DNA of 64,000 nucleotides from Rhodocyclales bacterium GT-UBC (lineage in GTDB: Bacteria; Pseudomonadota; Gammaproteobacteria; Burkholderiales; Rhodocyclaceae), in contig QXPY01000006.1 in the NCBI GenBank assembly GCA_003583745.1, positions 186,001-250,000 on the forward strand, in the 5' to 3' direction. Position numbers and translations under genes: made by a program. Shown one piece after another: positions 1-64,000 of the stretch (within the stretch, counting starts at the first letter, position 1; every line of letters starts with the position of its first letter). The notes under the pieces are model-generated. The model saw nothing but the letters and a program-made list of their open reading frames with translations, was not told where the DNA came from and ran no database searches.

Positions 1-2
1 GG

Positions 3-710
<708 letters not shown>

Positions 711-719
711 TCCGGGGCA

Positions 720-766
720 GGGCGTTCCCCCGGCTGGCAGGACGAAGCCAGGCGGAACGCCCTTTA
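720..766 (+). terminator. katG terminator hairpin
   Basis: GGGCGTTCC at 720-728 pairs with GGAACGCCC at 754-762, with an inner CTGGC/GCCAG stem, followed by TTT. It lies ten bases after the katG stop, consistent with Rho-independent termination although the T run is short. Confidence 0.7.
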
Positions 767-796
767 TCGCAGCAAGCACCGTTTAACAAGATTTGA

Positions 797-1078
797 ATGA
801 TGCCGCTTCCCGATTTTGCTGAATTCGAGCGCCAGGCCCTGGGCGAAGGCTTCGACCAAGTGCTCGAACGGATTTGGGCCCCCGATACCGTGGTGCCCAC
901 CCACGACCATCCGTTTTCCGTCAAGGCGCTGGTGGTGGCAGGCGAGATGTGGCTGACGGTGGGGGAGCAGACGCAGCATCTGCTGCCGGGAAATACCTTC
1001 GAGCTCGATCACAGCGCGCCGCATGCCGAACGTTACGGCCCTGCCGGCGCCACCTACTGGGTGGCGCGGCGAAATTGA
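797..1078 (+). CDS. small cupin-domain protein
   Basis: A 93-residue protein that is a single cupin barrel. The metal-binding signature is visible as PTHDHPFSVKALVVAGE (the H-x-H...E motif of cupin motif 1) and a second histidine in DHSAPHAERYG. Single-cupin proteins of this size bind a metal or small ligand; substrate and partner cannot be told from the sequence. It sits between katG and a PEP-CTERM remnant. The start at 797 is the first Met of a doublet (797, 800); no strong ribosome binding site is seen. Confidence 0.75.
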   Translation: MMPLPDFAEFERQALGEGFDQVLERIWAPDTVVPTHDHPFSVKALVVAGEMWLTVGEQTQHLLPGNTFELDHSAPHAERYGPAGATYWVARRN

Positions 1079-1113
1079 CCAGGCACTGGTGCCGCTATAA
1101 CTTCTTCCCCAGC

Positions 1114-1203
1114 AATACCGTTCCGGAGCCGTCGTCTCTGGCTTTGCTCGGGTTGGCATTGGCCGGCGGCAGTTTGGTGCGCCGTCGCGCCCAGCGCACT
1201 TGA
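1114..1203 (+). pseudogene. orphan PEP-CTERM sorting tail (remnant)
   Basis: The frame from 1114 reads NTVPEPSSLALLGLALAG followed by GSLVRRR and a stop, a textbook PEP-CTERM signal: V-P-E-P, a hydrophobic helix, then a cluster of arginines. PEP-CTERM tails direct exported proteins to exosortase processing. There is no start codon, signal peptide or protein body in this frame upstream; the preceding 240 bases are occupied by the cupin gene in another frame. A terminator follows directly. I read it as the last 30 codons of a deleted exported protein. Confidence 0.7.
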
Positions 1204-1238
1204 GGCTGATTGCTCGAGTCTGATGGCTCGATTCCACG

Positions 1239-1263
1239 AACGGGGGCTGCGGCCCCCGTTTTT
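1239..1263 (+). terminator. Rho-independent terminator
   Basis: AACGGGGGC (1239-1247), loop TGCG, GCCCCCGTT (1252-1260) followed by a T run. It would end transcripts of the cupin gene and the PEP-CTERM remnant. Confidence 0.88.
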
Positions 1264-1439
1264 CATTGTGGCGCGGTCCGGGTCACGGCGCTAAGCGGTG
1301 CCGGACGCCGGGAAGTTCGGCGGGGTGCGACAAAGCGTCGCGCGACAATTTGTCCAATTTTCGGGGGCGGATGGCGCAATTAGGATGACGACCTCCAGTC
1401 CGCCATCCGGTGGGCGAAACCTGATTGTCGAGGTCATCC

Positions 1440-2018
1440 ATGTCTGCTTTGCCGGTTCGTCTTCTTTTCGCCTTCGCCATTGCCCTGAGCGCGCAATTTG
1501 CCCATGCCGCCTCGGCGGACGAGGATTTCCGGCGTGCTGCGAAGTTGCACAAAGCGGGCGAAACGGCGCAGGCGGTAGCGATCTGGCAGCGCTGGGCCGA
1601 GCAAGGGCAAGCCGATGCCGCCTACAACCTGGCGATCATCCACCATTATGGCGACGGTGTAGCGCTCGATTACGCCAAGGCCATGGCCTGGTATCGCCAG
1701 GCGGCCGAAAAGGGTGACAAGCCGTCGCAATTCCAGATCGGCCTGATGTACCAGAACGGCGAAGGGGTGGAGGCCAATCAGGAAGAAGCGCATCGCTGGT
1801 TTACCCAGCATCTGCAGCATCATCTTCACCACCAGCACGACCCCAAAATGGTGGCGTGGCGGCAGCAGGCGCTGGCCTTGATCGACGAACGGGATCGGCG
1901 CGAACAAGCGGCGCTGGCCCGCCAGAACGGCCAGCGAATCCTGGCCGAGTTGAAGCAGCGGGCGCTGCCGCAGGCACCCTTGTCAGCCGAACGCCTGGCC
2001 GCCAATCAGACGCACTGA
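1440..2018 (+). CDS. exported Sel1-repeat protein
   Basis: A 192-residue protein with a clear signal peptide (residues 1-24, ending AQFAHAAS) and two to three Sel1-like (TPR-type) repeats, seen as DAAYNLAIIHHYGDGV, AMAWYRQAAEKGD and QFQIGLMYQNGEGVEA. A His-rich stretch (HLQHHLHHQHD) follows near residue 130. Sel1 repeats are protein-protein interaction scaffolds; a periplasmic partner is not identifiable. The ATG at 1440 has GAGG seven bases upstream; an in-frame TTG at 1425 is less likely because it would displace the signal peptide. Confidence 0.8.
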   Translation: MSALPVRLLFAFAIALSAQFAHAASADEDFRRAAKLHKAGETAQAVAIWQRWAEQGQADAAYNLAIIHHYGDGVALDYAKAMAWYRQAAEKGDKPSQFQIGLMYQNGEGVEANQEEAHRWFTQHLQHHLHHQHDPKMVAWRQQALALIDERDRREQAALARQNGQRILAELKQRALPQAPLSAERLAANQTH

Positions 2019-2076
2019 GGGGACTGAGGTGCTTGGCGCCCGGGTAAGCGGGCGTCCGGCAAGCGGCCCGACCGCG

Positions 2077-2460
2077 TCAGCGCAGGCTGAAGCGCAGGTT
2101 GGCCAGTTTCTGCCCCGGCATGGTCAGCAGCACCACCGCCTTGCTGTCCTTGGCCAGCGCGAAATTGCCGCGTGCTTCCAACCGGTTTTCGCCGGCCGGC
2201 AGCAGGCTGATCTCGGTTTTTTCGCCGCCGCTCAGCAGGGTCAGCCGGGCGCTGGCACCCTGCGTCGCAAGCGGCTTGCCGTGGTCGCGGACAAACAGGG
2301 TGATGACGTCGCTTTGGGCCAGCAACTCGAATTCGAGATGGTTGGCTTCGGCGACGATGCCGCCGTGGCGGGCTTGCACCCGGTGGTCGTGTTCGTCGGC
2401 GGCGAAGACCGCCGTGTTCAGGCTCAGGCACAGGGCGGCGGGCAGGAGGGAAGGGCGCAT
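2077..2460 (-). CDS. small exported protein of the metal-efflux operon
   Basis: A 127-residue protein with a signal peptide (ends near AVFAADEHDH). The mature N terminus begins with a DEHDH metal-binding-like motif and the rest looks like a small beta domain (HLEFELLAQSDVITLFVRD). It is the last gene downstream of the czcA-type pump and likely co-transcribed. The ATG at 2460 has AAAGGAAA upstream; a longer frame back to 2499 overlaps czcA and lacks such a site. The family is not recognised; a periplasmic metal-binding accessory role is inferred from context and the His/Asp start. Confidence 0.7.
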   Translation of the reverse strand: MRPSLLPAALCLSLNTAVFAADEHDHRVQARHGGIVAEANHLEFELLAQSDVITLFVRDHGKPLATQGASARLTLLSGGEKTEISLLPAGENRLEARGNFALAKDSKAVVLLTMPGQKLANLRFSLR

Positions 2461-2482
2461 GGGGTTTCCTTTCGTTGAGGGA

Positions 2483-5400
2483 TCAAAATGCTTCGGCATT
2501 GCTTTCGTCGAGCAGCCGCTCGGCGTCGCGCCGGCCGAAAAGCCAGAACAGCACGGGGGTGAGGAAGGTGTCGAGCAGCGTTGAGCTGATCAGCCCGGAA
2601 AAAATCACCACGGCGACGGGGTTGAGGATCTCGGTACCGGGCCGCTCGGCTTCGAAGAGCAGCGGTGCCAGCGCGAAGGCAGTGACCAGCGCGGTCATCA
2701 GCACCGGGCTGAGGCGTTCCAGCGAACCGCGCAGGATCATCGCGTGGTCGAAACGCTCGCCTTCGATGCGCATCAGGTTGAGGTAGTGGCTGACCTTGAG
2801 GATGCCGTTGCGGACCGAGATGCCGGCCAGCGTGATGAAGCCGATCAGGGCGGCGACCGATAAAGGTTGCCCCGAGAGCCACAGGCCGACCACCGCACCG
2901 ACCAGGGCGAGCGGGATGTTGGCCATGATCAGCGCCGACAGCGTCGCCGACTTGTAGCGGCTGAACAGCACGACGAACATCAGCACCAGCGAGACGGCGG
3001 CGAGCATGCCGACCAGCCGGCTGGCTTCTTCCTGGGCCTGGAACTGGCCGCCGAGGGTGACGAAGTAGCCCTCGGGCAGGCGGGTTTCGGCGATGACCCG
3101 GCGGATGTCGGCGACCACGTCGGAAAGGGCACGGCCCTGGGCGTTGGCCGAAAGCACGATGCGCCGCTTGCTGTCGTCGCGGCTGATCTGGTTCGGGCCG
3201 TCGCCGTCCTCGATGCTGGCTACCCGCGACAGCGGAATGCGGCCGTTCGGCGTGTCGAGCAGGATCTGTCCCAGCCCCTCCAGCGAGCGGGCGCTTTCCG
3301 GCAGGCGAACGACCAGCGCGAAGCGCCGGCTGCCCTCGACGACCTGGGCGATCTTCTGCCCTTCGACCAGGCTTTGCAGCGCCGCCAGGATCTGCGGTAC
3401 CGGTACGCCGTACTGCGCGGCGGCGGCATAGTCCACGTGGATCTTGATTTGCGGCGCCAGCACCTGCTTCTCGATTTCCAGATCGGCCAGGCCGGGGATG
3501 CCGGCCAGCCGCGCCCGGAGCACATCGGCCTGGCCGCGCAGGGTGTCGAGGTCTTCGCCGAACAGCTTGATGGCGATCTGCGAACGGACGCCGGACAGCA
3601 TGTGGTCGATGCGATGCGAGATTGGCTGGCCGATGCCGATGGCGGCCGGCAGGTTGGCCAGCCGGGCGCGGATGTCGGCCTGGACTTCGGCCATGCTGCG
3701 GGTCATTTCCGCGGCCGGCTTGAGGCCGACATCGAGTTCGCTGACATGGACGCCTTCGGCATGCTCGTCCAGTTCGGCCCGGCCGCTGCGCCGTCCGACG
3801 TGGGTGACTTCCGGCACCTGGCGGATCAATACCTCGGCCTGGCGGGCCAGCGCGGTCGATTCGGCCAGGGTGACGCCGGGGTTGAGGCGCATGCCGACCA
3901 GCAGCGTGCCTTCGTTGAAAGGCGGCAGGAAGGTGGTGGGGAAGAAGGGCACGGCCAGCGCCGCCAGCAGCACGGCCAGCCCGCCGGCCGCCAGCGCCGC
4001 CCGGGGCCGTTCCAGCACCTGCTGCAAAGCCTTGCGGTAGGCGGCTTTCAGCCAGGCCAGGAAGCGCGTGTCGCCGTGGTCGAGCGACTGCATGCGGGGC
4101 AGCAGGTAGAAGGCCAGCACCGGCGTCACGGTGACCGAAACGATCAGCGAGGCCAGCGTCGAGACGATGAAGGCGATGCCGAGCGGGACGAACAGGCGGC
4201 CTTCCATGCCGGGAAGGGCGAACAGTGGCAGGAAGACGAGCACGATGATGATCGTCGCGTAAAGGATGGCCGAACGGACTTCCAGCGTTGCCGCCTTGAC
4301 CAGTTCGAGCGGATGCAGCCGGGCCTGCGGATGCTTCTCGCGGTCGGCCTTGAGGCGGCGCAGTACGTTTTCGACGCCGACCACCGCATCGTCGACCAGG
4401 CCGCCAATGGCGATCGCCAGGCCGCCCAGCGTCATGGTGTTGATCGACAGGCCGAAATACTTGAAGACCAGCGCGGTGATGAAGATCGACACCGGGATGG
4501 CGGTCAGCGCGATGACGGTCGGCCGCAGGGTGCCGAGGAAGACGAAGAGGATGACGGCGACGAAGACCGAGGCGCCGATCAGCTTGCCTTGCAGCGTCGA
4601 GATCGAGGCTTCGATGAAACTGGCCTGGCGGAAGGTGACGCGCGGCGCTTCCATGCCGGCCGGCAGCGTGTTCTTCAGCTCGTCGAGCGCCGCTTCGATG
4701 TGCCGGGTCAGGCCGATGGTGTCGGCGGTCGGCTGCTTCTGGATGCCGAGAATGACCGCCGGCTTGCCTTCGAAACCGGCGTCGCCGCGTTTGATGGCGG
4801 CGGCGAAGGTGACTTCGGCAATCTGGCGGAGCAGCACGGGCTGGCCGTTGCGGGCCGTCAGCGCGAGGTTCTTCAGATCATCGAGGCGCGAGGTTCGGCC
4901 GATGTTGCGAATCAGGTATTCGCGGTTGTTCAGTTCCAGGAAACCGCCCGAGGTGTTGGCCGAAAAGCCCTTCAGGGCGCCTTCGAGCTGTTCGTGGCTG
5001 ATGCCCAGTTCGGCCATGCGCGCGGTGCTCGGCTGGACCTGGAACTGACGCACTTCGCCGCCGATCGGGATGACCTGCGCCACGCCGGGAATCGCCATCA
5101 GGCGCGGCCGCAGCACCCAGTCGGCGTATTCGCGCACGGCCATCGGCGTCGTCTTGGCGAGGTCGATCGGAATGGCGACCTGCATGATCTCGCCCATCAC
5201 CGAACTGATCGGCCCCATGCGCGGCACGACGTCGGCGGGCAGCGCCTGCTCCATCGACGACAGGCGTTCGGCGACCATCTGCCGGGCGCGGAAAATCTCC
5301 GTGCTCCAGTCGAAGGTGACGTAGATGAAGGACAGGCCGGCGGTCGACACCGAACGGATGCCATCGACGCCGGGCAGGCCGTTCATTGTCGTTTCGAGCG

Positions 5401-5602
5401 GGAAGGAGATGAGTTGTTCGACCTCTTCGGCGGCCATGCCGCCAGCTTCGCTCATGATGGTGACGGTCGGCCGGTTGAGGTCGGGAAAGACGTCGACCGG
5501 CATGCGCGACAGGGTGAAGGCGCCGTAGGCCATCAGCACCAGGCTGGCGATGATGACCAGCAGTCGGTTGCCCAGGCTGTTATCGAGTAGCCACTTGAAC
5601 AT
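2483..5602 (-). CDS. czcA: heavy-metal efflux RND transporter, CzcA family
   Basis: A 1039-residue inner-membrane RND pump of the heavy-metal efflux subfamily. It begins with the first membrane helix, then VDVFPDLNRPTV, typical of CzcA/CusA. The two RND halves and the central helices are intact. The TM4 signature is AIGGLVDDAVVGVEN: two acidic residues of the proton relay (D-D) and the later E are present, but the first Asp of the classical CzcA DFG version is replaced, so the metal specificity (Zn/Co/Cd versus another divalent ion) should not be assumed. It works with the adaptor and outer-membrane factor encoded upstream in the same operon. Confidence 0.93.
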   Translation of the reverse strand: MFKWLLDNSLGNRLLVIIASLVLMAYGAFTLSRMPVDVFPDLNRPTVTIMSEAGGMAAEEVEQLISFPLETTMNGLPGVDGIRSVSTAGLSFIYVTFDWSTEIFRARQMVAERLSSMEQALPADVVPRMGPISSVMGEIMQVAIPIDLAKTTPMAVREYADWVLRPRLMAIPGVAQVIPIGGEVRQFQVQPSTARMAELGISHEQLEGALKGFSANTSGGFLELNNREYLIRNIGRTSRLDDLKNLALTARNGQPVLLRQIAEVTFAAAIKRGDAGFEGKPAVILGIQKQPTADTIGLTRHIEAALDELKNTLPAGMEAPRVTFRQASFIEASISTLQGKLIGASVFVAVILFVFLGTLRPTVIALTAIPVSIFITALVFKYFGLSINTMTLGGLAIAIGGLVDDAVVGVENVLRRLKADREKHPQARLHPLELVKAATLEVRSAILYATIIIVLVFLPLFALPGMEGRLFVPLGIAFIVSTLASLIVSVTVTPVLAFYLLPRMQSLDHGDTRFLAWLKAAYRKALQQVLERPRAALAAGGLAVLLAALAVPFFPTTFLPPFNEGTLLVGMRLNPGVTLAESTALARQAEVLIRQVPEVTHVGRRSGRAELDEHAEGVHVSELDVGLKPAAEMTRSMAEVQADIRARLANLPAAIGIGQPISHRIDHMLSGVRSQIAIKLFGEDLDTLRGQADVLRARLAGIPGLADLEIEKQVLAPQIKIHVDYAAAAQYGVPVPQILAALQSLVEGQKIAQVVEGSRRFALVVRLPESARSLEGLGQILLDTPNGRIPLSRVASIEDGDGPNQISRDDSKRRIVLSANAQGRALSDVVADIRRVIAETRLPEGYFVTLGGQFQAQEEASRLVGMLAAVSLVLMFVVLFSRYKSATLSALIMANIPLALVGAVVGLWLSGQPLSVAALIGFITLAGISVRNGILKVSHYLNLMRIEGERFDHAMILRGSLERLSPVLMTALVTAFALAPLLFEAERPGTEILNPVAVVIFSGLISSTLLDTFLTPVLFWLFGRRDAERLLDESNAEAF

Positions 5603-5614
5603 GTTGGTGGCTCC

Positions 5615-6739
5615 TCAGCGAATCTGGTTGATGAACGAGGCGCCTTGCGTCGCCACCCGCTCGCCCGCCTTGACGCCCGAGATCAGGGCGACCGAGCTGC
5701 CGTCGAGCGGGGCGTAGGTGACGACGCGCGGCGCGAAGATTTCGGCGTCCTCCTTGACCCAGACGACGGCCTGGTTGGCGGGGTTCTTGAGCAGGGCAGC
5801 CTGCGGCACGGCCAGACCCTTGATGCGCTGGCGGGTTTCGGCATAAACCTTGACCGGCTGGCCGACGGCCAGGCCGGCCAGGCTTTCGCCGCGCCCGGCG
5901 AAGCTGATCGGCAGGGCCTGCTCGCGCAGGCTGCGGCCGACGCCGAGCAACTTCAAGGGCAGGGCCTGCTCGCCGAGCGCCAGGTGGGCGGCGGCAATGC
6001 CCTGCGCCTGCGCCGCGTCGTAAGCCAGGGCTTCAACCTGCAGGCGGCTGGGGTCGATGACTTCGAAAACCAGTTCGCCGGCTTCCATGACCTGGCCGGC
6101 GACCGCATTGGCCGAGGCGATGACGCCGGAAACCGGGGCGCGCAGCGCATCGCGCCGGCTCAGACCGTTGTCGACCGCCCGCAGGCGGCCATCCAGGCTG
6201 GCGAGGTCGCTTTCCGCCGCTTCGATATCCTTGCGCGGTACGGTGTCGGCCAGGGCCTGCAAGCGGGCCAGGCGCTTTTCGGCCAGCCTTCGTGCCGCCC
6301 GCAGTTCGGCCTGCTGGGCGAGCTGGTTGGCGTGTTCGAGGGCGCCCGCGGTCGGCACGACATAGGCCAGTACGTCGCCCTGGCGGACTCGCTGGCCGAG
6401 CATCGGCAGGCCTTTCGGACCCGCTTCCAGGCGGCCGCCGAGGGCGGCCTGCACCTTGCCGCCGGCATTCGGATCCATCGCGATCTTGCCGGCCAGCTCG
6501 AAGACGCGGGGGTGTTCCGCTTCGTTGACCGTCAGCGTGCGGATCGAAAGTTGATGCTGGGCGCCCTTGGGCAGGAAGACCCGGCCGTCGGACTGGCGTT
6601 TCGGGCCATTGCCGCCGACTGCGGCGGGCGCCTCGCCGTGGTCGTGGCCGTCGCCGGCCCTGGCGCTGCCGAAGGCGATGGCGAGGACCAGCGGCAGGCT
6701 GGCGACGAGAAAATAGCCTGGATGGTGGCGCGGCTTCAT
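5615..6739 (-). CDS. czcB: RND efflux periplasmic adaptor, CzcB family
   Basis: A 374-residue membrane-fusion protein that links the pump to the outer-membrane channel. A signal peptide or anchor at residues 9-28 is followed directly by GDGHDHGEAP, a likely metal-binding segment. The barrel/lipoyl and hairpin regions follow (GRLEAGPKGLPMLGQRVRQGDVLAYV; long coiled coil rich in Ala, Glu and Arg; LRAPVSGVIASANAVAGQVME). The start at 6739 has GGAGGTG upstream and overlaps the stop of the preceding gene by four bases (ATGA), implying translational coupling. Confidence 0.92.
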   Translation of the reverse strand: MKPRHHPGYFLVASLPLVLAIAFGSARAGDGHDHGEAPAAVGGNGPKRQSDGRVFLPKGAQHQLSIRTLTVNEAEHPRVFELAGKIAMDPNAGGKVQAALGGRLEAGPKGLPMLGQRVRQGDVLAYVVPTAGALEHANQLAQQAELRAARRLAEKRLARLQALADTVPRKDIEAAESDLASLDGRLRAVDNGLSRRDALRAPVSGVIASANAVAGQVMEAGELVFEVIDPSRLQVEALAYDAAQAQGIAAAHLALGEQALPLKLLGVGRSLREQALPISFAGRGESLAGLAVGQPVKVYAETRQRIKGLAVPQAALLKNPANQAVVWVKEDAEIFAPRVVTYAPLDGSSVALISGVKAGERVATQGASFINQIR

Positions 6740-7278
6740 GCTGCACCTCCGAGGCGCCGGGCGTGTTGGCGGCGCAGCCGGAACAGGCTGGCTAGGACGG
6801 CCAGGGCGAGCAGCGCGCCGGCCGCGATCGCCTTCCACGGAGTCGGGCCAGCGGCATCGGTGTGCGCGTCCGGATGCAGGTCCAGGCTGCCGGCCAGCAG
6901 GTCGGCATCGTTGCCCAGCACGACGCTGGCGGTCACTGGCAACTCGCCGGCGGGCAGGCTTTCCTTGAGCGTTGCGGCGAATTCGCCGGCACCGGTACGG
7001 CTGGCCAGCAGCTTGTGATTGCCGATTTCCAGTTCGATCCGGGCATCGTCGACCGGGCTGTTGTCGGCCTGGCGGTCGAGGAACAGCGTCAGTTTGCGCT
7101 CGTCGAGCACGCCGACCAGTTCGAGGTTTTCGGAGCGGGCGACGAAGCGCGGCAGGGCGCTTTCGGTCGTCGTCGCCGGCGCTTCGCCGTGGTCGTGGCC
7201 GTCGCCGGCCAGGGCCGGCTGATGGAGGGCGCCGAGCATCAGGGCGATGCCGAGCGGGCGGAAGAAGAGGTTTGTCAT
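6736..7278 (-). CDS. exported, membrane-anchored protein with HDH motif, efflux operon
   Basis: A 180-residue protein with a signal peptide (residues 1-24) followed by GDGHDHGEAP, the same ten residues found at the mature start of the czcB product. A beta-rich middle (LELVGVLDERKLTLFLDR) resembles the N-terminal region of CzcB-like adaptors. A membrane helix near residues 148-165 and a basic tail (RLRRQHARR) end the protein. It lies between czcC and czcB and is coupled to czcB. I infer a metal-binding accessory of the pump; the family is not named. Confidence 0.75.
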   Translation of the reverse strand: MTNLFFRPLGIALMLGALHQPALAGDGHDHGEAPATTTESALPRFVARSENLELVGVLDERKLTLFLDRQADNSPVDDARIELEIGNHKLLASRTGAGEFAATLKESLPAGELPVTASVVLGNDADLLAGSLDLHPDAHTDAAGPTPWKAIAAGALLALAVLASLFRLRRQHARRLGGAA

Positions 7279-7317
7279 GGTCGAAATTCCGTCAAAATGG
7301 TTGAGGCGCCGGCGCTT

Positions 7318-8619
7318 TCATTCCGGGAGCAGGCCAAGGGCTTGGCGCAGGCCGGAAATGGCGGCGGCGTGGTCGATGCGGGCGCGGGCGAGCTGGCGTT
7401 CGGCCTCGGCCGCTTCCAGTTCGATGCGCAGGCGGGTGGGCAAGTCGGTTTCGCCGAGGCGGAAGGATTTGTCGAAGAAGCCGAGCGATTCGCCGGCAAG
7501 GCGGCCGCGTTTGTCGGCCGCGTTGAGGCGCCCTTGGGCTGCCGTCACCTGAACCTGGGCCGCTTCGATGGCGGCGATGACGCGGCTGCGTTCCAGTTCG
7601 GCGCTCGCTTCGGTATCGAGCGCTTCGGCCCGGGCCGTTGCCCGGCGGGCTTCGGCGCGCGGCCCGGCGCCGAAGGGAAAGCGGATGCCGAGGGTGTAGG
7701 TTTGCGTGTTGTCGGCGCCGAGCTGTTCGCGGCTGCGGGTGCCGGCCACCACCAGCTCCGGATTGGCCCGCGTCCTGACGCCGGCCAGTTCGGCGGCGCG
7801 CCATGCGGCGCTGGCCCGGTCGATCAGTTCGAGCAGCGCCGGGTGGTCGGCCGGCAGGTCCTGGGGTGGCGTTTGCGGCAGGGGTTCGGGCTGGACTTTG
7901 GGGGCGACATTGGCTTGGATGTCGGGCGTGCCGGCCGGCTGCCCGGGGCGCAAGCGGCTGTGGCCGGCCAGGCTGCGCAGGAGGCTCAAGGCCGCATCCC
8001 GGTTGCCCTGGGCTTCGGCCAGCCCGGCTTCGGCCTGGGCGGCAGCACCGCTCGCCTGGTGCTGGTCGGCGCGCGACAGGTCGCCGGCCTTGACGCGACG
8101 GGCAACGTCATCGGCCAGTTGGCGGGCATTGGCCAGGCGTGCTTCGGCCAGCCGCAGTTCGCTTTCGGCCCGCTGGTAGCTCCACCAGGTTTCGCGGACC
8201 AGTCCGCTCAGGCGCAGCTTGGCGGCGCGCCGGCGGCTGTCGAGCGCCCGCGCTTCGGCTTCGGCGAGTTCGCCGCTGCGGCTGCGTTCGCCGGGCAGCC
8301 ACAAGGGCAGGGCGAGGCCGACTTCGTATTCGCGATTGCCCCGGTTGTTGCCAAAGCGGTCCGATTTGGTTTGCAGCGAAAGCGCCGCCGGTTCGACTGT
8401 CCAGCTTGCCGCAGCGGCCCGCGCGGCATTGACGGCTTCACGACGGGCGTCGCCGGAACGCGCTTCGGGCTGGCGTTGCCAGGCCTGTTCGAAGACTTCC
8501 CGGAGCGTTGTGGCACCGGCCGGCTGGGCATGATCAGCCTGCGCCCAGGATGGATTGCTGGCTGCCAGCCAGGCCGCGAGGGCGACCGGCAACAGGGTCT
8601 TGCAATGGATTCGGTTCAT
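7318..8619 (-). CDS. czcC: outer-membrane efflux protein, CzcC/TolC family
   Basis: A 433-residue TolC-like channel: signal peptide at residues 1-26 (ends PSWAQA), then the two OEP repeats with long alpha-helical hairpins rich in Ala, Arg and Glu, for example ETWWSYQRAESELRLAEARLA and the second copy IAAIEAAQVQVTAAQGRL. It forms the exit duct of the tripartite heavy-metal efflux system. The ATG at 8619 has GGAGAG at good distance; the frame continues 28 codons further up without signal-peptide features. Confidence 0.9.
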   Translation of the reverse strand: MNRIHCKTLLPVALAAWLAASNPSWAQADHAQPAGATTLREVFEQAWQRQPEARSGDARREAVNAARAAAASWTVEPAALSLQTKSDRFGNNRGNREYEVGLALPLWLPGERSRSGELAEAEARALDSRRRAAKLRLSGLVRETWWSYQRAESELRLAEARLANARQLADDVARRVKAGDLSRADQHQASGAAAQAEAGLAEAQGNRDAALSLLRSLAGHSRLRPGQPAGTPDIQANVAPKVQPEPLPQTPPQDLPADHPALLELIDRASAAWRAAELAGVRTRANPELVVAGTRSREQLGADNTQTYTLGIRFPFGAGPRAEARRATARAEALDTEASAELERSRVIAAIEAAQVQVTAAQGRLNAADKRGRLAGESLGFFDKSFRLGETDLPTRLRIELEAAEAERQLARARIDHAAAISGLRQALGLLPE

Positions 8620-8739
8620 CCGATTCTCTCCAGTGAAACATGAGGTGGAATCGGCGAGGCGACGACTTGCTGCTGTGCCGGCACCTGCCCGCTGGGCAGT
8701 CAAGTCAGGAAGATGGGTGGCCTGGACCCGCCTCGCCGT

Positions 8740-9102
8740 TCAGGCGAGGGCGTGCCAGTTGGGGCGTTCCGGCGGCGACTGGGGCGGCGCCGGCAGGGCC
8801 GGCAGCTGGCCGAGGGCGGGGGCCGGCTGATTGAAGGCGAAATGCGCCGGGCTGAGCGCTAGCGGAATGGCGCTGCAAAAGGCATGGCAAGACTGGCAAT
8901 CGCCGTCGTCCATGCCCGGCAGCAGCGAATTTGCCGTGGTGTCGCCGCTGTCACCGATATCGCCGGTGTGGTGGTCGTGCACGTGGTGCCCGGGGTGGAA
9001 GCTGGACGGTGCGCTTTCATGCTGGCAATAAGGCGCCGCTGCCGCCCAGACGGCTTGCAGCGGAAATAAAATCAGGAAGAAGATGGCGATCCAGCGACGC
9101 AT
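8740..9102 (-). CDS. czcI: CzcI-like small exported metal-response protein
   Basis: A 120-residue protein with the start typical of CzcI: basic N terminus, signal peptide ending AVWAAAAPYCQHE, then a His/Asp-rich part (HPGHHVHDHHTGD) and a CxxC-type site (DCQSCHAFC). CzcI-like genes head czc operons and are thought to modulate metal-dependent expression. It is the first gene of the minus-strand efflux operon; the 200-base gap upstream to the divergent DUF2058 gene should hold the promoter. Confidence 0.8.
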   Translation of the reverse strand: MRRWIAIFFLILFPLQAVWAAAAPYCQHESAPSSFHPGHHVHDHHTGDIGDSGDTTANSLLPGMDDGDCQSCHAFCSAIPLALSPAHFAFNQPAPALGQLPALPAPPQSPPERPNWHALA

Positions 9103-9301
9103 GGGGCGGCAGTATAGCCGGTCGCCGGCTTTGAAGCTTAAGGCTGGATTAGGCGCAACCGCGTCGGTGTCTTGGTGGCGGGTAATTTGCCGGGACTGGC
9201 GATGGCAGGACGTGCCGCTTCGACAATTTGCTATGCTTCCATCCCGGCACGGACAGCGAGCGCGCTGCGGGCCGATCTTTACCTTTCACGGAGCGGCAGG
9301 C

Positions 9302-9838
9302 ATGGCCTCTTTGCAGGAACAGTTTTTAAAAGCGGGTCTGGTCAATAAAAAGAAAGTCCAACAGACCAACCACGAGAAAAGCAATCAGAAGAAGGCCGAG
9401 CGCCGCAGCGGTACGCAGACGGTCGACGAAATCCGCCTTGCGGCGCAGGAAGCGCAGCGCAAGCAGGCCGAGCGGGCGCGCGAACTGAATGCGCAGCGCG
9501 ATGCCCTGGCCACCCAGAAGGCCATTCAGGCGCAGATCGTCCAGATGATCGAGCAGAACGGCCAGAGCAAGGGGCGGGGCGATATTGCCTATAACTTCAC
9601 CCATGACAACAAGATCAAGCGGGTGCATGTCTCGGCCGAGGTGCAAGGGCATCTGGTCGCCGGGCGGCTGGTCATCATCTGCCTGGGCGAACGCATCGAA
9701 CTGGTGCCGAAGGTGATTGCCGACAAGATCGCCGAGCGCGATGCCTCGCTGGTGGTTCGTGTGAAGAAAAGCAGCAACGAGGTGGATGCCGACGATCCCT
9801 ATGCCGCCTATCAGATCCCGGACGATCTGATGTGGTGA
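9302..9838 (+). CDS. DUF2058 family protein (YaiL-like)
   Basis: A 178-residue cytoplasmic protein matching DUF2058: N-terminal SLQEQFLKAGLVNKKK, a charged coiled-coil middle (about residues 20-75, many Arg/Lys/Gln/Glu) and a C-terminal module YNFTHDNKIKRVHVSAE. Function is poorly known; the basic helices suggest nucleic-acid or ribosome association, which is an inference. The ATG at 9302 gives the conserved family start; an upstream extension to 9083 runs through the divergent promoter region and is rejected. Confidence 0.85.
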   Translation: MASLQEQFLKAGLVNKKKVQQTNHEKSNQKKAERRSGTQTVDEIRLAAQEAQRKQAERARELNAQRDALATQKAIQAQIVQMIEQNGQSKGRGDIAYNFTHDNKIKRVHVSAEVQGHLVAGRLVIICLGERIELVPKVIADKIAERDASLVVRVKKSSNEVDADDPYAAYQIPDDLMW

Positions 9839-9870
9839 GGCCGGGGACAATTTTGACTTCAAGGAAAACG

Positions 9871-10239
9871 ATGCAAATGCATTTCAAACGGACGGTTCTG
9901 GCCATTTTGGCTGCATTGTCGAGTGGCGCCGCCTTGGCGCAGGATCATGGACATCACCATCACGGCTTTGCGCCCGATGTCGACGCCTTTCACGCCGTGC
10001 TGGCACCGATCTGGCACGCGCCGGCCGGCAAGGCGCGGGCCGACAAGGCGTGCGCCAGTACGGCCGAGTTCGCCAGACTGGCCGGTGCCATCAAGTCGGC
10101 CGACGCCAAAGGCTTGCAGTCCAGCATCGAGCGCCTGCAAGCGACTTGCCGCGAGCGCCCGGCCGAGGTCGATGCCAGCTTTGCCAAGGTGCATGACGCC
10201 TTTCATCAGTTGATCGACGTCAAACCAGGCAAGCGCTGA
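9871..10239 (+). CDS. small exported His-rich hypothetical protein
   Basis: A 122-residue protein with a signal peptide (residues 1-22, ending GAALAQ) and a mature start DHGHHHHGFAPDVDAFH, a probable metal-binding tail. The remainder is helical with two cysteines (KACASTAEF and QATCRERP) that could form a disulfide. It lies 32 bases after the DUF2058 gene and is read the same way; AAGGA sits ten bases upstream of the start. Not assigned to a named family. Confidence 0.75.
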   Translation: MQMHFKRTVLAILAALSSGAALAQDHGHHHHGFAPDVDAFHAVLAPIWHAPAGKARADKACASTAEFARLAGAIKSADAKGLQSSIERLQATCRERPAEVDASFAKVHDAFHQLIDVKPGKR

Positions 10240-10256
10240 ACGCGCGGCCGGCTTGC

Positions 10257-10709
10257 TCAGTCGGCCGGTTCGGCATCGCCGCGGGGAAGCGGCGATGCAA
10301 GGATTTTTTCCAGAATGGCGATTCCCGCCTGCACTTCGTCGGCACCGAGCCGACCGAGCATTTCTTCGCGGGTGGCGACGACTTCGCCTTCGATTTCGGC
10401 GGCCAGCGCCAGGCCGCGCGCACTGATCTCGATGTATTTTTGCCGACGGTCCTGCGGGTCCGGCACGCGCTCGAGCAAGCCGAGCTTTTCCATGCGGTCG
10501 AGGATGCGGACCAAGGTCGGCGTTTCAATGCCCAGGCGCGCCGCCAGCAGACTCTGATTCAAGCGTTCACCGCCCTGGCGCAAGATCCAGAGCGTCCGCC
10601 AGGTGGCTTGCGTCATCCCCCAGGGGCGCAGGCGCTCGTCGATGCGCGCCCGCCAGACGGCGCTGCATCGGTGGAGTAGCGAGGAAAAATGTTGATGTTG
10701 CTCGTTCAT
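10257..10709 (-). CDS. MarR-family transcriptional regulator
   Basis: A 150-residue winged-helix repressor. The recognisable core is WRTLWILRQGGERLNQSLLAARLG, then LVRILDRMEKLGLLER and the wing VPDPQDRRQKYIEIS. It is divergent from an MFS drug-type transporter whose start lies 61 bases away, the standard arrangement for a MarR repressor of an efflux pump. The ATG at 10709 was chosen because the longer frame would run across the shared promoter. Confidence 0.9.
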   Translation of the reverse strand: MNEQHQHFSSLLHRCSAVWRARIDERLRPWGMTQATWRTLWILRQGGERLNQSLLAARLGIETPTLVRILDRMEKLGLLERVPDPQDRRQKYIEISARGLALAAEIEGEVVATREEMLGRLGADEVQAGIAILEKILASPLPRGDAEPAD

Positions 10710-10711
10710 AG

Positions 10712-10738
10712 TTAGCACACTAATTATTTTGTTGCTAA
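10712..10738. promoter_or_regulatory. candidate MarR operator
   Basis: TTAGCA at 10712-10717 is inverted as TGCTAA at 10733-10738; a shorter dyad TTAG-CACA-CTAA sits at 10712-10723. The element is in the AT-rich gap between the divergent marR and MFS genes, just upstream of the marR start, so one repressor could control both. Confidence 0.55.
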
Positions 10739-10769
10739 TATATTCGCTCGCAATCATCAAACTGTCCAT

Positions 10770-12185
10770 ATGCTTCGCCTGCCTGTTGCCCAAAGTTACG
10801 ACGCCCTGAACGCTCGCCACGGCGAACGCTACAAATGGCTGGTCCTGCTCGTCGTCGGCTTGGGGACGGTGGCTGCCGTGCTATCGACGACCAGTTTCGG
10901 GGTGGCGGTGCCGGCCCTGACCCGTTATTTCCATCTCGGGCAGGAGCAGGTGCAGTGGGCGATGACCGGTTTCATGGCGGCGATGACCATCGCCATGTTG
11001 CCGACCCCCTGGCTGCTTGAACGCTTCGGATTTCGCAAGCTGTTTCTCGGCGCAACGGTGGCACTGGCGCTGACCAGTGTCGCGGGTAGCCTGGCCGGCA
11101 GCTTTCCATTGGTCGTGCTGGCCCGTGTCCTGCAAGGCGCGGCGTCCGGCGTCCTGCAGCCGATGGGGGCGCTGGCGGTGATGCGCCTCTTCCCTGGTCC
11201 CGGACAGGGCAAGGCCTCCGGCATCCTGGGTTTCGGCATCGTGCTGGCGCCGGCCGTGGCGCCCAGCCTGGGCGGCTTGTTGCTCGACCATTTCGGCTGG
11301 CAGGCCATTTTCCTGATCAATTTGCCGGCCTGCTTGCTGGCGCTGGTCGCCGGCCTGTATCTGCTGCCCTTGCCGCGCGAGGCGAGCCGGCATGCCTTCG
11401 ACTGGCTCGGCGTCGGCTTGCTGGCGGTCGGCACCCTCAGTTTGGTCGAGTCCCTGGCCAGCTTGCGCCACAGCGGCCCGCTCGCCCCGTGGACCCTGTG
11501 CCAACTGGCCTTGGCAATATCGGCCTTCGCCGGCTTCGTCCGTCACGCCCGGCGGGCCCGCCATCCCATCATCAGCCTCGGCCTGTTCCGGCACCGCGCA
11601 TTCACCATGGGGACGCTGGTTTCGCTGGCTTATGGCTTCGGTCTGTACGCATCGACCTACCTGATCCCGGTCTTTTTGCAGAGCGCACTGACTTATTCGG
11701 CGACGGCGGCCGGGATGGCGCTGTTTCCCTCCGGTATCGTGCTGGCCGCGACCATTCCCGTGGCGGGACGGCTGGCCGACCGCTATTCGCCGCAAGGACT
11801 GACCATGGCCGGCCTGGCGCTGTTCGGGGTGTCCTTTTTACTGTTTGCCGTCCTGGCCGGGCACATTACCTACCCGGAAATCATCGCTGCGACGGTGATC
11901 GGTCGTCTTGGCCTGGGCATGGTCCTGCCCGCGCTCAGCCTGGCGACACTGCGCCACCTGGAGCCCCATCAACTCAGCCAGTCGTCGGTGGTGGTCAGTT
12001 ATGTGCGCCAGTTGGGCGGGGTCCTCGGTATCGCCGTCGGCGCGGTGTTCGTCGAATGGCGGCAAAGCGCGCATGGCGACGAGACGGGCGGCATCTTTAC
12101 CGCCTACGGGCAGTCTTTCATGATGCTGAGTGCGGTGTTCGGGCTGGCGTTGCTCGCTGCCTGCTTCATGAAGCAGAAATCATAA
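10770..12185 (+). CDS. MFS multidrug-type transporter (DHA2/EmrB-like)
   Basis: A 471-residue membrane protein with about 14 hydrophobic helices. Features of the DHA2 family are present: TTSFGVAVPALTRYF in helix 1, WAMTGFMAAMTIAMLP, the conserved loop LLERFGFRKLFLGA, and motif C-like GFGIVLAPAVAPSLGG. These are drug:H+ antiporters of the inner membrane; the actual substrate is unknown. The divergent MarR gene suggests induction by a toxic organic compound. No adaptor (EmrA) or outer-membrane gene is adjacent. Confidence 0.88.
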   Translation: MLRLPVAQSYDALNARHGERYKWLVLLVVGLGTVAAVLSTTSFGVAVPALTRYFHLGQEQVQWAMTGFMAAMTIAMLPTPWLLERFGFRKLFLGATVALALTSVAGSLAGSFPLVVLARVLQGAASGVLQPMGALAVMRLFPGPGQGKASGILGFGIVLAPAVAPSLGGLLLDHFGWQAIFLINLPACLLALVAGLYLLPLPREASRHAFDWLGVGLLAVGTLSLVESLASLRHSGPLAPWTLCQLALAISAFAGFVRHARRARHPIISLGLFRHRAFTMGTLVSLAYGFGLYASTYLIPVFLQSALTYSATAAGMALFPSGIVLAATIPVAGRLADRYSPQGLTMAGLALFGVSFLLFAVLAGHITYPEIIAATVIGRLGLGMVLPALSLATLRHLEPHQLSQSSVVVSYVRQLGGVLGIAVGAVFVEWRQSAHGDETGGIFTAYGQSFMMLSAVFGLALLAACFMKQKS

Positions 12186-12288
12186 ATAATATATAAAACA
12201 ATTCAATAACTCGTTGTATTAATAGTTCACATTAATATTGTTTCGGGATTTTGCAGGCGTCGGATTGCAGTGGGCGGCATGCGCTGCC

Positions 12289-12317
12289 GCATAAGCTTCG
12301 CAGGAATTAGTATTTAG
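12289..12317 (+). promoter_or_regulatory. candidate CysB/SsuR-type activator site, mop-ssuCB promoter
   Basis: GCATAAGC at 12289-12296, then CAGGAAT and GTATTTA ending at 12316. The same arrangement recurs before ssuA (43243) and, more loosely, before suyA (58141) and sbp (63157). It begins 85 bases upstream of the mop start codon. Which LysR-type protein binds it is inference. Confidence 0.6.
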
Positions 12318-12373
12318 AACTCTCCGGCAGCGTGCGCAGAATCCCCCTCATTCAGCGATGAGGACATACCGCC

Positions 12374-12589
12374 ATGAGCATTCAATCCGTCAATGCCCGC
12401 AACCAGTTTGCCGGCCGTATCCGCGAAATCATTCTCGGCCCAGTGGTTTCAGAAGTCGATGTGGAAACGCCTTTCGGTCTCGTGACTTCGGTGATCACCA
12501 CCCGTTCGGTCAAGGAGCTCGATCTCAAGGTCGGCACCGATGTTGTCGCCCTGGTCAAGGCGACCGAAGTGTCGATCGCCAAACTGTGA
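12374..12589 (+). CDS. ssuF: molbindin-like Mop/TOBE protein (SsuF-like)
   Basis: A 71-residue single Mop domain: NARNQFAGRIREIILGPV, then TTRSVKELDLKVGTDVVALVKATEV, the classic molbindin fold that binds molybdate or a related oxyanion as an oligomer. In Pseudomonas putida the ssu sulfonate operon ends in ssuF, a molybdopterin/Mop-type protein, and here the gene directly precedes ssuC-type and ssuB-type genes, so an SsuF-like role is likely. GAGGA lies eleven bases before the start. The link between Mop proteins and sulfonates is known but mechanistically unclear. Confidence 0.8.
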   Translation: MSIQSVNARNQFAGRIREIILGPVVSEVDVETPFGLVTSVITTRSVKELDLKVGTDVVALVKATEVSIAKL

Positions 12590-12636
12590 GGCGAATCAGG
12601 TCGGCATTTCCGATACATTCTCCGGGAGATTGAACG

Positions 12637-13422
12637 ATGGCTTTATCCGATAAGTTGGCGAGAGGGCGCCAAACCCTGATTCCCTGGCTGGTGCCGATCG
12701 GCGTCTTGCTCTTCTGGCAACTGGCGGCGCGTGCCGGCTGGTTGTCCAGCCGCATCCTGCCCGAGCCGCTGGCCGTGCTGCAGGCTGGTTTTACCCTGGC
12801 CGCATCGGGGGAACTGTTTCAACACGTCAAGGTGAGCGCCTTGCGCGCGCTCTCCGGCTTTGCCATCGGCGGCGGCCTGGGGCTGGCCCTCGGCCTGCTC
12901 ACCGGCTCCTTCCGCAAGGCCGAGCTGGCGCTCGACACCACTCTGCAGATGATCCGCAACATCCCGCCGCTGGCGCTGATTCCGCTGGTCATCCTGTGGT
13001 TCGGCATCGACGAGATCGCCAAGCTGTTCCTGATTTCGCTGGGCGTCTTTTTCTCGGTCTACATCAACACCTTTCATGGCATCCGCTCGGTCGATCCGGC
13101 CCTGATCGAAATGGGCAAGAGCTACGGCCTCAAGGGCTGGGGTTTGTATCGCGAGATTATCCTGCCCGGTGCGCTGTCGTCGATCCTGGTCGGCGTGCGC
13201 TATGCGCTGGGTTTCATGTGGGTGATCCTGATCGTCGCCGAAACCATTTCCGCCCAGGCCGGCATCGGCTACATGACGATGAATGCCCGCGAGTTCCTGC
13301 AGACCGATGTCGTCCTGCTCGGCATCCTGCTCTACGCCGTGCTCGGCAAGCTGGCCGATGCCTTCGCCCGGTTGCTCGAACGGCGCTGGCTGAAGTGGAA
13401 CACTTCCTACAATGCTGCCTGA
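12637..13422 (+). CDS. ssuC: ABC transporter permease, sulfonate/nitrate/taurine type
   Basis: A 261-residue permease with about six membrane helices and the coupling-loop signature [24 protein letters not shown] (EAA motif). [18 protein letters not shown] is typical of SsuC/TauC. It imports aliphatic sulfonates or related compounds with the ATPase encoded next. No periplasmic binding protein is encoded in this cluster; candidates lie at 42.2-43.2 kb and 39.5-40.5 kb. Confidence 0.88.
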
Positions 13423-13432
13423 AAGCCCACGC

Positions 13433-14416
13433 ATGAATAACGATCTTCACGAACTCGGTTCGGTCAGCGCGGCTGCCGAGCATCCCGGGCTGGCCGTCGG
13501 CGTCAAGCAACTGGTCAAGCGCTTCGGCGAACGGCAGGTGCTGCATGGCCTGAACCTCAATATCGAAGCGGGCGAATTCATCGCCATCGTCGGCCGCAGC
13601 GGTTGCGGCAAGAGCACCTTGTTGCGCCTGCTGGCCGGGCTGGATGCGACGAGCGGCGGCGAAATACAGCTCAACCGTCAGCCGGCCGAGGCGTTCAAGG
13701 ACGATGTCCGGATGATGTTCCAGGACTCGCGCCTGTTGCCCTGGCGGACGGTGGTGCAGAACGTTGCCATCGGTCTCGAAGGCTCGGCCAGGGAGATTCG
13801 CGCCCGGGCGCTGGAAGTCCTGGCCCAGGTCGGTCTGGCCGACCGTGCCGACGAGTGGCCGAACCGCTTGTCCGGCGGCCAGCGCCAGCGGGTTGCCCTG
13901 GCCCGGGCGCTGATCCACCGGCCGCGCCTGCTGCTGCTCGACGAGCCGCTTGGCGCCCTCGATGCGCTGACCCGTATCGAAATGCAGCGCCTGATCGAGC
14001 AGATCTGGCGGCAACACCGTTTTACCGCCGTGCTGGTCACGCACGACGTCTCGGAAGCCGTGGCGCTGGCTGATCGCATCGTGCTGGTTGAAGCTGGACG
14101 TATCACGCTGGACGAGCCGGTCCCGCTGGGCCGGCCGCGCGAGCACGGCGAGGCCGGTTTTGCCCGGCTGGAGAGTCGCATCCTGAAACGGTTGATGACG
14201 GTCTCGGCGCTTGACAGCGGCAACCAGATCAAGGGGCGGATCACCGAGATCGTCGTCGATAGCGTACTCTCGGAAGTCCGTATCCTGACCCCGGCCGGTC
14301 TGCTGACCGCCACCGTGCTGACCCGCTCGCTGAGCGAGCAGCCGCTGGAACTGGGGGCCGACGTGCTGGCCAGTTTCAAGTCGAACGAAGTGGTGCTGGC
14401 CACCGCAGGGGGATGA
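13433..14416 (+). CDS. ssuB: ABC transporter ATPase, SsuB type, with C-terminal Mop/TOBE domain
   Basis: A 327-residue ATPase: Walker [10 protein letters not shown] at residues 54-62, Q-loop [11 protein letters not shown], signature [15 protein letters not shown], Walker [13 protein letters not shown] and switch His in [10 protein letters not shown]. Residues from about 262 to the end form a separate Mop-like domain ([37 protein letters not shown]) closely resembling the free-standing Mop protein two genes upstream. Ordinary SsuB lacks this domain; it recalls ModC. An alternative start at 13412 overlaps ssuC by 11 bases. Confidence 0.88.
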
Positions 14417-14468
14417 TTCGGCGCTCAAGGCGATGTCATGGCCAGGCTGTCTGGCCGGCGAATACTGC

Positions 14469-14482
14469 ATACATCTGTACAC
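14469..14482. promoter_or_regulatory. candidate GntR operator upstream of gntR
   Basis: ATACATCTGTACAC lies 47 bases before the gntR start. A near-identical copy is at 17410-17423 before the second TRAP binding protein gene. FCD-type GntR regulators commonly bind TGTATACA-like dyads, so autoregulation is plausible. Confidence 0.5.
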
Positions 14483-14528
14483 GCATGGTCGATTCTGATA
14501 AAAGGGCGGCATTGCCTCTATCGCGAAT

Positions 14529-15230
14529 ATGACCGTGCGAAACAAATCGACATCTACACCAGAAGCTTCCGGAGCCGCCGACGATGCGGATCTGCCACTT
14601 AGCGAGCGGGCCTTCCGTTCCTTGCTCGATGCCATCCAGAAAGGCGAGCTGAAACCGGGGGCGCGGATGCGCGAGGTCGAACTGGCTGGTTCTCTCGGCA
14701 TCAGCCGGACACCGGTGCGCGAAGCCCTGGGGCGCCTGATCAGCGAAGGCTTGGTGGTCAACGACAAGGTACGTGGGATGATCGTCGCCGAACTCGATCA
14801 CGGCGAGGTCAACGAACTCTACGCCATGCGTGAAGTGCTTGAAGGTACGGCGGCGCGCTTTGCCGCACAGCACGCGTCCGAGGTGGAAATCTCGATCCTG
14901 CTCGAACTTGTCGAGCGCGACCGTCAGTCGACTGCCGAACAGCCGGCCGATTTGGTGGCGAACAACCGTCTTTTCCATGACACGCTCTACCGTGCCGCAC
15001 ACAACCGCTATCTGGTCAAAACCCTCAATACGCTGCGCGAAACCATGGCTTTGCTCGGCCAGACGACGTTGATGCAGAGCGGCCGCTCGGAGAAGGCTAT
15101 CGACGAGCATGCGGCGATTGTTCTCGCCATCCAGAACCGCGACCCGGCGGCGGCGGAGCAAGCCGCGCGCGAGCACATTCGCGCCGCGCATCGGACCCGT
15201 TTGAAGCAGATGTTCGAGCCGGTGCGCTAA
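14529..15230 (+). CDS. GntR-family regulator with FCD domain
   Basis: A 233-residue regulator. The N-terminal winged helix shows LSERAFRSLLDAIQKGELKPG and the recognition helix region LGISRTPVREALGRL (residues about 58-72). The C-terminal FCD ligand domain has the metal-site pattern MREVLEGTAARFAA, LFHDTLYRAAHN and DEHAAIVLAI. FCD regulators sense small organic acids. The neighbourhood (TRAP transporter and tricarballylate oxidation genes) suggests control of C4/C6 carboxylate use. Confidence 0.9.
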   Translation: MTVRNKSTSTPEASGAADDADLPLSERAFRSLLDAIQKGELKPGARMREVELAGSLGISRTPVREALGRLISEGLVVNDKVRGMIVAELDHGEVNELYAMREVLEGTAARFAAQHASEVEISILLELVERDRQSTAEQPADLVANNRLFHDTLYRAAHNRYLVKTLNTLRETMALLGQTTLMQSGRSEKAIDEHAAIVLAIQNRDPAAAEQAAREHIRAAHRTRLKQMFEPVR

Positions 15231-15239
15231 GCCGCCGGC

Positions 15240-16130
15240 TCAGGAATTGAGAAACTCGGCGTAAAGGGCGCTGGCGGCGCTTTGCAGGCGCAAGCCTTTT
15301 TTCGAGATCAGGCCGAGCGTCCGGCTGATGGTTGGCTCGCACAAGCGAATGCTCCTGATTCGCGGGTGAGCCGTGGCCGGCAGCGCCAGTCCGGGAATGG
15401 CGGCAATGCCCAGGCCGGCTTCGACCAGGCCGAGAGCGCCGGCAACGTGATTGGCTTCGTGAAAGACGACTGGGCGACGGTTGAGTCTGGCCAGCGCGTT
15501 GTCCATCAAGCTTCGGTTGCCGCTGTTCTTGGCCACCGAAATCAGCCGTTCGTCGGCGATGCTTTCCCAACTGACGGTTTCGCGCTGCGCCAGAGGATGG
15601 TCGTCGCGCACGGCCAGCCGGTATTCCTCGCTGTGAATGGCCTTGAACTCGATATCCGGTTCCTGCGTGCCGATGAAATTGATCCCGAAGTCGGCCGTGC
15701 CTGAAAGCACACTGTTCAACACTTCCTGCGCCCCCTCGTCGATCAGCCGGATACGGGTATCGGGAAAGCGCTCGGCAAAGCGTTTCAATACGTGCGGCAG
15801 CAGATTTGCCGCGACCGAGGGAACGCAGGCGAGGGTGACAACGCTGCGCCGCCGTGTCGTGCTTTCCGAGATGTCTTGCAGGCCGAGCTGAAGTTCCTCG
15901 AGTGCGGCGCGCGCATGTTCAAGAAAACGCTGTCCTGCTTCGGTCAGTGCGACATGGCGGGTGGTGCGTTCGAGCAGGCGGGCGCCGACCTGCATTTCGA
16001 GCTTGTCGATGCGCCGGCTGAGGGCGGGTTGGGAAATGAACACCGCATCCGCCGCTGCCTTGAAATTGAGCTTCTCGGCAACGGCGACAAAACCCTGGAT
16101 TTCGGCCAGTTCGAAAGATATGCGTTCCAT
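15240..16130 (-). CDS. LysR-family transcriptional regulator
   Basis: A 296-residue LysR protein: N-terminal HTH FVAVAEKLNFKAAADAVFISQPALSRR, followed by the co-inducer domain (VVTLACVPSVAANLLPHVL, FGINFIGTQEPDIEF). It is divergent from the first TRAP binding-protein gene and near tcuA, so it is a candidate TcuR-like activator of the tricarballylate/TRAP genes. It does not resemble CysB in length or in its effector domain. Stop codon is nine bases from the convergent gntR stop. Confidence 0.9.
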   Translation of the reverse strand: MERISFELAEIQGFVAVAEKLNFKAAADAVFISQPALSRRIDKLEMQVGARLLERTTRHVALTEAGQRFLEHARAALEELQLGLQDISESTTRRRSVVTLACVPSVAANLLPHVLKRFAERFPDTRIRLIDEGAQEVLNSVLSGTADFGINFIGTQEPDIEFKAIHSEEYRLAVRDDHPLAQRETVSWESIADERLISVAKNSGNRSLMDNALARLNRRPVVFHEANHVAGALGLVEAGLGIAAIPGLALPATAHPRIRSIRLCEPTISRTLGLISKKGLRLQSAASALYAEFLNS

Positions 16131-16337
16131 GCATCAACCCATGCCAACTATGCAATTTACGAATTATTACATCTATTTCATGATTCGCGGACGATTTCAC
16201 ATCGACCCGGTCGGGGGCTTCTTGTGGTCGTCCGGATCGCCGTAGCCGGGCAGCCATTGCCCCCGGGCGGTGTCGAAATCCATCGCGAAACGGCCGGAAG
16301 AGCGGCCTTCGTCTCGAACGTCAAAAGGAAAATGAGC
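16131..16337. promoter_or_regulatory. divergent LysR/TRAP promoter region
   Basis: This 207-base gap separates the divergent lysR and dctP genes. An AT-rich stretch at 16150-16190 includes the short dyad AATT-TACG-AATT (16154-16165), a plausible LysR target. No open reading frame of note is present. Confidence 0.4.
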
Positions 16338-17348
16338 ATGCGTTTATCGACTCTGGGCTGCGCCTTCGCGACAGCCTTCATGGTGCTGGCCTCGGGATTG
16401 GCAGGGGCGCAGAATCCGATCGTCATCAAGTTCAGCCATGTCGCCGCACTCGATACGCCCAAGGGACAAGGGGCCGAGCGTTTCAAGAAGCTGGCCGAGG
16501 AGCGTACCAAGGGCCGGGTGCGCGTCGATATCTATCCGAACAGCGCGCTGTTCAAGGACAAGGAAGAGCTCGAAGCGCTGCAGATGGGCTCGGTGCAAAT
16601 GCTGGCGCCGTCGATTTCGAAATTCGGGCCGTTTGGCGTCAAGGAATTCGAAGTCTTCGATTTGCCTTTCGTGACACCCGATCTGCCCAGCTTCCAGCGC
16701 GTCGCCAACAGCGATTTCGGTCAGGCCATGCTCAAGCGCCTCGAATCCCGCGGCGTGCGCGGCCTGGCCTACTGGGATGCGGGTTTCCGTGTCATCACCG
16801 CAAACAAGCCGCTGCGCCGGCTGGCCGACTACAAGGGCATGAAGATTCGCATCAACTCCTCGAAGGTGATCGAGGCGCAGATGCGTTCCATCGGCGTGAT
16901 GCCGCAGACGATGGCCTTTTCCGAGGTGTACCAGGCCTTGCAGACCGGCGTGGTGGATGGCGCCGACACCGTGATGTCGAACGCGCTGACCCAGAAGTTC
17001 TATGAGGTGCAAAAGCACATCGCGCTGCTGCATCACTCGCATCAGGCCTACGCCGTCGTGGTCAACAAGAAGTTCTGGGATGGTCTGCCGGAGGATATCC
17101 GCAAGGCGCTCGAAACTGCCATGGCCGATGCGACGACCCACGCCAATGGGCTATCGGTGGCCGAGGAGCGCGATGCCATGGAGAAGATCAAGGCCTCTGG
17201 GAAGACGACGATCTACGAGCCGACGCCAGCCGAACGCGACGAAATCAGGAAGGCGATGATGGTGGTGCATCGCGACATGGAAAGCCGTCTCGGGCGCGAC
17301 AACATCCAGGCAATGTACAAGGCGGCCGGCTTCGTGCCGCCGAAATGA
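16338..17348 (+). CDS. dctP: TRAP transporter substrate-binding protein, DctP family (first copy)
   Basis: A 336-residue periplasmic binding protein with signal peptide (ends GLAGAQ). Family hallmarks are IKFSHVAALDTPKGQGAERF, LYYPN-type YPNSALFKDKEELEALQMG and the carboxylate-binding arginine segment NKPLRRLADYKGMKIRIN. It captures an organic acid and hands it to DctQM. The ATG at 16338 is seven bases after AAGGAA; the ATG two codons earlier is too close to it. About two thirds of its residues match the second copy downstream. Confidence 0.92.
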   Translation: MRLSTLGCAFATAFMVLASGLAGAQNPIVIKFSHVAALDTPKGQGAERFKKLAEERTKGRVRVDIYPNSALFKDKEELEALQMGSVQMLAPSISKFGPFGVKEFEVFDLPFVTPDLPSFQRVANSDFGQAMLKRLESRGVRGLAYWDAGFRVITANKPLRRLADYKGMKIRINSSKVIEAQMRSIGVMPQTMAFSEVYQALQTGVVDGADTVMSNALTQKFYEVQKHIALLHHSHQAYAVVVNKKFWDGLPEDIRKALETAMADATTHANGLSVAEERDAMEKIKASGKTTIYEPTPAERDEIRKAMMVVHRDMESRLGRDNIQAMYKAAGFVPPK

Positions 17349-17409
17349 GGCGGGGTCGGCAAATCCACGTGAGATCGGATGGGTGGTCCGGTGAATATTG
17401 ACTAACTGA

Positions 17410-17423
17410 ATACATCTGTATAC
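17410..17423. promoter_or_regulatory. candidate GntR operator before the second dctP
   Basis: ATACATCTGTATAC, with the dyad TGTATACA, differs at one base from the copy at 14469. It is enclosed by a perfect inverted pair GTGAATA (17391-17397) and TATTCAC (17429-17435). Position 135-148 bases before the dctP start fits an operator or promoter element. Confidence 0.5.
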
Positions 17424-17557
17424 ATTGGTATTCACTTCGCGGCGAAGCGGGGTCCCGTTGCGCGTCCGATGCGGCCTTGCCGCCTTGTCCGCGCGGCGGA
17501 GCGCTCCGCCTGCACAGGAGCAAAGCCGCTGAAGCCAAATTCACCAGGAGGAGACTC

Positions 17558-18559
17558 ATGAAAATTCGATCCATCGTGTCCGGGATGGCCTTGCTGTGCT
17601 CGGCCACCTTTGCCTTTGCCCAACCGGCGCCCATCATCATCAAGTTCAGCCATGTCACCGCGGTCGACACGCCGAAGGGCGCCGCCGCGGAATATTTCAA
17701 GAAACTGGTGGACGAGCGCTCGAAAGGGCGGGTCCGGATCGAGGTCTACCCGAATAGCCAGCTCTACAAGGACAAGGAGGAGCTGGAAGCCCTGCAGATG
17801 GGCGCTGTGCAGATGCTGGCGCCGTCCCTGTCCAAGTTCGGTCCGCTCGGCGTCAAGGAATTCGAGGTTTTCGAACTGCCTTACCTGTTCGAGGATACCC
17901 AGTCCGTACACAAGCTGACGCGCGCCCCGATCGGCCAGCAGTTGCTGAAGAAGCTGGAGCCCAAGGGCATCGTCGGCCTGGCCTACTGGGATAACGGTAT
18001 GCGGCAAATGACGGCGAATCGTCCGCTGCATGCCGTCAGCGACTGGAAGGGACAGAAATTCCGCATCGTTTCGGCCAAGGTGACCGATGCCTACACCCGC
18101 GCGATGGGCGCCATGCCGCAGGTGATGGCCTTTTCTGAAATCTATCAGGCGATGCAGTCCGGTGTGGTCGATGGCGGGGAAAACGCGCTGTCCAACATCT
18201 ACACCCAGAAGTTCTACGAGGTGCAGAAGCACCTGACCATCTCCAATCACGGTTATCTCGGTTACGCCGTGGTGATCAACAAGAAGTTCTGGGATAGCCT
18301 GCCTCCCGACATCAGGACCCTGCTCGAAGGTGCGCTCGCCGATGCCACCAAGTACAACGACGACATCGCCGACAAGGACAACCAGCGGGCGTTGGAAGCC
18401 ATCCGCAAGTCGGGCAAAACGACCATCTACACCCTGACGCCGGAAGAAAAGGCCGCCTGGAAGAAGCAGATGTTGCCGGTGCACCAGCAGGTCGAGAGCC
18501 GGATCGGCAAGGAACTCATTCAGTCCGTCTACAAGGAAATCGGGTTCAAGGCCGACTAG
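17558..18559 (+). CDS. dctP: TRAP transporter substrate-binding protein, DctP family (second copy)
   Basis: A 333-residue paralogue of the preceding gene product with its own signal peptide (ends ATFAFAQ). It keeps IKFSHVTAVDTPKG, YPNSQLYKDKEELEALQMG and the arginine segment NRPLHAVSDWKGQKFRI. AGGAGGAG lies directly upstream of the ATG at 17558. It is followed after 56 bases by tcuA and is probably the first gene of the tcuAB-dctQM unit. Ligand is likely tricarballylate, citrate or a related acid, inferred from the neighbours. Confidence 0.92.
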   Translation: MKIRSIVSGMALLCSATFAFAQPAPIIIKFSHVTAVDTPKGAAAEYFKKLVDERSKGRVRIEVYPNSQLYKDKEELEALQMGAVQMLAPSLSKFGPLGVKEFEVFELPYLFEDTQSVHKLTRAPIGQQLLKKLEPKGIVGLAYWDNGMRQMTANRPLHAVSDWKGQKFRIVSAKVTDAYTRAMGAMPQVMAFSEIYQAMQSGVVDGGENALSNIYTQKFYEVQKHLTISNHGYLGYAVVINKKFWDSLPPDIRTLLEGALADATKYNDDIADKDNQRALEAIRKSGKTTIYTLTPEEKAAWKKQMLPVHQQVESRIGKELIQSVYKEIGFKAD

Positions 18560-18615
18560 GCCTGCTCGTTTCGGGCCAGTCGCCTGGCCTGTTTCCCGAC
18601 TTTCTGGAGAATCTG

Positions 18616-20040
18616 ATGAATCCTTCCTCTATCCCCGACGTACTGGTCATCGGCGGCGGCAATGCCGCCTTGTGCGCCGCCCTGATGGCGCGCGAAGCGG
18701 GTGCCTCGGTTCTTTTGCTGGAGGCGGCGCCGCGTCAATGGCGTGGCGGCAATTCCAGCCATACCCGCAATCTGCGCTGCATGCACGATGCGCCGCAGGA
18801 CGTTCTGGTCGACGCCTATCCCGAAGAGGAGTACTGGCAGGACCTGCTCAAGGTCACCGGCGGCATTACCAATGAAAAGCTGGCTCGCCTGGTGATCCGG
18901 GCGTCGAGCCAGTGCCGGGACTGGATGCGCCGGCACGGCGTGCATTTCCAGCCGCCCCTGTCGGGCGCCTTGCACGTGGCACGGACCAACGCCTTCTTCA
19001 TGGGTGGCGGCAAGGCCCTGGTCAATGCCTATTTCCGTAGCGCGGAAAACCTCGGCGTGAAGATTCGCTACGAAGCCCCGGTTTCGCGCCTGGAGTTGAA
19101 GGATGGCCAGTTCGTCGCCGCCTGGGTCGGCGACGAGCGCATCGAGGCGCGCGCCTGCGTGCTGGCAGCCGGCGGTTTCGAGTCCAATCGGGAATGGTTG
19201 CGCCAAGCCTGGGGGCAGAACGAGCGCGGCGAATGGCCAGCCGACAATTTCCTGATTCGCGGTACCCGCTTCAATATGGGCAACCTGCTCAAATTCATGA
19301 TCGAGGCCGGGGCCGACGCCATCGGCGATCCGACGCAGGCTCACATGGTGGCCATCGACGCCCGTGCTCCCTTGTACGACGGCGGTATCTGCACGCGGAT
19401 CGACTGCGTTTCGCTTGGCATCGTGGTCAATGAAAACGCCCAGCGTTTCTACGACGAGGGCGAGGATTTCTGGCCCAAGCGCTACGCCATCTGGGGTCGC
19501 CTGGTCGCCCAGCAGCCATCGCAGATCGCCTATTCGATCATCGATGCCAAATCGGTCGGTCGCTTCATGCCGCCGGTTTTCCCCGGCGTGCGCGCCAATA
19601 CGCTGGAAGACCTGGCCGCTCAACTGGGGCTGGATGCCGGCGCCTTCGTCAAGACGGTCAGCGATTACAACGCCGCCTGCCAAGCTGGCACCTTCGACCA
19701 CACCACGCTCGACGATTGCCATACGAACGGCGTCAGCCCGGCCAAGACGCACTGGGCGCGGCCGATCGACACTGCGCCCTTCTACGGCTACGCCCTGCGG
19801 CCGGGAGTGACCTTCACCTATCTCGGTCTCAAGGTCGATGAGCATGCCGCCGTGCATTTCGGAGGCCAGCCCAGCGCCAACCTGTTCGTGGCCGGCGAGA
19901 TGATGGCCGGCAACGTCCTGGGCAAGGGTTACACCGCCGGGGTCGGCATGGCCATCGGCACGGCCTTCGGGCGGATTGCCGGAAATCGCGCCGCGATGGC
20001 AGCGAAGAAGAAGCAAGGGGAATACCGTGCAGCAGCTTAA
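18616..20040 (+). CDS. tcuA: FAD-dependent tricarballylate dehydrogenase TcuA
   Basis: A 474-residue flavoprotein of the fumarate reductase/succinate dehydrogenase flavoprotein family. The N-terminal dinucleotide site is [19 protein letters not shown] and the FAD-binding C-terminal part has [18 protein letters not shown]. In Salmonella TcuA oxidises tricarballylate to cis-aconitate, with TcuB reoxidising the flavin. The family match is strong over the full length, including [15 protein letters not shown]. It overlaps tcuB by 14 bases. Confidence 0.92.
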
Positions 20041-21187
20041 TTCTTTGACCCGCGAGGCGCAGGCCCTGGCGGCGGGCATCATGCCCTTGAGTCGCAATGA
20101 GTCCGAAGTCGGGCGCATCATGCAGATTTGCAATGCCTGCCGTTATTGCGAGGGCTTTTGCGCCGTCTTTCCGGCGATGACCCGGCGTCTCGAATTCGGC
20201 AAGGCCGATATCAACTACCTGGCCAATCTTTGCCACAACTGCGGGTCCTGCCTGCATGCCTGTCAGTACGCGCCGCCGCACGAGTTCGCGCTCAACGTAC
20301 CGCAGGCCATGGCCAAGGTACGCGGCGAGACCTATAGCGACTATGCCTGGCCGCCGCTATTCGGGCGTTTGTACAAGCACAACGGGCTGACCGTCGCCCT
20401 GGCTCTGGCGGCAGGCCTGGCCGCTTTCCTGATGCTGACCGTGCTGCTCGTCGGCAAGGGCTTCCAGGCACCCGAGGCCGGCAATTTCTACAGCATTTTC
20501 CCGCACAACCTGCTGGTTTCCATGTTCGCGCCGGTATTCCTGTTTGCCGCATTGGCGCTGACGCTGGGCGTCCGCAAGTTCTGGCGCGACGTGTCGCCGG
20601 GCCGTGCTTCGCTGGCGGCGGGCGGGGAGGCGCTCGGCAACGTCCTGGCCATGAAGTACCTCGATGGCGGCCACGGCCAGGGCTGCAACAACGCCGACGA
20701 CGCCTTTACCTTGTGGCGCAGGCGTTTCCACCACTTCACCTTTTACGGCTTCATGCTCTGCTTCGCCGCCACCGGCGTGGCGACGCTTTACCACTACCTG
20801 CTGGGCTGGGCGGCGCCTTATGCGCTTGGCAGCTTGCCGGTGGTACTCGGCGTGGCTGGCGGCATCGGTTTGCTGATCGGCCCGGCCGGCCTGCTCTGGC
20901 TCAATGTCCGGCGGCATCCCGAGCAAGGCGATGTGGCGCAGCGCCCGATGGATCGCGGCTTCATCGTCTTGCTGCTGCTCACCAGCCTGACTGGCCTGGC
21001 CTTGCTGGCCGGCCGCGACGGTGCGGCCATGGGCATCCTGCTGGCGTTGCATCTGGGCGTGGTCATGGCGCTGTTCGCGACCTTGCCCTACGGCAAGTTT
21101 GCCCACGGCATCTTCCGTAGCGCCGCCTTGCTCAAGTGGTCCATCGAAAGACGCCAACCCAATAATTTGCAGCTCGGCGACGACTGA
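20027..21187 (+). CDS. tcuB: tricarballylate utilisation protein TcuB (Fe-S/haem membrane protein)
   Basis: A 386-residue protein that passes electrons from TcuA to the quinone pool. Two 4Fe-4S cysteine clusters are visible near the N terminus ([11 protein letters not shown] and [13 protein letters not shown]), followed by about six membrane helices with histidines suited to haem ([11 protein letters not shown]). The GTG at 20027 has AAGGGGA seven bases upstream and overlaps the tcuA stop, which indicates coupling; longer in-frame starts would lie inside tcuA. Confidence 0.92.
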
Positions 21188-21230
21188 TCGGCTGCACCAG
21201 TTTTATGACTCAACACGGAGGAGACCAAGG

Positions 21231-21920
21231 GTGAAATTTCTGGATCATTTGGAGGAGTGGTTGGTGACACTCTTGATGGGCGGGGCGACGACCATCATTT
21301 TCGTCTCGGTCGCCCATCGTTATCTGGCCGGCACGTCGATTCCGCTGCTGCAGGATTGGCTGCTTTCGCTGAACTTCGGCTGGGCGCAGGAACTGTGCAT
21401 CATCATGTTCGTCTGGATGGCCAAGTTTGGCGCCGCCTACGGCGTACGTACCGGCATCCACGTCGGGGTCGATGTCCTGATCAATCGAATGGATGATCGC
21501 TGGCGCGCCAAGTTCATCGTTTTCGGCTTGCTCGCCGGCGCCTTGTTCACCGGGGTGGTGGCCAGCCTGGGTGGCCATTTCGTCTGGGAAAACGGTGCCC
21601 ATCACGCTTATCTGCAGTTGCTCGGCATGGACTTCGGCGATGTGCCGGAAGGCCCGACCACGCCCGATCTCGAATGGCCGACCTGGATGGTCTACTCGGC
21701 CATTCCGCTGGGCAGCGGCCTGATGTGTTTCCGCTTCATGCAAGTGACCTTCAATTTTCTCAGGAGCGGCGAGTTGCCGCATCACGATCACGGCCATGTC
21801 GATGGCCTGGAAGACGAGACGCCGCCTGTCGATCTCGACGTCTATGCGATGGATGACAACCTGCATCCGCACGACCTGAAACACACGCCGCTCGGCGTCG
21901 ACAAGCCGGAGGGCAAGTAA
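21231..21920 (+). CDS. dctQ: TRAP transporter small membrane subunit DctQ
   Basis: A 229-residue protein with four membrane helices (for example LLMGGATTIIFVSVAHRY and ELCIIMFVWMAKFGAAYG with the conserved W/G-rich loop RTGIHVGVDVL). A longer than usual hydrophilic C terminus rich in His and Asp (HHDHGHVDGLEDE) is unusual for DctQ. The GTG at 21231 follows GGAGGAG. It overlaps dctM by one base. Confidence 0.9.
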   Translation: MKFLDHLEEWLVTLLMGGATTIIFVSVAHRYLAGTSIPLLQDWLLSLNFGWAQELCIIMFVWMAKFGAAYGVRTGIHVGVDVLINRMDDRWRAKFIVFGLLAGALFTGVVASLGGHFVWENGAHHAYLQLLGMDFGDVPEGPTTPDLEWPTWMVYSAIPLGSGLMCFRFMQVTFNFLRSGELPHHDHGHVDGLEDETPPVDLDVYAMDDNLHPHDLKHTPLGVDKPEGK

Positions 21921-23203
21921 TGAACTCGTTGGTGATCTTCGGCCTGCTGGCTGCACTGATGTTGACCGGCATGCCGATCTCGATTTCGCTCGGCCTGACC
22001 GTCCTGACCTTCCTGCTGACCATGACGCAGGTGCCGCTCGAATCGGTGGCCCTCAAGCTGTTCACCGGCATCGAGAAGTTCGAGATCATGGCGATCCCGT
22101 TCTTCATCCTGGCCGGCAATTTCCTGACGCATGGCGGCGTCGCCAAGCGGATGATCCATTTCGCCACCTCGATGGTCGGGCACCTGCATGGCGGCCTCGG
22201 CCTGGCCGGGGTGCTGGCCTGCGCGCTCTTTGCCGCCGTTTCCGGCTCCAGCCCGGCCTGCGTCGTGGCGATCGGCTCGATCCTCCTGCCTGCCATGGTC
22301 AAGGCCGGCTACCCGCGCAATTTCGGGGCTGGCGTCATCACCACTTCGGGGGCGCTGGGGATCCTGATTCCGCCGTCCATCTGCATGGTGATGTACTCGG
22401 TGGCGACCAACACCTCGGTCGGCGCCTTGTTCATGGCCGGCGTCGTGCCCGGCCTGGCCCTGGCCGCGACGTTGTTCGGCGTCACCTGGTATCGCGCCCG
22501 CAAATACAACTACCCGCGCCAGCCCAAGGCGTCATGGGGCGAGCGCTGGACGGCCTTCCGTCAATCCGTTTGGGGTTTGCTGCTGATCGTCGTGGTCATG
22601 GGCGGGATTTATTCCGGGATCTTCACGCCGACCGAAGCGGCCGCGATGTCCGCCGCCTACGCCTTCATTTGCGCCGTCTTCATCTATGGCGACATGCGCC
22701 TGCGGGACGTGCCCAAGGTGCTGCTCAACTCGGCCAACATGTCGGCGATGCTGCTCTACATCATCACCAACGCGGTGCTGTTCTCCTTCATCATGACCAA
22801 CGAGAACATCCCGCAGTCGCTGGCGGAGTGGATTCTCGGCAATGGTTTGGGGCCGATCGCCTTCCTGCTGGCAGTCAACGTCATCCTGCTGGTCGCCGGC
22901 AATTTCATGGAGCCGTCGTCGATCGTCCTGATTTTCGCTCCCATCCTGTTCCCGGTCGCCGTCAAGCTGGGGATCGATCCGGTGCATTTCGGGATTCTGA
23001 TGACGGTGAACATGGAAGTCGGGATGTGCCACCCGCCGGTCGGGCTCAACCTCTACGTGGCCTCGGGCATTACCAAGATGGGGATCACCGAACTGACCGT
23101 CGCCGTCTGGCCGTGGCTGCTGGCGATGCTTGGCTTCCTCGTCGTGGTCACCTACTGGCCGGGGCTGTCGCTCTGGTTCCCGCGTTACCTCGGCATGATC
23201 TGA
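21920..23203 (+). CDS. dctM: TRAP transporter large membrane subunit DctM
   Basis: A 427-residue transport subunit with about twelve helices and family motifs AIPFFILAGNFLTHGG, AAVSGSSPACVVAIGSI and EVGMCHPPVGLNLYVASG. It moves the captured organic acid with sodium. Start and stop overlap with dctQ (TAATG) show tight coupling. In the enterobacterial tcu operon the transporter is the MFS protein TcuC; here a TRAP system takes that place. Confidence 0.95.
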   Translation: MNSLVIFGLLAALMLTGMPISISLGLTVLTFLLTMTQVPLESVALKLFTGIEKFEIMAIPFFILAGNFLTHGGVAKRMIHFATSMVGHLHGGLGLAGVLACALFAAVSGSSPACVVAIGSILLPAMVKAGYPRNFGAGVITTSGALGILIPPSICMVMYSVATNTSVGALFMAGVVPGLALAATLFGVTWYRARKYNYPRQPKASWGERWTAFRQSVWGLLLIVVVMGGIYSGIFTPTEAAAMSAAYAFICAVFIYGDMRLRDVPKVLLNSANMSAMLLYIITNAVLFSFIMTNENIPQSLAEWILGNGLGPIAFLLAVNVILLVAGNFMEPSSIVLIFAPILFPVAVKLGIDPVHFGILMTVNMEVGMCHPPVGLNLYVASGITKMGITELTVAVWPWLLAMLGFLVVVTYWPGLSLWFPRYLGMI

Positions 23204-23223
23204 ACGTAGTTCGATTCGAAGTT

Positions 23224-23267
23224 GCCAGCCGGACAAGCCCCTCTGCCTGGGCTTGTCCGAAGCTGGC
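23224..23267 (+). terminator. hairpin after the tcu/TRAP operon
   Basis: GCCAGC plus CGGACAAGCCC (23224-23240) pairs with GGGCTTGTCCG plus GCTGGC (23249-23267). The stem is strong but no T run follows, so it may protect the mRNA end rather than terminate alone. Confidence 0.6.
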
Positions 23268-23345
23268 GGCGGCTGTCAGGCTTACTCCCCGCCGCCGAGC
23301 CGCTTACCCGGTAGGCTGTTTGGCCATATCCCGTTCATAACGTTT

Positions 23346-23373
23346 TTCCTGGTTCCTGGTTCCTGGTTCCTGG
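23346..23373. repeat. four tandem copies of TTCCTGG
   Basis: A 7-base unit, TTCCTGG, is repeated four times without error between the TRAP operon and arsR. Such short tandem arrays can vary in copy number by slippage. It lies about 75 bases upstream of the arsR operator. Confidence 0.9.
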
Positions 23374-23447
23374 TAAATGGGCCGCATTCGTTCGGCTCGG
23401 TGTCAAGCTGAGGCGAGGGCATGCGTGCATGCTTGTCGTATTGTTTT

Positions 23448-23483
23448 GTTTCCATATTTCGATAATAATCGAAATATGGAAAC
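23448..23483. promoter_or_regulatory. ArsR operator: perfect 36-base palindrome over the arsR start
   Basis: GTTTCCATATTTCGAT at 23448-23463 is repeated exactly in inverse at 23468-23483, with AATA between. The arsR ATG (23476) lies in the right arm. ArsR/SmtB repressors bind such dyads, so this is very likely the autoregulatory operator. Confidence 0.8.
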
Positions 23484-23811
23484 CTTGAACGCCGCCGAAC
23501 TTCTCGCCGCCCTCGGGCATGAGTCCCGCCTCTCCATCTTCCGCCTGCTGGTCGAAGCCGGCCCGGCGGGGATCAATGCCAGCGCGATTGGCGAGCAGTT
23601 GGGCATGGCGCCGGCCACGCTGTCTTTTCATCTGGCGCACCTGAGCCGGGTGGGGCTGATCAGCGGCACGCGCGAGAGCCGCTTCATTCACTACTCGGCC
23701 AATTACGGGACGATGGACGAGCTGATTGCCTTCCTGACCAGCAATTGTTGCCAGGGCAACGCTTGCCTGCCGAAAACTGCCCGTTGCACGACTCCCGATT
23801 CGACGTGCTGA
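23476..23811 (+). CDS. arsR: arsenic-responsive repressor ArsR
   Basis: A 111-residue ArsR/SmtB winged helix: LLAALGHESRLSIFRLLVEAG, recognition helix MAPATLSFHLAHLSRVGLI, wing SGTRESRFIHYS. The usual helix-3 arsenic site (CVCDLC) is absent; instead cysteines cluster at the C terminus (C91, C92, C97 in NCCQGNAC, then C104 and C111). This resembles the Acidithiobacillus-type ArsR in which two adjacent cysteines and a third near residue 100 bind As(III). No ribosome binding site precedes the ATG, which sits in the operator, so the mRNA may be leaderless. Confidence 0.9.
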   Translation: METLNAAELLAALGHESRLSIFRLLVEAGPAGINASAIGEQLGMAPATLSFHLAHLSRVGLISGTRESRFIHYSANYGTMDELIAFLTSNCCQGNACLPKTARCTTPDSTC

Positions 23812-23833
23812 ACCTTCAATCCGGAAACGCCGC

Positions 23834-24253
23834 ATGACCCAGCCCTCGCTCAAAACCGTTCTCGTGCTGTGCACGGGCAACTCCTGCCGCTCCCAGATGG
23901 CGGAGGTGATCCTTAACCATGAACTGGCTGGCCAGGTTCGTGCCTTGTCGGCGGGTACCGTGCCGCAGCCGCGGGTTGCCGAGGGCGCAATAGCCGCCCT
24001 CAAGCTGGCCGGCTTGCCGACCGAGGGCTTGTATCCCAAGGATATCGAGGCGGTACTGGGCGAAACGATCGACCTGGTGGTAACTGTCTGCGACAACGCC
24101 CGCGAAAGCTGCCCGGTCTTTCCCAGGCCGGTGCCGCGTATTCACACGCCCTTCCATGATCCGCATGGCGAACCGCTGGAGAGCTTCGTCCAGGTACGCG
24201 ACGAGATCCGTGCCCGCCTGGTACCGGCCGTGCGTGCCGCCCTTGGCCTGTAG
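23834..24253 (+). CDS. arsC: arsenate reductase ArsC, low-molecular-weight phosphatase type
   Basis: A 139-residue arsenate reductase related to low-molecular-weight tyrosine phosphatases. The P-loop is VLCTGNSCRSQMAE with the nucleophilic Cys, and the redox pair appears in VVTVCDNARESCPVFP. It reduces arsenate to arsenite with electrons from thioredoxin or a similar donor. It lies 22 bases after arsR and 8 bases before acr3 and is surely in one operon with both. Confidence 0.93.
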   Translation: MTQPSLKTVLVLCTGNSCRSQMAEVILNHELAGQVRALSAGTVPQPRVAEGAIAALKLAGLPTEGLYPKDIEAVLGETIDLVVTVCDNARESCPVFPRPVPRIHTPFHDPHGEPLESFVQVRDEIRARLVPAVRAALGL

Positions 24254-24261
24254 GAGGCGAC

Positions 24262-25329
24262 ATGTCGAACGCCTGTGAAGCGACGAATCCACCAGCGGCC
24301 AGCGCGCCGATGAGCCTGTTCGAACGCTATCTGACGGTCTGGGTTTTTCTCTGCATCGTGGCCGGTATTACCCTCGGCCAGTGGGCGCCCGGGGTGTTCC
24401 AGCAAATCGGCCGCCTGGAAGTGGCGCAGGTGAATCTGCCGGTCGGTCTGCTGATCTGGGTGATGATCGTGCCGATGCTGGTCAAGGTCGATTTTTCCGC
24501 CCTGCATGAGGTAAGACAGCACGTCCGGGGCATCGGCGTGACCTTGTTCGTCAATTGGCTGGTCAAGCCGTTTTCGATGGCCTTCCTCGGCTGGCTGTTC
24601 ATTCGCGGCCTGTTTGCGCCGTGGCTGCCGGCCGAGCAAATCGACAGCTACATCGCCGGTCTCATCCTGCTGGCTGCCGCGCCGTGCACGGCGATGGTCT
24701 TCGTCTGGAGCCGGCTGTCGAACGGCGACCCGCTCTTTACGCTGTCGCAGGTCGCGCTCAACGATTCGATCATGGTGCTTGCCTTCGCGCCCCTGGTTGC
24801 GTTCCTGCTCGGCATTTCGGCGATTACCGTGCCTTGGGGAACGCTGTTCACCTCGGTGCTGCTCTATATCGTGATTCCGGTCATCCTTGCCCAGCTCTGG
24901 CGTCGGCAACTGCTGGCCCGGGGCACAGAGGCTTTTGCCGCCGCGATGCAGAAAATCGGCCCGTGGTCGATTGCGGCGTTGCTGCTGACATTGGTGCTGC
25001 TTTTTGCCTTTCAGGGACAGGCGATCCTGCGCCAACCGGTGATTATCGGGCTGCTTGCCGTGCCCATCCTGATCCAGGTTTTCTTCAATTCGGCGCTGGC
25101 TTACTGGTTGAACCGGGTGCTCGGTGAAAAGCACAGCATCGCCTGTCCATCGGCCCTGATCGGTGCCTCGAATTTCTTCGAGCTGGCCGTTGCAGCAGCG
25201 ATCAGCCTGTTCGGTTTCGAATCGGGCGCCGCCCTGGCCACGGTGGTCGGGGTGTTGATCGAAGTGCCGGTCATGTTGCTGGTGGTCAAGGTGGTCAACC
25301 AGACCAAGGGTTGGTACGAAACGGCCTGA
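24262..25329 (+). CDS. acr3: arsenite efflux transporter ACR3
   Basis: A 355-residue inner-membrane arsenite exporter of the ACR3 (BASS-like) family with ten helices. Family segments include LFERYLTVWVFLCIVAGITLG, LLAAAPCTAMVFVWSRL with the essential Cys, and the C-terminal FGFESGAALATVVGVLIEVPVML. It exports the arsenite produced by ArsC. Last gene of arsR-arsC-acr3. Confidence 0.95.
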   Translation: MSNACEATNPPAASAPMSLFERYLTVWVFLCIVAGITLGQWAPGVFQQIGRLEVAQVNLPVGLLIWVMIVPMLVKVDFSALHEVRQHVRGIGVTLFVNWLVKPFSMAFLGWLFIRGLFAPWLPAEQIDSYIAGLILLAAAPCTAMVFVWSRLSNGDPLFTLSQVALNDSIMVLAFAPLVAFLLGISAITVPWGTLFTSVLLYIVIPVILAQLWRRQLLARGTEAFAAAMQKIGPWSIAALLLTLVLLFAFQGQAILRQPVIIGLLAVPILIQVFFNSALAYWLNRVLGEKHSIACPSALIGASNFFELAVAAAISLFGFESGAALATVVGVLIEVPVMLLVVKVVNQTKGWYETA

Positions 25330-25333
25330 GTCC

Positions 25334-25951
25334 TCAGGCCGCGACCCCCACCCAGCGGGTGACGCGGGCCAGTCCCCGGTGTCCGGGGCCCTCGTTGAGT
25401 TCAACTTCGCCTTCCCAGCCGACGATCTCGGCGAGATAGCCGGCGAAGTCGGCGCGCAGGGTCTCCAGGCGGTAGAGCAGGGCATCATCCTTCGGGCCAC
25501 CGCTGCTGCGGCCGAGCTGGTCCGGATGAAAAGCTTCCAGGATCAAACGGCCGCCTGGACGAAGCGCCTGGGCGGCCTGGCGATGTACCTGGCGGCGCAA
25601 CGGCGGGGGCAAATGCACGTAGGTCAGGACTACGGCATCGGCGCTGCACGGAGAGGGTGACCACTCGGCCAGGTCGAGGTGGCCGGTTTCCAGTTCAACG
25701 CCGTGCGCTGCCGCCAGCGCGCGGGCTTTGCTCAGGCCAACCGCCGAGCCGTCGAGCGAGCTGACGGCATGGCCCTGTCGGGCCAGCCAGACGCCATTGC
25801 GGCCTTCGCCGTCGCCCGGCAACACCACACGGGCGCCAGGCGGCAGATGTGCAGCCTGCTCGACCAGGAAGGCATTGGGTTGCAGGCCGTACTTGTAGCC
25901 ATCGATGGCGTAGCTGGTATCCCAGAAATGGCTCGGTGCCGGGTCAGTCAT
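25334..25951 (-). CDS. class I SAM-dependent methyltransferase (TehB/TPMT-like)
   Basis: A 205-residue methyltransferase: FWDTSYAIDGYKYGLQPN at the start, then the SAM site VVLPGDGEGRNGVWLARQGH and the acidic loop DGSAVGLSKARALA. The closest known type is the small TehB/thiopurine-methyltransferase-like group that methylates tellurite or small nucleophiles. It has a single cysteine, so it is not an ArsM-type arsenite methyltransferase despite its location. It overlaps the upstream rhodanese gene by eight bases. Confidence 0.82.
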   Translation of the reverse strand: MTDPAPSHFWDTSYAIDGYKYGLQPNAFLVEQAAHLPPGARVVLPGDGEGRNGVWLARQGHAVSSLDGSAVGLSKARALAAAHGVELETGHLDLAEWSPSPCSADAVVLTYVHLPPPLRRQVHRQAAQALRPGGRLILEAFHPDQLGRSSGGPKDDALLYRLETLRADFAGYLAEIVGWEGEVELNEGPGHRGLARVTRWVGVAA

Positions 25952-26330
25952 AGGCAATGTCCTTGGGTTGGGTGACCGGGTTGCCTGCCGCCAGCCAGGC
26001 ATCGAAGCCGCCGGCCAGGGAGATCACCCGCGTGAAGCCCATCTGTTGCAGTGCGACGGCCGACAGTGCAGCCCGGCCACTGGTCTTGCAGTAAATGACG
26101 ATCGGACGGTCGAGTTCCTGCAAGCCCGGTTCGTTGCTGATCCGGAATTCCAGCATGCCGCGCGGGATGTTGATGGCACCGGCGATGTGACCCTGACGAT
26201 ATTCATCGGGTTCGCGGACGTCGATCAGCAGGGCGTTCGGCGCGGTTACGGCGGCCGGGGCTTCGTTGATCGGACATTCCCGGATCGATTTTTTGGCTTC
26301 CATGACCATGTCGTGGGCGGTTTTCAGCAT
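25944..26330 (-). CDS. rhodanese-like sulfurtransferase
   Basis: A 128-residue single-domain rhodanese with LIDVREPDEYRQGHIAGAINIP and an active-site loop CKTSGR that has the catalytic Cys. Such proteins transfer sulfane sulfur to thiol acceptors. It is the first gene of a two-gene unit with the methyltransferase and is divergent from the ArsP-like permease gene; the shared gap has an AT-rich palindrome. Confidence 0.9.
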   Translation of the reverse strand: MLKTAHDMVMEAKKSIRECPINEAPAAVTAPNALLIDVREPDEYRQGHIAGAINIPRGMLEFRISNEPGLQELDRPIVIYCKTSGRAALSAVALQQMGFTRVISLAGGFDAWLAAGNPVTQPKDIAYD

Positions 26331-26359
26331 CGGGTTCTCCTGTAATGAGCGGGTGAATT

Positions 26360-26383
26360 AAATATAAGAATATTCTAATTTAT
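26360..26383. promoter_or_regulatory. AT-rich palindrome in divergent promoter
   Basis: AGAATATTCT (26367-26376) is a perfect ten-base dyad inside AT-rich flanks. Sulfide- and metal-sensing ArsR-family proteins of the BigR/SqrR type bind similar ATTAGAATATTCTAAT sequences near rhodanese genes. The binding protein is not encoded next to it. Confidence 0.45.
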
Positions 26384-26474
26384 TTCCGTCCGTTTCAGGC
26401 CTATCCTGAAAGCATCCCGGCCCGCTGCGAAAAGTTCATTTCGAAGGCCTGGCCGATCACGCTCAGGAAGCATC

Positions 26475-27527
26475 ATGTCAAACCTTCCCGTCACCATGGG
26501 GACACCACACCGCGAACTGCGCTGGGCCGCCGGCATCGTTCTGGCAGCAGCCATCTGGTGGGGGCTCTACGCCAACCTGACCGCCTTTGCCGATTTCGCC
26601 ATCGCCCAACTTGGTCTTACGCGGGCCAGCGCCTTGGGCGAAGCGGTGCATTTCTTCCTGTTCGATACCCCCAAGGTACTGCTGTTGCTGTGCAGCATCG
26701 TTTTCGTGATGGGCGTGATCCAGACTTTTTTCGCGCCGGAACGAACCCGGGCCTTGCTGGCCGGTCGTCGGCTGGGCATCGGCAACGTCCTGGCGGCGAC
26801 GCTCGGCATCGTCACCCCGTTCTGTTCCTGTTCCGCCGTGCCGCTGTTCATCGGCTTTCTTTCGGCTGGCATTCCGCTGGGCGTGACCTTTTCCTTCCTG
26901 ATCGCCGCGCCGATGATCAATGAAGTGGCGCTGGCGCTGCTGTTCGGGATGTTCGGCTGGAAGGTGGCCGGGCTGTATCTTGGCCTCGGCCTGCTGGTTG
27001 CCATCGTCTCCGGCCTGGTGATCGGCCGATTGAAGATGGAACGCCATCTCGAGGACTGGGTGCAGGCCATCCAGGCCGGTACGGCGCCGGGGTACGAGGG
27101 CACGGCGCAAACCTGGGTCGAGCGGGCCGAAACCGGGCTCAATCACGTACGCGATATCGTCGCCCGGGTCTGGCCTTACATCATCGCCGGCATTGCCCTG
27201 GGCGCCGGCATCCACGGCTATGTGCCGGAGGATTTCATGGCCTCTTTCATGGGGCGCGATGTCTGGTGGGCTGTGCCGGCTGCCGTCGTGCTCGGCGTGC
27301 CGATGTACACCAACGCTGCCGGCATCATCCCGGTGGTCGAGGCGCTGATCGGCAAAGGGGCTGCGCTGGGTACCGTGCTGGCCTTCATGATGAGCGTGAT
27401 TGCGCTGTCGGCGCCGGAAATGATCATTCTCCGCAAGGCGCTCAAGCCGCCGCTGATTGCCTGCTTCGTCGGTGTCGTCGCCTGCGGCATTTTGCTGGTC
27501 GGTTATATCTTCAACGCGGTTTTATAG
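26475..27527 (+). CDS. permease of the ArsP/UPF0718 (DUF318) family
   Basis: A 350-residue membrane protein with eight or more helices. The family motif TPFCSCSAVPLFIGFLSAG near residues 115-135 is intact, followed by PMINEVALALLFGMFG. ArsP members export trivalent organoarsenicals; other members have unknown substrates. It is followed by a small thioredoxin-like gene, a pairing common in this family. Substrate is therefore not certain even though the ars genes are near. Confidence 0.87.
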   Translation: MSNLPVTMGTPHRELRWAAGIVLAAAIWWGLYANLTAFADFAIAQLGLTRASALGEAVHFFLFDTPKVLLLLCSIVFVMGVIQTFFAPERTRALLAGRRLGIGNVLAATLGIVTPFCSCSAVPLFIGFLSAGIPLGVTFSFLIAAPMINEVALALLFGMFGWKVAGLYLGLGLLVAIVSGLVIGRLKMERHLEDWVQAIQAGTAPGYEGTAQTWVERAETGLNHVRDIVARVWPYIIAGIALGAGIHGYVPEDFMASFMGRDVWWAVPAAVVLGVPMYTNAAGIIPVVEALIGKGAALGTVLAFMMSVIALSAPEMIILRKALKPPLIACFVGVVACGILLVGYIFNAVL

Positions 27528-27537
27528 GGAGCGCGCA

Positions 27538-27777
27538 ATGAAACAGGTCAAGGTGCTGGGTACCGGCTGTGCCAAATGCAAGGCGCTGGTCGAGATGGTC
27601 CGTCAGGCGGCGGACGCCGGCGGTATCGCCATCGAACTGGAAAAGGTCGAGGACATGGCGCGGATCGTCGGTTTCGGCGTGATGAGCACGCCGGGTCTGG
27701 TGATCGATGGCAAAGTGGTGCATGCCGGCGGCCTGCCCGATGCGGCCAAGGTGGCGGCCTGGTTGCAGCAGGGCTAG
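27538..27777 (+). CDS. small thioredoxin-fold protein (redox-active disulfide protein)
   Basis: A 79-residue thioredoxin-like domain with the active site GTGCAKCKALVEMV (CxxC) and VMSTPGLVIDGKVVHAGG containing the cis-Pro. These mini-thioredoxins often accompany DUF318 permeases. It begins ten bases after the permease stop. A role in reducing the permease cysteine motif or its cargo is an inference. Confidence 0.88.
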   Translation: MKQVKVLGTGCAKCKALVEMVRQAADAGGIAIELEKVEDMARIVGFGVMSTPGLVIDGKVVHAGGLPDAAKVAAWLQQG

Positions 27778-27796
27778 AGACCCGGCCGGTAGAGCG

Positions 27797-27820
27797 GGAA
27801 GCCCGGTCAGTCGGGCTTCC
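27797..27820. terminator. bidirectional hairpin between convergent genes
   Basis: GGAAGCCCG (27797-27805), six-base loop, CGGGCTTCC (27812-27820). It lies between the convergent thioredoxin-like and metQ genes and may serve both. Confidence 0.65.
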
Positions 27821-27844
27821 TGGCGGGAAACGCTACGAGGGGGC

Positions 27845-28654
27845 TTACTGCAGATAGCTCGGGCGGGCGTATCCCTGGAATTGCTTGTCGAGCACCGCCT
27901 TGTATTCCGGTGACTTGAAGGCGGCGACGATGTCCTGGGTCCAGGGCTTGTTCTGGTCCTCGGTTTTTACCGCAACAACGTTCAGGTAATGCTCCGGCGT
28001 CTTTTCCAGCGCGATGGCATCGGTCAGCTTGAGACCGGAGGCAATGGCGAAGTTGCCGTTGATCACCACGAAGGCGGCGTCATCCAGCGTACGCGGCAAC
28101 TGGGCGGCCTCGATCGGCGTCAGTTGCAGTTTGCGCGGGTTATCCGAGACATCCTTTTCCGTCGCCTTGAGCGGATCGGTGCCGGGCTTGACCTTGAGCA
28201 AGCCGTTCTGCTCCAGGAAGACCAGGGCGCGGGCCAGGTTGGACGGATCGTTGGGCAAGGTGATGCGGTCGCCATCCTTCAATTCGGCCAGGCTCTTGTG
28301 CTTCTTCGAGTACAGGCCGAGCGGCGCAATCGGTGCCTTGATCACGTCCACCAGGTTGAGTCCCTTGTCGGCCGCGAATTTCTTCAGATAGATGATGTGC
28401 TGGAACAGGTTGGCGTCGAGCGAGCCTTGGGCCAACGCCAGATTGGGCTGGACGTAGTCGTTGAACTCGACCAGTTTGACGCTGTAGCCCTTCTTCTCGA
28501 GGATCGGCTTGATGCCAAGCTTGAGCTGGTCGTAGTTGGGGCCGGCGGTGGCGCCCAAGGTCAGGTTTTTCTTTTCCTGGGCAAGAGCGCCCGGCGCGGT
28601 GGCGGCAAGGCCGAATGACAGAGTGGCGGCAAGCAGGGTGTGCAGGATTTTCAT
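27845..28654 (-). CDS. metQ: methionine-type ABC transporter binding protein, MetQ/NlpA family (first paralogue)
   Basis: A 269-residue periplasmic binding protein with signal peptide (ends GALAQ). LGATAGPNYDQLKLGIKPILEKKGY, FNDYVQPNLALAQGSLDANLFQH and LPNDPSNLARALVFLEQ are diagnostic of MetQ. No membrane or ATPase gene is adjacent; a full metNIQ set lies at 36.8-39.1 kb and the two MetQ proteins are close paralogues. Here the gene is downstream of an acireductone dioxygenase gene, so its ligand may be methionine or a thio derivative from salvage. Confidence 0.92.
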   Translation of the reverse strand: MKILHTLLAATLSFGLAATAPGALAQEKKNLTLGATAGPNYDQLKLGIKPILEKKGYSVKLVEFNDYVQPNLALAQGSLDANLFQHIIYLKKFAADKGLNLVDVIKAPIAPLGLYSKKHKSLAELKDGDRITLPNDPSNLARALVFLEQNGLLKVKPGTDPLKATEKDVSDNPRKLQLTPIEAAQLPRTLDDAAFVVINGNFAIASGLKLTDAIALEKTPEHYLNVVAVKTEDQNKPWTQDIVAAFKSPEYKAVLDKQFQGYARPSYLQ

Positions 28655-28701
28655 GGGAATTTCTCCGTGGTGATGGTTTGGTAAGCGGAAGGAAAGGCGG
28701 T

Positions 28702-29262
28702 TTAAGCCTGCAGCAGCGCGAGCAAGGCCGGGTCGGCCTGCCGCCCGGTGTAATCGGCAGCCCAATGGCTTTCACGGGAAAAAATGCGCAAGGCCTTGAG
28801 CTGGGGATTGGCCCCCAGCGCAAACCAGTGTTCGGCACCGGCCGGCACGGCGAGGTAGTCGCCGGGGCCGGTTTCCAGCAGGACCTGGCTGCCATCGGCG
28901 CGAACAATGCCGAAATAGCCGGTACCGGTCAGGATGTAGCGGATCTCGTCGTCGGCATGGGTATGCACGCGGACGAATTGCTGGCGCAGGGCGGCAAGGT
29001 CGGGAACCGCCTCGTGCAGCACCACCAGGTCGCGACTCGCACCGGCGGCGCCTTGTACGGCCTCACCCAGTTCACGGTCCAGTTGTTGCAGCAGCAACTG
29101 TTGCTCTGCCGGGTCGAGTGCGCTCCGGGCCAACAGTGCCGTGATCTCCGGCGTGGTGGGTAGCGCCTGGTAATGCAGTGTCAGGCCGAGTTCCTGGGCG
29201 AGGGCGGCGACCTGTTTCGGGTCGCTCACCTGTTTGCCATCGGCGGTAATCAAACGGGCCAT
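28702..29262 (-). CDS. mtnD: acireductone dioxygenase (ARD)
   Basis: A 186-residue cupin-fold enzyme of the methionine salvage pathway. The metal ligands are visible as HTHADDE (H-x-H-x3-E) followed by RYILTGTGYFGI and the fourth ligand in VPAGAEHWFAL. With Fe(II) the family turns acireductone and oxygen into the keto-acid precursor of methionine and formate. The ATG at 29262 follows GGAG at six bases; a frame back to 29445 is longer than the family. No other mtn genes are present in the window. Confidence 0.88.
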   Translation of the reverse strand: MARLITADGKQVSDPKQVAALAQELGLTLHYQALPTTPEITALLARSALDPAEQQLLLQQLDRELGEAVQGAAGASRDLVVLHEAVPDLAALRQQFVRVHTHADDEIRYILTGTGYFGIVRADGSQVLLETGPGDYLAVPAGAEHWFALGANPQLKALRIFSRESHWAADYTGRQADPALLALLQA

Positions 29263-29703
29263 GCCGTGCTCCATCAGGGGCGCCAGATTGTTCGGCGCAT
29301 CCTCGTTTCCGCCGGCTGGCGGGGCAGGGAGCACTGTAGGGAAGCCGCGGCGACGGCGGAAATACTGTTTGCTTGGGTCGATATACGGGGAAGGGAATAT
29401 GGAGTCTTTCGGGCGGCGGCCATGCAACAGCCGGAAAAGGTGCAAATTCTCAAGCGAGCTGAATGCCTCGTTTCATCACTCCTGACCCAGTGGTTTTATC
29501 GTCGCGACCAACGGATATCGGCCGGCATCAGGCCATTAGGAGGTACCCCGGTCCACAGAAATCAGATGGTGCAGACGTCCGCCTTCCTTCGATTACCGGA
29601 TGATGGAGTAGAGTTGAGGGCAGGAGAGTTCAGTACAGGTTATCGGTTGACTCAAATGAATTCACTGAACTTCCCGCTTGACGGCCCGAACGGCGACTGA
29701 AAA
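29263..29703. other. 441-base intergenic gap, no gene recognised
   Basis: The gap between the divergent mtnD and histidine kinase genes holds promoter-like AT-rich stretches (for example TTGACTCAAATGAATTCA near 29646-29663) but no convincing open reading frame, RNA or riboswitch that I could identify. Confidence 0.5.
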
Positions 29704-32313
29704 ATGCTCAGCAACCTGATTAATAACATTGCTTTCCTGATCGCCCTGGCCGCCGCCGGCCAGCTAGTCGTGACACGATTTCACCAATCACCACTGAAAT
29801 ATTCGCTGGTGCTCGGGATTCTGTTTGGTAGTGTGACTTTGCTGGGCATGGCGAATCCAGTCAGCTTCGCACCCGGCGTCTTTTTTGACGGGCGGTCGAT
29901 TGTGCTCGCGGTTGCCGGCGTAATCGGCGGGGGCCTTACCGCGGCCATTGCTGCCGGCATGTCTGCCTTCTATCGTTATCAGTTGGGCGGTATCGGCGCG
30001 CCGGTGGGCATTACGATCATCCTGTTATCGGCCTTGCTCGGGGTGCTGGCGCGGCAGTGGTGGCTGCGGCGCAGCGCGCAGCCGCATTACGGCCACTATG
30101 TGGCGCTCGGCGTAGTGGTGCAATTGATGCAGTTGGCCGCTTTCACGCAGGTTCCTGATCGGGCCGGGTATGCCTTCATCGAGCAGGCCTGGTGGATCCT
30201 TCTGCTTTTCTACCCCCTCGCAACGGCCTTGCTGTGCCTGATCTTTCGTAACTACGAGCGTCAGGTTGACGAGCGGGCGGCCTTAGTGGCGGCACAGAAG
30301 GCGGTCATTGAAGAAGAGCGCGCCAGCATGGAACGTTTTCACGCCTACTTCGATCACTCGATTATCGGGCTTGCCATTACCAGCCTGGAGAAGGGCTGGA
30401 TCGAGGTCAATGATGCCCTTTGCCAGACGCTGGGTTACACGCGGGACGAACTGACCCGCATGACCTGGAGCGAGCTGACTTATCCGGCAGATCTCGCACC
30501 GGACCTGAAACAGTTCAACAGCATGCTGGCCGGCGAGATCAACAGCTATGCGATGGACAAGCGCTTCATCCACAAGGACGGCCACCTGGTCTATACGCGG
30601 CTGGCGGTCAGTCATGTGCGTAAGCCGGATGGCAGTCTGGATTACGTGGTTGCGATGGTGGAAGACATTTCGGGACGCAAGCGTTCGGAACTGGCCCTTG
30701 AGAACAGTGCAAAGCAACTGCGCTTCGTGCTGGACGGCTCGGAACTCGGTTTTTGGGACTGGGACATTGCTGCCGGCAAAGTAGACCGTAACGAACGGTG
30801 GGCGGTGATGCTGGGCTATACGCATCGTGAAATCCAAAATACCGTGATGCAGTGGACCGACTTCATTCACCCGGAGGATCGAGAGCGCGCGTGGGAGTCG
30901 ATAAATGCGGTGATTGATGGGCGCGCCGAGATGCATCGGCTTGAATACCGGATGCTTCACAAGGATGGCAGCATTCGTTGGGTCCTTGATCAGGCCAGGG
31001 TGATGCAACGCGATGCCGATGGCAAACCGCTGCGCATGTGTGGAACCCATACCGACATTACCGCACACAAGCAGGACGAACTCGAACTCCTGCAACATCG
31101 CTTTCACCTGCAGAAACTTGTCGAAGCGCAAACCCGCGAGCTACGCGCCGCCAAGGAAATTGCCGATGCGGCCAACATTGCCAAGAGTGTTTTCCTGGCC
31201 AACATGAGCCACGAAATCCGTACACCACTTAATGCCATCACCGGCCTGGCCCACATCCTGCGCCGGAGCGGTCTGACTGCGGAGCAAACGGACAAGCTCG
31301 ACAAGATCGAGAATGCCGGCAATCACCTGCTCAGAATCATCAATGATGTCCTTGATCTCTCCAAGATCGAAGCAGGCAAGTTCGCGATGGAAGACGAACC
31401 TGTCCATATTGACGCGCTGCTCGGCAATGTCGCCTCGATGCTTGGTCAGAAAGCTCGGGACAAGGGGCTGCGCTTCAATACCGAAACTGCTGCCTTGCCC
31501 CACCATCTGCGCGGTGACGCCACCCGGCTGCAACAAGCCCTGCTCAACTATGCTGCCAATGCCATCAAATTTACCGAGCAAGGCGGCATTACCCTGCGGG
31601 TCACGCTAGAAGCCGAAACCGACGACACCGCCACGCTGCGCTTTGCAGTCGAAGATACCGGCATCGGTATCGCTCCCGAGGCGCTTTCCAGACTCTTTAC
31701 TGCCTTCGAGCAGGCCGACAACTCGACTACCCGCCAGTACGGTGGCACTGGCCTTGGCCTTGCCATCACCCGAAAGATCGCCGAAGTGATGGGCGGCACG
31801 GTAGGCGTGACCAGTACTCCGGGAAAGGGGAGCACTTTCTGGTTCACTGCAGTTCTCCAAAAAACGTTCGCCACGGCGACTCAAACTGCCCACAGCGGTA
31901 ACGAAACCGCCGCCCAAATGATCCTGCGTAAGCATGCCGGCAAGCGCATCCTGCTGACCGAGGACGAACCGATCAACCAGGAAATAGCCCAATTATTGCT
32001 GGAAGACGTGGGGCTCGTCGTCGATCTGGCCGAAAACGGCCAGCAAGCCGTCGAGAAAGCGCGCTCCGGCAGCTACGCGATCATCCTGATGGACATGCAG
32101 ATGCCGAAGATGGATGGCCTGGAGGCGACCCGACAAATCCGGCAGTTGCCAGGCCATCAGGCGACGTCCATCGTGGCGATGACGGCCAATGCCTTTGCCG
32201 AGGATAAGGATCGGTGCTTCGCGGCGGGAATGGACGACTTCCTCTCCAAACCCGTCAAACCGGAGTCTCTTTATGCAGCGCTACTGAAATCGTTTGATCA
32301 GCCTCGGGGGTGA
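29704..32313 (+). CDS. hybrid sensor histidine kinase (5TM, two PAS, HisKA, HATPase, REC)
   Basis: An 869-residue membrane sensor. Residues 1-190 form about five to six helices of the 5TMR-LYT type ([19 protein letters not shown]). Two PAS/PAC domains follow (about 200-325 and 330-460, with [20 protein letters not shown] and [18 protein letters not shown]). The phosphoacceptor is H503 in [16 protein letters not shown]. The ATP site has [10 protein letters not shown] and [16 protein letters not shown] receiver domain ends the protein with D797 in [13 protein letters not shown]. No response regulator is adjacent, so output is unknown. Confidence 0.93.
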
Positions 32314-32530
32314 GCGGGTCGAGGACGGTGGAATCCGTACTTCAGGGGGCCTGTCGGACGAAAGAGGGCAAGTTGGCGATTCGCTCTACTCAGGCTGCGG
32401 GCCATTGGGCGGCGGCGCAATAACTTGAGATATGGCGGGATTGCCGTCCGGGGGGCAAAGAGCCGATGTTGGGCATGTCCATCTTCTGGAAGGAGCGATT
32501 TGAGCGCCCGTGCCCTGTTTGCTTTCAGGG

Positions 32531-32571
32531 GGCTTGAAGAACCCGGGGCGCCTGCCCGGGGCCTTCAAGCC
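32531..32571. terminator. long hairpin downstream of mrpX
   Basis: GGCTTGAAG plus CCCGGG pairs with CCCGGG plus CTTCAAGCC around a seven-base loop. It lies 20 bases past the mrpX stop on the minus strand and could end the yedZ1-yedY1-mrpX mRNA, although no T run is present. Confidence 0.55.
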
Positions 32572-32591
32572 TATGCGATGTGCCAGCCGGC

Positions 32592-32834
32592 TTATTTCTT
32601 CATTTCGTCCTTCGCCATCGCATCTTTCTTCATGGCGTCTTTTTTCATCTCGTCCTTGCCCATGCTGTCTTTCTTCATGCTGTCCTTGCCCATGTGATCC
32701 TTGGCCATATGGTCCTTGGACATGGTTTCCTTTTTCATGCCGTCGCCGTCCTTCTTCATCATGTCTTCGGCAAAGGCCTGGGTGCCGGCGAGCATCAGGC
32801 AGGCGGCGAAAAGGGTCGAGGTAATGTTTTTCAT
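32592..32834 (-). CDS. mrpX: periplasmic methionine-rich MXKDX repeat peptide (MrpX-like)
   Basis: An 80-residue protein: signal peptide (residues 1-22, ending QAFAED) followed by about eleven tandem pentapeptides of the form M-x-K-D-x, such as MSKDH, MAKDH, MGKDS and MKKDA. This is the pentapeptide MXKDX repeat family. In Azospira suillum a protein of this type (MrpX) is made with YedY1 and YedZ1 under SigF and acts as a sacrificial methionine sink for hypochlorite, which YedY1 then repairs. The same gene set is present here. ATG 32834 has GGAG seven bases before it. Confidence 0.88.
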   Translation of the reverse strand: MKNITSTLFAACLMLAGTQAFAEDMMKKDGDGMKKETMSKDHMAKDHMGKDSMKKDSMGKDEMKKDAMKKDAMAKDEMKK

Positions 32835-32905
32835 GGTGAACTCCATTGCGGTTGGTTGGTTTTCGGCGAAATTGCCGGGTATTCAGGACAGCTGAGCGGA
32901 ATGGC

Positions 32906-33694
32906 TCAACTGCCGCCGAACCAGTTGTACCCCTGGTCTTCCCAGTAGCCACCGGGGTAGGTATTGGTGACGAAAATGGCCTGGATGTGCTTCGGGTTCT
33001 TATAGCCGAGCTTGGTCGGCATGCGCAGCTTCATCGGAAAGCCATAGCGCGGCGGCAAGGGCTGGTCGTCGTAGGTCAGCGTCAGCAGCGTTTGCGGATG
33101 CAGCGCAGTCGGCATGTCGATACTGGTGTAGTAATCGTCGGCACATTTGAAGCCGACGTATTTCGCGGTGGTATCGGCACCGATCCGGCGCAGGAAGCTG
33201 GCAAAGCGAACGCCGCCCCATTTGCCGATGGCGCTCCAGCCTTCGACGCAGATATGGCGGGTGACCTGCGTCTCCTGCGGCATGGTACGTAGTTCGGCCA
33301 GCGTCCAGGCCTGCTTGTCGGCCACCAGGCCGGTAACTTCCAGGCGGTAGGATGCCTCGTCGACTTCCCTGATCTCGTCTTCGCCGTAGTAGGCGTTGAA
33401 GGGAAAAGGGCGAGTGATCATCGATTCCGGGTAGGTCGGCGCCAGACGATTCGGGTCGAAGAGCCAGGCCTGGGCCTTGTCGTTGAAGCGGGATACCTTG
33501 AGCAGCGCACTTTCAACGCTTTCTTCATCGACCACGGCGCAACCGCTGAGCAAGGACAGGCCGCCCAGGCTCAGGGCACGCTGCAGAAAGGCCCGGCGCA
33601 TCGGCTGTTCAATGCGCTGCCCGAGATCTTTCAGGGCTTCATTGACGAGTGCTTCGCTGTTCGGGACGAGCAACTGTTTCGGTTTCTTGATCAT
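32906..33694 (-). CDS. yedY1: molybdopterin-dependent methionine sulfoxide reductase YedY1-like
   Basis: A 262-residue oxidoreductase of the sulfite oxidase/MsrP fold. The molybdenum-ligating Cys is in VTRHICVEGWSAIGKWGG; RYGFPMKLRMPTKLGYKNPKHIQAIFV is the conserved C-terminal part. RRAFLQRA near residue 33 looks like a twin-arginine signal, followed by SLLSGC, a possible lipobox, so the mature enzyme may be a lipoprotein in the periplasm. It should reduce methionine sulfoxide in MrpX, with electrons from the neighbouring cytochrome b. Confidence 0.88.
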   Translation of the reverse strand: MIKKPKQLLVPNSEALVNEALKDLGQRIEQPMRRAFLQRALSLGGLSLLSGCAVVDEESVESALLKVSRFNDKAQAWLFDPNRLAPTYPESMITRPFPFNAYYGEDEIREVDEASYRLEVTGLVADKQAWTLAELRTMPQETQVTRHICVEGWSAIGKWGGVRFASFLRRIGADTTAKYVGFKCADDYYTSIDMPTALHPQTLLTLTYDDQPLPPRYGFPMKLRMPTKLGYKNPKHIQAIFVTNTYPGGYWEDQGYNWFGGS

Positions 33695-33705
33695 TGTCGA
33701 TTCCT

Positions 33706-34302
33706 TTAGCGACCACGGATCATGGCGAGCAGCGTGCGCGGGACCAGCGCCACCATGATCAGATGTATGCCGGCGAAGGCCACCAGTCCGGCCATGCCAA
33801 AAAAGTGCACCCGCCGGGCCGCTTCATAGCCGCCCAGCCATTCCCGCAGCAGCGGAAACTGGACCGACTTCCAAAGCACCAGACCCGACAGCACCAGCAA
33901 TACCGAATCGAGCATCACGAAAAGGTAGGCGGTACGCTGAACCGTGTTGTACTGGTTGAGATCGGCATGCGACAGCTTGCCCTTCAGGGCGGCGCTCAGG
34001 TCGCCGAACAGCCCCGACAGCGAGAGCGGAAAGAACTTGTCGAAAAGGCGTCGGCTGATCACATTGGCGGCGAGGTAGACCAGCCCGTTCACTGTCAGCA
34101 GCCACATCGCGGCGAAATGCCATTGAATCGCGCCGCCCAGCCAGCCGCCCAAGGTCAGGTAGGCGGGGATGGAAAAGCCCAGAAAGGGCGAGGCATCGTA
34201 GATGCGCCAGCCGCTCATGGCGAGAACGATCACCGCCAGCGCGTTGAGCCAGTGCGTGATGCGTACCCAGAGCGGGTGTATCAATCCATTCGTGTTTGCC
34301 AA
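33706..34302 (-). CDS. yedZ1: cytochrome b561-type membrane protein YedZ1-like
   Basis: A 198-residue protein with four to five helices and histidines placed for two haems: VRITHWLNALAVIVLAMSG, IQWHFAAMWLLTV and RRVHFFGMAGLVAFAGIHLIMV. It resembles the b-type subunit of hydrogenases and thiosulfate reductases, unlike the MsrQ of the classical YedYZ pair. It delivers quinol electrons to YedY1. It is 11 bases upstream of yedY1 and starts the operon. Confidence 0.87.
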   Translation of the reverse strand: MANTNGLIHPLWVRITHWLNALAVIVLAMSGWRIYDASPFLGFSIPAYLTLGGWLGGAIQWHFAAMWLLTVNGLVYLAANVISRRLFDKFFPLSLSGLFGDLSAALKGKLSHADLNQYNTVQRTAYLFVMLDSVLLVLSGLVLWKSVQFPLLREWLGGYEAARRVHFFGMAGLVAFAGIHLIMVALVPRTLLAMIRGR

Positions 34303-34353
34303 GTGGTCCGTCCTTTCATTCCCGCCAGCATTCCGCTGCGTTCTGATAGGTAA

Positions 34354-34379
34354 TTCGGACCGAACTGGTGATTGGTTAC
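34354..34379 (-). promoter_or_regulatory. SigF-type promoter of yedZ1-yedY1-mrpX
   Basis: Reading the minus strand, GTAACC (34379-34374), exactly 16 bases, then CGAA (34357-34354). It lies about 50 bases before the yedZ1 start. The GTAACC-N16-CGAA pattern matches that reported for ECF sigma SigF in Caulobacter. Confidence 0.75.
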
Positions 34380-34436
34380 AAGCTCAGGCAAAATTTGTTT
34401 TCTCTCGAACCAGACCGAATCTTTTCTTCTGCCGGT

Positions 34437-34462
34437 GTAACCAAAGGCTTCAATGCAACGAA
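34437..34462 (+). promoter_or_regulatory. SigF-type promoter of sigF-nrsF
   Basis: GTAACC (34437-34442), 16 bases, CGAA (34459-34462) on the plus strand, the mirror of the promoter for yedZ1. The -10 lies after the ATG at 34453, so transcription would begin near 34468 and that ATG cannot be the translation start from this promoter. Confidence 0.72.
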
Positions 34463-34515
34463 CTACTAGAGAAGAAGGTTTCAGGACGAAAGAGGCGCGC
34501 CTCAAGAGTTTGCTG

Positions 34516-35025
34516 ATGCGCGGCATGGCCGGGGAAAATGCGGCTTATCAGCAGTTTCTTTCTGAGTTGTGCGCCCATCTGCGCGCCTTCCTGCGTTTGC
34601 GTTTGATTCAATTGCCCGACGAGGTGGAAGATTTGGTGCAGGAAGCGCTTCTTGCCGTACATAACCAGCGGCATACCTACGACCCCGACCAGCCGCTGTC
34701 GGCCTGGGTGCAGGCCATCGCCCGCTACAAACTGGTCGATTTGCTGCGCCGGCGGGCGGTCAATGAGAACCTGAATGATCCGTTGGACGACGAAATCGAT
34801 CTCTTTGCGCATTCGGATACTGAAGCGGCTGAAGCGCGGCGGGATTTGGACAAGTTGTTGGCCGAACTGCCGGATCAGCAGCGGCTGCCCATCGTCCATA
34901 CCAAGCTGGAAGGCTTGTCGGTGAAGGAAGCGGCCGACCTGACCGGGATGTCGGAATCGGCGATCAAGGTCGGCGTGCATCGAGGCCTGAAAGCGCTGGC
35001 CGATAAAATCAGAGGCATTTTATGA
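34516..35025 (+). CDS. sigF: ECF sigma factor, SigF type
   Basis: A 169-residue sigma-70 family factor with region 2 ([45 protein letters not shown]) and region 4 ([22 protein letters not shown]). The partner gene next to it encodes an NrsF-type anti-sigma. The frame can be extended to an ATG at 34453, but the SigF-type promoter overlaps that point; ATG 34516 (AAGAG seven bases before) or 34525 is preferred, giving a usual ECF length. It should direct yedZ1-yedY1-mrpX and itself. Confidence 0.85.
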
Positions 35026-35663
35026 AGACGGACGATCTCATTTCCATGCTGGCAGCGGGCGACAGTCGCCTGGCCGGTCCGCCGCCCGGACGGCGCTACG
35101 CCATGGCTTGCAGCCTCGGGGCGCTGGCGGCCGGGCTGATGATGCTGGCGCTCCTGCAGCCTCGTCACGATCTGCTGCAGGCCATCTTCCTGCCGATGTT
35201 CTGGGTCAAGGTCGGCTTCGTTCTCAGTCTGGCCGGGGCCAGCCTGTTTGCCGTCCTGCGCCTGTCGCGGCCTGGCGCTCGCCTGGACGGCATCGCATCG
35301 CTGCTCGCCGTTCCGGTTCTGGCGATCTGGGGCCTTGCCGCCTATGCCCTGATCGACAGTGCGCCCGCCGAGCGTGCCCGCCTGTTCTTCGGCGATACCT
35401 GGACGGTCTGCCCCTTCCTGATCGCGTTGCTCTCGGTGCCGGTTTATTTCGCCGTCTTCAAGGTCATGCAGGGCATGGCACCAACCCGGCCCCGCCTGGC
35501 CGGCTTTGCCTCCGGACTGCTGGCCGGCGCGATTGCTGCCGCGGTCTATTGTCTGCACTGCCCGGAAATGGGCGCGCCCTTCATCGGCTTTTGGTATCTG
35601 CTCGGCATGCTTGCGCCGGCATTGTTCGGCGCCTGGCAAGGGCATTCGCGTTTGCGCTGGTGA
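35022..35663 (+). CDS. nrsF: NrsF-family anti-sigma factor (DUF1109)
   Basis: A 213-residue protein with six membrane helices after a short cytoplasmic start ([14 protein letters not shown]). DUF1109/NrsF proteins hold SigF inactive in the inner membrane and release it on stress; two cysteines implicated in Caulobacter have likely counterparts in [10 protein letters not shown] and [13 protein letters not shown]. It overlaps sigF by four bases (ATGA), a sign of coupled sigma and anti-sigma synthesis. Confidence 0.88.
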
Positions 35664-35715
35664 GGTTTGAACACCGCTAACGCGGCAGGTGGTACATCCC
35701 GAAAATTGGATTGTG

Positions 35716-36519
35716 TTATTGGCGCTTCTTCATCATCAAGACGCCGGTTCCCATGGAGACATCGACGCGACTCAGGAAACTCATGCCGATGAGCGGGGTT
35801 CCGGTGATGCCTACCGTCACCTTTACGTTGCGTAACTTGACACCTGCGACGTCGACTTGAGGAACGGTAACGGTGGTTGTGGTGATATTCCCGGCGGCGG
35901 TTGCCGACATGCCGGCTTTGCCGTTGGACGCATTGATTCCCAGTTTTTTGGCCGTTTCCAGACTCATTGCAATGGTAGAGGCTCCGGTATCAATCAAACC
36001 TTCGACGGTGTGACCATTGATCGTGAGTGGGGCAAAGTAGTGCTCTCCCTTGTTGGCATTGGCATACAGAACGGCGACGCGGTTCTCGTTTGCGTCGCCA
36101 TCGAAGCAAGCCGGCCCTGAACACTCCGGGCCCGAGAGCATTGCCGTTAACGTCTTGTCGCGCTCCATCCACTCCTTGGCAGTTACATCGCCTGCCGCCG
36201 CTGCCTTTTCATACCAATAGCGCGCCAGGGGGCTGCACGATGTAACGAGATAAGCTGTTTCGTAAGAAACGGCAAGGCTACGTTGAGCCTGGGGATTCCC
36301 GTTCTTTGCCGCTTTTTGGATGGATAGGAATGCTCGGGTCGGCTTTTTCAGCGGCACTTCGTTCCGATAGTCGCTTTCGGAGAAATACAGGTTTTCGCAG
36401 TCAGCACCAAAGGCGGCGCCAATCCCGGCCAGAGCAAAGCAGGTTGCCGAGATGAGCGAGCGGTAGCGATTGTCGGAGTGCGTCACGTTATGTTCCAGCC
36501 AGGGCCTGTTGTTGATCAT
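35716..36519 (-). CDS. exported clan AA aspartyl protease with Sel1-like N-terminal part
   Basis: A 267-residue protein. A signal-like helix (LISATCFALAGIGAAFGA) is followed by a Sel1-type repeat region (AAKNGNPQAQRSLAVSYE, ARYWYEKAAAAGD). The C-terminal half is a retropepsin-like domain with the active-site motif GLIDTGASTIAMS and the flap-side GTPLIGMSFLSRVDV, as in the bacterial TIGR02281-type family. One motif per chain implies a dimer. Substrate is not known. An alternative GTG at 36486 would shorten the N terminus before the signal. Confidence 0.82.
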   Translation of the reverse strand: MINNRPWLEHNVTHSDNRYRSLISATCFALAGIGAAFGADCENLYFSESDYRNEVPLKKPTRAFLSIQKAAKNGNPQAQRSLAVSYETAYLVTSCSPLARYWYEKAAAAGDVTAKEWMERDKTLTAMLSGPECSGPACFDGDANENRVAVLYANANKGEHYFAPLTINGHTVEGLIDTGASTIAMSLETAKKLGINASNGKAGMSATAAGNITTTTVTVPQVDVAGVKLRNVKVTVGITGTPLIGMSFLSRVDVSMGTGVLMMKKRQ

Positions 36520-36740
36520 GCAATCCGGGCATTTTCCCTCTTTTACCCGCCTTGCTGGAATATGACCAAGGTCGTAGCTGTCAGCTTGTCATCCTCGGGG
36601 CAAAAGGAATGCGTCGTACTGGTTGAATGCGGAAACAGGGCAGGGCAAGGTAAGCGCTTTGACGGCCGATGGAAGCTTCGATGCCGGTTTGGATCGGCTT
36701 GAATTCGAGTTCCCCACTGACGGGGCCTGTCGATCGAGGC

Positions 36741-36774
36741 AAACAGAAGGCCGCCCGCAGGCGGCCTTCTGTTT
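36741..36774. terminator. perfect 15-base hairpin terminator after metQ
   Basis: AAACAGAAGGCCGCC (36741-36755), loop CGCA, GGCGGCCTTCTGTTT (36760-36774). On the minus strand it follows the metQ stop by 15 bases and ends in a T-rich tract. Confidence 0.85.
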
Positions 36775-36789
36775 GCTGCGCAGTCCTGC

Positions 36790-37590
36790 TTACTGAAGGT
36801 AAGCCGGGCGGGAATAGCCCTGGAAGTGCTTGTCGAGCACGGCCTTGTATTCCGGCGACTTGAAGGCGGCGACGATGTCCTGGGTCCAGGCTTTGTTCTG
36901 GTCTTCGGTCTTGACGGCGACGACGTTCAGGTAATGGTCAGGGGTCTTTTCCAGCGAAATGGCTTCAGTCAGCTTGAGGCCGGAGGCGATGGCGAAGTTG
37001 CCCGGTACGACGACCAGGGCGGCATCATCCAGCGTGCGCGGCAGCTGGGCGGCTTCGATCGGGGTCAGCTGCAGCTTGCGCGGGTTCTCGGCAACGTCCT
37101 TCTCGGTCGCCTTGAGGGCGTCGATGCCGGCCTTGACCTTGATCAGGCCGTTCTGCTCCAGGAAGTGCAGGGCGCGGGCCAGGTTGGACGGGTCGTTGGG
37201 CAGCGTGACACGCTCGCCACCCTTCAGATCGTTGAGATTCTTGACCTTCTTCGAGTACAGACCCATCGGGGCGACCGGCACCTTGACCACGTCGGTCAGG
37301 TTGAGGCCCTTGTCGGCCGAGAATTTCTTCAGGTAGATGACGTGCTGGAAGACGTTGGCGTCGAGCGAGCCCTGGGCCAGTGCCAGGTTCGGCTGGACGT
37401 AGTCGTTGAATTCGACCAGCTTGACGGTGTAACCCTTCTTTTCGAGGATGGGCTTGATACCCAGCTTGACCTGGTCGAAGTTGGGGCCGGCGGTGGCGCC
37501 GATGGTCAGGGCCTTCTTTTCCTGGGCGGTGGCGCCGCTGACCAGGCCGAGGGCGAGGCTGGCGATGAGCAGGGAACGGATCAATTTCAT
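36790..37590 (-). CDS. metQ: methionine ABC transporter binding protein MetQ (second paralogue)
   Basis: A 266-residue MetQ/NlpA protein, signal peptide ending SGATAQ, with IGATAGPNFDQVKLGIKPILEKKGY and the same LPNDPSNLARALHFLEQ as its paralogue at 27.8 kb; most residues are shared. It is the third gene of metN-metI-metQ and should bind D/L-methionine in the periplasm. Confidence 0.95.
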   Translation of the reverse strand: MKLIRSLLIASLALGLVSGATAQEKKALTIGATAGPNFDQVKLGIKPILEKKGYTVKLVEFNDYVQPNLALAQGSLDANVFQHVIYLKKFSADKGLNLTDVVKVPVAPMGLYSKKVKNLNDLKGGERVTLPNDPSNLARALHFLEQNGLIKVKAGIDALKATEKDVAENPRKLQLTPIEAAQLPRTLDDAALVVVPGNFAIASGLKLTEAISLEKTPDHYLNVVAVKTEDQNKAWTQDIVAAFKSPEYKAVLDKHFQGYSRPAYLQ

Positions 37591-37621
37591 GGTGTCGGGG
37601 ACTCCGTGGGTGGAAATGGGT

Positions 37622-38299
37622 TTAACGCTTGTCGACGCGGCGGGCGAGCCACTGGCCGAAGAATTGGATGCTCTGGACGAGGACGACGAGCAGCACGATG
37701 GTGATCAGCATGACGTCGGTCTGGAAACGGTAATAGCCGTAGCGGATCGCCAGATCGCCGATGCCGCCGCCGCCCACCACGCCGGCCACGGCGGAGTAGG
37801 AGAGAAAGCTGACAGCGGTGATGGTGACGGCGAGGATCAGGCCGGAGCGGGCTTCGACCAGCAAGACCTGGGTGACGATCTGCATGGGGGAAGCCCCCAT
37901 TGCTTCGGCTGCTTCGATGACACCGCGCGGCACGTCGCGCAGGGTCTGCTCGATGATGCGGGCGAAGTAGAAGATGGCGGCCAGCGACAGCGGCACGCTG
38001 GCGGCCAGCGGCCCGATCGAGGTGCCGACGATGTGGCGGGTGAAGGGCGAGACGGCGACCAGCAGGATGATGAAGGGGAAGGAGCGGAAAACGTTGATGA
38101 AACCGTTCGCCACCAGGTTAAAGCGGCGATAGCGGCCGAGTACCTGGCCGCTGCTGGTCAGGAAGACCAGGATGCCGAGGGCGCCGCCGATGATCACTGC
38201 GGCAGTCAGGCAGATGAGCATCATCAGGCCGGTTTCGCCGGCCGCCTTGCCGATTTCCGGCAGCAGTTCGATGAAAGTGTCGAGGATGGAATCAAACAT
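37622..38299 (-). CDS. metI: methionine ABC transporter permease MetI
   Basis: A 225-residue permease with about five helices and coupling loop EAAEAMGASPMQIVTQVLLVEA. GYYRFQTDVMLITIVLLVVLVQSIQF is typical of the MetI C terminus. It overlaps metN by eight bases and is 31 bases upstream of metQ. Confidence 0.95.
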   Translation of the reverse strand: MFDSILDTFIELLPEIGKAAGETGLMMLICLTAAVIIGGALGILVFLTSSGQVLGRYRRFNLVANGFINVFRSFPFIILLVAVSPFTRHIVGTSIGPLAASVPLSLAAIFYFARIIEQTLRDVPRGVIEAAEAMGASPMQIVTQVLLVEARSGLILAVTITAVSFLSYSAVAGVVGGGGIGDLAIRYGYYRFQTDVMLITIVLLVVLVQSIQFFGQWLARRVDKR

Positions 38300-39119
38300 T
38301 GGGCACCTCTTCCAGATGGCTGCCGGCGGTCTCGGGGAGTTCCGGGCTGGCGCCGCCTTCGCCGAATTCGCGTAGCCATTGGGCCAACTGCGATTCCGGC
38401 GGGATCCGGCCGTTGTCGATATTCAGGCGTTCGACGATGCGGCCGGCTTCCATCACCGAGACGCGATGGCACAGGCGGCGGATGACGCCCATTTCGTGAC
38501 TGACCAGCAGGATGGTCACGCCGAGCCGGCGATTGACGTCGGCCAGCACTTCGAGCAGCGATTGGGTGGTGCGCGGGTCGAGTGCCGAGGTCGGTTCGTC
38601 GGCGAGCAGGACATGCGGTTCCGGCGCCAGGGCGCGGGCGATGGCGACGCGCTGCTTCTGGCCACCGGAGAGCTGGGCCGGGTAGGCATCGGACTTTTCG
38701 GAAAGGCCGACGAATTCGAGGCAGGTCTTTACCCGCTCGGCGATCCGCGCTTCGTCGGCGCCGCCGATGCGCAGCGGGAAGGCGACGTTGTCGGCGACGG
38801 TGCGGTTATGCAGCAGGTTGAAGTGCTGGAAGATCATGCCGATCCGCTGGCGGGCGGCGCGCAGCGCCTGCGGGCTCATCGTCATCAGGTCTTCGCCATG
38901 GACGATGACCTGGCCGCTGTCCGGCCGTTCCAGCAGATTGGCCAGGCGCAGCAGGGTCGATTTGCCGGCGCCGGAAAAGCCGATGATGCCGTGGATTTCG
39001 CCCGGCGCGACATCGAGGTCGGTGGCTTGCACCCCGACCTGCAGACCATCCGGCGTACGGAAGCTTTTGCTGACACCGCGCAGCGCGATGGCCGGGATGT
39101 CTTGTTGTTGAGTTGTCAT
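38292..39119 (-). CDS. metN: methionine ABC transporter ATPase MetN
   Basis: A 275-residue ATPase: Walker [10 protein letters not shown], signature [15 protein letters not shown], Walker [14 protein letters not shown] and His switch in [14 protein letters not shown]. It is shorter than E. coli MetN (343 residues): the C-terminal regulatory ACT-like domain that senses methionine is missing or much reduced, the chain ending soon after the ATPase core. Transinhibition by methionine may therefore be absent. Confidence 0.93.
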
Positions 39120-39511
39120 TATGGGAAAAACGCTGTTCTGTTCGAAGTGTGGCGCTCGGGCGGCGATGTGCTGCCGTGCCGTAGACGCTGGCTGGCCGGG
39201 TCGGTTCCTTGCCGGCGGTCGCTACCGGGTCTAGCTAGCCCCGGAAACGCGTAAAGGCGGAACTTTAACGGCCGGACAACGCGATGGCAACCCGGACGGG
39301 CTGATGGATTTCCCTGAATCGGCAAATCCTGCTCAAGCCAGGCAGGCAATTTAACCGAGGCCGGGCGGGGCGTGAAATAACGAATATCTCTTTTCTTATT
39401 CCGCAACGATTTGTTTTTTGTTCCGCTTATATCCAAATCCGAATTTATTCGTTTTCCGGACCCGGTGCGGTCAACAGAATGGCGCCGTCTTTTACCCCTC
39501 AATGGATAGCC
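39120..39511. promoter_or_regulatory. divergent metN / sulfonate-binding protein gene region
   Basis: A 392-base gap with an AT-rich half (39370-39455) close to the plus-strand gene. GCTTATATCC followed by GAATTTATTC at 39425-39451, 87 bases before the start codon, loosely resembles the sulfur-locus element seen elsewhere in the window. No open reading frame is convincing. Confidence 0.4.
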
Positions 39512-40468
39512 ATGAACAAACTCAACAAGATTCTCCGCGCCCTGTTGCTGGCCGGTGCCGGCCTTCTGCTCAACAGCGCCGTCCAGGCCGCCGACCCCGT
39601 CGTCCTGCGCATCGGCGACCAGAACTACTACAACATCCGCGCCTCGGTCGAACTGTCCAAGGCGCTTGAAGGCGCCCCCTACAAGGTCGAATGGGCGCCG
39701 TTCCAGGCAGCTGCACCGCTGGCTGAGGCACTCGAAGCGGGGGCTATCGACATCGGTTTCCTCGGCGACTCCGGTTTCCTGTTCCTGGCTGCAAAAAGCC
39801 CGAATGCCAAACTGATCGGCATCACCCGCCAGAACCCCAAGACGGTCGCCTTGCTGGTACCGAAAAACTCCTCCGCGAAAACGATTGCCGACCTGAAGGG
39901 CAAGAAGGTCGCCTACTGGCCGGGGGCATGGAGCCAGCAACTGACTCTGGGCGCGCTCGACAAGGCCGGCCTGCCAGCCAATCACGTCGATTTCGTCAAG
40001 CTGATGCCGCTTGATGCCGCCAATGCCCTTCCGGGTGGCAGCATCGATGCATTCCCAGTCTGGGAGCCATACATCTCGCAGCAAGTACTGAAGAACGGTG
40101 CCCGAGTGTTGTTCACCGCCGAAGGCATCATTCCGGCGCAGAGCGCGATTGCCGCCAATGCCGCTTCGGTGGCCAGCAAGCATGCCGCCATCGAGGACTT
40201 CCTGGGGCGCCTGAAAAAAGCCCGCGCCTGGGTTGAAGCCAACATTGATACCTATGCCGATGCGTGGGCCACCCGTGCTGCGCTCGATCGCGACGTTTCC
40301 CGCCACTGGCTGGGGCAGGCCAAGCTGACCGTTTTGCCGGTCGATGCCAAGGCCACCGCCGACCTGCAGGTGACGGCCGATTTCCTGGTCAAGGAAAAGG
40401 TCTTGCCGACCGCGCTCGATGTCAAGAAGGTGGTCGATACCTCGTTCAGCAGCGTACTGGCCCGCTAA
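39512..40468 (+). CDS. ABC transporter binding protein, sulfonate/nitrate/taurine type
   Basis: A 318-residue periplasmic binding protein with signal peptide (ends NSAVQA). The SsuA-like fold is seen in VVLRIGDQNYYNIRASVELSKAL, EAGAIDIGFLGDSGFLFLAA and FPVWEPYISQQVL. The lack of neighbouring permease and ATPase genes suggests it feeds a transporter encoded elsewhere, perhaps the ssuCB genes at 12.6 kb. It is only distantly related to the SsuA at 42.2 kb, so the ligand may differ. Confidence 0.85.
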   Translation: MNKLNKILRALLLAGAGLLLNSAVQAADPVVLRIGDQNYYNIRASVELSKALEGAPYKVEWAPFQAAAPLAEALEAGAIDIGFLGDSGFLFLAAKSPNAKLIGITRQNPKTVALLVPKNSSAKTIADLKGKKVAYWPGAWSQQLTLGALDKAGLPANHVDFVKLMPLDAANALPGGSIDAFPVWEPYISQQVLKNGARVLFTAEGIIPAQSAIAANAASVASKHAAIEDFLGRLKKARAWVEANIDTYADAWATRAALDRDVSRHWLGQAKLTVLPVDAKATADLQVTADFLVKEKVLPTALDVKKVVDTSFSSVLAR

Positions 40469-40510
40469 AAAACGACGACAACGGCCAGGTTGCCGCTGTC
40501 GGGGTGTCGC

Positions 40511-40987
40511 TTATTTTCGCCACTTTGCCCAGGGGTCGTCGCCCGCATCGCCCGATGGGGCTGAGCGGGCGTCGCCTGGGCGACGTCCCGATGGGCGTTC
40601 GCTTTTTCGCTGGTCGTGCAGTGCGGCTTTGCGGGCGCGCTTTTCTTGCAGGCGCTCGGCATCTTCCAGGCTCAGCTCGGCAGGCCTGCCGGGAACCTGG
40701 TCGGGCGGAATGATGCGGTCCCGCGGTGGCAGCTCGAATTGTTCTGCCGAAGCCCGGGGCAGGCTCTTGAACTGGTACAGATAGAATGCTTCCACCCTTT
40801 CCCTTGCCCAATCGGTTTTCTTCAGGAATTTGACGGCGGAATCGATGCTCGCCTTCTGGTTGAAGCAATTGATCCGCAAATAGGCGTAGAGCAACGCGTA
40901 GCCGTAGTGCTCGACGATTTCCGTCAAAAGCTGCTTCAAGCTGACGCCATGCAGGGGGTTGTTCTTGTAATCGATTTCAGTAGTCAT
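40511..40987 (-). CDS. VF530 (DUF2132) family protein
   Basis: A 158-residue protein whose first 75 residues match the VF530 DNA-binding-like domain: [45 protein letters not shown] and VEAFYLYQ. The C-terminal half is a charged, low-complexity extension rich in Arg, Asp and Ser that the core family lacks. Function is unknown; DNA binding has been proposed for the fold. It converges on the preceding binding-protein gene. Confidence 0.82.
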
Positions 40988-41229
40988 GGCTTTGTCCGCA
41001 TTTGCTTCAGGCGGGCATTGTAACGGTCGAGCGCTTCGATCGTTGCCTTGGCGTACTTGCTTTTATCGGTTTTTCTCGGCAATCGACGCTATTCGTCCGT
41101 CGCATCAAGCCGCTGGCAGCATCATTGCCGTCAATCGCTGCGGGGGCAGTCGAATTTGCCGTGATGGTTGCCGGTTTCTCGGCAAACCGGCCTGCCATTC
41201 TCTGACATCCTGGTGAGTGGCGATCAAGG

Positions 41230-41250
41230 GCCGACCCTTTTGAGGTCGGC
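41230..41250 (-). terminator. hairpin after the tauD-like gene
   Basis: GCCGACC and GGTCGGC flank a seven-base loop eleven bases beyond the dioxygenase stop on the minus strand. A T run is missing. Confidence 0.5.
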
Positions 41251-41260
41251 ATGTGCAGCC

Positions 41261-42175
41261 TCAGGCCTTCTGTGGTCCGTGGCCGATGAAGGCCGAGACC
41301 CGTTCGCCCCAGCGTTCGAAGGGGTAGTAGTCCCAGATGGCGTGGTGCTGCGTCGCCCAGTTGTCCCAGAAAACCAGACTGTTCGGCGTCCAGCGCACCT
41401 GGGTCTGGAAGGAGAGATGCTTCTCGATGTGGCGGAAGAGCAGTTGCAGCAGCGCATCGCTTTCGGCACGGGTAAGTTGCACGATATGGGAAGTGAAGGC
41501 GGCGTTGACGAAAAGGAATTTGCGACCGGTCAGCGGATGGTGGGCGACAACCGGGTGTTCGCTGGCCGGGAAGCTCTCGCCGGCGGGCGGTTCGGCGCCG
41601 TAGCCGTTGGTCCAGGCCTGCTTGCCGTCGTGGATGGCGGTCAGGCCGTCGAGCAAGCTCTTGAGCGGAGTGGAAAGCGACTCGTAGGCCAGGTAGAGGT
41701 TGGCGAAGGCGGTATTGCCGCCGCCGATTTCCGGTAGCCGGGTGACGCGCAAGAAGGAGCCCCAGATCGGTTCGGCATCGCAGGACACGTCGCTGTGCCA
41801 GGCATCGCCGGCGGTATAGCGCGAAGTACGGACGGTTTTCCAGGCGAGGATTTCCGGATCCTTGCTGCGTGCCGAGATGGTGTCGTTGCTGGCCAGCGCG
41901 TGGCGATGCAGCGTGCCGAAATGACGGGCGAAGCGCTTGTGCTGTTCGGCGTCGATCTCCTGGTCGCGGAAGACCAGCACCAGGTTTTCCGCGATGGCCT
42001 GGCGGATTTCGCCCAGTTGTTCGGCGCTAATGTCCTGGCGCAGGTCGAGGCCTTCGACTTCGGCGCCCAGTGCCGGCGAAATCGGGGTTACCTTGATGTG
42101 CTTGAAATCGCTGCGTGGGCGGGTGTTCCAGCCCTCGATGGCGATCTTGTCGTTGTAGTCCTGATAGAAGCTCAT
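41261..42175 (-). CDS. tauD: TauD/AtsK-type alpha-ketoglutarate dioxygenase
   Basis: A 304-residue Fe(II)/2-oxoglutarate dioxygenase. The iron ligands appear as AWHSDVSC (H-x-D) and the distal His in WATQHHAIWDYYPFERWGERV, with the following Arg binding 2-oxoglutarate. Family members hydroxylate taurine, other sulfonates or alkyl sulfates so that sulfite or sulfate is released. It lies 28 bases after an ssuA gene in the same direction, so sulfur release from an imported organosulfur compound is likely. Taurine versus sulfate ester cannot be told apart here. Confidence 0.9.
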   Translation of the reverse strand: MSFYQDYNDKIAIEGWNTRPRSDFKHIKVTPISPALGAEVEGLDLRQDISAEQLGEIRQAIAENLVLVFRDQEIDAEQHKRFARHFGTLHRHALASNDTISARSKDPEILAWKTVRTSRYTAGDAWHSDVSCDAEPIWGSFLRVTRLPEIGGGNTAFANLYLAYESLSTPLKSLLDGLTAIHDGKQAWTNGYGAEPPAGESFPASEHPVVAHHPLTGRKFLFVNAAFTSHIVQLTRAESDALLQLLFRHIEKHLSFQTQVRWTPNSLVFWDNWATQHHAIWDYYPFERWGERVSAFIGHGPQKA

Positions 42176-42203
42176 GTTTTTTCCTTGGAAGAGAAGGCGG
42201 GAC

Positions 42204-43160
42204 TTACTTGCCGGCCAGGCTGGCATCCTTGACGCGGATGGGCTTGGGGATCAGCTTGAGTTCGAAGAAGGTATCGCCGAGCTTCTGCTGGGCATCGAGC
42301 ACCGGTTCGCTGATCGGCTTGATGAGGTGGCTGAAGTTGCGCAGCGTCTGTTCGACGACGGCGGTATCGAGACCCTGCAGTGGCGCGATCTTGCTGGCCG
42401 CTGCCTTGTAGTTTTTGGTGATCCAGAGGCCATGCTGTTGCAGCTCGTCGAACAGCTGCTTGATCACTTCGCCCTGTTTGCTGGCGAACTCGCGCTCGGC
42501 GAGGAAGAAGCCGTAGTTGTTCACCACGCCGGTGCCGTCGGCGACGATGCGGGCGCCGATCTGCTGTTGGGCGGCGGCGGTGTAAGGGTCCCAGATCACC
42601 CAGGCATCGACGCTGCCGCGCTCGAAAGCGGCGCGGGCATCGGCTGGCGGAATGAATACGGGCTGGATGTCGGTGTATTTGAGGCCATGCTTTTCGAGCA
42701 GCTTGACCAGCAGGTAATGCACGTTGGAGCCCTTGTTGAGGGCGACTTTCTTGCCCTTGAGGTCGGTGACGGCCTTGATCGGCGAGTCCTTGGGCACGAT
42801 CAGCGCCTCCGCCTTCGGCTCGGCATCCTCATAGCCGACATAGACGAAATTGGCCCCGGCCGCCTGGGCGAAGATCGGCGGCGCCTCGCCGACGTAGCCG
42901 AAGTCGATGGCGCCGACGTTGAGACCTTCCAGCAACTGCGGGCCGGCCGGGAACTCGACCCATTTGACTTCGATGCCCTGCGCGGCCAGGCGTTTGTCGA
43001 GGGTGCCCTCGGCCTTGAGCAGGGTGAGCAGGCTGGCCGACTTCTGGAAGCCGATGCGCAGCAGCTTCGGGTTGTATTCGGCATGGACGGTGGCGGACAG
43101 CGAGATCACCGATAGCCCGAGGGCAATGCCGAGTGCCTTCTTCAAGAATTGACGTTTCAT
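42204..43160 (-). CDS. ssuA: aliphatic sulfonate ABC transporter binding protein SsuA
   Basis: A 318-residue periplasmic binding protein, signal peptide ending SATVHAE. SsuA hallmarks are LRIGFQKSASLLTLLKAEGTL, LNVGAIDFGYVGEAPPIFAQAAG and DAWVIWDPYTAAAQQQIGAR. It heads a two-gene unit with the dioxygenase. The membrane partners are not here; the mop-ssuC-ssuB cluster at 12.4 kb has no binding protein and shares an upstream element with this gene. Confidence 0.93.
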   Translation of the reverse strand: MKRQFLKKALGIALGLSVISLSATVHAEYNPKLLRIGFQKSASLLTLLKAEGTLDKRLAAQGIEVKWVEFPAGPQLLEGLNVGAIDFGYVGEAPPIFAQAAGANFVYVGYEDAEPKAEALIVPKDSPIKAVTDLKGKKVALNKGSNVHYLLVKLLEKHGLKYTDIQPVFIPPADARAAFERGSVDAWVIWDPYTAAAQQQIGARIVADGTGVVNNYGFFLAEREFASKQGEVIKQLFDELQQHGLWITKNYKAAASKIAPLQGLDTAVVEQTLRNFSHLIKPISEPVLDAQQKLGDTFFELKLIPKPIRVKDASLAGK

Positions 43161-43214
43161 GGACTTTCCCTTGCTTGATGGATGGGCAGAGTGTCGATGA
43201 AGCCAAGGCCGCGG

Positions 43215-43243
43215 ATAAATACCTATTCCTTCATTGCTTATGC
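43215..43243 (-). promoter_or_regulatory. candidate CysB/SsuR-type activator site, ssuA promoter
   Basis: On the minus strand GCATAAGC from 43243, then AGGAAT and GTATTTA, matching the mop-ssuCB site at 21 or more positions. It starts 83 bases before the ssuA start codon. Part of a larger dyad TTATGCATAA at its 5' side. Confidence 0.65.
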
Positions 43244-43304
43244 ATAAAGCGGGGCATATCCAGTTGCCTTTTTATTCGTTCTGGCGGCGCCGGGGGCTTG
43301 TTAG

Positions 43305-45928
<2,624 letters not shown>

Positions 45929-45973
45929 GGGCGAGGCGGGCAGGGCGTCGATGCCGCGTCTGATCTGTTAATA

Positions 45974-45995
45974 TACGAACCATATATAAATCGTA
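45974..45995. promoter_or_regulatory. inverted repeat before the ParD-like/map genes
   Basis: TACGA (45974-45978) and TCGTA (45991-45995) flank a 12-base AT-rich spacer, just upstream of the ParD-like gene. Ribbon-helix-helix antitoxins bind such paired sites, so autoregulation is plausible. Confidence 0.4.
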
Positions 45996-46009
45996 CATCG
46001 AGTCCACCT

Positions 46010-46243
46010 ATGGGTATCGTCAAAATTTCAGAGCAGATGCATGAAGCCCTGCGGCGCAGCAGCGGCGCCTTGAGCCGTTCGATCAACGCCCAGGCCGAGC
46101 ATTGGCTGCGCGTCGGCATGCTTTCCGAACTCAATCCTTCGCTCAGCTACAGCGAAATCTGCCACCTGCTGATCAGTTCCGGCGAACTGGAGGCAGAGGC
46201 GGAAACGCCCGCTGCCAGCGTGCATCTGGCCAAGGTGGCGTGA
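46010..46243 (+). CDS. ParD-like ribbon-helix-helix protein
   Basis: A 77-residue protein of the ParD-like family: IVKISEQMHEALRRSSGALSRSINAQAEHWLR shows a short beta strand and two helices, as in ribbon-helix-helix DNA-binding proteins; the C terminus is acidic. No ParE-like toxin gene follows. Instead the stop overlaps the start of a methionine aminopeptidase gene (TGATG). Whether it acts as antitoxin or as plain regulator of the aminopeptidase is unknown. Confidence 0.75.
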   Translation: MGIVKISEQMHEALRRSSGALSRSINAQAEHWLRVGMLSELNPSLSYSEICHLLISSGELEAEAETPAASVHLAKVA

Positions 46244-47064
46244 TGAGCAAGAAATCCCAGGTTCCCATCCATTCGCAAGCCGATATCGCCATGGCCCGCC
46301 GTTCAGGCGCTATGGCGGCCGAGGTGCTGCAGATGATCGGCGAGCACGTCAAGGCTGGCGTGTCGACCGACGAACTGGACCAGATCTGCCACGACTACAT
46401 CGTCAATGTGCTGCAGGCGGTGCCGGCCAACGTCGGCTATCACGGCTACCCGAAGACCATCTGCGCTTCGGTGAACCATGTCATCTGCCACGGCATTCCG
46501 TCGGCCAAGCGCCTGAATGCCGGCGATATCGTCAATATCGATGTCGCCTTGATCAAGGATGGCTGGTTCGGCGACAGCAGCCGCATGTATTTCGTCGGCA
46601 AGCCGAGCATCCTGGCCAAACGACTGGTGCGCACCACCTACGAGGCGATGCGGGCCGGCATCCTGGCTGTCCGTCCGGGGGCAACGCTGGGCGATGTCGG
46701 GCATGCCATCCAGACCGTGGCCCACCGCGAGGGTTTCAGCGTCGTTCGCGAATACTGCGGCCACGGCATCGGGCAGGTTTATCACGACGAGCCGCAGGTG
46801 CTGCACTACGGGCGGCCGGGTACTGGTTTGAAACTCGAACCGGGGATGATCTTCACCATCGAGCCGATGATCAACGCCGGGCGGGCTGAAACCAGCCAGT
46901 TGCCGGACGGCTGGACGGTGGTCACAAAGGACCGCTCCCTGTCGGCCCAATGGGAGCACATGGTGGTCGTCACCGAAAGCGGTTTCGAGGTGCTGACCCC
47001 GTGGCCGGACGGCTACGGCGACTATCCGGCCATCGAGGCGGCACCGGCGGCCATCGCTGCCTGA
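46243..47064 (+). CDS. map: methionine aminopeptidase, type I
   Basis: A 273-residue metalloprotease that removes the N-terminal Met from new proteins. Metal ligands are D and D in VNIDVALIKDGWFGDSSRM, H in YCGHGIGQVYHDEP, E in FTIEPMIN and E in WEHMVVV. The C-terminal dozen residues beyond VLTPWPDGYGDYP are extra and low in complexity. The start is coupled to the ParD-like gene, not to rpsB or secY as for the essential copy in many bacteria, so this is probably a second paralogue. Confidence 0.93.
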   Translation: MSKKSQVPIHSQADIAMARRSGAMAAEVLQMIGEHVKAGVSTDELDQICHDYIVNVLQAVPANVGYHGYPKTICASVNHVICHGIPSAKRLNAGDIVNIDVALIKDGWFGDSSRMYFVGKPSILAKRLVRTTYEAMRAGILAVRPGATLGDVGHAIQTVAHREGFSVVREYCGHGIGQVYHDEPQVLHYGRPGTGLKLEPGMIFTIEPMINAGRAETSQLPDGWTVVTKDRSLSAQWEHMVVVTESGFEVLTPWPDGYGDYPAIEAAPAAIAA

Positions 47065-47225
47065 TTCTGCCTTGGGCAAGGCGGCCCGTGGCCGCTCTTG
47101 CCCGCCTTTGCAGATTTCCCTGTAAAAACAAGTTTCAAGCCTCGATTTCGGTGCGGCGCAAGGTAGAATGCGCCCCCTTTGGCCATCGCCTGTCCGGCGG
47201 GGCCGCTTCACCGGAAGATGATTCG

Positions 47226-48875
47226 ATGGCGGACGCCCAAACCCCTGCTGCACCCGATTTCTTTGACCGTCGGCGCACGGTCGCCCAGCCTGGCTTCAAT
47301 CGCTGGCTGGTACCGCCCGCTGCGCTGGCCATCCATCTCTGCATCGGCATGGCTTACGGTTTTTCGGTTTTCTGGCTGCCGCTGTCGCGGGCGCTCGGCA
47401 TCAGCAAGTCGATCGAATGTGCCAAGGACATCGGCTTCGTCGAGCAGCTGTTCAGCACTGGCTGCGACTGGAAAATTTCCATGCTGGGCTGGATGTACAC
47501 CCTGTTCTTCGTCTTCCTCGGCTCCTCGGCGGCGATCTGGGGCGGCTGGCTGGAAAAGGCCGGGCCACGCAAGGCCGGGGTCGTTTCGGCGGTGTGCTGG
47601 TGCGGTGGACTGGTGATCTCGGCACTGGGCGTGCATCTGCACCAGATCTGGCTGCTCTGGCTCGGTTCCGGTGTGATCGGCGGCATCGGCCTCGGTCTCG
47701 GTTACATTTCGCCGGTGTCGACGCTGATCAAGTGGTTCCCGGACCGGCGCGGCATGGCGACCGGCATGGCGATCATGGGTTTCGGCGGCGGGGCGATGAT
47801 CGGTGCGCCGCTGGCCGACAAGCTGATGAAATATTTCGCCACCCCGACCTCGGTCGGCGTCGTCGAGACTTTCCTCGCCTTGGCCGCCATCTACTTCGTC
47901 TTCATGATGGCCGGCGCCCTGGGCTACCGCGTGCCGGCCGAGAACTGGAAGCCGGCTGGCTGGACGCCGCCGGCCAAGGCCAGGACCTCGATGATCACCG
48001 ACAGCCATGTCCATCTCGATGTTGCCTGGAAGACGCGCCAGTTCTGGCTGATCTGGGCCGTACTCTGCCTCAACGTGACGGCCGGTATCGGCATCATCGG
48101 CATGGCTTCGCCGATGCTGCAGGAAGTCTTCGCCGGCAAGCTGATCGGTGTCGACGTCGCCTTCAACGAACTCGATGCGGCGCAGAAAGGTGCGATCGCC
48201 GCGGTCGCCGCCGGCTTCACCGGACTGCTTTCGCTGTTCAACATCGGCGGGCGCTTCTTCTGGGCTTCGCTGTCCGACCGGATCGGGCGCAAGGCGACCT
48301 ATTTCACCTTTTTCCTGCTTGGCTTCGCACTGTATGCCGCCATCCCGGGTACGGCACGGGCCGGCAGCCTGGCGCTGTTCGTCGCCTTCTTCTGCATCAT
48401 TCTGTCGATGTACGGCGGTGGCTTCGCGACGGTGCCGGCCTACCTCGCCGACATGTTCGGCACCCGCTTCGTCGGCGCCATCCACGGCCGCCTGCTCACC
48501 GCCTGGTCGGCGGCCGGCATCTTCGGGCCGGTGCTGGTCAATTACATCCGCGAATACCAGCTCGAGCAGGGCGTCGCCCGCGCCGACGCCTACACCATCA
48601 CCATGTACATCCTGGCCGGCCTGCTGGTCGTCGGCATGCTGTGCAACTGGCGAATTCACCAGGTGGCGGAAGAGCATCACATGACGCCGGAGGAGTTGGC
48701 CGCGGAAAAGAAGGGCGCCGACGACACGCACCCGCATTTCGTCGAGGACGTCTCGGCCCTGGTCAATGAGGCGAGCCATTCCTGGCGCGTCTTCCTGGCC
48801 TGGCTTGCGGTCTGCATTCCGCTCGGCTGGGGGGGCTGGATGACGATCCAGAAGACGATCGTGCTGTTCAGGTAG
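47226..48875 (+). CDS. MFS transporter, oxalate:formate antiporter (OFA) family
   Basis: A 549-residue MFS protein with twelve helices. HLCIGMAYGFSVFWLPLSRALG, PVSTLIKWFPDRRGMATGMAIMGFGGGAMIG and SDRIGRKATYFTFFLLG are typical of OFA transporters. An inserted loop after helix 1 with two cysteines (SIECAKDIGF, STGCDWKISM) and a long C-terminal extension with an extra hydrophobic segment are larger than in OxlT. Substrate is probably a small carboxylate; oxalate is not proven. Confidence 0.87.
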   Translation: MADAQTPAAPDFFDRRRTVAQPGFNRWLVPPAALAIHLCIGMAYGFSVFWLPLSRALGISKSIECAKDIGFVEQLFSTGCDWKISMLGWMYTLFFVFLGSSAAIWGGWLEKAGPRKAGVVSAVCWCGGLVISALGVHLHQIWLLWLGSGVIGGIGLGLGYISPVSTLIKWFPDRRGMATGMAIMGFGGGAMIGAPLADKLMKYFATPTSVGVVETFLALAAIYFVFMMAGALGYRVPAENWKPAGWTPPAKARTSMITDSHVHLDVAWKTRQFWLIWAVLCLNVTAGIGIIGMASPMLQEVFAGKLIGVDVAFNELDAAQKGAIAAVAAGFTGLLSLFNIGGRFFWASLSDRIGRKATYFTFFLLGFALYAAIPGTARAGSLALFVAFFCIILSMYGGGFATVPAYLADMFGTRFVGAIHGRLLTAWSAAGIFGPVLVNYIREYQLEQGVARADAYTITMYILAGLLVVGMLCNWRIHQVAEEHHMTPEELAAEKKGADDTHPHFVEDVSALVNEASHSWRVFLAWLAVCIPLGWGGWMTIQKTIVLFR

Positions 48876-49030
48876 CCCGCTACGGACCGCAAGCGCGGCG
48901 TTTTGGCATACTGCTGTCCGTTGACGCGTTATGGGCCATAGCCGTATCGGTTGATCGTTCTTGTGCGAAACCGCACGGCGGGGAGCCGGAGGGCGAGCGG
49001 GAATCAACCCGGCGAACACTTTTCCGAGAG

Positions 49031-49957
49031 GTGACTGTCTTGAGCATTTTGTCGATGTCCCTGCGCTTGACGCGATTTGAAGGGCCGAACCGGGGTCAGG
49101 TTGTCTCGGTGACCGCTTGGGCATGCCGAGCCATTTCCTTGCTTTGGCTCGCTCTGCATGCCTGTCTGGCGATGGCCGATGGCGCGACGAATCCCGTTCA
49201 GACGCAAGGCTGGTTCACTTACATGGAAAAGGCGATGTTTGGTCGCGATAGCCCGATCAGACTTGAAGTACTGGCTACCGAGCCGAGCCAATGGAACGGG
49301 AAAATCGTCGTGATCAATCATGGCTCGACCGGGCGCGGGCATGGCGCCAACGGTTACGATGAAAGCCGGATCAAGACGCCTGTCCGGTTTGCGAAGCTCG
49401 GTTCTGCGTGGGTAGCCAAGGGCTATCGCGTGTTTGTCCTGATGCGGAAGGGGCGGGGTAACAGCGAAGGCAGCTTTACCGAGGAAGATGCCCGGACCTG
49501 TGCCTGGTCGGATCAAATGCGTGGCGTTGACGAAGCCATGGCGCAACTCGACCAGTTCATCGACTGGTTGCGGATCGAGTACAAGGTCGACAAGATCATT
49601 GTCATGGGGCACTCGCGGGGTGGATTTCTTGCCAGCCACTACAGTGCCCGGCATCCCGAAAAAGTGGATTTTGCCGTCAATATCAGCGGTGGCTGGACGA
49701 CCGTTTGCGAGGCAAAGAACCGGATGACGCATCGGGCGTTGAACGATAGCGCCGGCCAGTTCAAGCGCCAGGCATGGATTTACTCGAGCAAGGACAGCTA
49801 TTTTTCCGATAGCGACCTCGACGATTACGCGCAAATTGCGGCCAAGACAGGAATTGACTTTATCAAGCTGGACACGCTGACCGGCGATGGTCACGCGTTT
49901 GCAACGGCAAATCCAAAATTGTGGGTGGACCGGGTCGAGAGAAGCATCGCAAGGTAG
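49031..49957 (+). CDS. exported alpha/beta hydrolase
   Basis: Up to 308 residues. A hydrophobic segment near 28-48 (ACRAISLLWLALHACLAMA) looks like a signal peptide, and the catalytic core has VVINHGSTGRGHG, the nucleophile elbow VMGHSRGGFLA and a late His in GDGHAFATA. The GTG at 49031 and an ATG at 49055 are both possible starts. The ester or amide substrate is unknown. It is flanked by unrelated genes and may be transcribed alone. Confidence 0.75.
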   Translation: MTVLSILSMSLRLTRFEGPNRGQVVSVTAWACRAISLLWLALHACLAMADGATNPVQTQGWFTYMEKAMFGRDSPIRLEVLATEPSQWNGKIVVINHGSTGRGHGANGYDESRIKTPVRFAKLGSAWVAKGYRVFVLMRKGRGNSEGSFTEEDARTCAWSDQMRGVDEAMAQLDQFIDWLRIEYKVDKIIVMGHSRGGFLASHYSARHPEKVDFAVNISGGWTTVCEAKNRMTHRALNDSAGQFKRQAWIYSSKDSYFSDSDLDDYAQIAAKTGIDFIKLDTLTGDGHAFATANPKLWVDRVERSIAR

Positions 49958-49990
49958 GGCCTGGTTCGGGCGGCAACTTTTCCTTTTCTC

Positions 49991-50401
49991 TTATTTGTTC
50001 CGCTCGCTTCGCGCAGCCATGATTTGCGGCAGATTGAACTCGATCCAGTCGGCGAGGGCTTCGACTTTTTTGGCGATTTCCTGACCGAGCGGGGTTAGCC
50101 GGTATTCGACATGCGGTGGCACGACCGGATATGAAATGCGCTCGACAAATCCGTCGCTTTCGAGCCATTGCAGCGTTTGCGCCAGCATCTTTTCGCTGAT
50201 GCCATTCACCTTGCGGCGCAAATCGCTGAAACGCTGGGTGCCGCTTAGTAATCCAACCAGCAGCAAAACCCCCCAGCGACTGGTGACATGTTTCATCACG
50301 TCCCGTGAAGGGCATTTTTCCGAGAACAGATTCCCTCGCATCATCATCATGTCAGCGAGTTTGATGCCCCCTTTGAGGGTGAATTCAGGATAGTCATCCA
50401 T
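49991..50401 (-). CDS. HxlR-family redox-type regulator (QorR/YtfH-like)
   Basis: A 136-residue winged-helix regulator of the HxlR family: KCPSRDVMKHVTSRWGVLLLVGLL, RFSDLRRKVNGISEKMLAQTLQWLESDGFVER and YPVVPPHVEYRLTPLG. A single conserved cysteine (SEKCPSRD) near the start of the HTH is the usual sensor of quinones and electrophiles. It is divergent from the qorB-type quinone reductase gene, like ytfH/ytfG in E. coli. The long open frame upstream is a shadow. Confidence 0.88.
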   Translation of the reverse strand: MDDYPEFTLKGGIKLADMMMMRGNLFSEKCPSRDVMKHVTSRWGVLLLVGLLSGTQRFSDLRRKVNGISEKMLAQTLQWLESDGFVERISYPVVPPHVEYRLTPLGQEIAKKVEALADWIEFNLPQIMAARSERNK

Positions 50402-50424
50402 CTCAAGCTTACCTTTGGGTGCGT

Positions 50425-50441
50425 ACTTACAAAAAGTTAGT
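50425..50441. promoter_or_regulatory. candidate HxlR operator between divergent genes
   Basis: ACTTAC (50425-50430), AAAAA, GTTAGT (50436-50441): the inverted pair ACTNAC-N5-GTNAGT resembles HxlR-family sites. It sits 24 bases before the regulator start and about 50 before qorB. Confidence 0.6.
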
Positions 50442-50491
50442 GCAGTCGGTATTCTGCCGATTCCCCTCACCGAAATAAAGGAAATTCGAAC

Positions 50492-51349
50492 ATGGTTATC
50501 GTTACTGGAGCGACCGGCCAACTGGGCCGTCTGGTCATCGACGCGCTTTTGCAGAAGCTGCCGGCAAGCGAAATCGCCGCCGTGGTACGCGATCCGAACA
50601 AGGCAGCCGACCTGGCGGCGCGCGGCATTGAAATCCGTCAGGCCGATTACGACCAGCCGGCCAGCCTTGCCGCTGCCTTCAAGCAGGGCGAAAAACTGTT
50701 GCTGATCTCGGCCAACGAAGTTGGTCGCCGTGTTCCGCAGCACCAGGCGGTCATCGATGCAGCAAAACGCGCTGGTGTGAGTTTGCTGGCCTATACCAGC
50801 ATCCTGCATGCCGATACCTCACCGCTGCCGCTCGCTGCCGAACACAAGGAAACCGAGCGCCTGATCCAGGCTTCCGGCCTGCCGGCGGTGGTCCTGCGCA
50901 ACGGCTGGTACACCGAGAACTATCTGGCCGGTATTCCGACCGCCTTGCAGTACGGCGTGGTGCTGGGCAGTGCCGGCGAGGGCCGCATTGCCTCGGCCGC
51001 CCGTGCCGATTATGCCGCTGCGGCCGCCACCGTGCTGACGCAGGATGGCCACGCAGGGCGCATCTACGAACTGGCGGGCGACGGGGCTTACACCCTGGCC
51101 GAACTGGCGGCGGAAATCACCCGTCAATCGGGCAAGACCGTGGTCTATCAGAACATGCCGGAGGCGGATTTCAAAGCGGCGTTGCTCGGTGCCGGCTTAC
51201 CCGATTTCCTGGCGACCTTGCTGGCCGAGTCGGATGTCGGTGCCAGCAAGGGCGGCTTGCATGACGATGGCCGGCAGTTGAGCCAACTGATCGGCCGCCC
51301 GACGGCACCGCTGGCCGACATGGTCAAGGCTGCACTGCCCGCAGCTTGA
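50492..51349 (+). CDS. qorB: NmrA-like NAD(P)H quinone oxidoreductase (QorB/YtfG)
   Basis: A 285-residue short-chain-dehydrogenase-like protein: dinucleotide site IVTGATGQLGRLVIDALL, then AYTSILHADTSPLPLAAEHKETERLI and VVLRNGWYTENYLAG, as in E. coli QorB. It reduces quinones with NADPH, protecting from electrophile stress. The divergent HxlR regulator supports this role. GGAAAT lies before the start. Confidence 0.9.
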   Translation: MVIVTGATGQLGRLVIDALLQKLPASEIAAVVRDPNKAADLAARGIEIRQADYDQPASLAAAFKQGEKLLLISANEVGRRVPQHQAVIDAAKRAGVSLLAYTSILHADTSPLPLAAEHKETERLIQASGLPAVVLRNGWYTENYLAGIPTALQYGVVLGSAGEGRIASAARADYAAAAATVLTQDGHAGRIYELAGDGAYTLAELAAEITRQSGKTVVYQNMPEADFKAALLGAGLPDFLATLLAESDVGASKGGLHDDGRQLSQLIGRPTAPLADMVKAALPAA

Positions 51350-51362
51350 GTTGATGCTTGAA

Positions 51363-51392
51363 CACAGGCCAGCCCAAGCGGACTGGCCTGTG
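51363..51392. terminator. bidirectional hairpin between qorB and the MaoC gene
   Basis: CACAGGCCAG (51363-51372) pairs exactly with CTGGCCTGTG (51383-51392) over a ten-base loop, between convergent genes. Confidence 0.7.
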
Positions 51393-51397
51393 AGCGA

Positions 51398-51826
51398 TCA
51401 GGCGGCGCTGGTACAGAGCAGCGTCGCTTCACCTTCCAGGACGACGGTCTCGCCGACCCGGCAGATGGTTTCGACGATGGTGCGGCGTTTTTCGACCAGC
51501 ACTTCCTTGATCGTTGCGGTGGCCACCACCGTGTCGCCGGCCCTGACCGGCGCCTTGAATTTCAGCGTCTGGCCGAGATAGACCGTCCCCGGTCCAGGCA
51601 GCTTGTTGGCCAGCACGGCCGAAATGAAGCCGGCAGTCAGCATGCCATGGGCGATGCGGGTCTTGAAAGGCGTGGTGCGGGCGAAGTCTTCGTTCAGATG
51701 CACCGGATTGATGTCGGTCGACAGGCCGGCATAAAGCACGATATCGGTCTCGGTGACCGTCTTGGCGATGCTGGCCGTCTGGCCCACCTGCAAATCCTGA
51801 ATATCGTAACCACCTTGCGAGTTCAT
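51398..51826 (-). CDS. MaoC-like hot-dog protein (R-specific enoyl-CoA hydratase type)
   Basis: A 142-residue hot-dog fold protein with the hydratase 2 motif LYAGLSTDINPVHLNEDFA and the G-M-L-T segment RIAHGMLTAGFIS, as in PhaJ. Known members hydrate crotonyl-CoA-type substrates. As the last gene of the suyAB-comC operon its role in sulfolactate metabolism is unclear; it may act on an acyl-CoA or be a passenger. Spacing to comC is 27 bases. Confidence 0.85.
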   Translation of the reverse strand: MNSQGGYDIQDLQVGQTASIAKTVTETDIVLYAGLSTDINPVHLNEDFARTTPFKTRIAHGMLTAGFISAVLANKLPGPGTVYLGQTLKFKAPVRAGDTVVATATIKEVLVEKRRTIVETICRVGETVVLEGEATLLCTSAA

Positions 51827-51853
51827 GCGTCTTTCTCCTGTGTTGTGAATCGG

Positions 51854-52861
51854 TTATTGCGCCGCCGCCAGTTGTTGCAATTGGCGCAGCAGTTTTTCCG
51901 GTAGCTCGATGCCGTCACGCTCGGCCCGTGCCCGGTTGGCGTCGCGGCGGCAGCCGGGCAAGCGGACGCCGGCGTCGGCGCTCATCGCGGCAAGCAGGAC
52001 TTCGAGTCGTTCGGCGTAACTGTCGCTGCCGGAGAGGGCTGCCGGATTGATGACCAGGAATAGCTGGCCGATGGCTGCCTTGTTGCCGGTTTCCGAGAAG
52101 AACGAATCGGCCTCGAAGGCAAAGGCGGCACCGGCCACTGCCCCGATCAGCAGTTCGACCCAGAGGGCCAGCATGGCCCCTTTGACGCCACCGGCCGGCA
52201 ACATGCTGCCTTGCAGGCCAAGTTCCGGGTCGGTCGTCGGTGTTCCGTCCGGTGCCAGCGCCCAGGTGGGTGGGATCGCCTGCTTGTTCTGGGCGGCGAC
52301 CAGCAGCTTGCCGCGGGCCACTTCCGACAAGGAAAGGTCGATGACCAACGGTGCTGCGGCACGGCGAGGGAAGATCGCGGCAATCGGATTGGTCCCGAAC
52401 AAGGGCGTTTTGCCGCCCCAGGGGGCGATCGCTGCCGGAGAATTGCCCAGTGCCAGGCCGACCAGTCCGGCTTCGGCGACCGCTTCGAGATGATGGGCGG
52501 CGGCGCCGAAATGGTTGCTGCGCACCACCGAGGCCAGACCGATGCCTTGTAGGCGGGCGACCGCGATGGCTTCGCCGACCGCCAGCCGGCATGCCGGGTA
52601 GGCCAGGCCGTCGCCGGCATCGATGACGCGTACGGCGCCGCTGCTGCGAATGACGCGCGGTATGGCCTGGCCATCGACGCGACCGTGGCGGAGATGGGCG
52701 GCATAAAGCGGAATGCGCGACACGCCGTGCGAGGCGAGTCCGGCCGCATCGGCGGCAACCAGCGCCAGGGCGGTGTCGATGGCGGCGGCCGGTGCGGCAC
52801 CGGCGGCAATCAGGGCTTGTGTGGCGAGATTCTGCAGGGCTTCCAGCGAAAGGGCGGGCAT
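51854..52861 (-). CDS. comC: (R)-sulfolactate dehydrogenase ComC-like (Ldh family)
   Basis: A 335-residue NAD(P)-dependent dehydrogenase of the malate/L-lactate/sulfolactate family: SHGVSRIPLYAAHLRHG, VVRSNHFGAAAHHLEAVAEAGLVG and WGGKTPLFGTNPIAAIFP with VIDLSLSEVARGK. In sulfolactate degraders ComC interconverts (R)-sulfolactate and sulfopyruvate. The start at 52861 has AAGGAAA; an ATG nine codons earlier also has a usable site. It follows slcC by 90 bases. Confidence 0.88.
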   Translation of the reverse strand: MPALSLEALQNLATQALIAAGAAPAAAIDTALALVAADAAGLASHGVSRIPLYAAHLRHGRVDGQAIPRVIRSSGAVRVIDAGDGLAYPACRLAVGEAIAVARLQGIGLASVVRSNHFGAAAHHLEAVAEAGLVGLALGNSPAAIAPWGGKTPLFGTNPIAAIFPRRAAAPLVIDLSLSEVARGKLLVAAQNKQAIPPTWALAPDGTPTTDPELGLQGSMLPAGGVKGAMLALWVELLIGAVAGAAFAFEADSFFSETGNKAAIGQLFLVINPAALSGSDSYAERLEVLLAAMSADAGVRLPGCRRDANRARAERDGIELPEKLLRQLQQLAAAQ

Positions 52862-52951
52862 GGTTTTCCTTGAGAGGCTTTGAGGCATGGCGGTCTCCGG
52901 GGCCAGGCCGAAACGTTCAGCGGCCCCGGAGGTAAGCAGTCGGGTGGGGGT

Positions 52952-53887
52952 TCAGCCGAGGCTTTGCGCCACGCGCTCGGCGATCAGCTTGCTGACCCGG
53001 ACATTGGCTTCGCGACTCAGCCCGGCGATATGCGGGGTGAGCCAGACGTTGGGCAGCCCGGCCAGCGGCGAGCCGGCGGCAAGCGGTTCTTGGGCAAAGA
53101 CGTCGATGGCTGCACCGGAGAGATGGCCGCTGCGCAAGGCGTCGGCCAGCGCCGCCTCGTCGACGATGCCGCCGCGTGCGGTGTTGATCAGCAGCGCACC
53201 GGGCTTCAGTCGGGCCAGCGTTTCCCGGCCGAACAGGCCGCGCGTGCCGGCATTGAGCGGCAGGTGCAGCGAAACGACATCGGCCTCGGCAAGCAATTGC
53301 TCGAAGCCGACCGGTTCGACGTTCTGGTAGGCCCAGACCAGTGAATCGTCACGGTGGGCCGGGTCGTGGGCGATGACGCGCAGGCCGATGGCGCCGGCCA
53401 GTTTGGCGGTCAGCTGGCCGATGTCGCCGAAGCCGACCAGGCCCAGCGTCTTGCCGTAGGCCTCGCGGCCATCCGAAAGATAGGCTCGCGGCCATTTGCC
53501 GGCGGCGATGTCGTCGCTGCGGTCATACGCGCCGCGCAGGCCGATCAGGGTCATCGCCAACACGTATTCGGCCACCGCCCGCGCATTGGCGCCCAGTGCC
53601 GGATGCACGACGATGCGGCGCGCCTGACAGCCGTCGAGATCGATGTTGTCCAGCCCGACACCGAGCCGACCGACCACCTCGAGCTTCGGGGCGCGGGTCA
53701 GCAGATCGGCATTGACCTGGGTACGGTTGCGGACGATCAGGGCGCGGGCATTTTCGAGCAGGGGATAGATCGCCTCGCCCTGATCGACCAGCTCCGGATC
53801 GTAATGAACGACATACTTCTCGCGCAGCGCCTCGACGGCGCTGCTTTCCATGAATTCCGTGATGACGATGGTCGGCGTGTCAGACAT
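52952..53887 (-). CDS. slcC: (S)-sulfolactate dehydrogenase SlcC-like (2-hydroxyacid dehydrogenase family)
   Basis: A 311-residue D-isomer-type 2-hydroxyacid dehydrogenase: VVGRLGVGLDNIDLDGC, dinucleotide site LGLVGFGDIGQL, then LINTARGGIVDEAAL, DVFAQEPL and the catalytic His in WLTPHIAGLS. In Chromohalobacter SlcC oxidises (S)-sulfolactate to sulfopyruvate. With ComC it would invert (S) to (R), the form that SuyAB cleaves. The start overlaps the permease stop by eight bases. Confidence 0.88.
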   Translation of the reverse strand: MSDTPTIVITEFMESSAVEALREKYVVHYDPELVDQGEAIYPLLENARALIVRNRTQVNADLLTRAPKLEVVGRLGVGLDNIDLDGCQARRIVVHPALGANARAVAEYVLAMTLIGLRGAYDRSDDIAAGKWPRAYLSDGREAYGKTLGLVGFGDIGQLTAKLAGAIGLRVIAHDPAHRDDSLVWAYQNVEPVGFEQLLAEADVVSLHLPLNAGTRGLFGRETLARLKPGALLINTARGGIVDEAALADALRSGHLSGAAIDVFAQEPLAAGSPLAGLPNVWLTPHIAGLSREANVRVSKLIAERVAQSLG

Positions 53888-54779
53888 GCATCCCCCAGCG
53901 GCGCACGGTACGGGTTTCGATAGTGCGGAAGATCAGGTTCTCGACGGCCAGACCGATCAGGATCACGGTGAGCAGGCCAGCGAAGACCGAAGGGATTTCC
54001 AGCTGGTTCTTGTTTTCGTAGATGAACCAGCCCAGGCCACCCGAGCCCGAGCTGACGCCGAAGACCAGTTCGGCGGCGATCAGCGTCCGCCAGGCGAACG
54101 CCCAGCCGTTCTTGAGACCGGAAAGAATCGACGGAAACGCTGCCGGAATCAGGATCTGCGTCACGTAGCGCGGGCCGGACAGGCCGTAGTTGCGGCCGAC
54201 CATGCGCAGCGTCGTCGATACCGACTTGAAGCCGGCGTGGGTACTCAACGCGACCGGCCAGAGCACCGAATGCACCAGCACGAAGATCAGGCTGCCGTTG
54301 CCCAGGCCGAACCAGAGCAGGGCCAGCGGCAGCAGCGCGATGGCGGGCAGCGGGTTGAACATCGCGGTCAGCGTTTCCAGCAGGTCGTTGCCGAGGCGTG
54401 AACCGATGGCGATGCCGGTGAGCAGCGTGGCGAGGACGATGCCGCCGCCGTAGCCGGTGAGCAGGATTTTCAGCGTGAAGCTGGCGCGGGTCAGCAGGGC
54501 GCCGGATTCGATGCCGTCGAACAGGGCTTCCAGCGTTGCGCCGAAGGTCGGGAAGAGCAGCGGGTTGTTGAGGCGGCTGGCATAGAGCTGCCAGGCTGCG
54601 GCAAGCAGCACCAGGATCAGCGTCTTGCGCAGCGTCGGGATGTTGTAGAGCGTCTCGGCCAGGCCGAGTGGCCGTTCGGCCAGCACCGGCGCCGGGTCGG
54701 CGGCCGGTGCTGGGGTCGGCGCGGCCGACAGTTTGGGCTGGAGCAAGGCGCCGGCCGGGTATCCGGTATCAAGCGACAT
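53880..54779 (-). CDS. ABC transporter permease, sulfonate type
   Basis: A 299-residue permease with an extended Pro/Ala-rich cytoplasmic start and about six helices; MVGRNYGLSGPRYVTQILIPAAFPSILSG is the EAA loop and LLPLALLWFGLGN is typical of SsuC/TauC. The ATG at 54779 overlaps the ATPase gene by 11 bases. In this operon it most likely imports sulfolactate. Confidence 0.9.
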   Translation of the reverse strand: MSLDTGYPAGALLQPKLSAAPTPAPAADPAPVLAERPLGLAETLYNIPTLRKTLILVLLAAAWQLYASRLNNPLLFPTFGATLEALFDGIESGALLTRASFTLKILLTGYGGGIVLATLLTGIAIGSRLGNDLLETLTAMFNPLPAIALLPLALLWFGLGNGSLIFVLVHSVLWPVALSTHAGFKSVSTTLRMVGRNYGLSGPRYVTQILIPAAFPSILSGLKNGWAFAWRTLIAAELVFGVSSGSGGLGWFIYENKNQLEIPSVFAGLLTVILIGLAVENLIFRTIETRTVRRWGMHV

Positions 54780-55551
54780 GGAAGGCTTCCTCGCGTTCGG
54801 TCGGGTTGTCGAAAAGCTGGCGGTGGATGCGCTCGGAGAGCAATTGCCCGGAATCATCGACACGGTCGCTGCCGTCGCTCTCGATCAGGTCGCGAACGCG
54901 CCCCGGGTGGGCTGACAGCAGCAGGATGCGATTGCCCAGCTTGACCGCCTCGGGAATCGAGTGGGTGACGAAAAGCACGGTGAAATGGGTGTCGTCCCAC
55001 AGGCGTAGCAACTCGTCCTGCATCTGCTGCCGGGTCAGCGCATCGAGCGCGGCGAAGGGCTCGTCCATCAGCAAAATCTGCGGTTCCATCGCCATGCCGC
55101 GGGCGATCGCGACGCGCTGCTTCATGCCGCCCGACAAGGTGTGCGGATGGCTGTCGGCAAACTTGGCGAGGCCGACCTTGGCGATGTAGTGCAAGGCCCG
55201 TTCCTCGGCTTCCTTGTCACCCAGCGTGCGGCTGGCGGTCAGGGCGAACTTGACGTTTTCCTTGACCGTCTTCCAGGGCAGCAACTGGTCGAATTCCTGA
55301 AAGACCATGACCCGGTCGGGTCCCGGCTTCCTGATCGGCACGCCGGCCAGCCGGATTTCGCCGGCCACCGGCGCGATATAGCCGCCCACTGCTTTCAGTA
55401 GTGTCGACTTGCCGCAGCCGGAAGGGCCGAGCAGCACGAAGCGGTCGCCGGTACGGATCTGGAAGCTGACCCGGTTGGTGGCCGTGACCAGCCGTTCGCT
55501 GGTCTTATACTGCAGGGTGACGTCACGAACGTCGAGCAGAGGCTGGCTCAC
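54769..55551 (-). CDS. ABC transporter ATPase, sulfonate/nitrate type
   Basis: A 260-residue ATPase: Walker A GPSGCGKST, Q-loop MVFQEFDQLLPW, signature [15 protein letters not shown], Walker B ILLMDEPFAALD and His switch LFVTHSIPEAVKLG. Unlike the SsuB at 13.4 kb it has no Mop domain. It belongs with the permease and binding protein of the sulfolactate operon. Confidence 0.92.
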   Translation of the reverse strand: MSQPLLDVRDVTLQYKTSERLVTATNRVSFQIRTGDRFVLLGPSGCGKSTLLKAVGGYIAPVAGEIRLAGVPIRKPGPDRVMVFQEFDQLLPWKTVKENVKFALTASRTLGDKEAEERALHYIAKVGLAKFADSHPHTLSGGMKQRVAIARGMAMEPQILLMDEPFAALDALTRQQMQDELLRLWDDTHFTVLFVTHSIPEAVKLGNRILLLSAHPGRVRDLIESDGSDRVDDSGQLLSERIHRQLFDNPTEREEAFHVA

Positions 55552-55553
55552 GA

Positions 55554-56564
55554 TCAGCTTCCCGGCAGGTGGTGCACTTCCGGGAAGAACAGGTCTTTCC
55601 AGCTGGCCGGGTTTTGCTTGATGGTGCCGATCTTGAACAGGAAGTCGGAGTACTTGGTGACGTTCTGCGGCGTCAGCGTAAAAGTGACCTGCGGGTCGGC
55701 CAAGATCTGCTGCACTTCTTCCAGCGAGGTCTTCTTGTCGTTGGCGTAGCTCAGGTAGAGCTGGGCCGCCGCCTTCTTGTCCCGGTTGATGATGTCGGTC
55801 GCTTCCTGGAAGGCCTTGAGGAAGGCGCCATAAAGCTTGGGGTTGTCGTCATGGAACCTGCGGCTGGCGTAGAGCACATTGAAGGTGGCCGGGCCGCCGA
55901 GGACGTCGAAGGAATTGAGAATGGTGCGAATGCCTTCCTTCTTGGCCTCCAGTTGCGAGAACGGTGGCGAGGTGAAATGGGCGTTGATCTCGCCGGTGCC
56001 GGAGGTCAGCGCGACATAGGCGTCCGGGTGGGCCAGCGAGACGGTGTAGGGGTCGAGCTTGAAGGCATTGGCGTCGCCGAACTCCTTGGCGGCAGCCATT
56101 TGCAGCAACACCGGCTGGAAGCCGACCTTGACGGCGGGGACCGCGATCTTGTCCTTGTCGGTCAGGTCGCGGATGCTGCGCACGTTGGGGTTGCGCGTAT
56201 TGAGCAGGTTGGGCATCGAATTCATAGCCGCCACCAGCTTCACTTCGCCCTTGGTCTTGGCCCACAGCGTGATTGCCGGCGGTGCGCCAGCAGAAGCGAT
56301 ATCGAGCGAGTTGGAAAGCAGGGCGTCGTTCATCACGTTGGCGCCGGCAAACTTGGCCCAGGTCACCTTGACCTCGCCCAGGCCGGCCGCCTTGGCGTGT
56401 TTCTCGAGCAGTTTCTGGTGTTCGACGATCAGCGTCGGCAGGTAACTGATGCCGTATTGCTGGGCGATGCGGATTTCGCCGGCTTCGGCCAGGGCTGCCT
56501 GGCTTTGTACGGTCAGGCCGAGCCCGAGCAGGCTGACGAACAGGGTGGGAATGATTTTTTTCAT
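55554..56564 (-). CDS. ABC transporter binding protein, taurine/sulfonate type (probable sulfolactate binder)
   Basis: A 336-residue periplasmic binding protein with a signal peptide (ends SQAALAEA). IRIAQQYGISYLPTLIVEHQKLLE and MNDALLSNSLDIASAGAPPAI are typical of SsuA/TauA/NMT1-like proteins; KFAGANVM and INAHFTSPPFSQLEAKK follow. AGGAGA precedes the ATG at 56564. It lies between suyB and the ATPase gene, so its ligand should be sulfolactate or a precursor. Confidence 0.88.
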   Translation of the reverse strand: MKKIIPTLFVSLLGLGLTVQSQAALAEAGEIRIAQQYGISYLPTLIVEHQKLLEKHAKAAGLGEVKVTWAKFAGANVMNDALLSNSLDIASAGAPPAITLWAKTKGEVKLVAAMNSMPNLLNTRNPNVRSIRDLTDKDKIAVPAVKVGFQPVLLQMAAAKEFGDANAFKLDPYTVSLAHPDAYVALTSGTGEINAHFTSPPFSQLEAKKEGIRTILNSFDVLGGPATFNVLYASRRFHDDNPKLYGAFLKAFQEATDIINRDKKAAAQLYLSYANDKKTSLEEVQQILADPQVTFTLTPQNVTKYSDFLFKIGTIKQNPASWKDLFFPEVHHLPGS

Positions 56565-56590
56565 GATGTTCTCCTGGATGGGCGGCCGGA

Positions 56591-57754
56591 TCAGGCGCTC
56601 CGGTACAGCTTGGTGAGCACGAATTCGCGGTGGCCCAGTGCTTCGGCGGCGGTCAGGCGGCCATTGGCGGTACGGATGGTGATGTCGAGCAATGCATCGC
56701 CGGCCTGATCGAGATTGACTTCGCGTTGCAGCAAGCCGGAAACGTCGAGATCGATGTGCTCGCCCATGGTCCGCACAGTGCGCGGATTGGCCGTCAGCTT
56801 GATGACCGGCAGGATCGGGTTGCCGATGACGTTGCCCTGGCCGGTCGGGAACAGATGCACGGCAAAGCCGGCGGCAGCGGCGAGCGTCACCATCTCGGCG
56901 GCGGCCGAGCTTGAATCCATGAACCACAGGCCCTTGCCGGTCGGTGTTTCGGCCGGTTCCAGCACGCCATCGACCAGACACTTCTTGCCGATCTTCTGGA
57001 TGTTGCCGAGCGCCTTTTCCTCGATCGTGGTCAGGCCGCCGATGATGTTGCCCTTGGTCGGCTGCGATTCGGATAGGTCGTCGGTCTTGTTGGCCAGGAT
57101 GAAGTCGTTATAGGCGTTCCAGGTCTTGAGGAAAGCCTCGCCGATCTCCGGTGTGCGGGCGCGCTGGGCGACCAGGTGTTCGGCACCGGTGATCTCCGAG
57201 GTTTCGCCGAAAAGCAGGGTATTGCCCTGTTCATAGAGCTTGTCGAAGGCATTGCCGACAGTCGGGTTGGCGCCGCAGCCGGAGGTGGTGTCGGACTCGC
57301 CGCACTTGGTCGATACCCACAGTTCGGATATCGGATGCTCGGTGCGTTGCAACTCCGACGCCCATTGCAGGTATTCCTTGGCAACGCGGGAGGCGGCGGC
57401 GATGGTGTTGATGTCGCCATTGAGTTCGATCGAGAAGCCCTGTACCGGCTTGCCGGTGGCGGCGATGCCGTCGACCACGCGCTGCGTCCAGCCCGGCTCG
57501 ATGCCGATGACGATGACGGCGGCGACATTGGGGTTCGAACCGGTGCCGATCAGCGTCCGGAAATGCAGTTCGAGGTCGGCGCCGAATTGCAGGCGGCCAT
57601 AGGGATGGGGCAGGGCCAGCGTGCCCTTGATGTTGTGGGCAACGGCTTCGGAAGCGGCATTGGACAGGTCGTCCACGGGCAGGATGATGACGTGGTTGCG
57701 CACGCCGACACGGCCGTTTTCGCGGCGATAACCCCAGAAATTAGGCAGGCTCAT
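56591..57754 (-). CDS. suyB: (2R)-sulfolactate sulfo-lyase large subunit SuyB
   Basis: A 387-residue protein of the UxaA/altronate dehydratase family: [42 protein letters not shown] and [22 protein letters not shown], whose cysteines hold the iron site. In sulfolactate degraders SuyAB splits (R)-sulfolactate to pyruvate and sulfite. The adjoining suyA and the two dehydrogenase genes fix the assignment over altronate dehydratase. Confidence 0.9.
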
Positions 57755-57760
57755 TGCTTC

Positions 57761-58042
57761 TTACCACCGTTTGGTTTTGACGTTGTGAACATGCAGGTGC
57801 TCGCCGCGCTTGATCGGAGCAACTGCCCGGCCGATGTCATGGCCGTACTTGATGACCGTATCGCCTTCGGCAATGTCGGTCAGGGCCAGCTTGTGGCCGA
57901 TGGGGATGATGTCGCGGACGGTGATGGTGATCGTTTCATCGGTATCCATCACCCAGCCGGTCAATACCTGGCCGGCCAGGATGTTCTCGACCACGGCGAC
58001 GCCGGTCGAGTCTTCCGGGCTATGCACCACAAAATGAATCAT
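57761..58042 (-). CDS. suyA: (2R)-sulfolactate sulfo-lyase small subunit SuyA
   Basis: A 93-residue SAF-domain protein: FVVHSPEDSTGVAVVENI, TGWVMDTDETITITVRDIIPIGHKLAL and KYGHDIGRAVAPIKRGEHLHVHNV. UxaA-type enzymes have this domain as a separate subunit or an N-terminal part; here it stands six bases upstream of suyB. It is the first gene of an eight-gene minus-strand operon. Confidence 0.9.
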   Translation of the reverse strand: MIHFVVHSPEDSTGVAVVENILAGQVLTGWVMDTDETITITVRDIIPIGHKLALTDIAEGDTVIKYGHDIGRAVAPIKRGEHLHVHNVKTKRW

Positions 58043-58112
58043 TGCTTCCTCGTCTGGAAAAACCTGGCAGGGCCAGTCACAGGCCGGATGCTAGAGAAGG
58101 GGCCCGTGATCC

Positions 58113-58141
58113 AGAACGACGTATTTCTGCATTGCTTATGC
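58113..58141 (-). promoter_or_regulatory. candidate CysB/SsuR-type activator site, suyA promoter
   Basis: On the minus strand GCATAAGCAATG from 58141, identical over 12 bases to the ssuA site, then AGAAATACGTCGTTC. The last 13 bases of this are exactly shared with the element before sbp (63157). It starts 99 bases before the suyA start. Confidence 0.6.
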
Positions 58142-58306
58142 CCGTTCCGCGAGATTGCGCCGGATCCGGAGCGACTGATATGCAAAGCGGCCGGCGGCTT
58201 CTTTTCTTATAGCGATAAATTGGTTGGGGGCTGTGTACGGGAGGGCTAGATTGCAATCCGTGACTGCCTGACAGCAATCATGTACATCTCTCTCTCCATG
58301 CGTTCG

Positions 58307-58338
58307 GCCCGCCACGGTTTCGTGGCGGGCATTTTTTT
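58307..58338 (+). terminator. orphan Rho-independent terminator
   Basis: GCCCGCCACG, loop GTTT, CGTGGCGGGC and seven Ts (58332-58338). It is clearly oriented on the plus strand, where no annotated gene precedes it, so it may end a small RNA transcribed from the 58.15-58.3 kb region. Confidence 0.8.
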
Positions 58339-58450
58339 GTCCACGAAGTGTTGCGCTGGCAGCATGCAGGATCGCCGGTTGCTGCCGGTGCAACAGCGGG
58401 CCGATCATGGTGGCTCTTGAGTGTGCTTACTGGATGCAAGTCTTGTTGAA

Positions 58451-58499
58451 AAATAATTTAAATAAATCAGTTGGTTGAGTTGTTTATTTAATGTTATTT
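58451..58499. repeat. imperfect AT-rich inverted repeat upstream of the rhodanese-like gene
   Basis: AAATAATTTAAATAAA (58451-58466) and TTTATTTAATGTTATTT (58483-58499) are near mirror images around a 16-base centre. The AT content is far above the surroundings and suggests a promoter or protein-binding region for the downstream gene set. Confidence 0.6.
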
Positions 58500-58630
58500 C
58501 GAGTTCGTAATCGTGCGCTGTGTTATTGGCATGAATGCTGCCAATGGGGGTAAGTTGCTCCATTGAATGCCTGCCTGGCAGGTCTGGGGCGATCGATGCC
58601 AACCTTACTCAGAGAAAGCGAATCACACCG

Positions 58631-59041
58631 ATGAAACTCAAGAACCTGTCTGCCGTCCTGTTGCTGGCCGTGTCTTCCACCCTGGCGTTTGCCCAGCAGA
58701 CGACGCCCAAGTTGAGTCGCGCCCAGCTCGACAGCCTGTTTGCCAAGCCCGATCAACTGGTCGTCGTCGATGTGCGACGCCCCGACGAGCTGACCAAGAT
58801 TGGCGGCTTCCCGGTCTATCTGAGCATCCAGGCCAAGGATCTGGAAAACAGCCTGGCCTACATCCCGAAGGACCGTCAGGTGGTCACCGTGTCGAATCAT
58901 GCCGGCCGCGCCGTCAAGGCGGCCGACCTGCTGGTCAGCAAGGGCTTCAAGGTGGCCGGTGCGGTCGGTGTCCAGGACTATGAAGCCGAAGGCGGCACGT
59001 TGAGCAAGATCGCGCCGCCGGCACCGAAGCCGGCCCAGTAA
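58631..59041 (+). CDS. exported rhodanese-like protein lacking the catalytic cysteine
   Basis: A 136-residue protein with signal peptide (ends TLAFAQ) and a rhodanese fold: VVVDVRRPDELTKIGGFPVYL. At the active-site loop the sequence is VSNHAGRAV, so the catalytic Cys of C-x-x-G-x-R is an Asn; the protein contains no cysteine at all. It cannot transfer sulfur by the standard mechanism and may be a binding protein. First gene of a run of exported proteins. Confidence 0.82.
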   Translation: MKLKNLSAVLLLAVSSTLAFAQQTTPKLSRAQLDSLFAKPDQLVVVDVRRPDELTKIGGFPVYLSIQAKDLENSLAYIPKDRQVVTVSNHAGRAVKAADLLVSKGFKVAGAVGVQDYEAEGGTLSKIAPPAPKPAQ

Positions 59042-59118
59042 GCCGCGCCTGTCCGCCTTGCCCGGCGGCCGGTCGTTCCGGCTGTCGGGATGTCAATGCT
59101 CTCCACGGAAATCTATAG

Positions 59119-59802
59119 ATGAAACTCAAGCTGACCTTGCTTGGCGCCTGTCTTGTCGCGCCGACCTTGCTTCTTGCCCAACAGGCCGCCGCCCCCGCCA
59201 AGCCGCTGCCGCCCCTGGGCTTCTTCGTCACCAGTGTCGGTCTCGGCAAGGGGGCCGACCTGGGCGGCCTGGCCGGAGCCGATGCACATTGCCAGGCGCT
59301 GGCCAGTGCGGCGGGCGCCGGGAGCCGGACCTGGCGCGCTTATCTCAGCACCCAGGCGGCCGATGGCAAGCCGGCGATCCATGCCCGCGACCGGATCGGA
59401 ACCGGTCCCTGGCACAACGCCAAGGGCGCCGTGGTGGCGCGCGATCTCGAACATCTGCATGGCGATACGCTGGATGGTGCCCGCCTTGGCAGCAACCTGA
59501 GCCGGACCACGGCCCTGAGCGAAAAGGGCGAGGCGGTGAAGGGGGCCGGCGACAAGCCGAACCAGCACGACATCCTGACCGGTTCGCAGCCCGATGGCCG
59601 CGCCTACGCCGATGCCGCCGACCACACCTGCAGCAACTACACCAGCAGCGCAGCCGAAGGCTCGGTCCAGGTCGGTCATTTCGACCGCACCGGTGGTGGC
59701 AATACGTCGTGGAATTCGGCGCATGGCAGCCGCGGCTGCAGCAACGAGAAGCTTGAGAGCAGCGGCGGCGCCGGCCTGCTTTATTGCTTTGCTGCCAACT
59801 AA
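59119..59802 (+). CDS. exported lectin-fold protein (DUF1554/endostatin-like)
   Basis: A 227-residue protein with signal peptide (ends TLLLAQ). FFVTSVGLGKGADLGGLAGADAHCQALA and WRAYLSTQA at the start, then DHTCSNYTSSAAEGSVQVGHFDR and GGAGLLYCFAA at the end, fit the C-type-lectin-related DUF1554/collagenase NC10 fold; four cysteines can pair. Ligand unknown. It is in line with the exported proteins on both sides. Confidence 0.75.
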   Translation: MKLKLTLLGACLVAPTLLLAQQAAAPAKPLPPLGFFVTSVGLGKGADLGGLAGADAHCQALASAAGAGSRTWRAYLSTQAADGKPAIHARDRIGTGPWHNAKGAVVARDLEHLHGDTLDGARLGSNLSRTTALSEKGEAVKGAGDKPNQHDILTGSQPDGRAYADAADHTCSNYTSSAAEGSVQVGHFDRTGGGNTSWNSAHGSRGCSNEKLESSGGAGLLYCFAAN

Positions 59803-59820
59803 CGCGACGAGGAAATGACG

Positions 59821-60351
59821 ATGCAAGCAAAACTGTTTCTCCTGATGCTGCTGGCCGCATCCGGCAGCGCCATGGCGCAGACGGCGGCGCCGAATTCAGC
59901 TGCACCGGCGGCACGTCCGCCGGCCCAGCCGGCCGCCCGAGGACCGGCCCTGGACCTCGCCATCGAGGCGGCACGAATCGCGGTCGATACCTGCAAGGCA
60001 CGAGACCAGAAAATCGGTGTCAGCGTGGTCGATTCGGCCGGCGTGCTGAAAACCCTGCTCGCCACCGATGGCGCTTCGTCGCGCGGCGTGTCGTCGAGCA
60101 CGGCCAAGGCGGTGACGGCGCTGAGCTTCAAGGCGGCGACCAGCCAGCTGGCCGAGCAGATCAAGACGGACACGACACTGGCCGAGAAAATTTCGGCCAA
60201 CACCGCCTACAACGCCCGGGCCGGCGGCGTGCTGCTCAAGGTCGGCGACGAGATCATCGGTGCCATCGGGGTGGGCGGGGCGCGCGGCAGCGATGTCGAC
60301 GAAGCCTGTGCCGTGGCCGGCATCCAGGCCATCCAGAGCCGGTTGAATTGA
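59821..60351 (+). CDS. exported GlcG/HbpS-type haem-binding protein
   Basis: A 176-residue protein with signal peptide (ends GSAMAQ) and an Ala/Pro-rich linker. The domain LDLAIEAARIAVDTCKARDQKIGVSVVDSAGVLKTLL and GVLLKVGDEIIGAIGVGGARGSDVDEAC is the GlcG/HbpS (DUF336) fold. Relatives bind haem or cobalamin or assist redox sensing. The ATG at 59821 is eight bases after GAGG. The stop overlaps the next gene (TTGA). Confidence 0.83.
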   Translation: MQAKLFLLMLLAASGSAMAQTAAPNSAAPAARPPAQPAARGPALDLAIEAARIAVDTCKARDQKIGVSVVDSAGVLKTLLATDGASSRGVSSSTAKAVTALSFKAATSQLAEQIKTDTTLAEKISANTAYNARAGGVLLKVGDEIIGAIGVGGARGSDVDEACAVAGIQAIQSRLN

Positions 60352-62486
60352 GCGCATGGCTTGATGCCGGACGGGGCTGGCGCCTGCTGGCTGCCGGCCT
60401 GCTGTTCTGCCTGAACGGCCTGGCCGGCGCGGCAGCACTTTCCCCTCGTGCTTCAACCGAGCAGGTCGAGGCAGAATTGCTGGCCGCCTTTCCGACGGTG
60501 ACGCCGGGGCAGGAAATCCTGCTCGGGGTGCGGCAAAAAATCATTCCGCACTGGCACACCTACTGGAAAAACCCCGGCGACTCGGGCGAGGCGACAAAGA
60601 TCGACTGGCAGTTGCCGGAAGGAGTCACGGCCGGGGCGATCCAGTGGCCGGCACCGCGGCGTTTCACGCTCGGGCCGGTAACCAACTACGGTTACGCCGA
60701 TGAAGTCATGCTGCTGGTGCCGCTGCAGGTGGCGGCAACGGCGCAGCCCGGGCAGCGTCTGCCGATCCGGGCCAGCGTGGACTGGCTGGTGTGCGAGGAA
60801 ACCTGCATTCCGCAACGGGTCGAGCTGGGGTTGTCCTTGCCCGTCGTAGCGCCGGGGAGTGCGATCGGACCGGCCAATCCGCTGATTCAAGCAGCGCGCT
60901 TGGCACTGCCAACGAGCAGCCCATGGCCGCTTCGTCTTGATCGTGTCGGCGATGCGCTGCAACTGCGGATCAAGGCGCCGGAACTGGCCGCGCCTGCAGT
61001 TCGGGAGCTTTGGTTCTATCCCTCCGAATGGGGCAGGGTGGCGCATGACGCCGCGCAACCAGCCCGCTTCGCAGACGGCGAGCTCATCCTGTCGTTACAA
61101 CCCGGTGAGGCGCCGTTGGTGGCCGGCGAGGCATTGGACGGCGTGCTGGTCATCACCGAGGAGCAGCCCGGTGGCACGACAAGGCGCAGCTTCGAGATGG
61201 CGCCGACGCTGGCCATAGCTTCGGCAGACGGCCATGGCCAGGAAACCGGAGCGTGGTCGGCGATGCTGCTTGCCCTGCTGGGCGGCATCGTCCTCAACCT
61301 GATGCCTTGCGTATTTCCCGTGTTGTCGATCAAAGCGCTGTCGCTGATTCGCCATGCCGGGCAGGCACCGGGCAAGCTCAGGCGGCAGGGGTTGGCCTAT
61401 ACGGCCGGTGTGCTGGTCAGTTTCGCTGCCCTCGGCGGCTTGCTGATCGGGATCAAGCTCGGTGGCGGCAGCATTGGCTGGGGATTCCAGTATCAATCGC
61501 CGGTCTTCGTCCTGCTGGTGGCCTACCTGATGTTTGCCGTCGGACTCAATCTTTCCGGGCTGTTTGTCGTCGGTGCCGGCGCGGTCGGTCTGGGGAGTAG
61601 CCTGGCCGCTCGCGAGGGGAGTCTGGGCAGTTTCTTTACCGGTGTGTTGGCGACCGTGGTGGCGACGCCATGTACGGCGCCATTCATGGGCGCCGCCGTC
61701 GGCTTTGCGCTCGGCCAGCCCACGCTGCAGTTGCTGGCCGTGTTCCTCAGCCTGGGGCTGGGGCTGGCCTTGCCGTATCTGCTCCTTTGCCTGTGGCCCG
61801 GCCTGCAGCGCCTGTTGCCGCGGCCCGGTGTATGGATGGAGCACCTCAAGCAGGGGCTGGCTTTCCCGATGTACGGGGCGGCGATCTGGCTGGTCTGGGT
61901 GCTGGCCCAACAGGCGGGAATCAATGCCGTCGCCGTGGCGCTTGGCGGCATGCTGGCGATTGCCTTTGCCGTCTGGCTGTTTGGCCTGACCCGGCAAGGG
62001 GGCCGACTGGCGCGACATGGCGGTGCGTGGTTCGCCTCGCTGGCCCTGGCCGGGGCCTTGTTGGGCGGCTATTTCGGCATCGAGGCCCGGTCGGCCGAAG
62101 TCGGCGCATCCCGTTCAATCAGGCAGAGCTGGGAACCCTACAGCGCCAAAAGGCTGGCCGAGTTGCGGGCGGGCGGTCGGCCGGTGTTGATCAATCTGAC
62201 TGCATCCTGGTGCATCAGCTGCCTGGTCAACGAGAAGGTGGCCTTGAGTTCGACGGCCGTGGGCGAGGCGCTTCGGGCCGGCGGCATTACCTACCTGAAG
62301 GGCGACTGGACCAATCAGGACCCGGAGATCGGGCGACTGCTGGCCGAGTTCGGGCGCAGCGGCGTCCCGCTCTATGTCTATTACCCCGCCGGCGCGAAGG
62401 CGGTACCGATCGTCCTGCCGCAGATCCTGACGCCGGAAATCGTGCTCGCCGCCCTTGCCCCCGGCAATTCGACTTCGCTTCATTAA
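60348..62486 (+). CDS. DsbD/ScsB-type transmembrane thiol reductase
   Basis: A 712-residue inner-membrane electron carrier. Signal (residues 1-28), N-terminal periplasmic DsbD-alpha-like domain with VCEETCIP, then eight helices with LNLMPCVFPVLSIKAL and ATPCTAPFMGAAVG holding the two membrane cysteines, and a C-terminal thioredoxin domain with ASWCISCLVNEKV. It passes cytoplasmic thioredoxin electrons to periplasmic partners, probably the redoxin encoded next. The start is a TTG overlapping the previous stop by four bases. Confidence 0.88.
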   Translation: MSAWLDAGRGWRLLAAGLLFCLNGLAGAAALSPRASTEQVEAELLAAFPTVTPGQEILLGVRQKIIPHWHTYWKNPGDSGEATKIDWQLPEGVTAGAIQWPAPRRFTLGPVTNYGYADEVMLLVPLQVAATAQPGQRLPIRASVDWLVCEETCIPQRVELGLSLPVVAPGSAIGPANPLIQAARLALPTSSPWPLRLDRVGDALQLRIKAPELAAPAVRELWFYPSEWGRVAHDAAQPARFADGELILSLQPGEAPLVAGEALDGVLVITEEQPGGTTRRSFEMAPTLAIASADGHGQETGAWSAMLLALLGGIVLNLMPCVFPVLSIKALSLIRHAGQAPGKLRRQGLAYTAGVLVSFAALGGLLIGIKLGGGSIGWGFQYQSPVFVLLVAYLMFAVGLNLSGLFVVGAGAVGLGSSLAAREGSLGSFFTGVLATVVATPCTAPFMGAAVGFALGQPTLQLLAVFLSLGLGLALPYLLLCLWPGLQRLLPRPGVWMEHLKQGLAFPMYGAAIWLVWVLAQQAGINAVAVALGGMLAIAFAVWLFGLTRQGGRLARHGGAWFASLALAGALLGGYFGIEARSAEVGASRSIRQSWEPYSAKRLAELRAGGRPVLINLTASWCISCLVNEKVALSSTAVGEALRAGGITYLKGDWTNQDPEIGRLLAEFGRSGVPLYVYYPAGAKAVPIVLPQILTPEIVLAALAPGNSTSLH

Positions 62487-62503
62487 CCTTCGAGGAGTTT
62501 TTC

Positions 62504-63124
62504 ATGTTGTTACGCACGATCGCCCGGATCAGCCTGCTTGGGCTGTCCGCTTCACTGCTGCCTGTTTCCGCCCTGGCCGTGGCCAATATCGATCAGCCGG
62601 CACCGCCTTTTTCAGCCCAGAGCGCTGACGGCAATACCGTCAATCTGGCCGCCTATCGGGGCAAAACGGTGGTGCTGGAATGGACCAATCATGAATGCCC
62701 CTACGTCCGTAAGCATTACGAGAGCGGCAACATCCCGCAGTTGCAGAAGGAGGCTGCGGCGCGCGGCATCGTCTGGCTGCAGGTGATTTCATCGGCACCG
62801 GGCAAGCAGGGCCATGTCGACGGTGCGACGGCGCTCAAGGTCAATGCGACGCGCGATGCCCGACCGGCCGGCATCATCCTCGATCCGGAAGGCAAGATCG
62901 CCCGCCTGTACGGCGCCCAGACGACGCCCCACATCTTCATCATCAACCCGGCCGGTGAACTGGTTTACAAGGGCGGGATCGACAGCGTCGCAAGTAGCAA
63001 GAAGGAAGACCTGGCCACTGCCGAAAACTACGTCCGGCTGGCCTTTGCCGACATTTCCGCGCAGCGTCGCATCGCCCAGGCCAGCACGCGTCCGTATGGC
63101 TGCACCATCAAGTACGCCGACTGA
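62504..63124 (+). CDS. exported redoxin (AhpC/TSA-like thioredoxin-fold)
   Basis: A 206-residue protein with signal peptide (ends VSALAV). The domain starts FSAQSADGNTVNLAAYRGKTVVLEWTN and the active-site-like NHECPYVRKHYESGNIP has a single Cys; a second Cys is at the C terminus in YGCTIKYA. The family pairs with ScsB-like reductases and probably reduces peroxides or sulfur species in the periplasm. GAGGAG precedes ATG 62504 by seven bases. Confidence 0.87.
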   Translation: MLLRTIARISLLGLSASLLPVSALAVANIDQPAPPFSAQSADGNTVNLAAYRGKTVVLEWTNHECPYVRKHYESGNIPQLQKEAAARGIVWLQVISSAPGKQGHVDGATALKVNATRDARPAGIILDPEGKIARLYGAQTTPHIFIINPAGELVYKGGIDSVASSKKEDLATAENYVRLAFADISAQRRIAQASTRPYGCTIKYAD

Positions 63125-63156
63125 GTCTTCCGGCTCTTTTCATTTCCGGATGACCG

Positions 63157-63185
63157 GCATATCGAAATAAAAAATACGTCGTTCC
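63157..63185 (+). promoter_or_regulatory. candidate CysB-type activator site, sbp promoter
   Basis: GGCATA, ten bases, then AAATACGTCGTTC, exactly the 13 bases seen at the suyA site with the same internal distance. It starts 89 bases before the sbp start codon. A sulfate-transport promoter is a standard CysB target. Confidence 0.6.
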
Positions 63186-63245
63186 GCAGTTTGGAGCGGC
63201 TCCGTAGATTGACGTTTCCAACCCTCTATTTCAGGAAAAATAACG

Positions 63246-64000
63246 ATGCAATTCCAGAAAACCCGCCGTGCCCTGATCGCACTCGCATTGGGTGCCGCCC
63301 TCGGCGGCCATGCCCTGGCCGATGTCTCCCTGCTCAACGTGTCCTACGATCCGACGCGCGAGCTGTATCAGGAATACAACGCAGCCTTCGCCAAGTACTG
63401 GAAGGGCAAGACCGGTGAAAGCATCTCCGTCAAGGCTTCGCATGGTGGTTCCGGCAAGCAGGCGCGTGCCGTGCTCGACGGTCTCGATGCCGACGTCGTC
63501 ACCCTGGCCCTAGCCTACGATATCGATGAAATCGCCGAAGCCGGCCTGCTCAACAAGGATTGGCAGAAGAAGCTGCCGCTCAATGCTTCGCCCTATACCT
63601 CGACCATCGTGCTGCTCGTCCGCAAGGGCAACCCGAAAGGCATCAAGGACTGGAACGACCTGGTCAAGCCGGGTGTTGAAGTCATCACCCCGAATCCGAA
63701 GACCTCCGGTGGTGCCCGCTGGAACTACCTGGCCGCCTGGGGCTACGCCAAGCAATTGAAGGGCGGCTCCGATGCGACGGCCAAGGACTTCGTCAAGAAG
63801 CTCTACGGCAACGTCAAGGTGCTCGATTCCGGCGCCCGCGGCGCGACGACGACCTTCGTCGAACGCGGCATCGGCGACGTGCTGATCGCCTGGGAAAACG
63901 AGGCCTACCTGTCGCTCAAGGAACTCGGTCCGGACAAGTTCGAGATCGTCACGCCTTCGGTGTCCATCCTGGCTGAACCGCCGGTCGCCGTGGTCGACAA
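63246..64000 (+). CDS. sbp: sulfate ABC transporter binding protein Sbp, N-terminal part (3' end outside window)
   Basis: The frame is open to the window edge (251 codons). Signal peptide ends HALADVS; the mature protein reads [24 protein letters not shown], then [30 protein letters not shown] and [17 protein letters not shown], characteristic of sulfate/thiosulfate binding proteins. It captures sulfate in the periplasm for CysTWA-type permeases, which are probably encoded after the edge. AGGAAA lies eight bases before ATG 63246. Confidence 0.95.

Follow-up and report, generated by a model that had tools for sequence, protein, structure and literature searches.

Boxes with a fixed-distance -10-like hexamer precede sulfur-acquisition genes and suyAB in Rhodocyclales bacterium GT-UBC and are predicted sites of a CysB-family activator

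The window analysed here, a stretch of 64,000 nucleotides from contig QXPY01000006.1 of Rhodocyclales bacterium GT-UBC, holds four 28-base boxes (S1 to S4), each followed, 20 bases past its end, by a -10-like hexamer. S1 (12289..12316, +; hexamer CAGAAT, 12337..12342, +) precedes mop-ssuCB, a + strand group comprising a mop-like TOBE-domain protein (12374..12589, PF03459), an ssuC-like ABC permease (12637..13422, PF00528, named from its position) and an ssuB-like ATPase with a C-terminal TOBE domain (13412..14416), which scored 355.8 bits on the aliphatic sulfonates ATPase model, below the cut-off of 395. S2 (43216..43243, -; hexamer GACACT, 43190..43195, -) precedes an SsuA-family sulfonate-binding protein (42204..43160, -; NF008588 325.8 bits, above the cut-off of 299) and a TauD-family dioxygenase (41261..42226, -; PF02668). 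S4 (63157..63184, +; hexamer TAGATT, 63205..63210, +) lies before the sulfate-binding protein gene sbp (63246..64000, +; NF008022 400.9 bits, above the cut-off of 288), which runs past the window end.

S3 (58114..58141, -; hexamer TAGCAT, 58088..58093, -) stands before the suyAB operon on the same strand. The product of suyA (57761..58042, -) has no Pfam or NCBIfam match, and the gene is named by its place before suyB (56591..57754, -), whose product scored 159.2 bits on the galactarate dehydratase family, below the cut-off of 730.85, and is 74.9% identical to a UxaA-family protein of the Cupriavidus pinatubonensis hps cluster. These are followed by a tau/ssu-type importer with binding protein, ATPase and permease (53880..56564, -) and by two dehydrogenases, slcC- and comC-like (51854..53887, -), named by position and family (PF02615); this pair reached 256.7 bits on the phosphoglycerate dehydrogenase model (cut-off 454) and 210.8 bits on the L-sulfolactate dehydrogenase model (cut-off 500).

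A preliminary description had placed the four elements at 12289(+), 43243(-), 58141(-) and 63157(+), and their letters match verbatim. The distances from the first base to the start codon (85, 83, 99 and 89 bases, S1 to S4) agree with the 83-99 given there, and the strings said to be common to the elements were recovered in register. The absence of a CysB-clade regulator gene from the window also held, as far as the CysB profile search shows; the LysR gene near mop-ssuCB (15240-16130, -) scored just 92.6 bits on the CysB model.

A 28-column matrix of the four sites scored them at 37-44 bits, the next best of the approximately 128,000 window positions on both strands reaching 15.6 bits. The boxes share 13 to 22 of 28 bases in pairs, and every site was recovered by the matrix of the other three above all non-training window positions (left-out site against best other position: 22.4/16.9, 36.4/17.3, 36.6/18.4 and 19.5/12.1 bits). 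A loose pattern run over the whole 4.68-Mb genome gave 12 matches at up to 3 mismatches and the backward control gave 9, so the pattern by itself resolves only the strongest sites; S1 to S4 were its best matches (0, 0, 0 and 1 mismatch). Four of its eight further matches bunch on contig C9, directly upstream of cysA and a CysB-family gene.

Three additional boxes lie in the window, at 29386(-), 39401(-) and 39427(+), each again with a hexamer 20 bases further on. The first (29359..29386, -; TACAGT, 29333..29338, -) precedes an ARD/cupin-family gene (28702..29274, -; PF03079, start codon read as 29274) and a MetQ/NlpA-type binding protein (27845..28654, -; PF03180). The second (39374..39401, -; TAAATT, 39348..39353, -) lies 282 bases from the metN start, before the methionine-type ABC importer metN, metI, metQ (36790..39119, -; metN and metQ NCBIfam matches below cut-offs); an Rfam scan of the window found no family at gathering score, so no known riboswitch accounts for the long metN leader. 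The third (39427..39454, +; CAGAAT, 39475..39480, +) precedes an SsuA/NMT1-like binding protein (39512..40468, +; start codon read as 39512).

Elsewhere in the genome, upstream reading and searches place boxes on C9 before cysA-cysB2, a small uncharacterised gene, ssuA2, a second sbp and a CoA ligase, and on contig C5 before a third sbp. A 13-site model returned 15 matches at E<=10, namely its 13 training sites and two others, one before metY (O-acetylhomoserine sulfhydrylase, NF006004 781.7 bits, above cut-off) and one, in the loose-pattern list too, before an uncharacterised gene beside a TonB receptor. When the hexamer was included in a 54-column model, 18 matches were obtained at E<=10, all with E<=0.141, the newly found boxes standing before a binding protein of the oligopeptide type, before an amino-acid binding protein that scored 142.9 bits on the cystine model (cut-off 312), and before a pair, judged TctB/TctA-like by eye, that diverges from metY. 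Eight random 20-kb stretches of the same genome (319,152 positions) reached at most 7.7 bits, against 28-50 bits for 17 own sites, most of which are training sites. A weaker match of 16.4 bits precedes tauE-cysI-cysH beside cysB, with a -10-like hexamer seen by eye at 19 bases. The regulon described with four sites is therefore extended to about 18, with boxes before sbp, cysA-ssuR, ssuA, metNIQ, metY and suyAB, and its element belongs to a putative promoter whose -10-like hexamer keeps a constant spacing from it. The regulon looks clustered, all 18 matches falling on two of the 47 contigs, nine on C5 and nine on C9 (together 790 of 4684 kb). Among relatives, G087 has six matches and an ssuR orthologue inside 85 kb, and in G062 the matches are more scattered.

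The majority consensus of the 28-base box is GNATAAGCAAATAAGAANTNNNTCGTTC. TANNNT was observed exactly 20 bases past the box in 21 of 34 sites; 5000 shuffles reached 6 at most. The sites were picked on the 28-mer without use of the hexamer, and the 34 were drawn from 43 aligned rows after the alignment had been seen. The second position of the hexamer is A in 32 and the sixth is T in 31 of these 34. The nine omitted rows were our own tauE-cysI and cysB1, the relatives' L119, L120, L123, L126 and L130 (a duplicate of L129), and suyA L037 and L043; L123 and L130 have TANNNT at +20 and the other seven do not, giving a full count of 23/43. Of the 121 matches from relatives, 89 have TANNNT at an offset of 45-48 from the start of the match, and other offsets are nearly devoid of it, a result partly by construction, as the search model includes the hexamer. 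The LysR signature is T-N11-A; 21 of the 29 training sites carry it as T4/A16, and 27 of 29 have T4 with A17. Judged from this alignment, the 28-mer is half of a putative promoter and the -10-like hexamer its other part. If the hexamer is indeed a -10, the box would span about -60 to -33 and adjoin a poor -35, which is the layout of an activator-dependent promoter.

Whole-genome and relatives scans with a model of the element had been proposed as a check in the preliminary description. Carried out on 120 genomes including our own at E<=0.1, with about 12 matches expected by chance across the other 119, the scan gave matches in 32 genomes and a strong enrichment before sulfur genes: in the 31 other genomes 65 of 121 matches, those from related genomes not being mutually independent, against 3 of 127 control ORFs (fixed reference set). 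Some of the sulfur labels rest on 28-36% identity only (tauD 3, Ec_ssuA 2, ssuA1 1), and 59/121 remain without them; the three labelled control ORFs resemble ABC and LysR proteins at 28-42%. Of the 65 genes, 46 are sbp2-like, cysT or cysA, and boxes also stand before cysI, cysD, and tauD- or tauA-type genes. Recurrent genes without a known sulfur role follow 20 of the 121 (12 small protein, 7 CoA ligase, 1 tctA), 33 precede an ORF without reference match and 3 have no ORF; some matches seemingly lie inside coding DNA, e.g. in G019. The unreferenced ORFs include a sulfoacetaldehyde acetyltransferase gene, xsc, in one relative (TIGR03457 825.9 bits, cut-off 676.4). The model (R2) was trained on sites of our own genome, G002, G007, G017 and G021 and on seven suyA loci; excluding the five genomes known as training-site sources, 45/85 matches precede sulfur genes, training overlap being counted only for genomes known as sources (the training locus L035 is apparently G051). 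At the tighter E<=0.01 the fraction is 45/76. Outside the genus, where about five of the nine matches are expected by chance, seven precede sulfur genes, including cysI, cysD and tauA. The proposal that the four loci form a sulfur regulon is thus supported by the enrichment and by two CysB-family regulators encoded elsewhere in the genome.

Several genes behind the box are of uncertain function. A 135-aa protein without Pfam or NCBIfam match (L021:7154-7561, C9) is the recurrent first boxed gene of 12 of the 121 relatives' matches, and its gene lies near cysA and ssuR in our genome and in G007. A PaaK-like CoA ligase with a box (L022:9428-10774, C9) is found behind 7 of the 121, and the ssuA2 cluster (L021:11566-14752, C9) contains CoA-transferase subunits and an ORF reading as enoyl-CoA hydratase; the boxed ligase and these CoA genes suggest an uncharacterised CoA-dependent organosulfur pathway. 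Boxes in relatives (L256, L252, L241, L264 and similar) also precede Ser_hydrolase (PF06821), EAL-domain, FadL/TodX-type and CoA_binding_2 proteins, with by-eye counts of 4, 3, 4 and 3 and one of each Pfam-scanned; we know of no sulfur role for them.

For suyAB, a model built without any suyA site scored the suyA promoters of L041, L035 and our own genome at 36.1, 33.2 and 44.3 bits, though these boxes differ mutually. The closest suyB loci belong to metagenome-assembled genomes under various labels, the best (95%) labelled Azonexus. Nine loci have a suyB at least 84% identical, and six of their suyA promoters reach at least 10 bits, L036, L037 and L043 being below. Over all 80 suyB loci, 11 have a promoter-window score of at least 10. 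Among 1.72 million background positions 24 score as high, and two of these are good promoter-like sites in their own right (33.2 in L041, ahead of the gene that precedes suyA, and 23.7 in L036). Four of the 11 (L093, L094, L100 and L114) are AT-rich and may score by chance. None of the Variovorax and Bordetella suyB loci reaches 10 bits. As the box stands before some suyB loci only, its association with the operon is limited to part of the family.

CysB, Cbl and SsuR act as LysR activators of sulfonate and sulfate genes. Two CysB-subfamily genes were identified in the genome (NF009327 484 and 463.5 bits, cut-off 402). The C9 gene, outside the window and directly behind cysA, encodes a protein that scores higher on the Cbl model (424.8 bits) than on the CysB model (about 365.6-365.8) and is 53% identical to E. 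coli Cbl and 45% to CysB. The C14 gene, beside tauE-cysI-cysH, shows the reverse (CysB model about 425.5-425.9, Cbl model 338.2 bits); neither protein reaches the Cbl cut-off of 491 or the CysB cut-off of 436. In the genus (72 genomes including our own), 22 have an orthologue of the C9 protein at 78% identity or more, and the box occurs in 21 of these 22 versus 4 of the 50 without it (p = 3e-13), a co-occurrence confounded by linkage because many boxes lie near ssuR; without the six genomes known as training-site sources it is 15/16 versus 4/50 (p = 2e-10). Outside the genus, G029, G037 and G097 have matches no more than 4 kb from a cysB-family gene. Of the regulator types named earlier, the likely reader is an SsuR/Cbl-type protein rather than CysB alone.

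The genus-mates G006, G008, G060, G067 and G077, with only a 61-64% identical paralogue, have zero matches in the relatives scan; G080 has SsuR and zero matches; G065 and G071 carry one sbp box each without SsuR. In G076, which has 8 matches, no SsuR was found; contig C16 of this genome breaks off close to the position that G064 predicts for it. In 27 genus-mates lacking a close SsuR, 40 sbp promoters were scored; 6 of them (from five genomes that gave no match in the main relatives scan, which used stricter filters) reach at least 20 and several others show related variants, so CysB or remoter paralogues may read this box or one like it. Before sbp, genus-mates that lack the SsuR orthologue (L331-L370) often bear a different, related element, for example ATTCTTTC-ACAGAATAA before TAGACT, possibly a CysB-type variant.

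It is accordingly conceivable, if tentatively so, that the main reader of the same box is CysB (C14) or that both paralogues read it, SsuR being one of several. The high-scoring sbp promoters just described would fit, as would the weaker match before tauE-cysI-cysH beside our own cysB. Outside the genus, a box stands before a cysI gene that neighbours cysB in G029 and before cysD in G097; moreover, a B. cenocepacia cysN operon is under CysB and SsuR control according to PMC3633348. A CysB-family match is nevertheless present in 70 of the 72 genus genomes, yet the strong box tracks the SsuR orthologue. The box family is probably common to CysB-type regulators, its strong form being tied to SsuR.

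It is improbable that the 54-base promoter as a whole is recognised by some other regulator or by an alternative sigma factor: the fixed distance from box to -10 would equally suit a sigma-dependent promoter, but the -10 looks like an ordinary TANNNT, the window LysR gene falls far under the two CysB-family genes on the CysB model, and gene content, cysA-ssuR linkage and SsuR co-occurrence all indicate the CysB family. Chance likeness, or recently copied functionless promoter DNA, can practically be dismissed, for although only four sites were known at the outset and these vary among themselves, leave-one-out recovery, genome-wide specificity, the enrichment in relatives and the suyA-free scores of mutually differing boxes all speak against it.

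Compared with characterised systems, the nearest is the SsuR regulon of B. cenocepacia, which reportedly has sulfonate and taurine targets (Lochowska 2011, Iwanicka-Nowicka 2007). There, some 44 bases preceding or overlapping the -35 are said to be enough for SsuR binding, and a box ending 20 bases before a -10-like hexamer would fit such a region. Homology among the B. cenocepacia sites was reportedly called limited; here, by contrast, a clear consensus and a fixed-distance -10 are found, and the boxed genes extend to suyAB, methionine-type importers and one relative's xsc. In both systems a gene for a CysB-family LysR activator lies behind cysA: PMC7970998 gives the order sbp, cysT, cysW, cysA, ssuR for B. 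cenocepacia, and our C9 locus matches its cysA-then-ssuR order. A 3.2-Mb B. cenocepacia record, whose ORFs carry no family assignment and in which the named SsuR targets were not located, gave 5 matches at E<=1, one before an ORF reading as SsuA. Two similar box-like sites, one pointing the opposite way, lie upstream of an SsuA-like gene in both L309 (B. cenocepacia) and L313 (B. arboris), with scores far above the rest of each locus.

The CysB and Cbl regulons of E. coli share the regulator family and many of the same target types. No good box was found in the E. coli tau, ssu, cysP, sbp, cysD and cysJ regions, scanned by way of positive control, where the best target promoter (ssuE) scored 5.8 bits; the overall best, 8.1 bits, is at an unrelated place. 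The Azospirillum sbp region likewise has no box (0.6 bits). In the tauA region of a Pseudomonas aeruginosa plasmid, the best site (15.6 bits, 153 bases before tauA, TAATCT at +20) is suggestive only.

The dissimilatory hpsRNOUPsuyAB cluster of Cupriavidus pinatubonensis, described with its SuyAB pathway in PMC11382572, resembles the window operon in its suyB-type gene, which is 75% identical and has a UxaA-family gene of suyA size next to it. It differs in encoding a LacI-family regulator together with hpsN and hpsO, and its 17 kb contain no box (best 5.1 bits); the window operon combines an importer and slcC/comC-like genes with the sulfur box. Considered as a dissimilatory suyAB cluster, the window operon does not fit: it carries the sulfur box, and no hpsN-like gene was found among the operon genes scanned (those before the last ORF, 51398-51826).

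Overall, the sequences show the box, a -10-like hexamer at constant spacing, the downstream genes, and a regulator gene that co-occurs with the box. We hold it quite probable that the elements, set within promoters of fixed geometry, are bound by a LysR activator of the CysB family, the likeliest candidate being the SsuR/Cbl-type paralogue behind cysA on C9. Binding and activation, the identity of the regulator and the sulfur signal we infer along the following lines. With the hexamer 20 bases past it, the box would stand in for a good -35, and when sulfate or cysteine is scarce the activator would recruit RNA polymerase there; sulfate limitation is suggested as the signal by gene content and regulator family. 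Importers of sulfate, sulfonates and methionine and the desulfonating enzymes TauD and SuyAB (the latter for sulfolactate) would be switched on jointly, together with cysA-ssuR, the regulator's own operon.

A regulon of the CysB/SsuR kind is known as such; the novelty of these data lies in the consensus and its fixed-distance -10, the breadth of the regulon and the inclusion of suyAB. The literature search, whose coverage excluded most subscription papers and so does not prove absence, returned neither suyAB under sulfur control nor an SsuR/CysB consensus for Rhodocyclales. According to PMC11423573, Xsc is essential for taurine assimilation in Rhodobacter capsulatus; its part in sulfur assimilation being known already, the claim of novelty is confined to SuyAB, which the literature consulted describes as a carbon-catabolic enzyme. 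We lean, with some reserve, towards the view that in an Azonexus-like lineage SuyAB was recruited to the SsuR sulfur-starvation regulon, with sulfolactate as an assimilatory sulfur source, that xsc was likewise recruited in one relative, and that the same response takes in the small uncharacterised protein, the CoA-ligase pathway and EAL-domain proteins.

A precise SsuR-type box with a fixed -10 would make the sulfur regulons of these bacteria readable from sequence, and the boxed genes give a list of uncharacterised genes that probably serve sulfur scavenging. By placing SuyAB, usually held to be dissimilatory, under apparent sulfur control, the box predicts that sulfolactate is scavenged for its sulfur.
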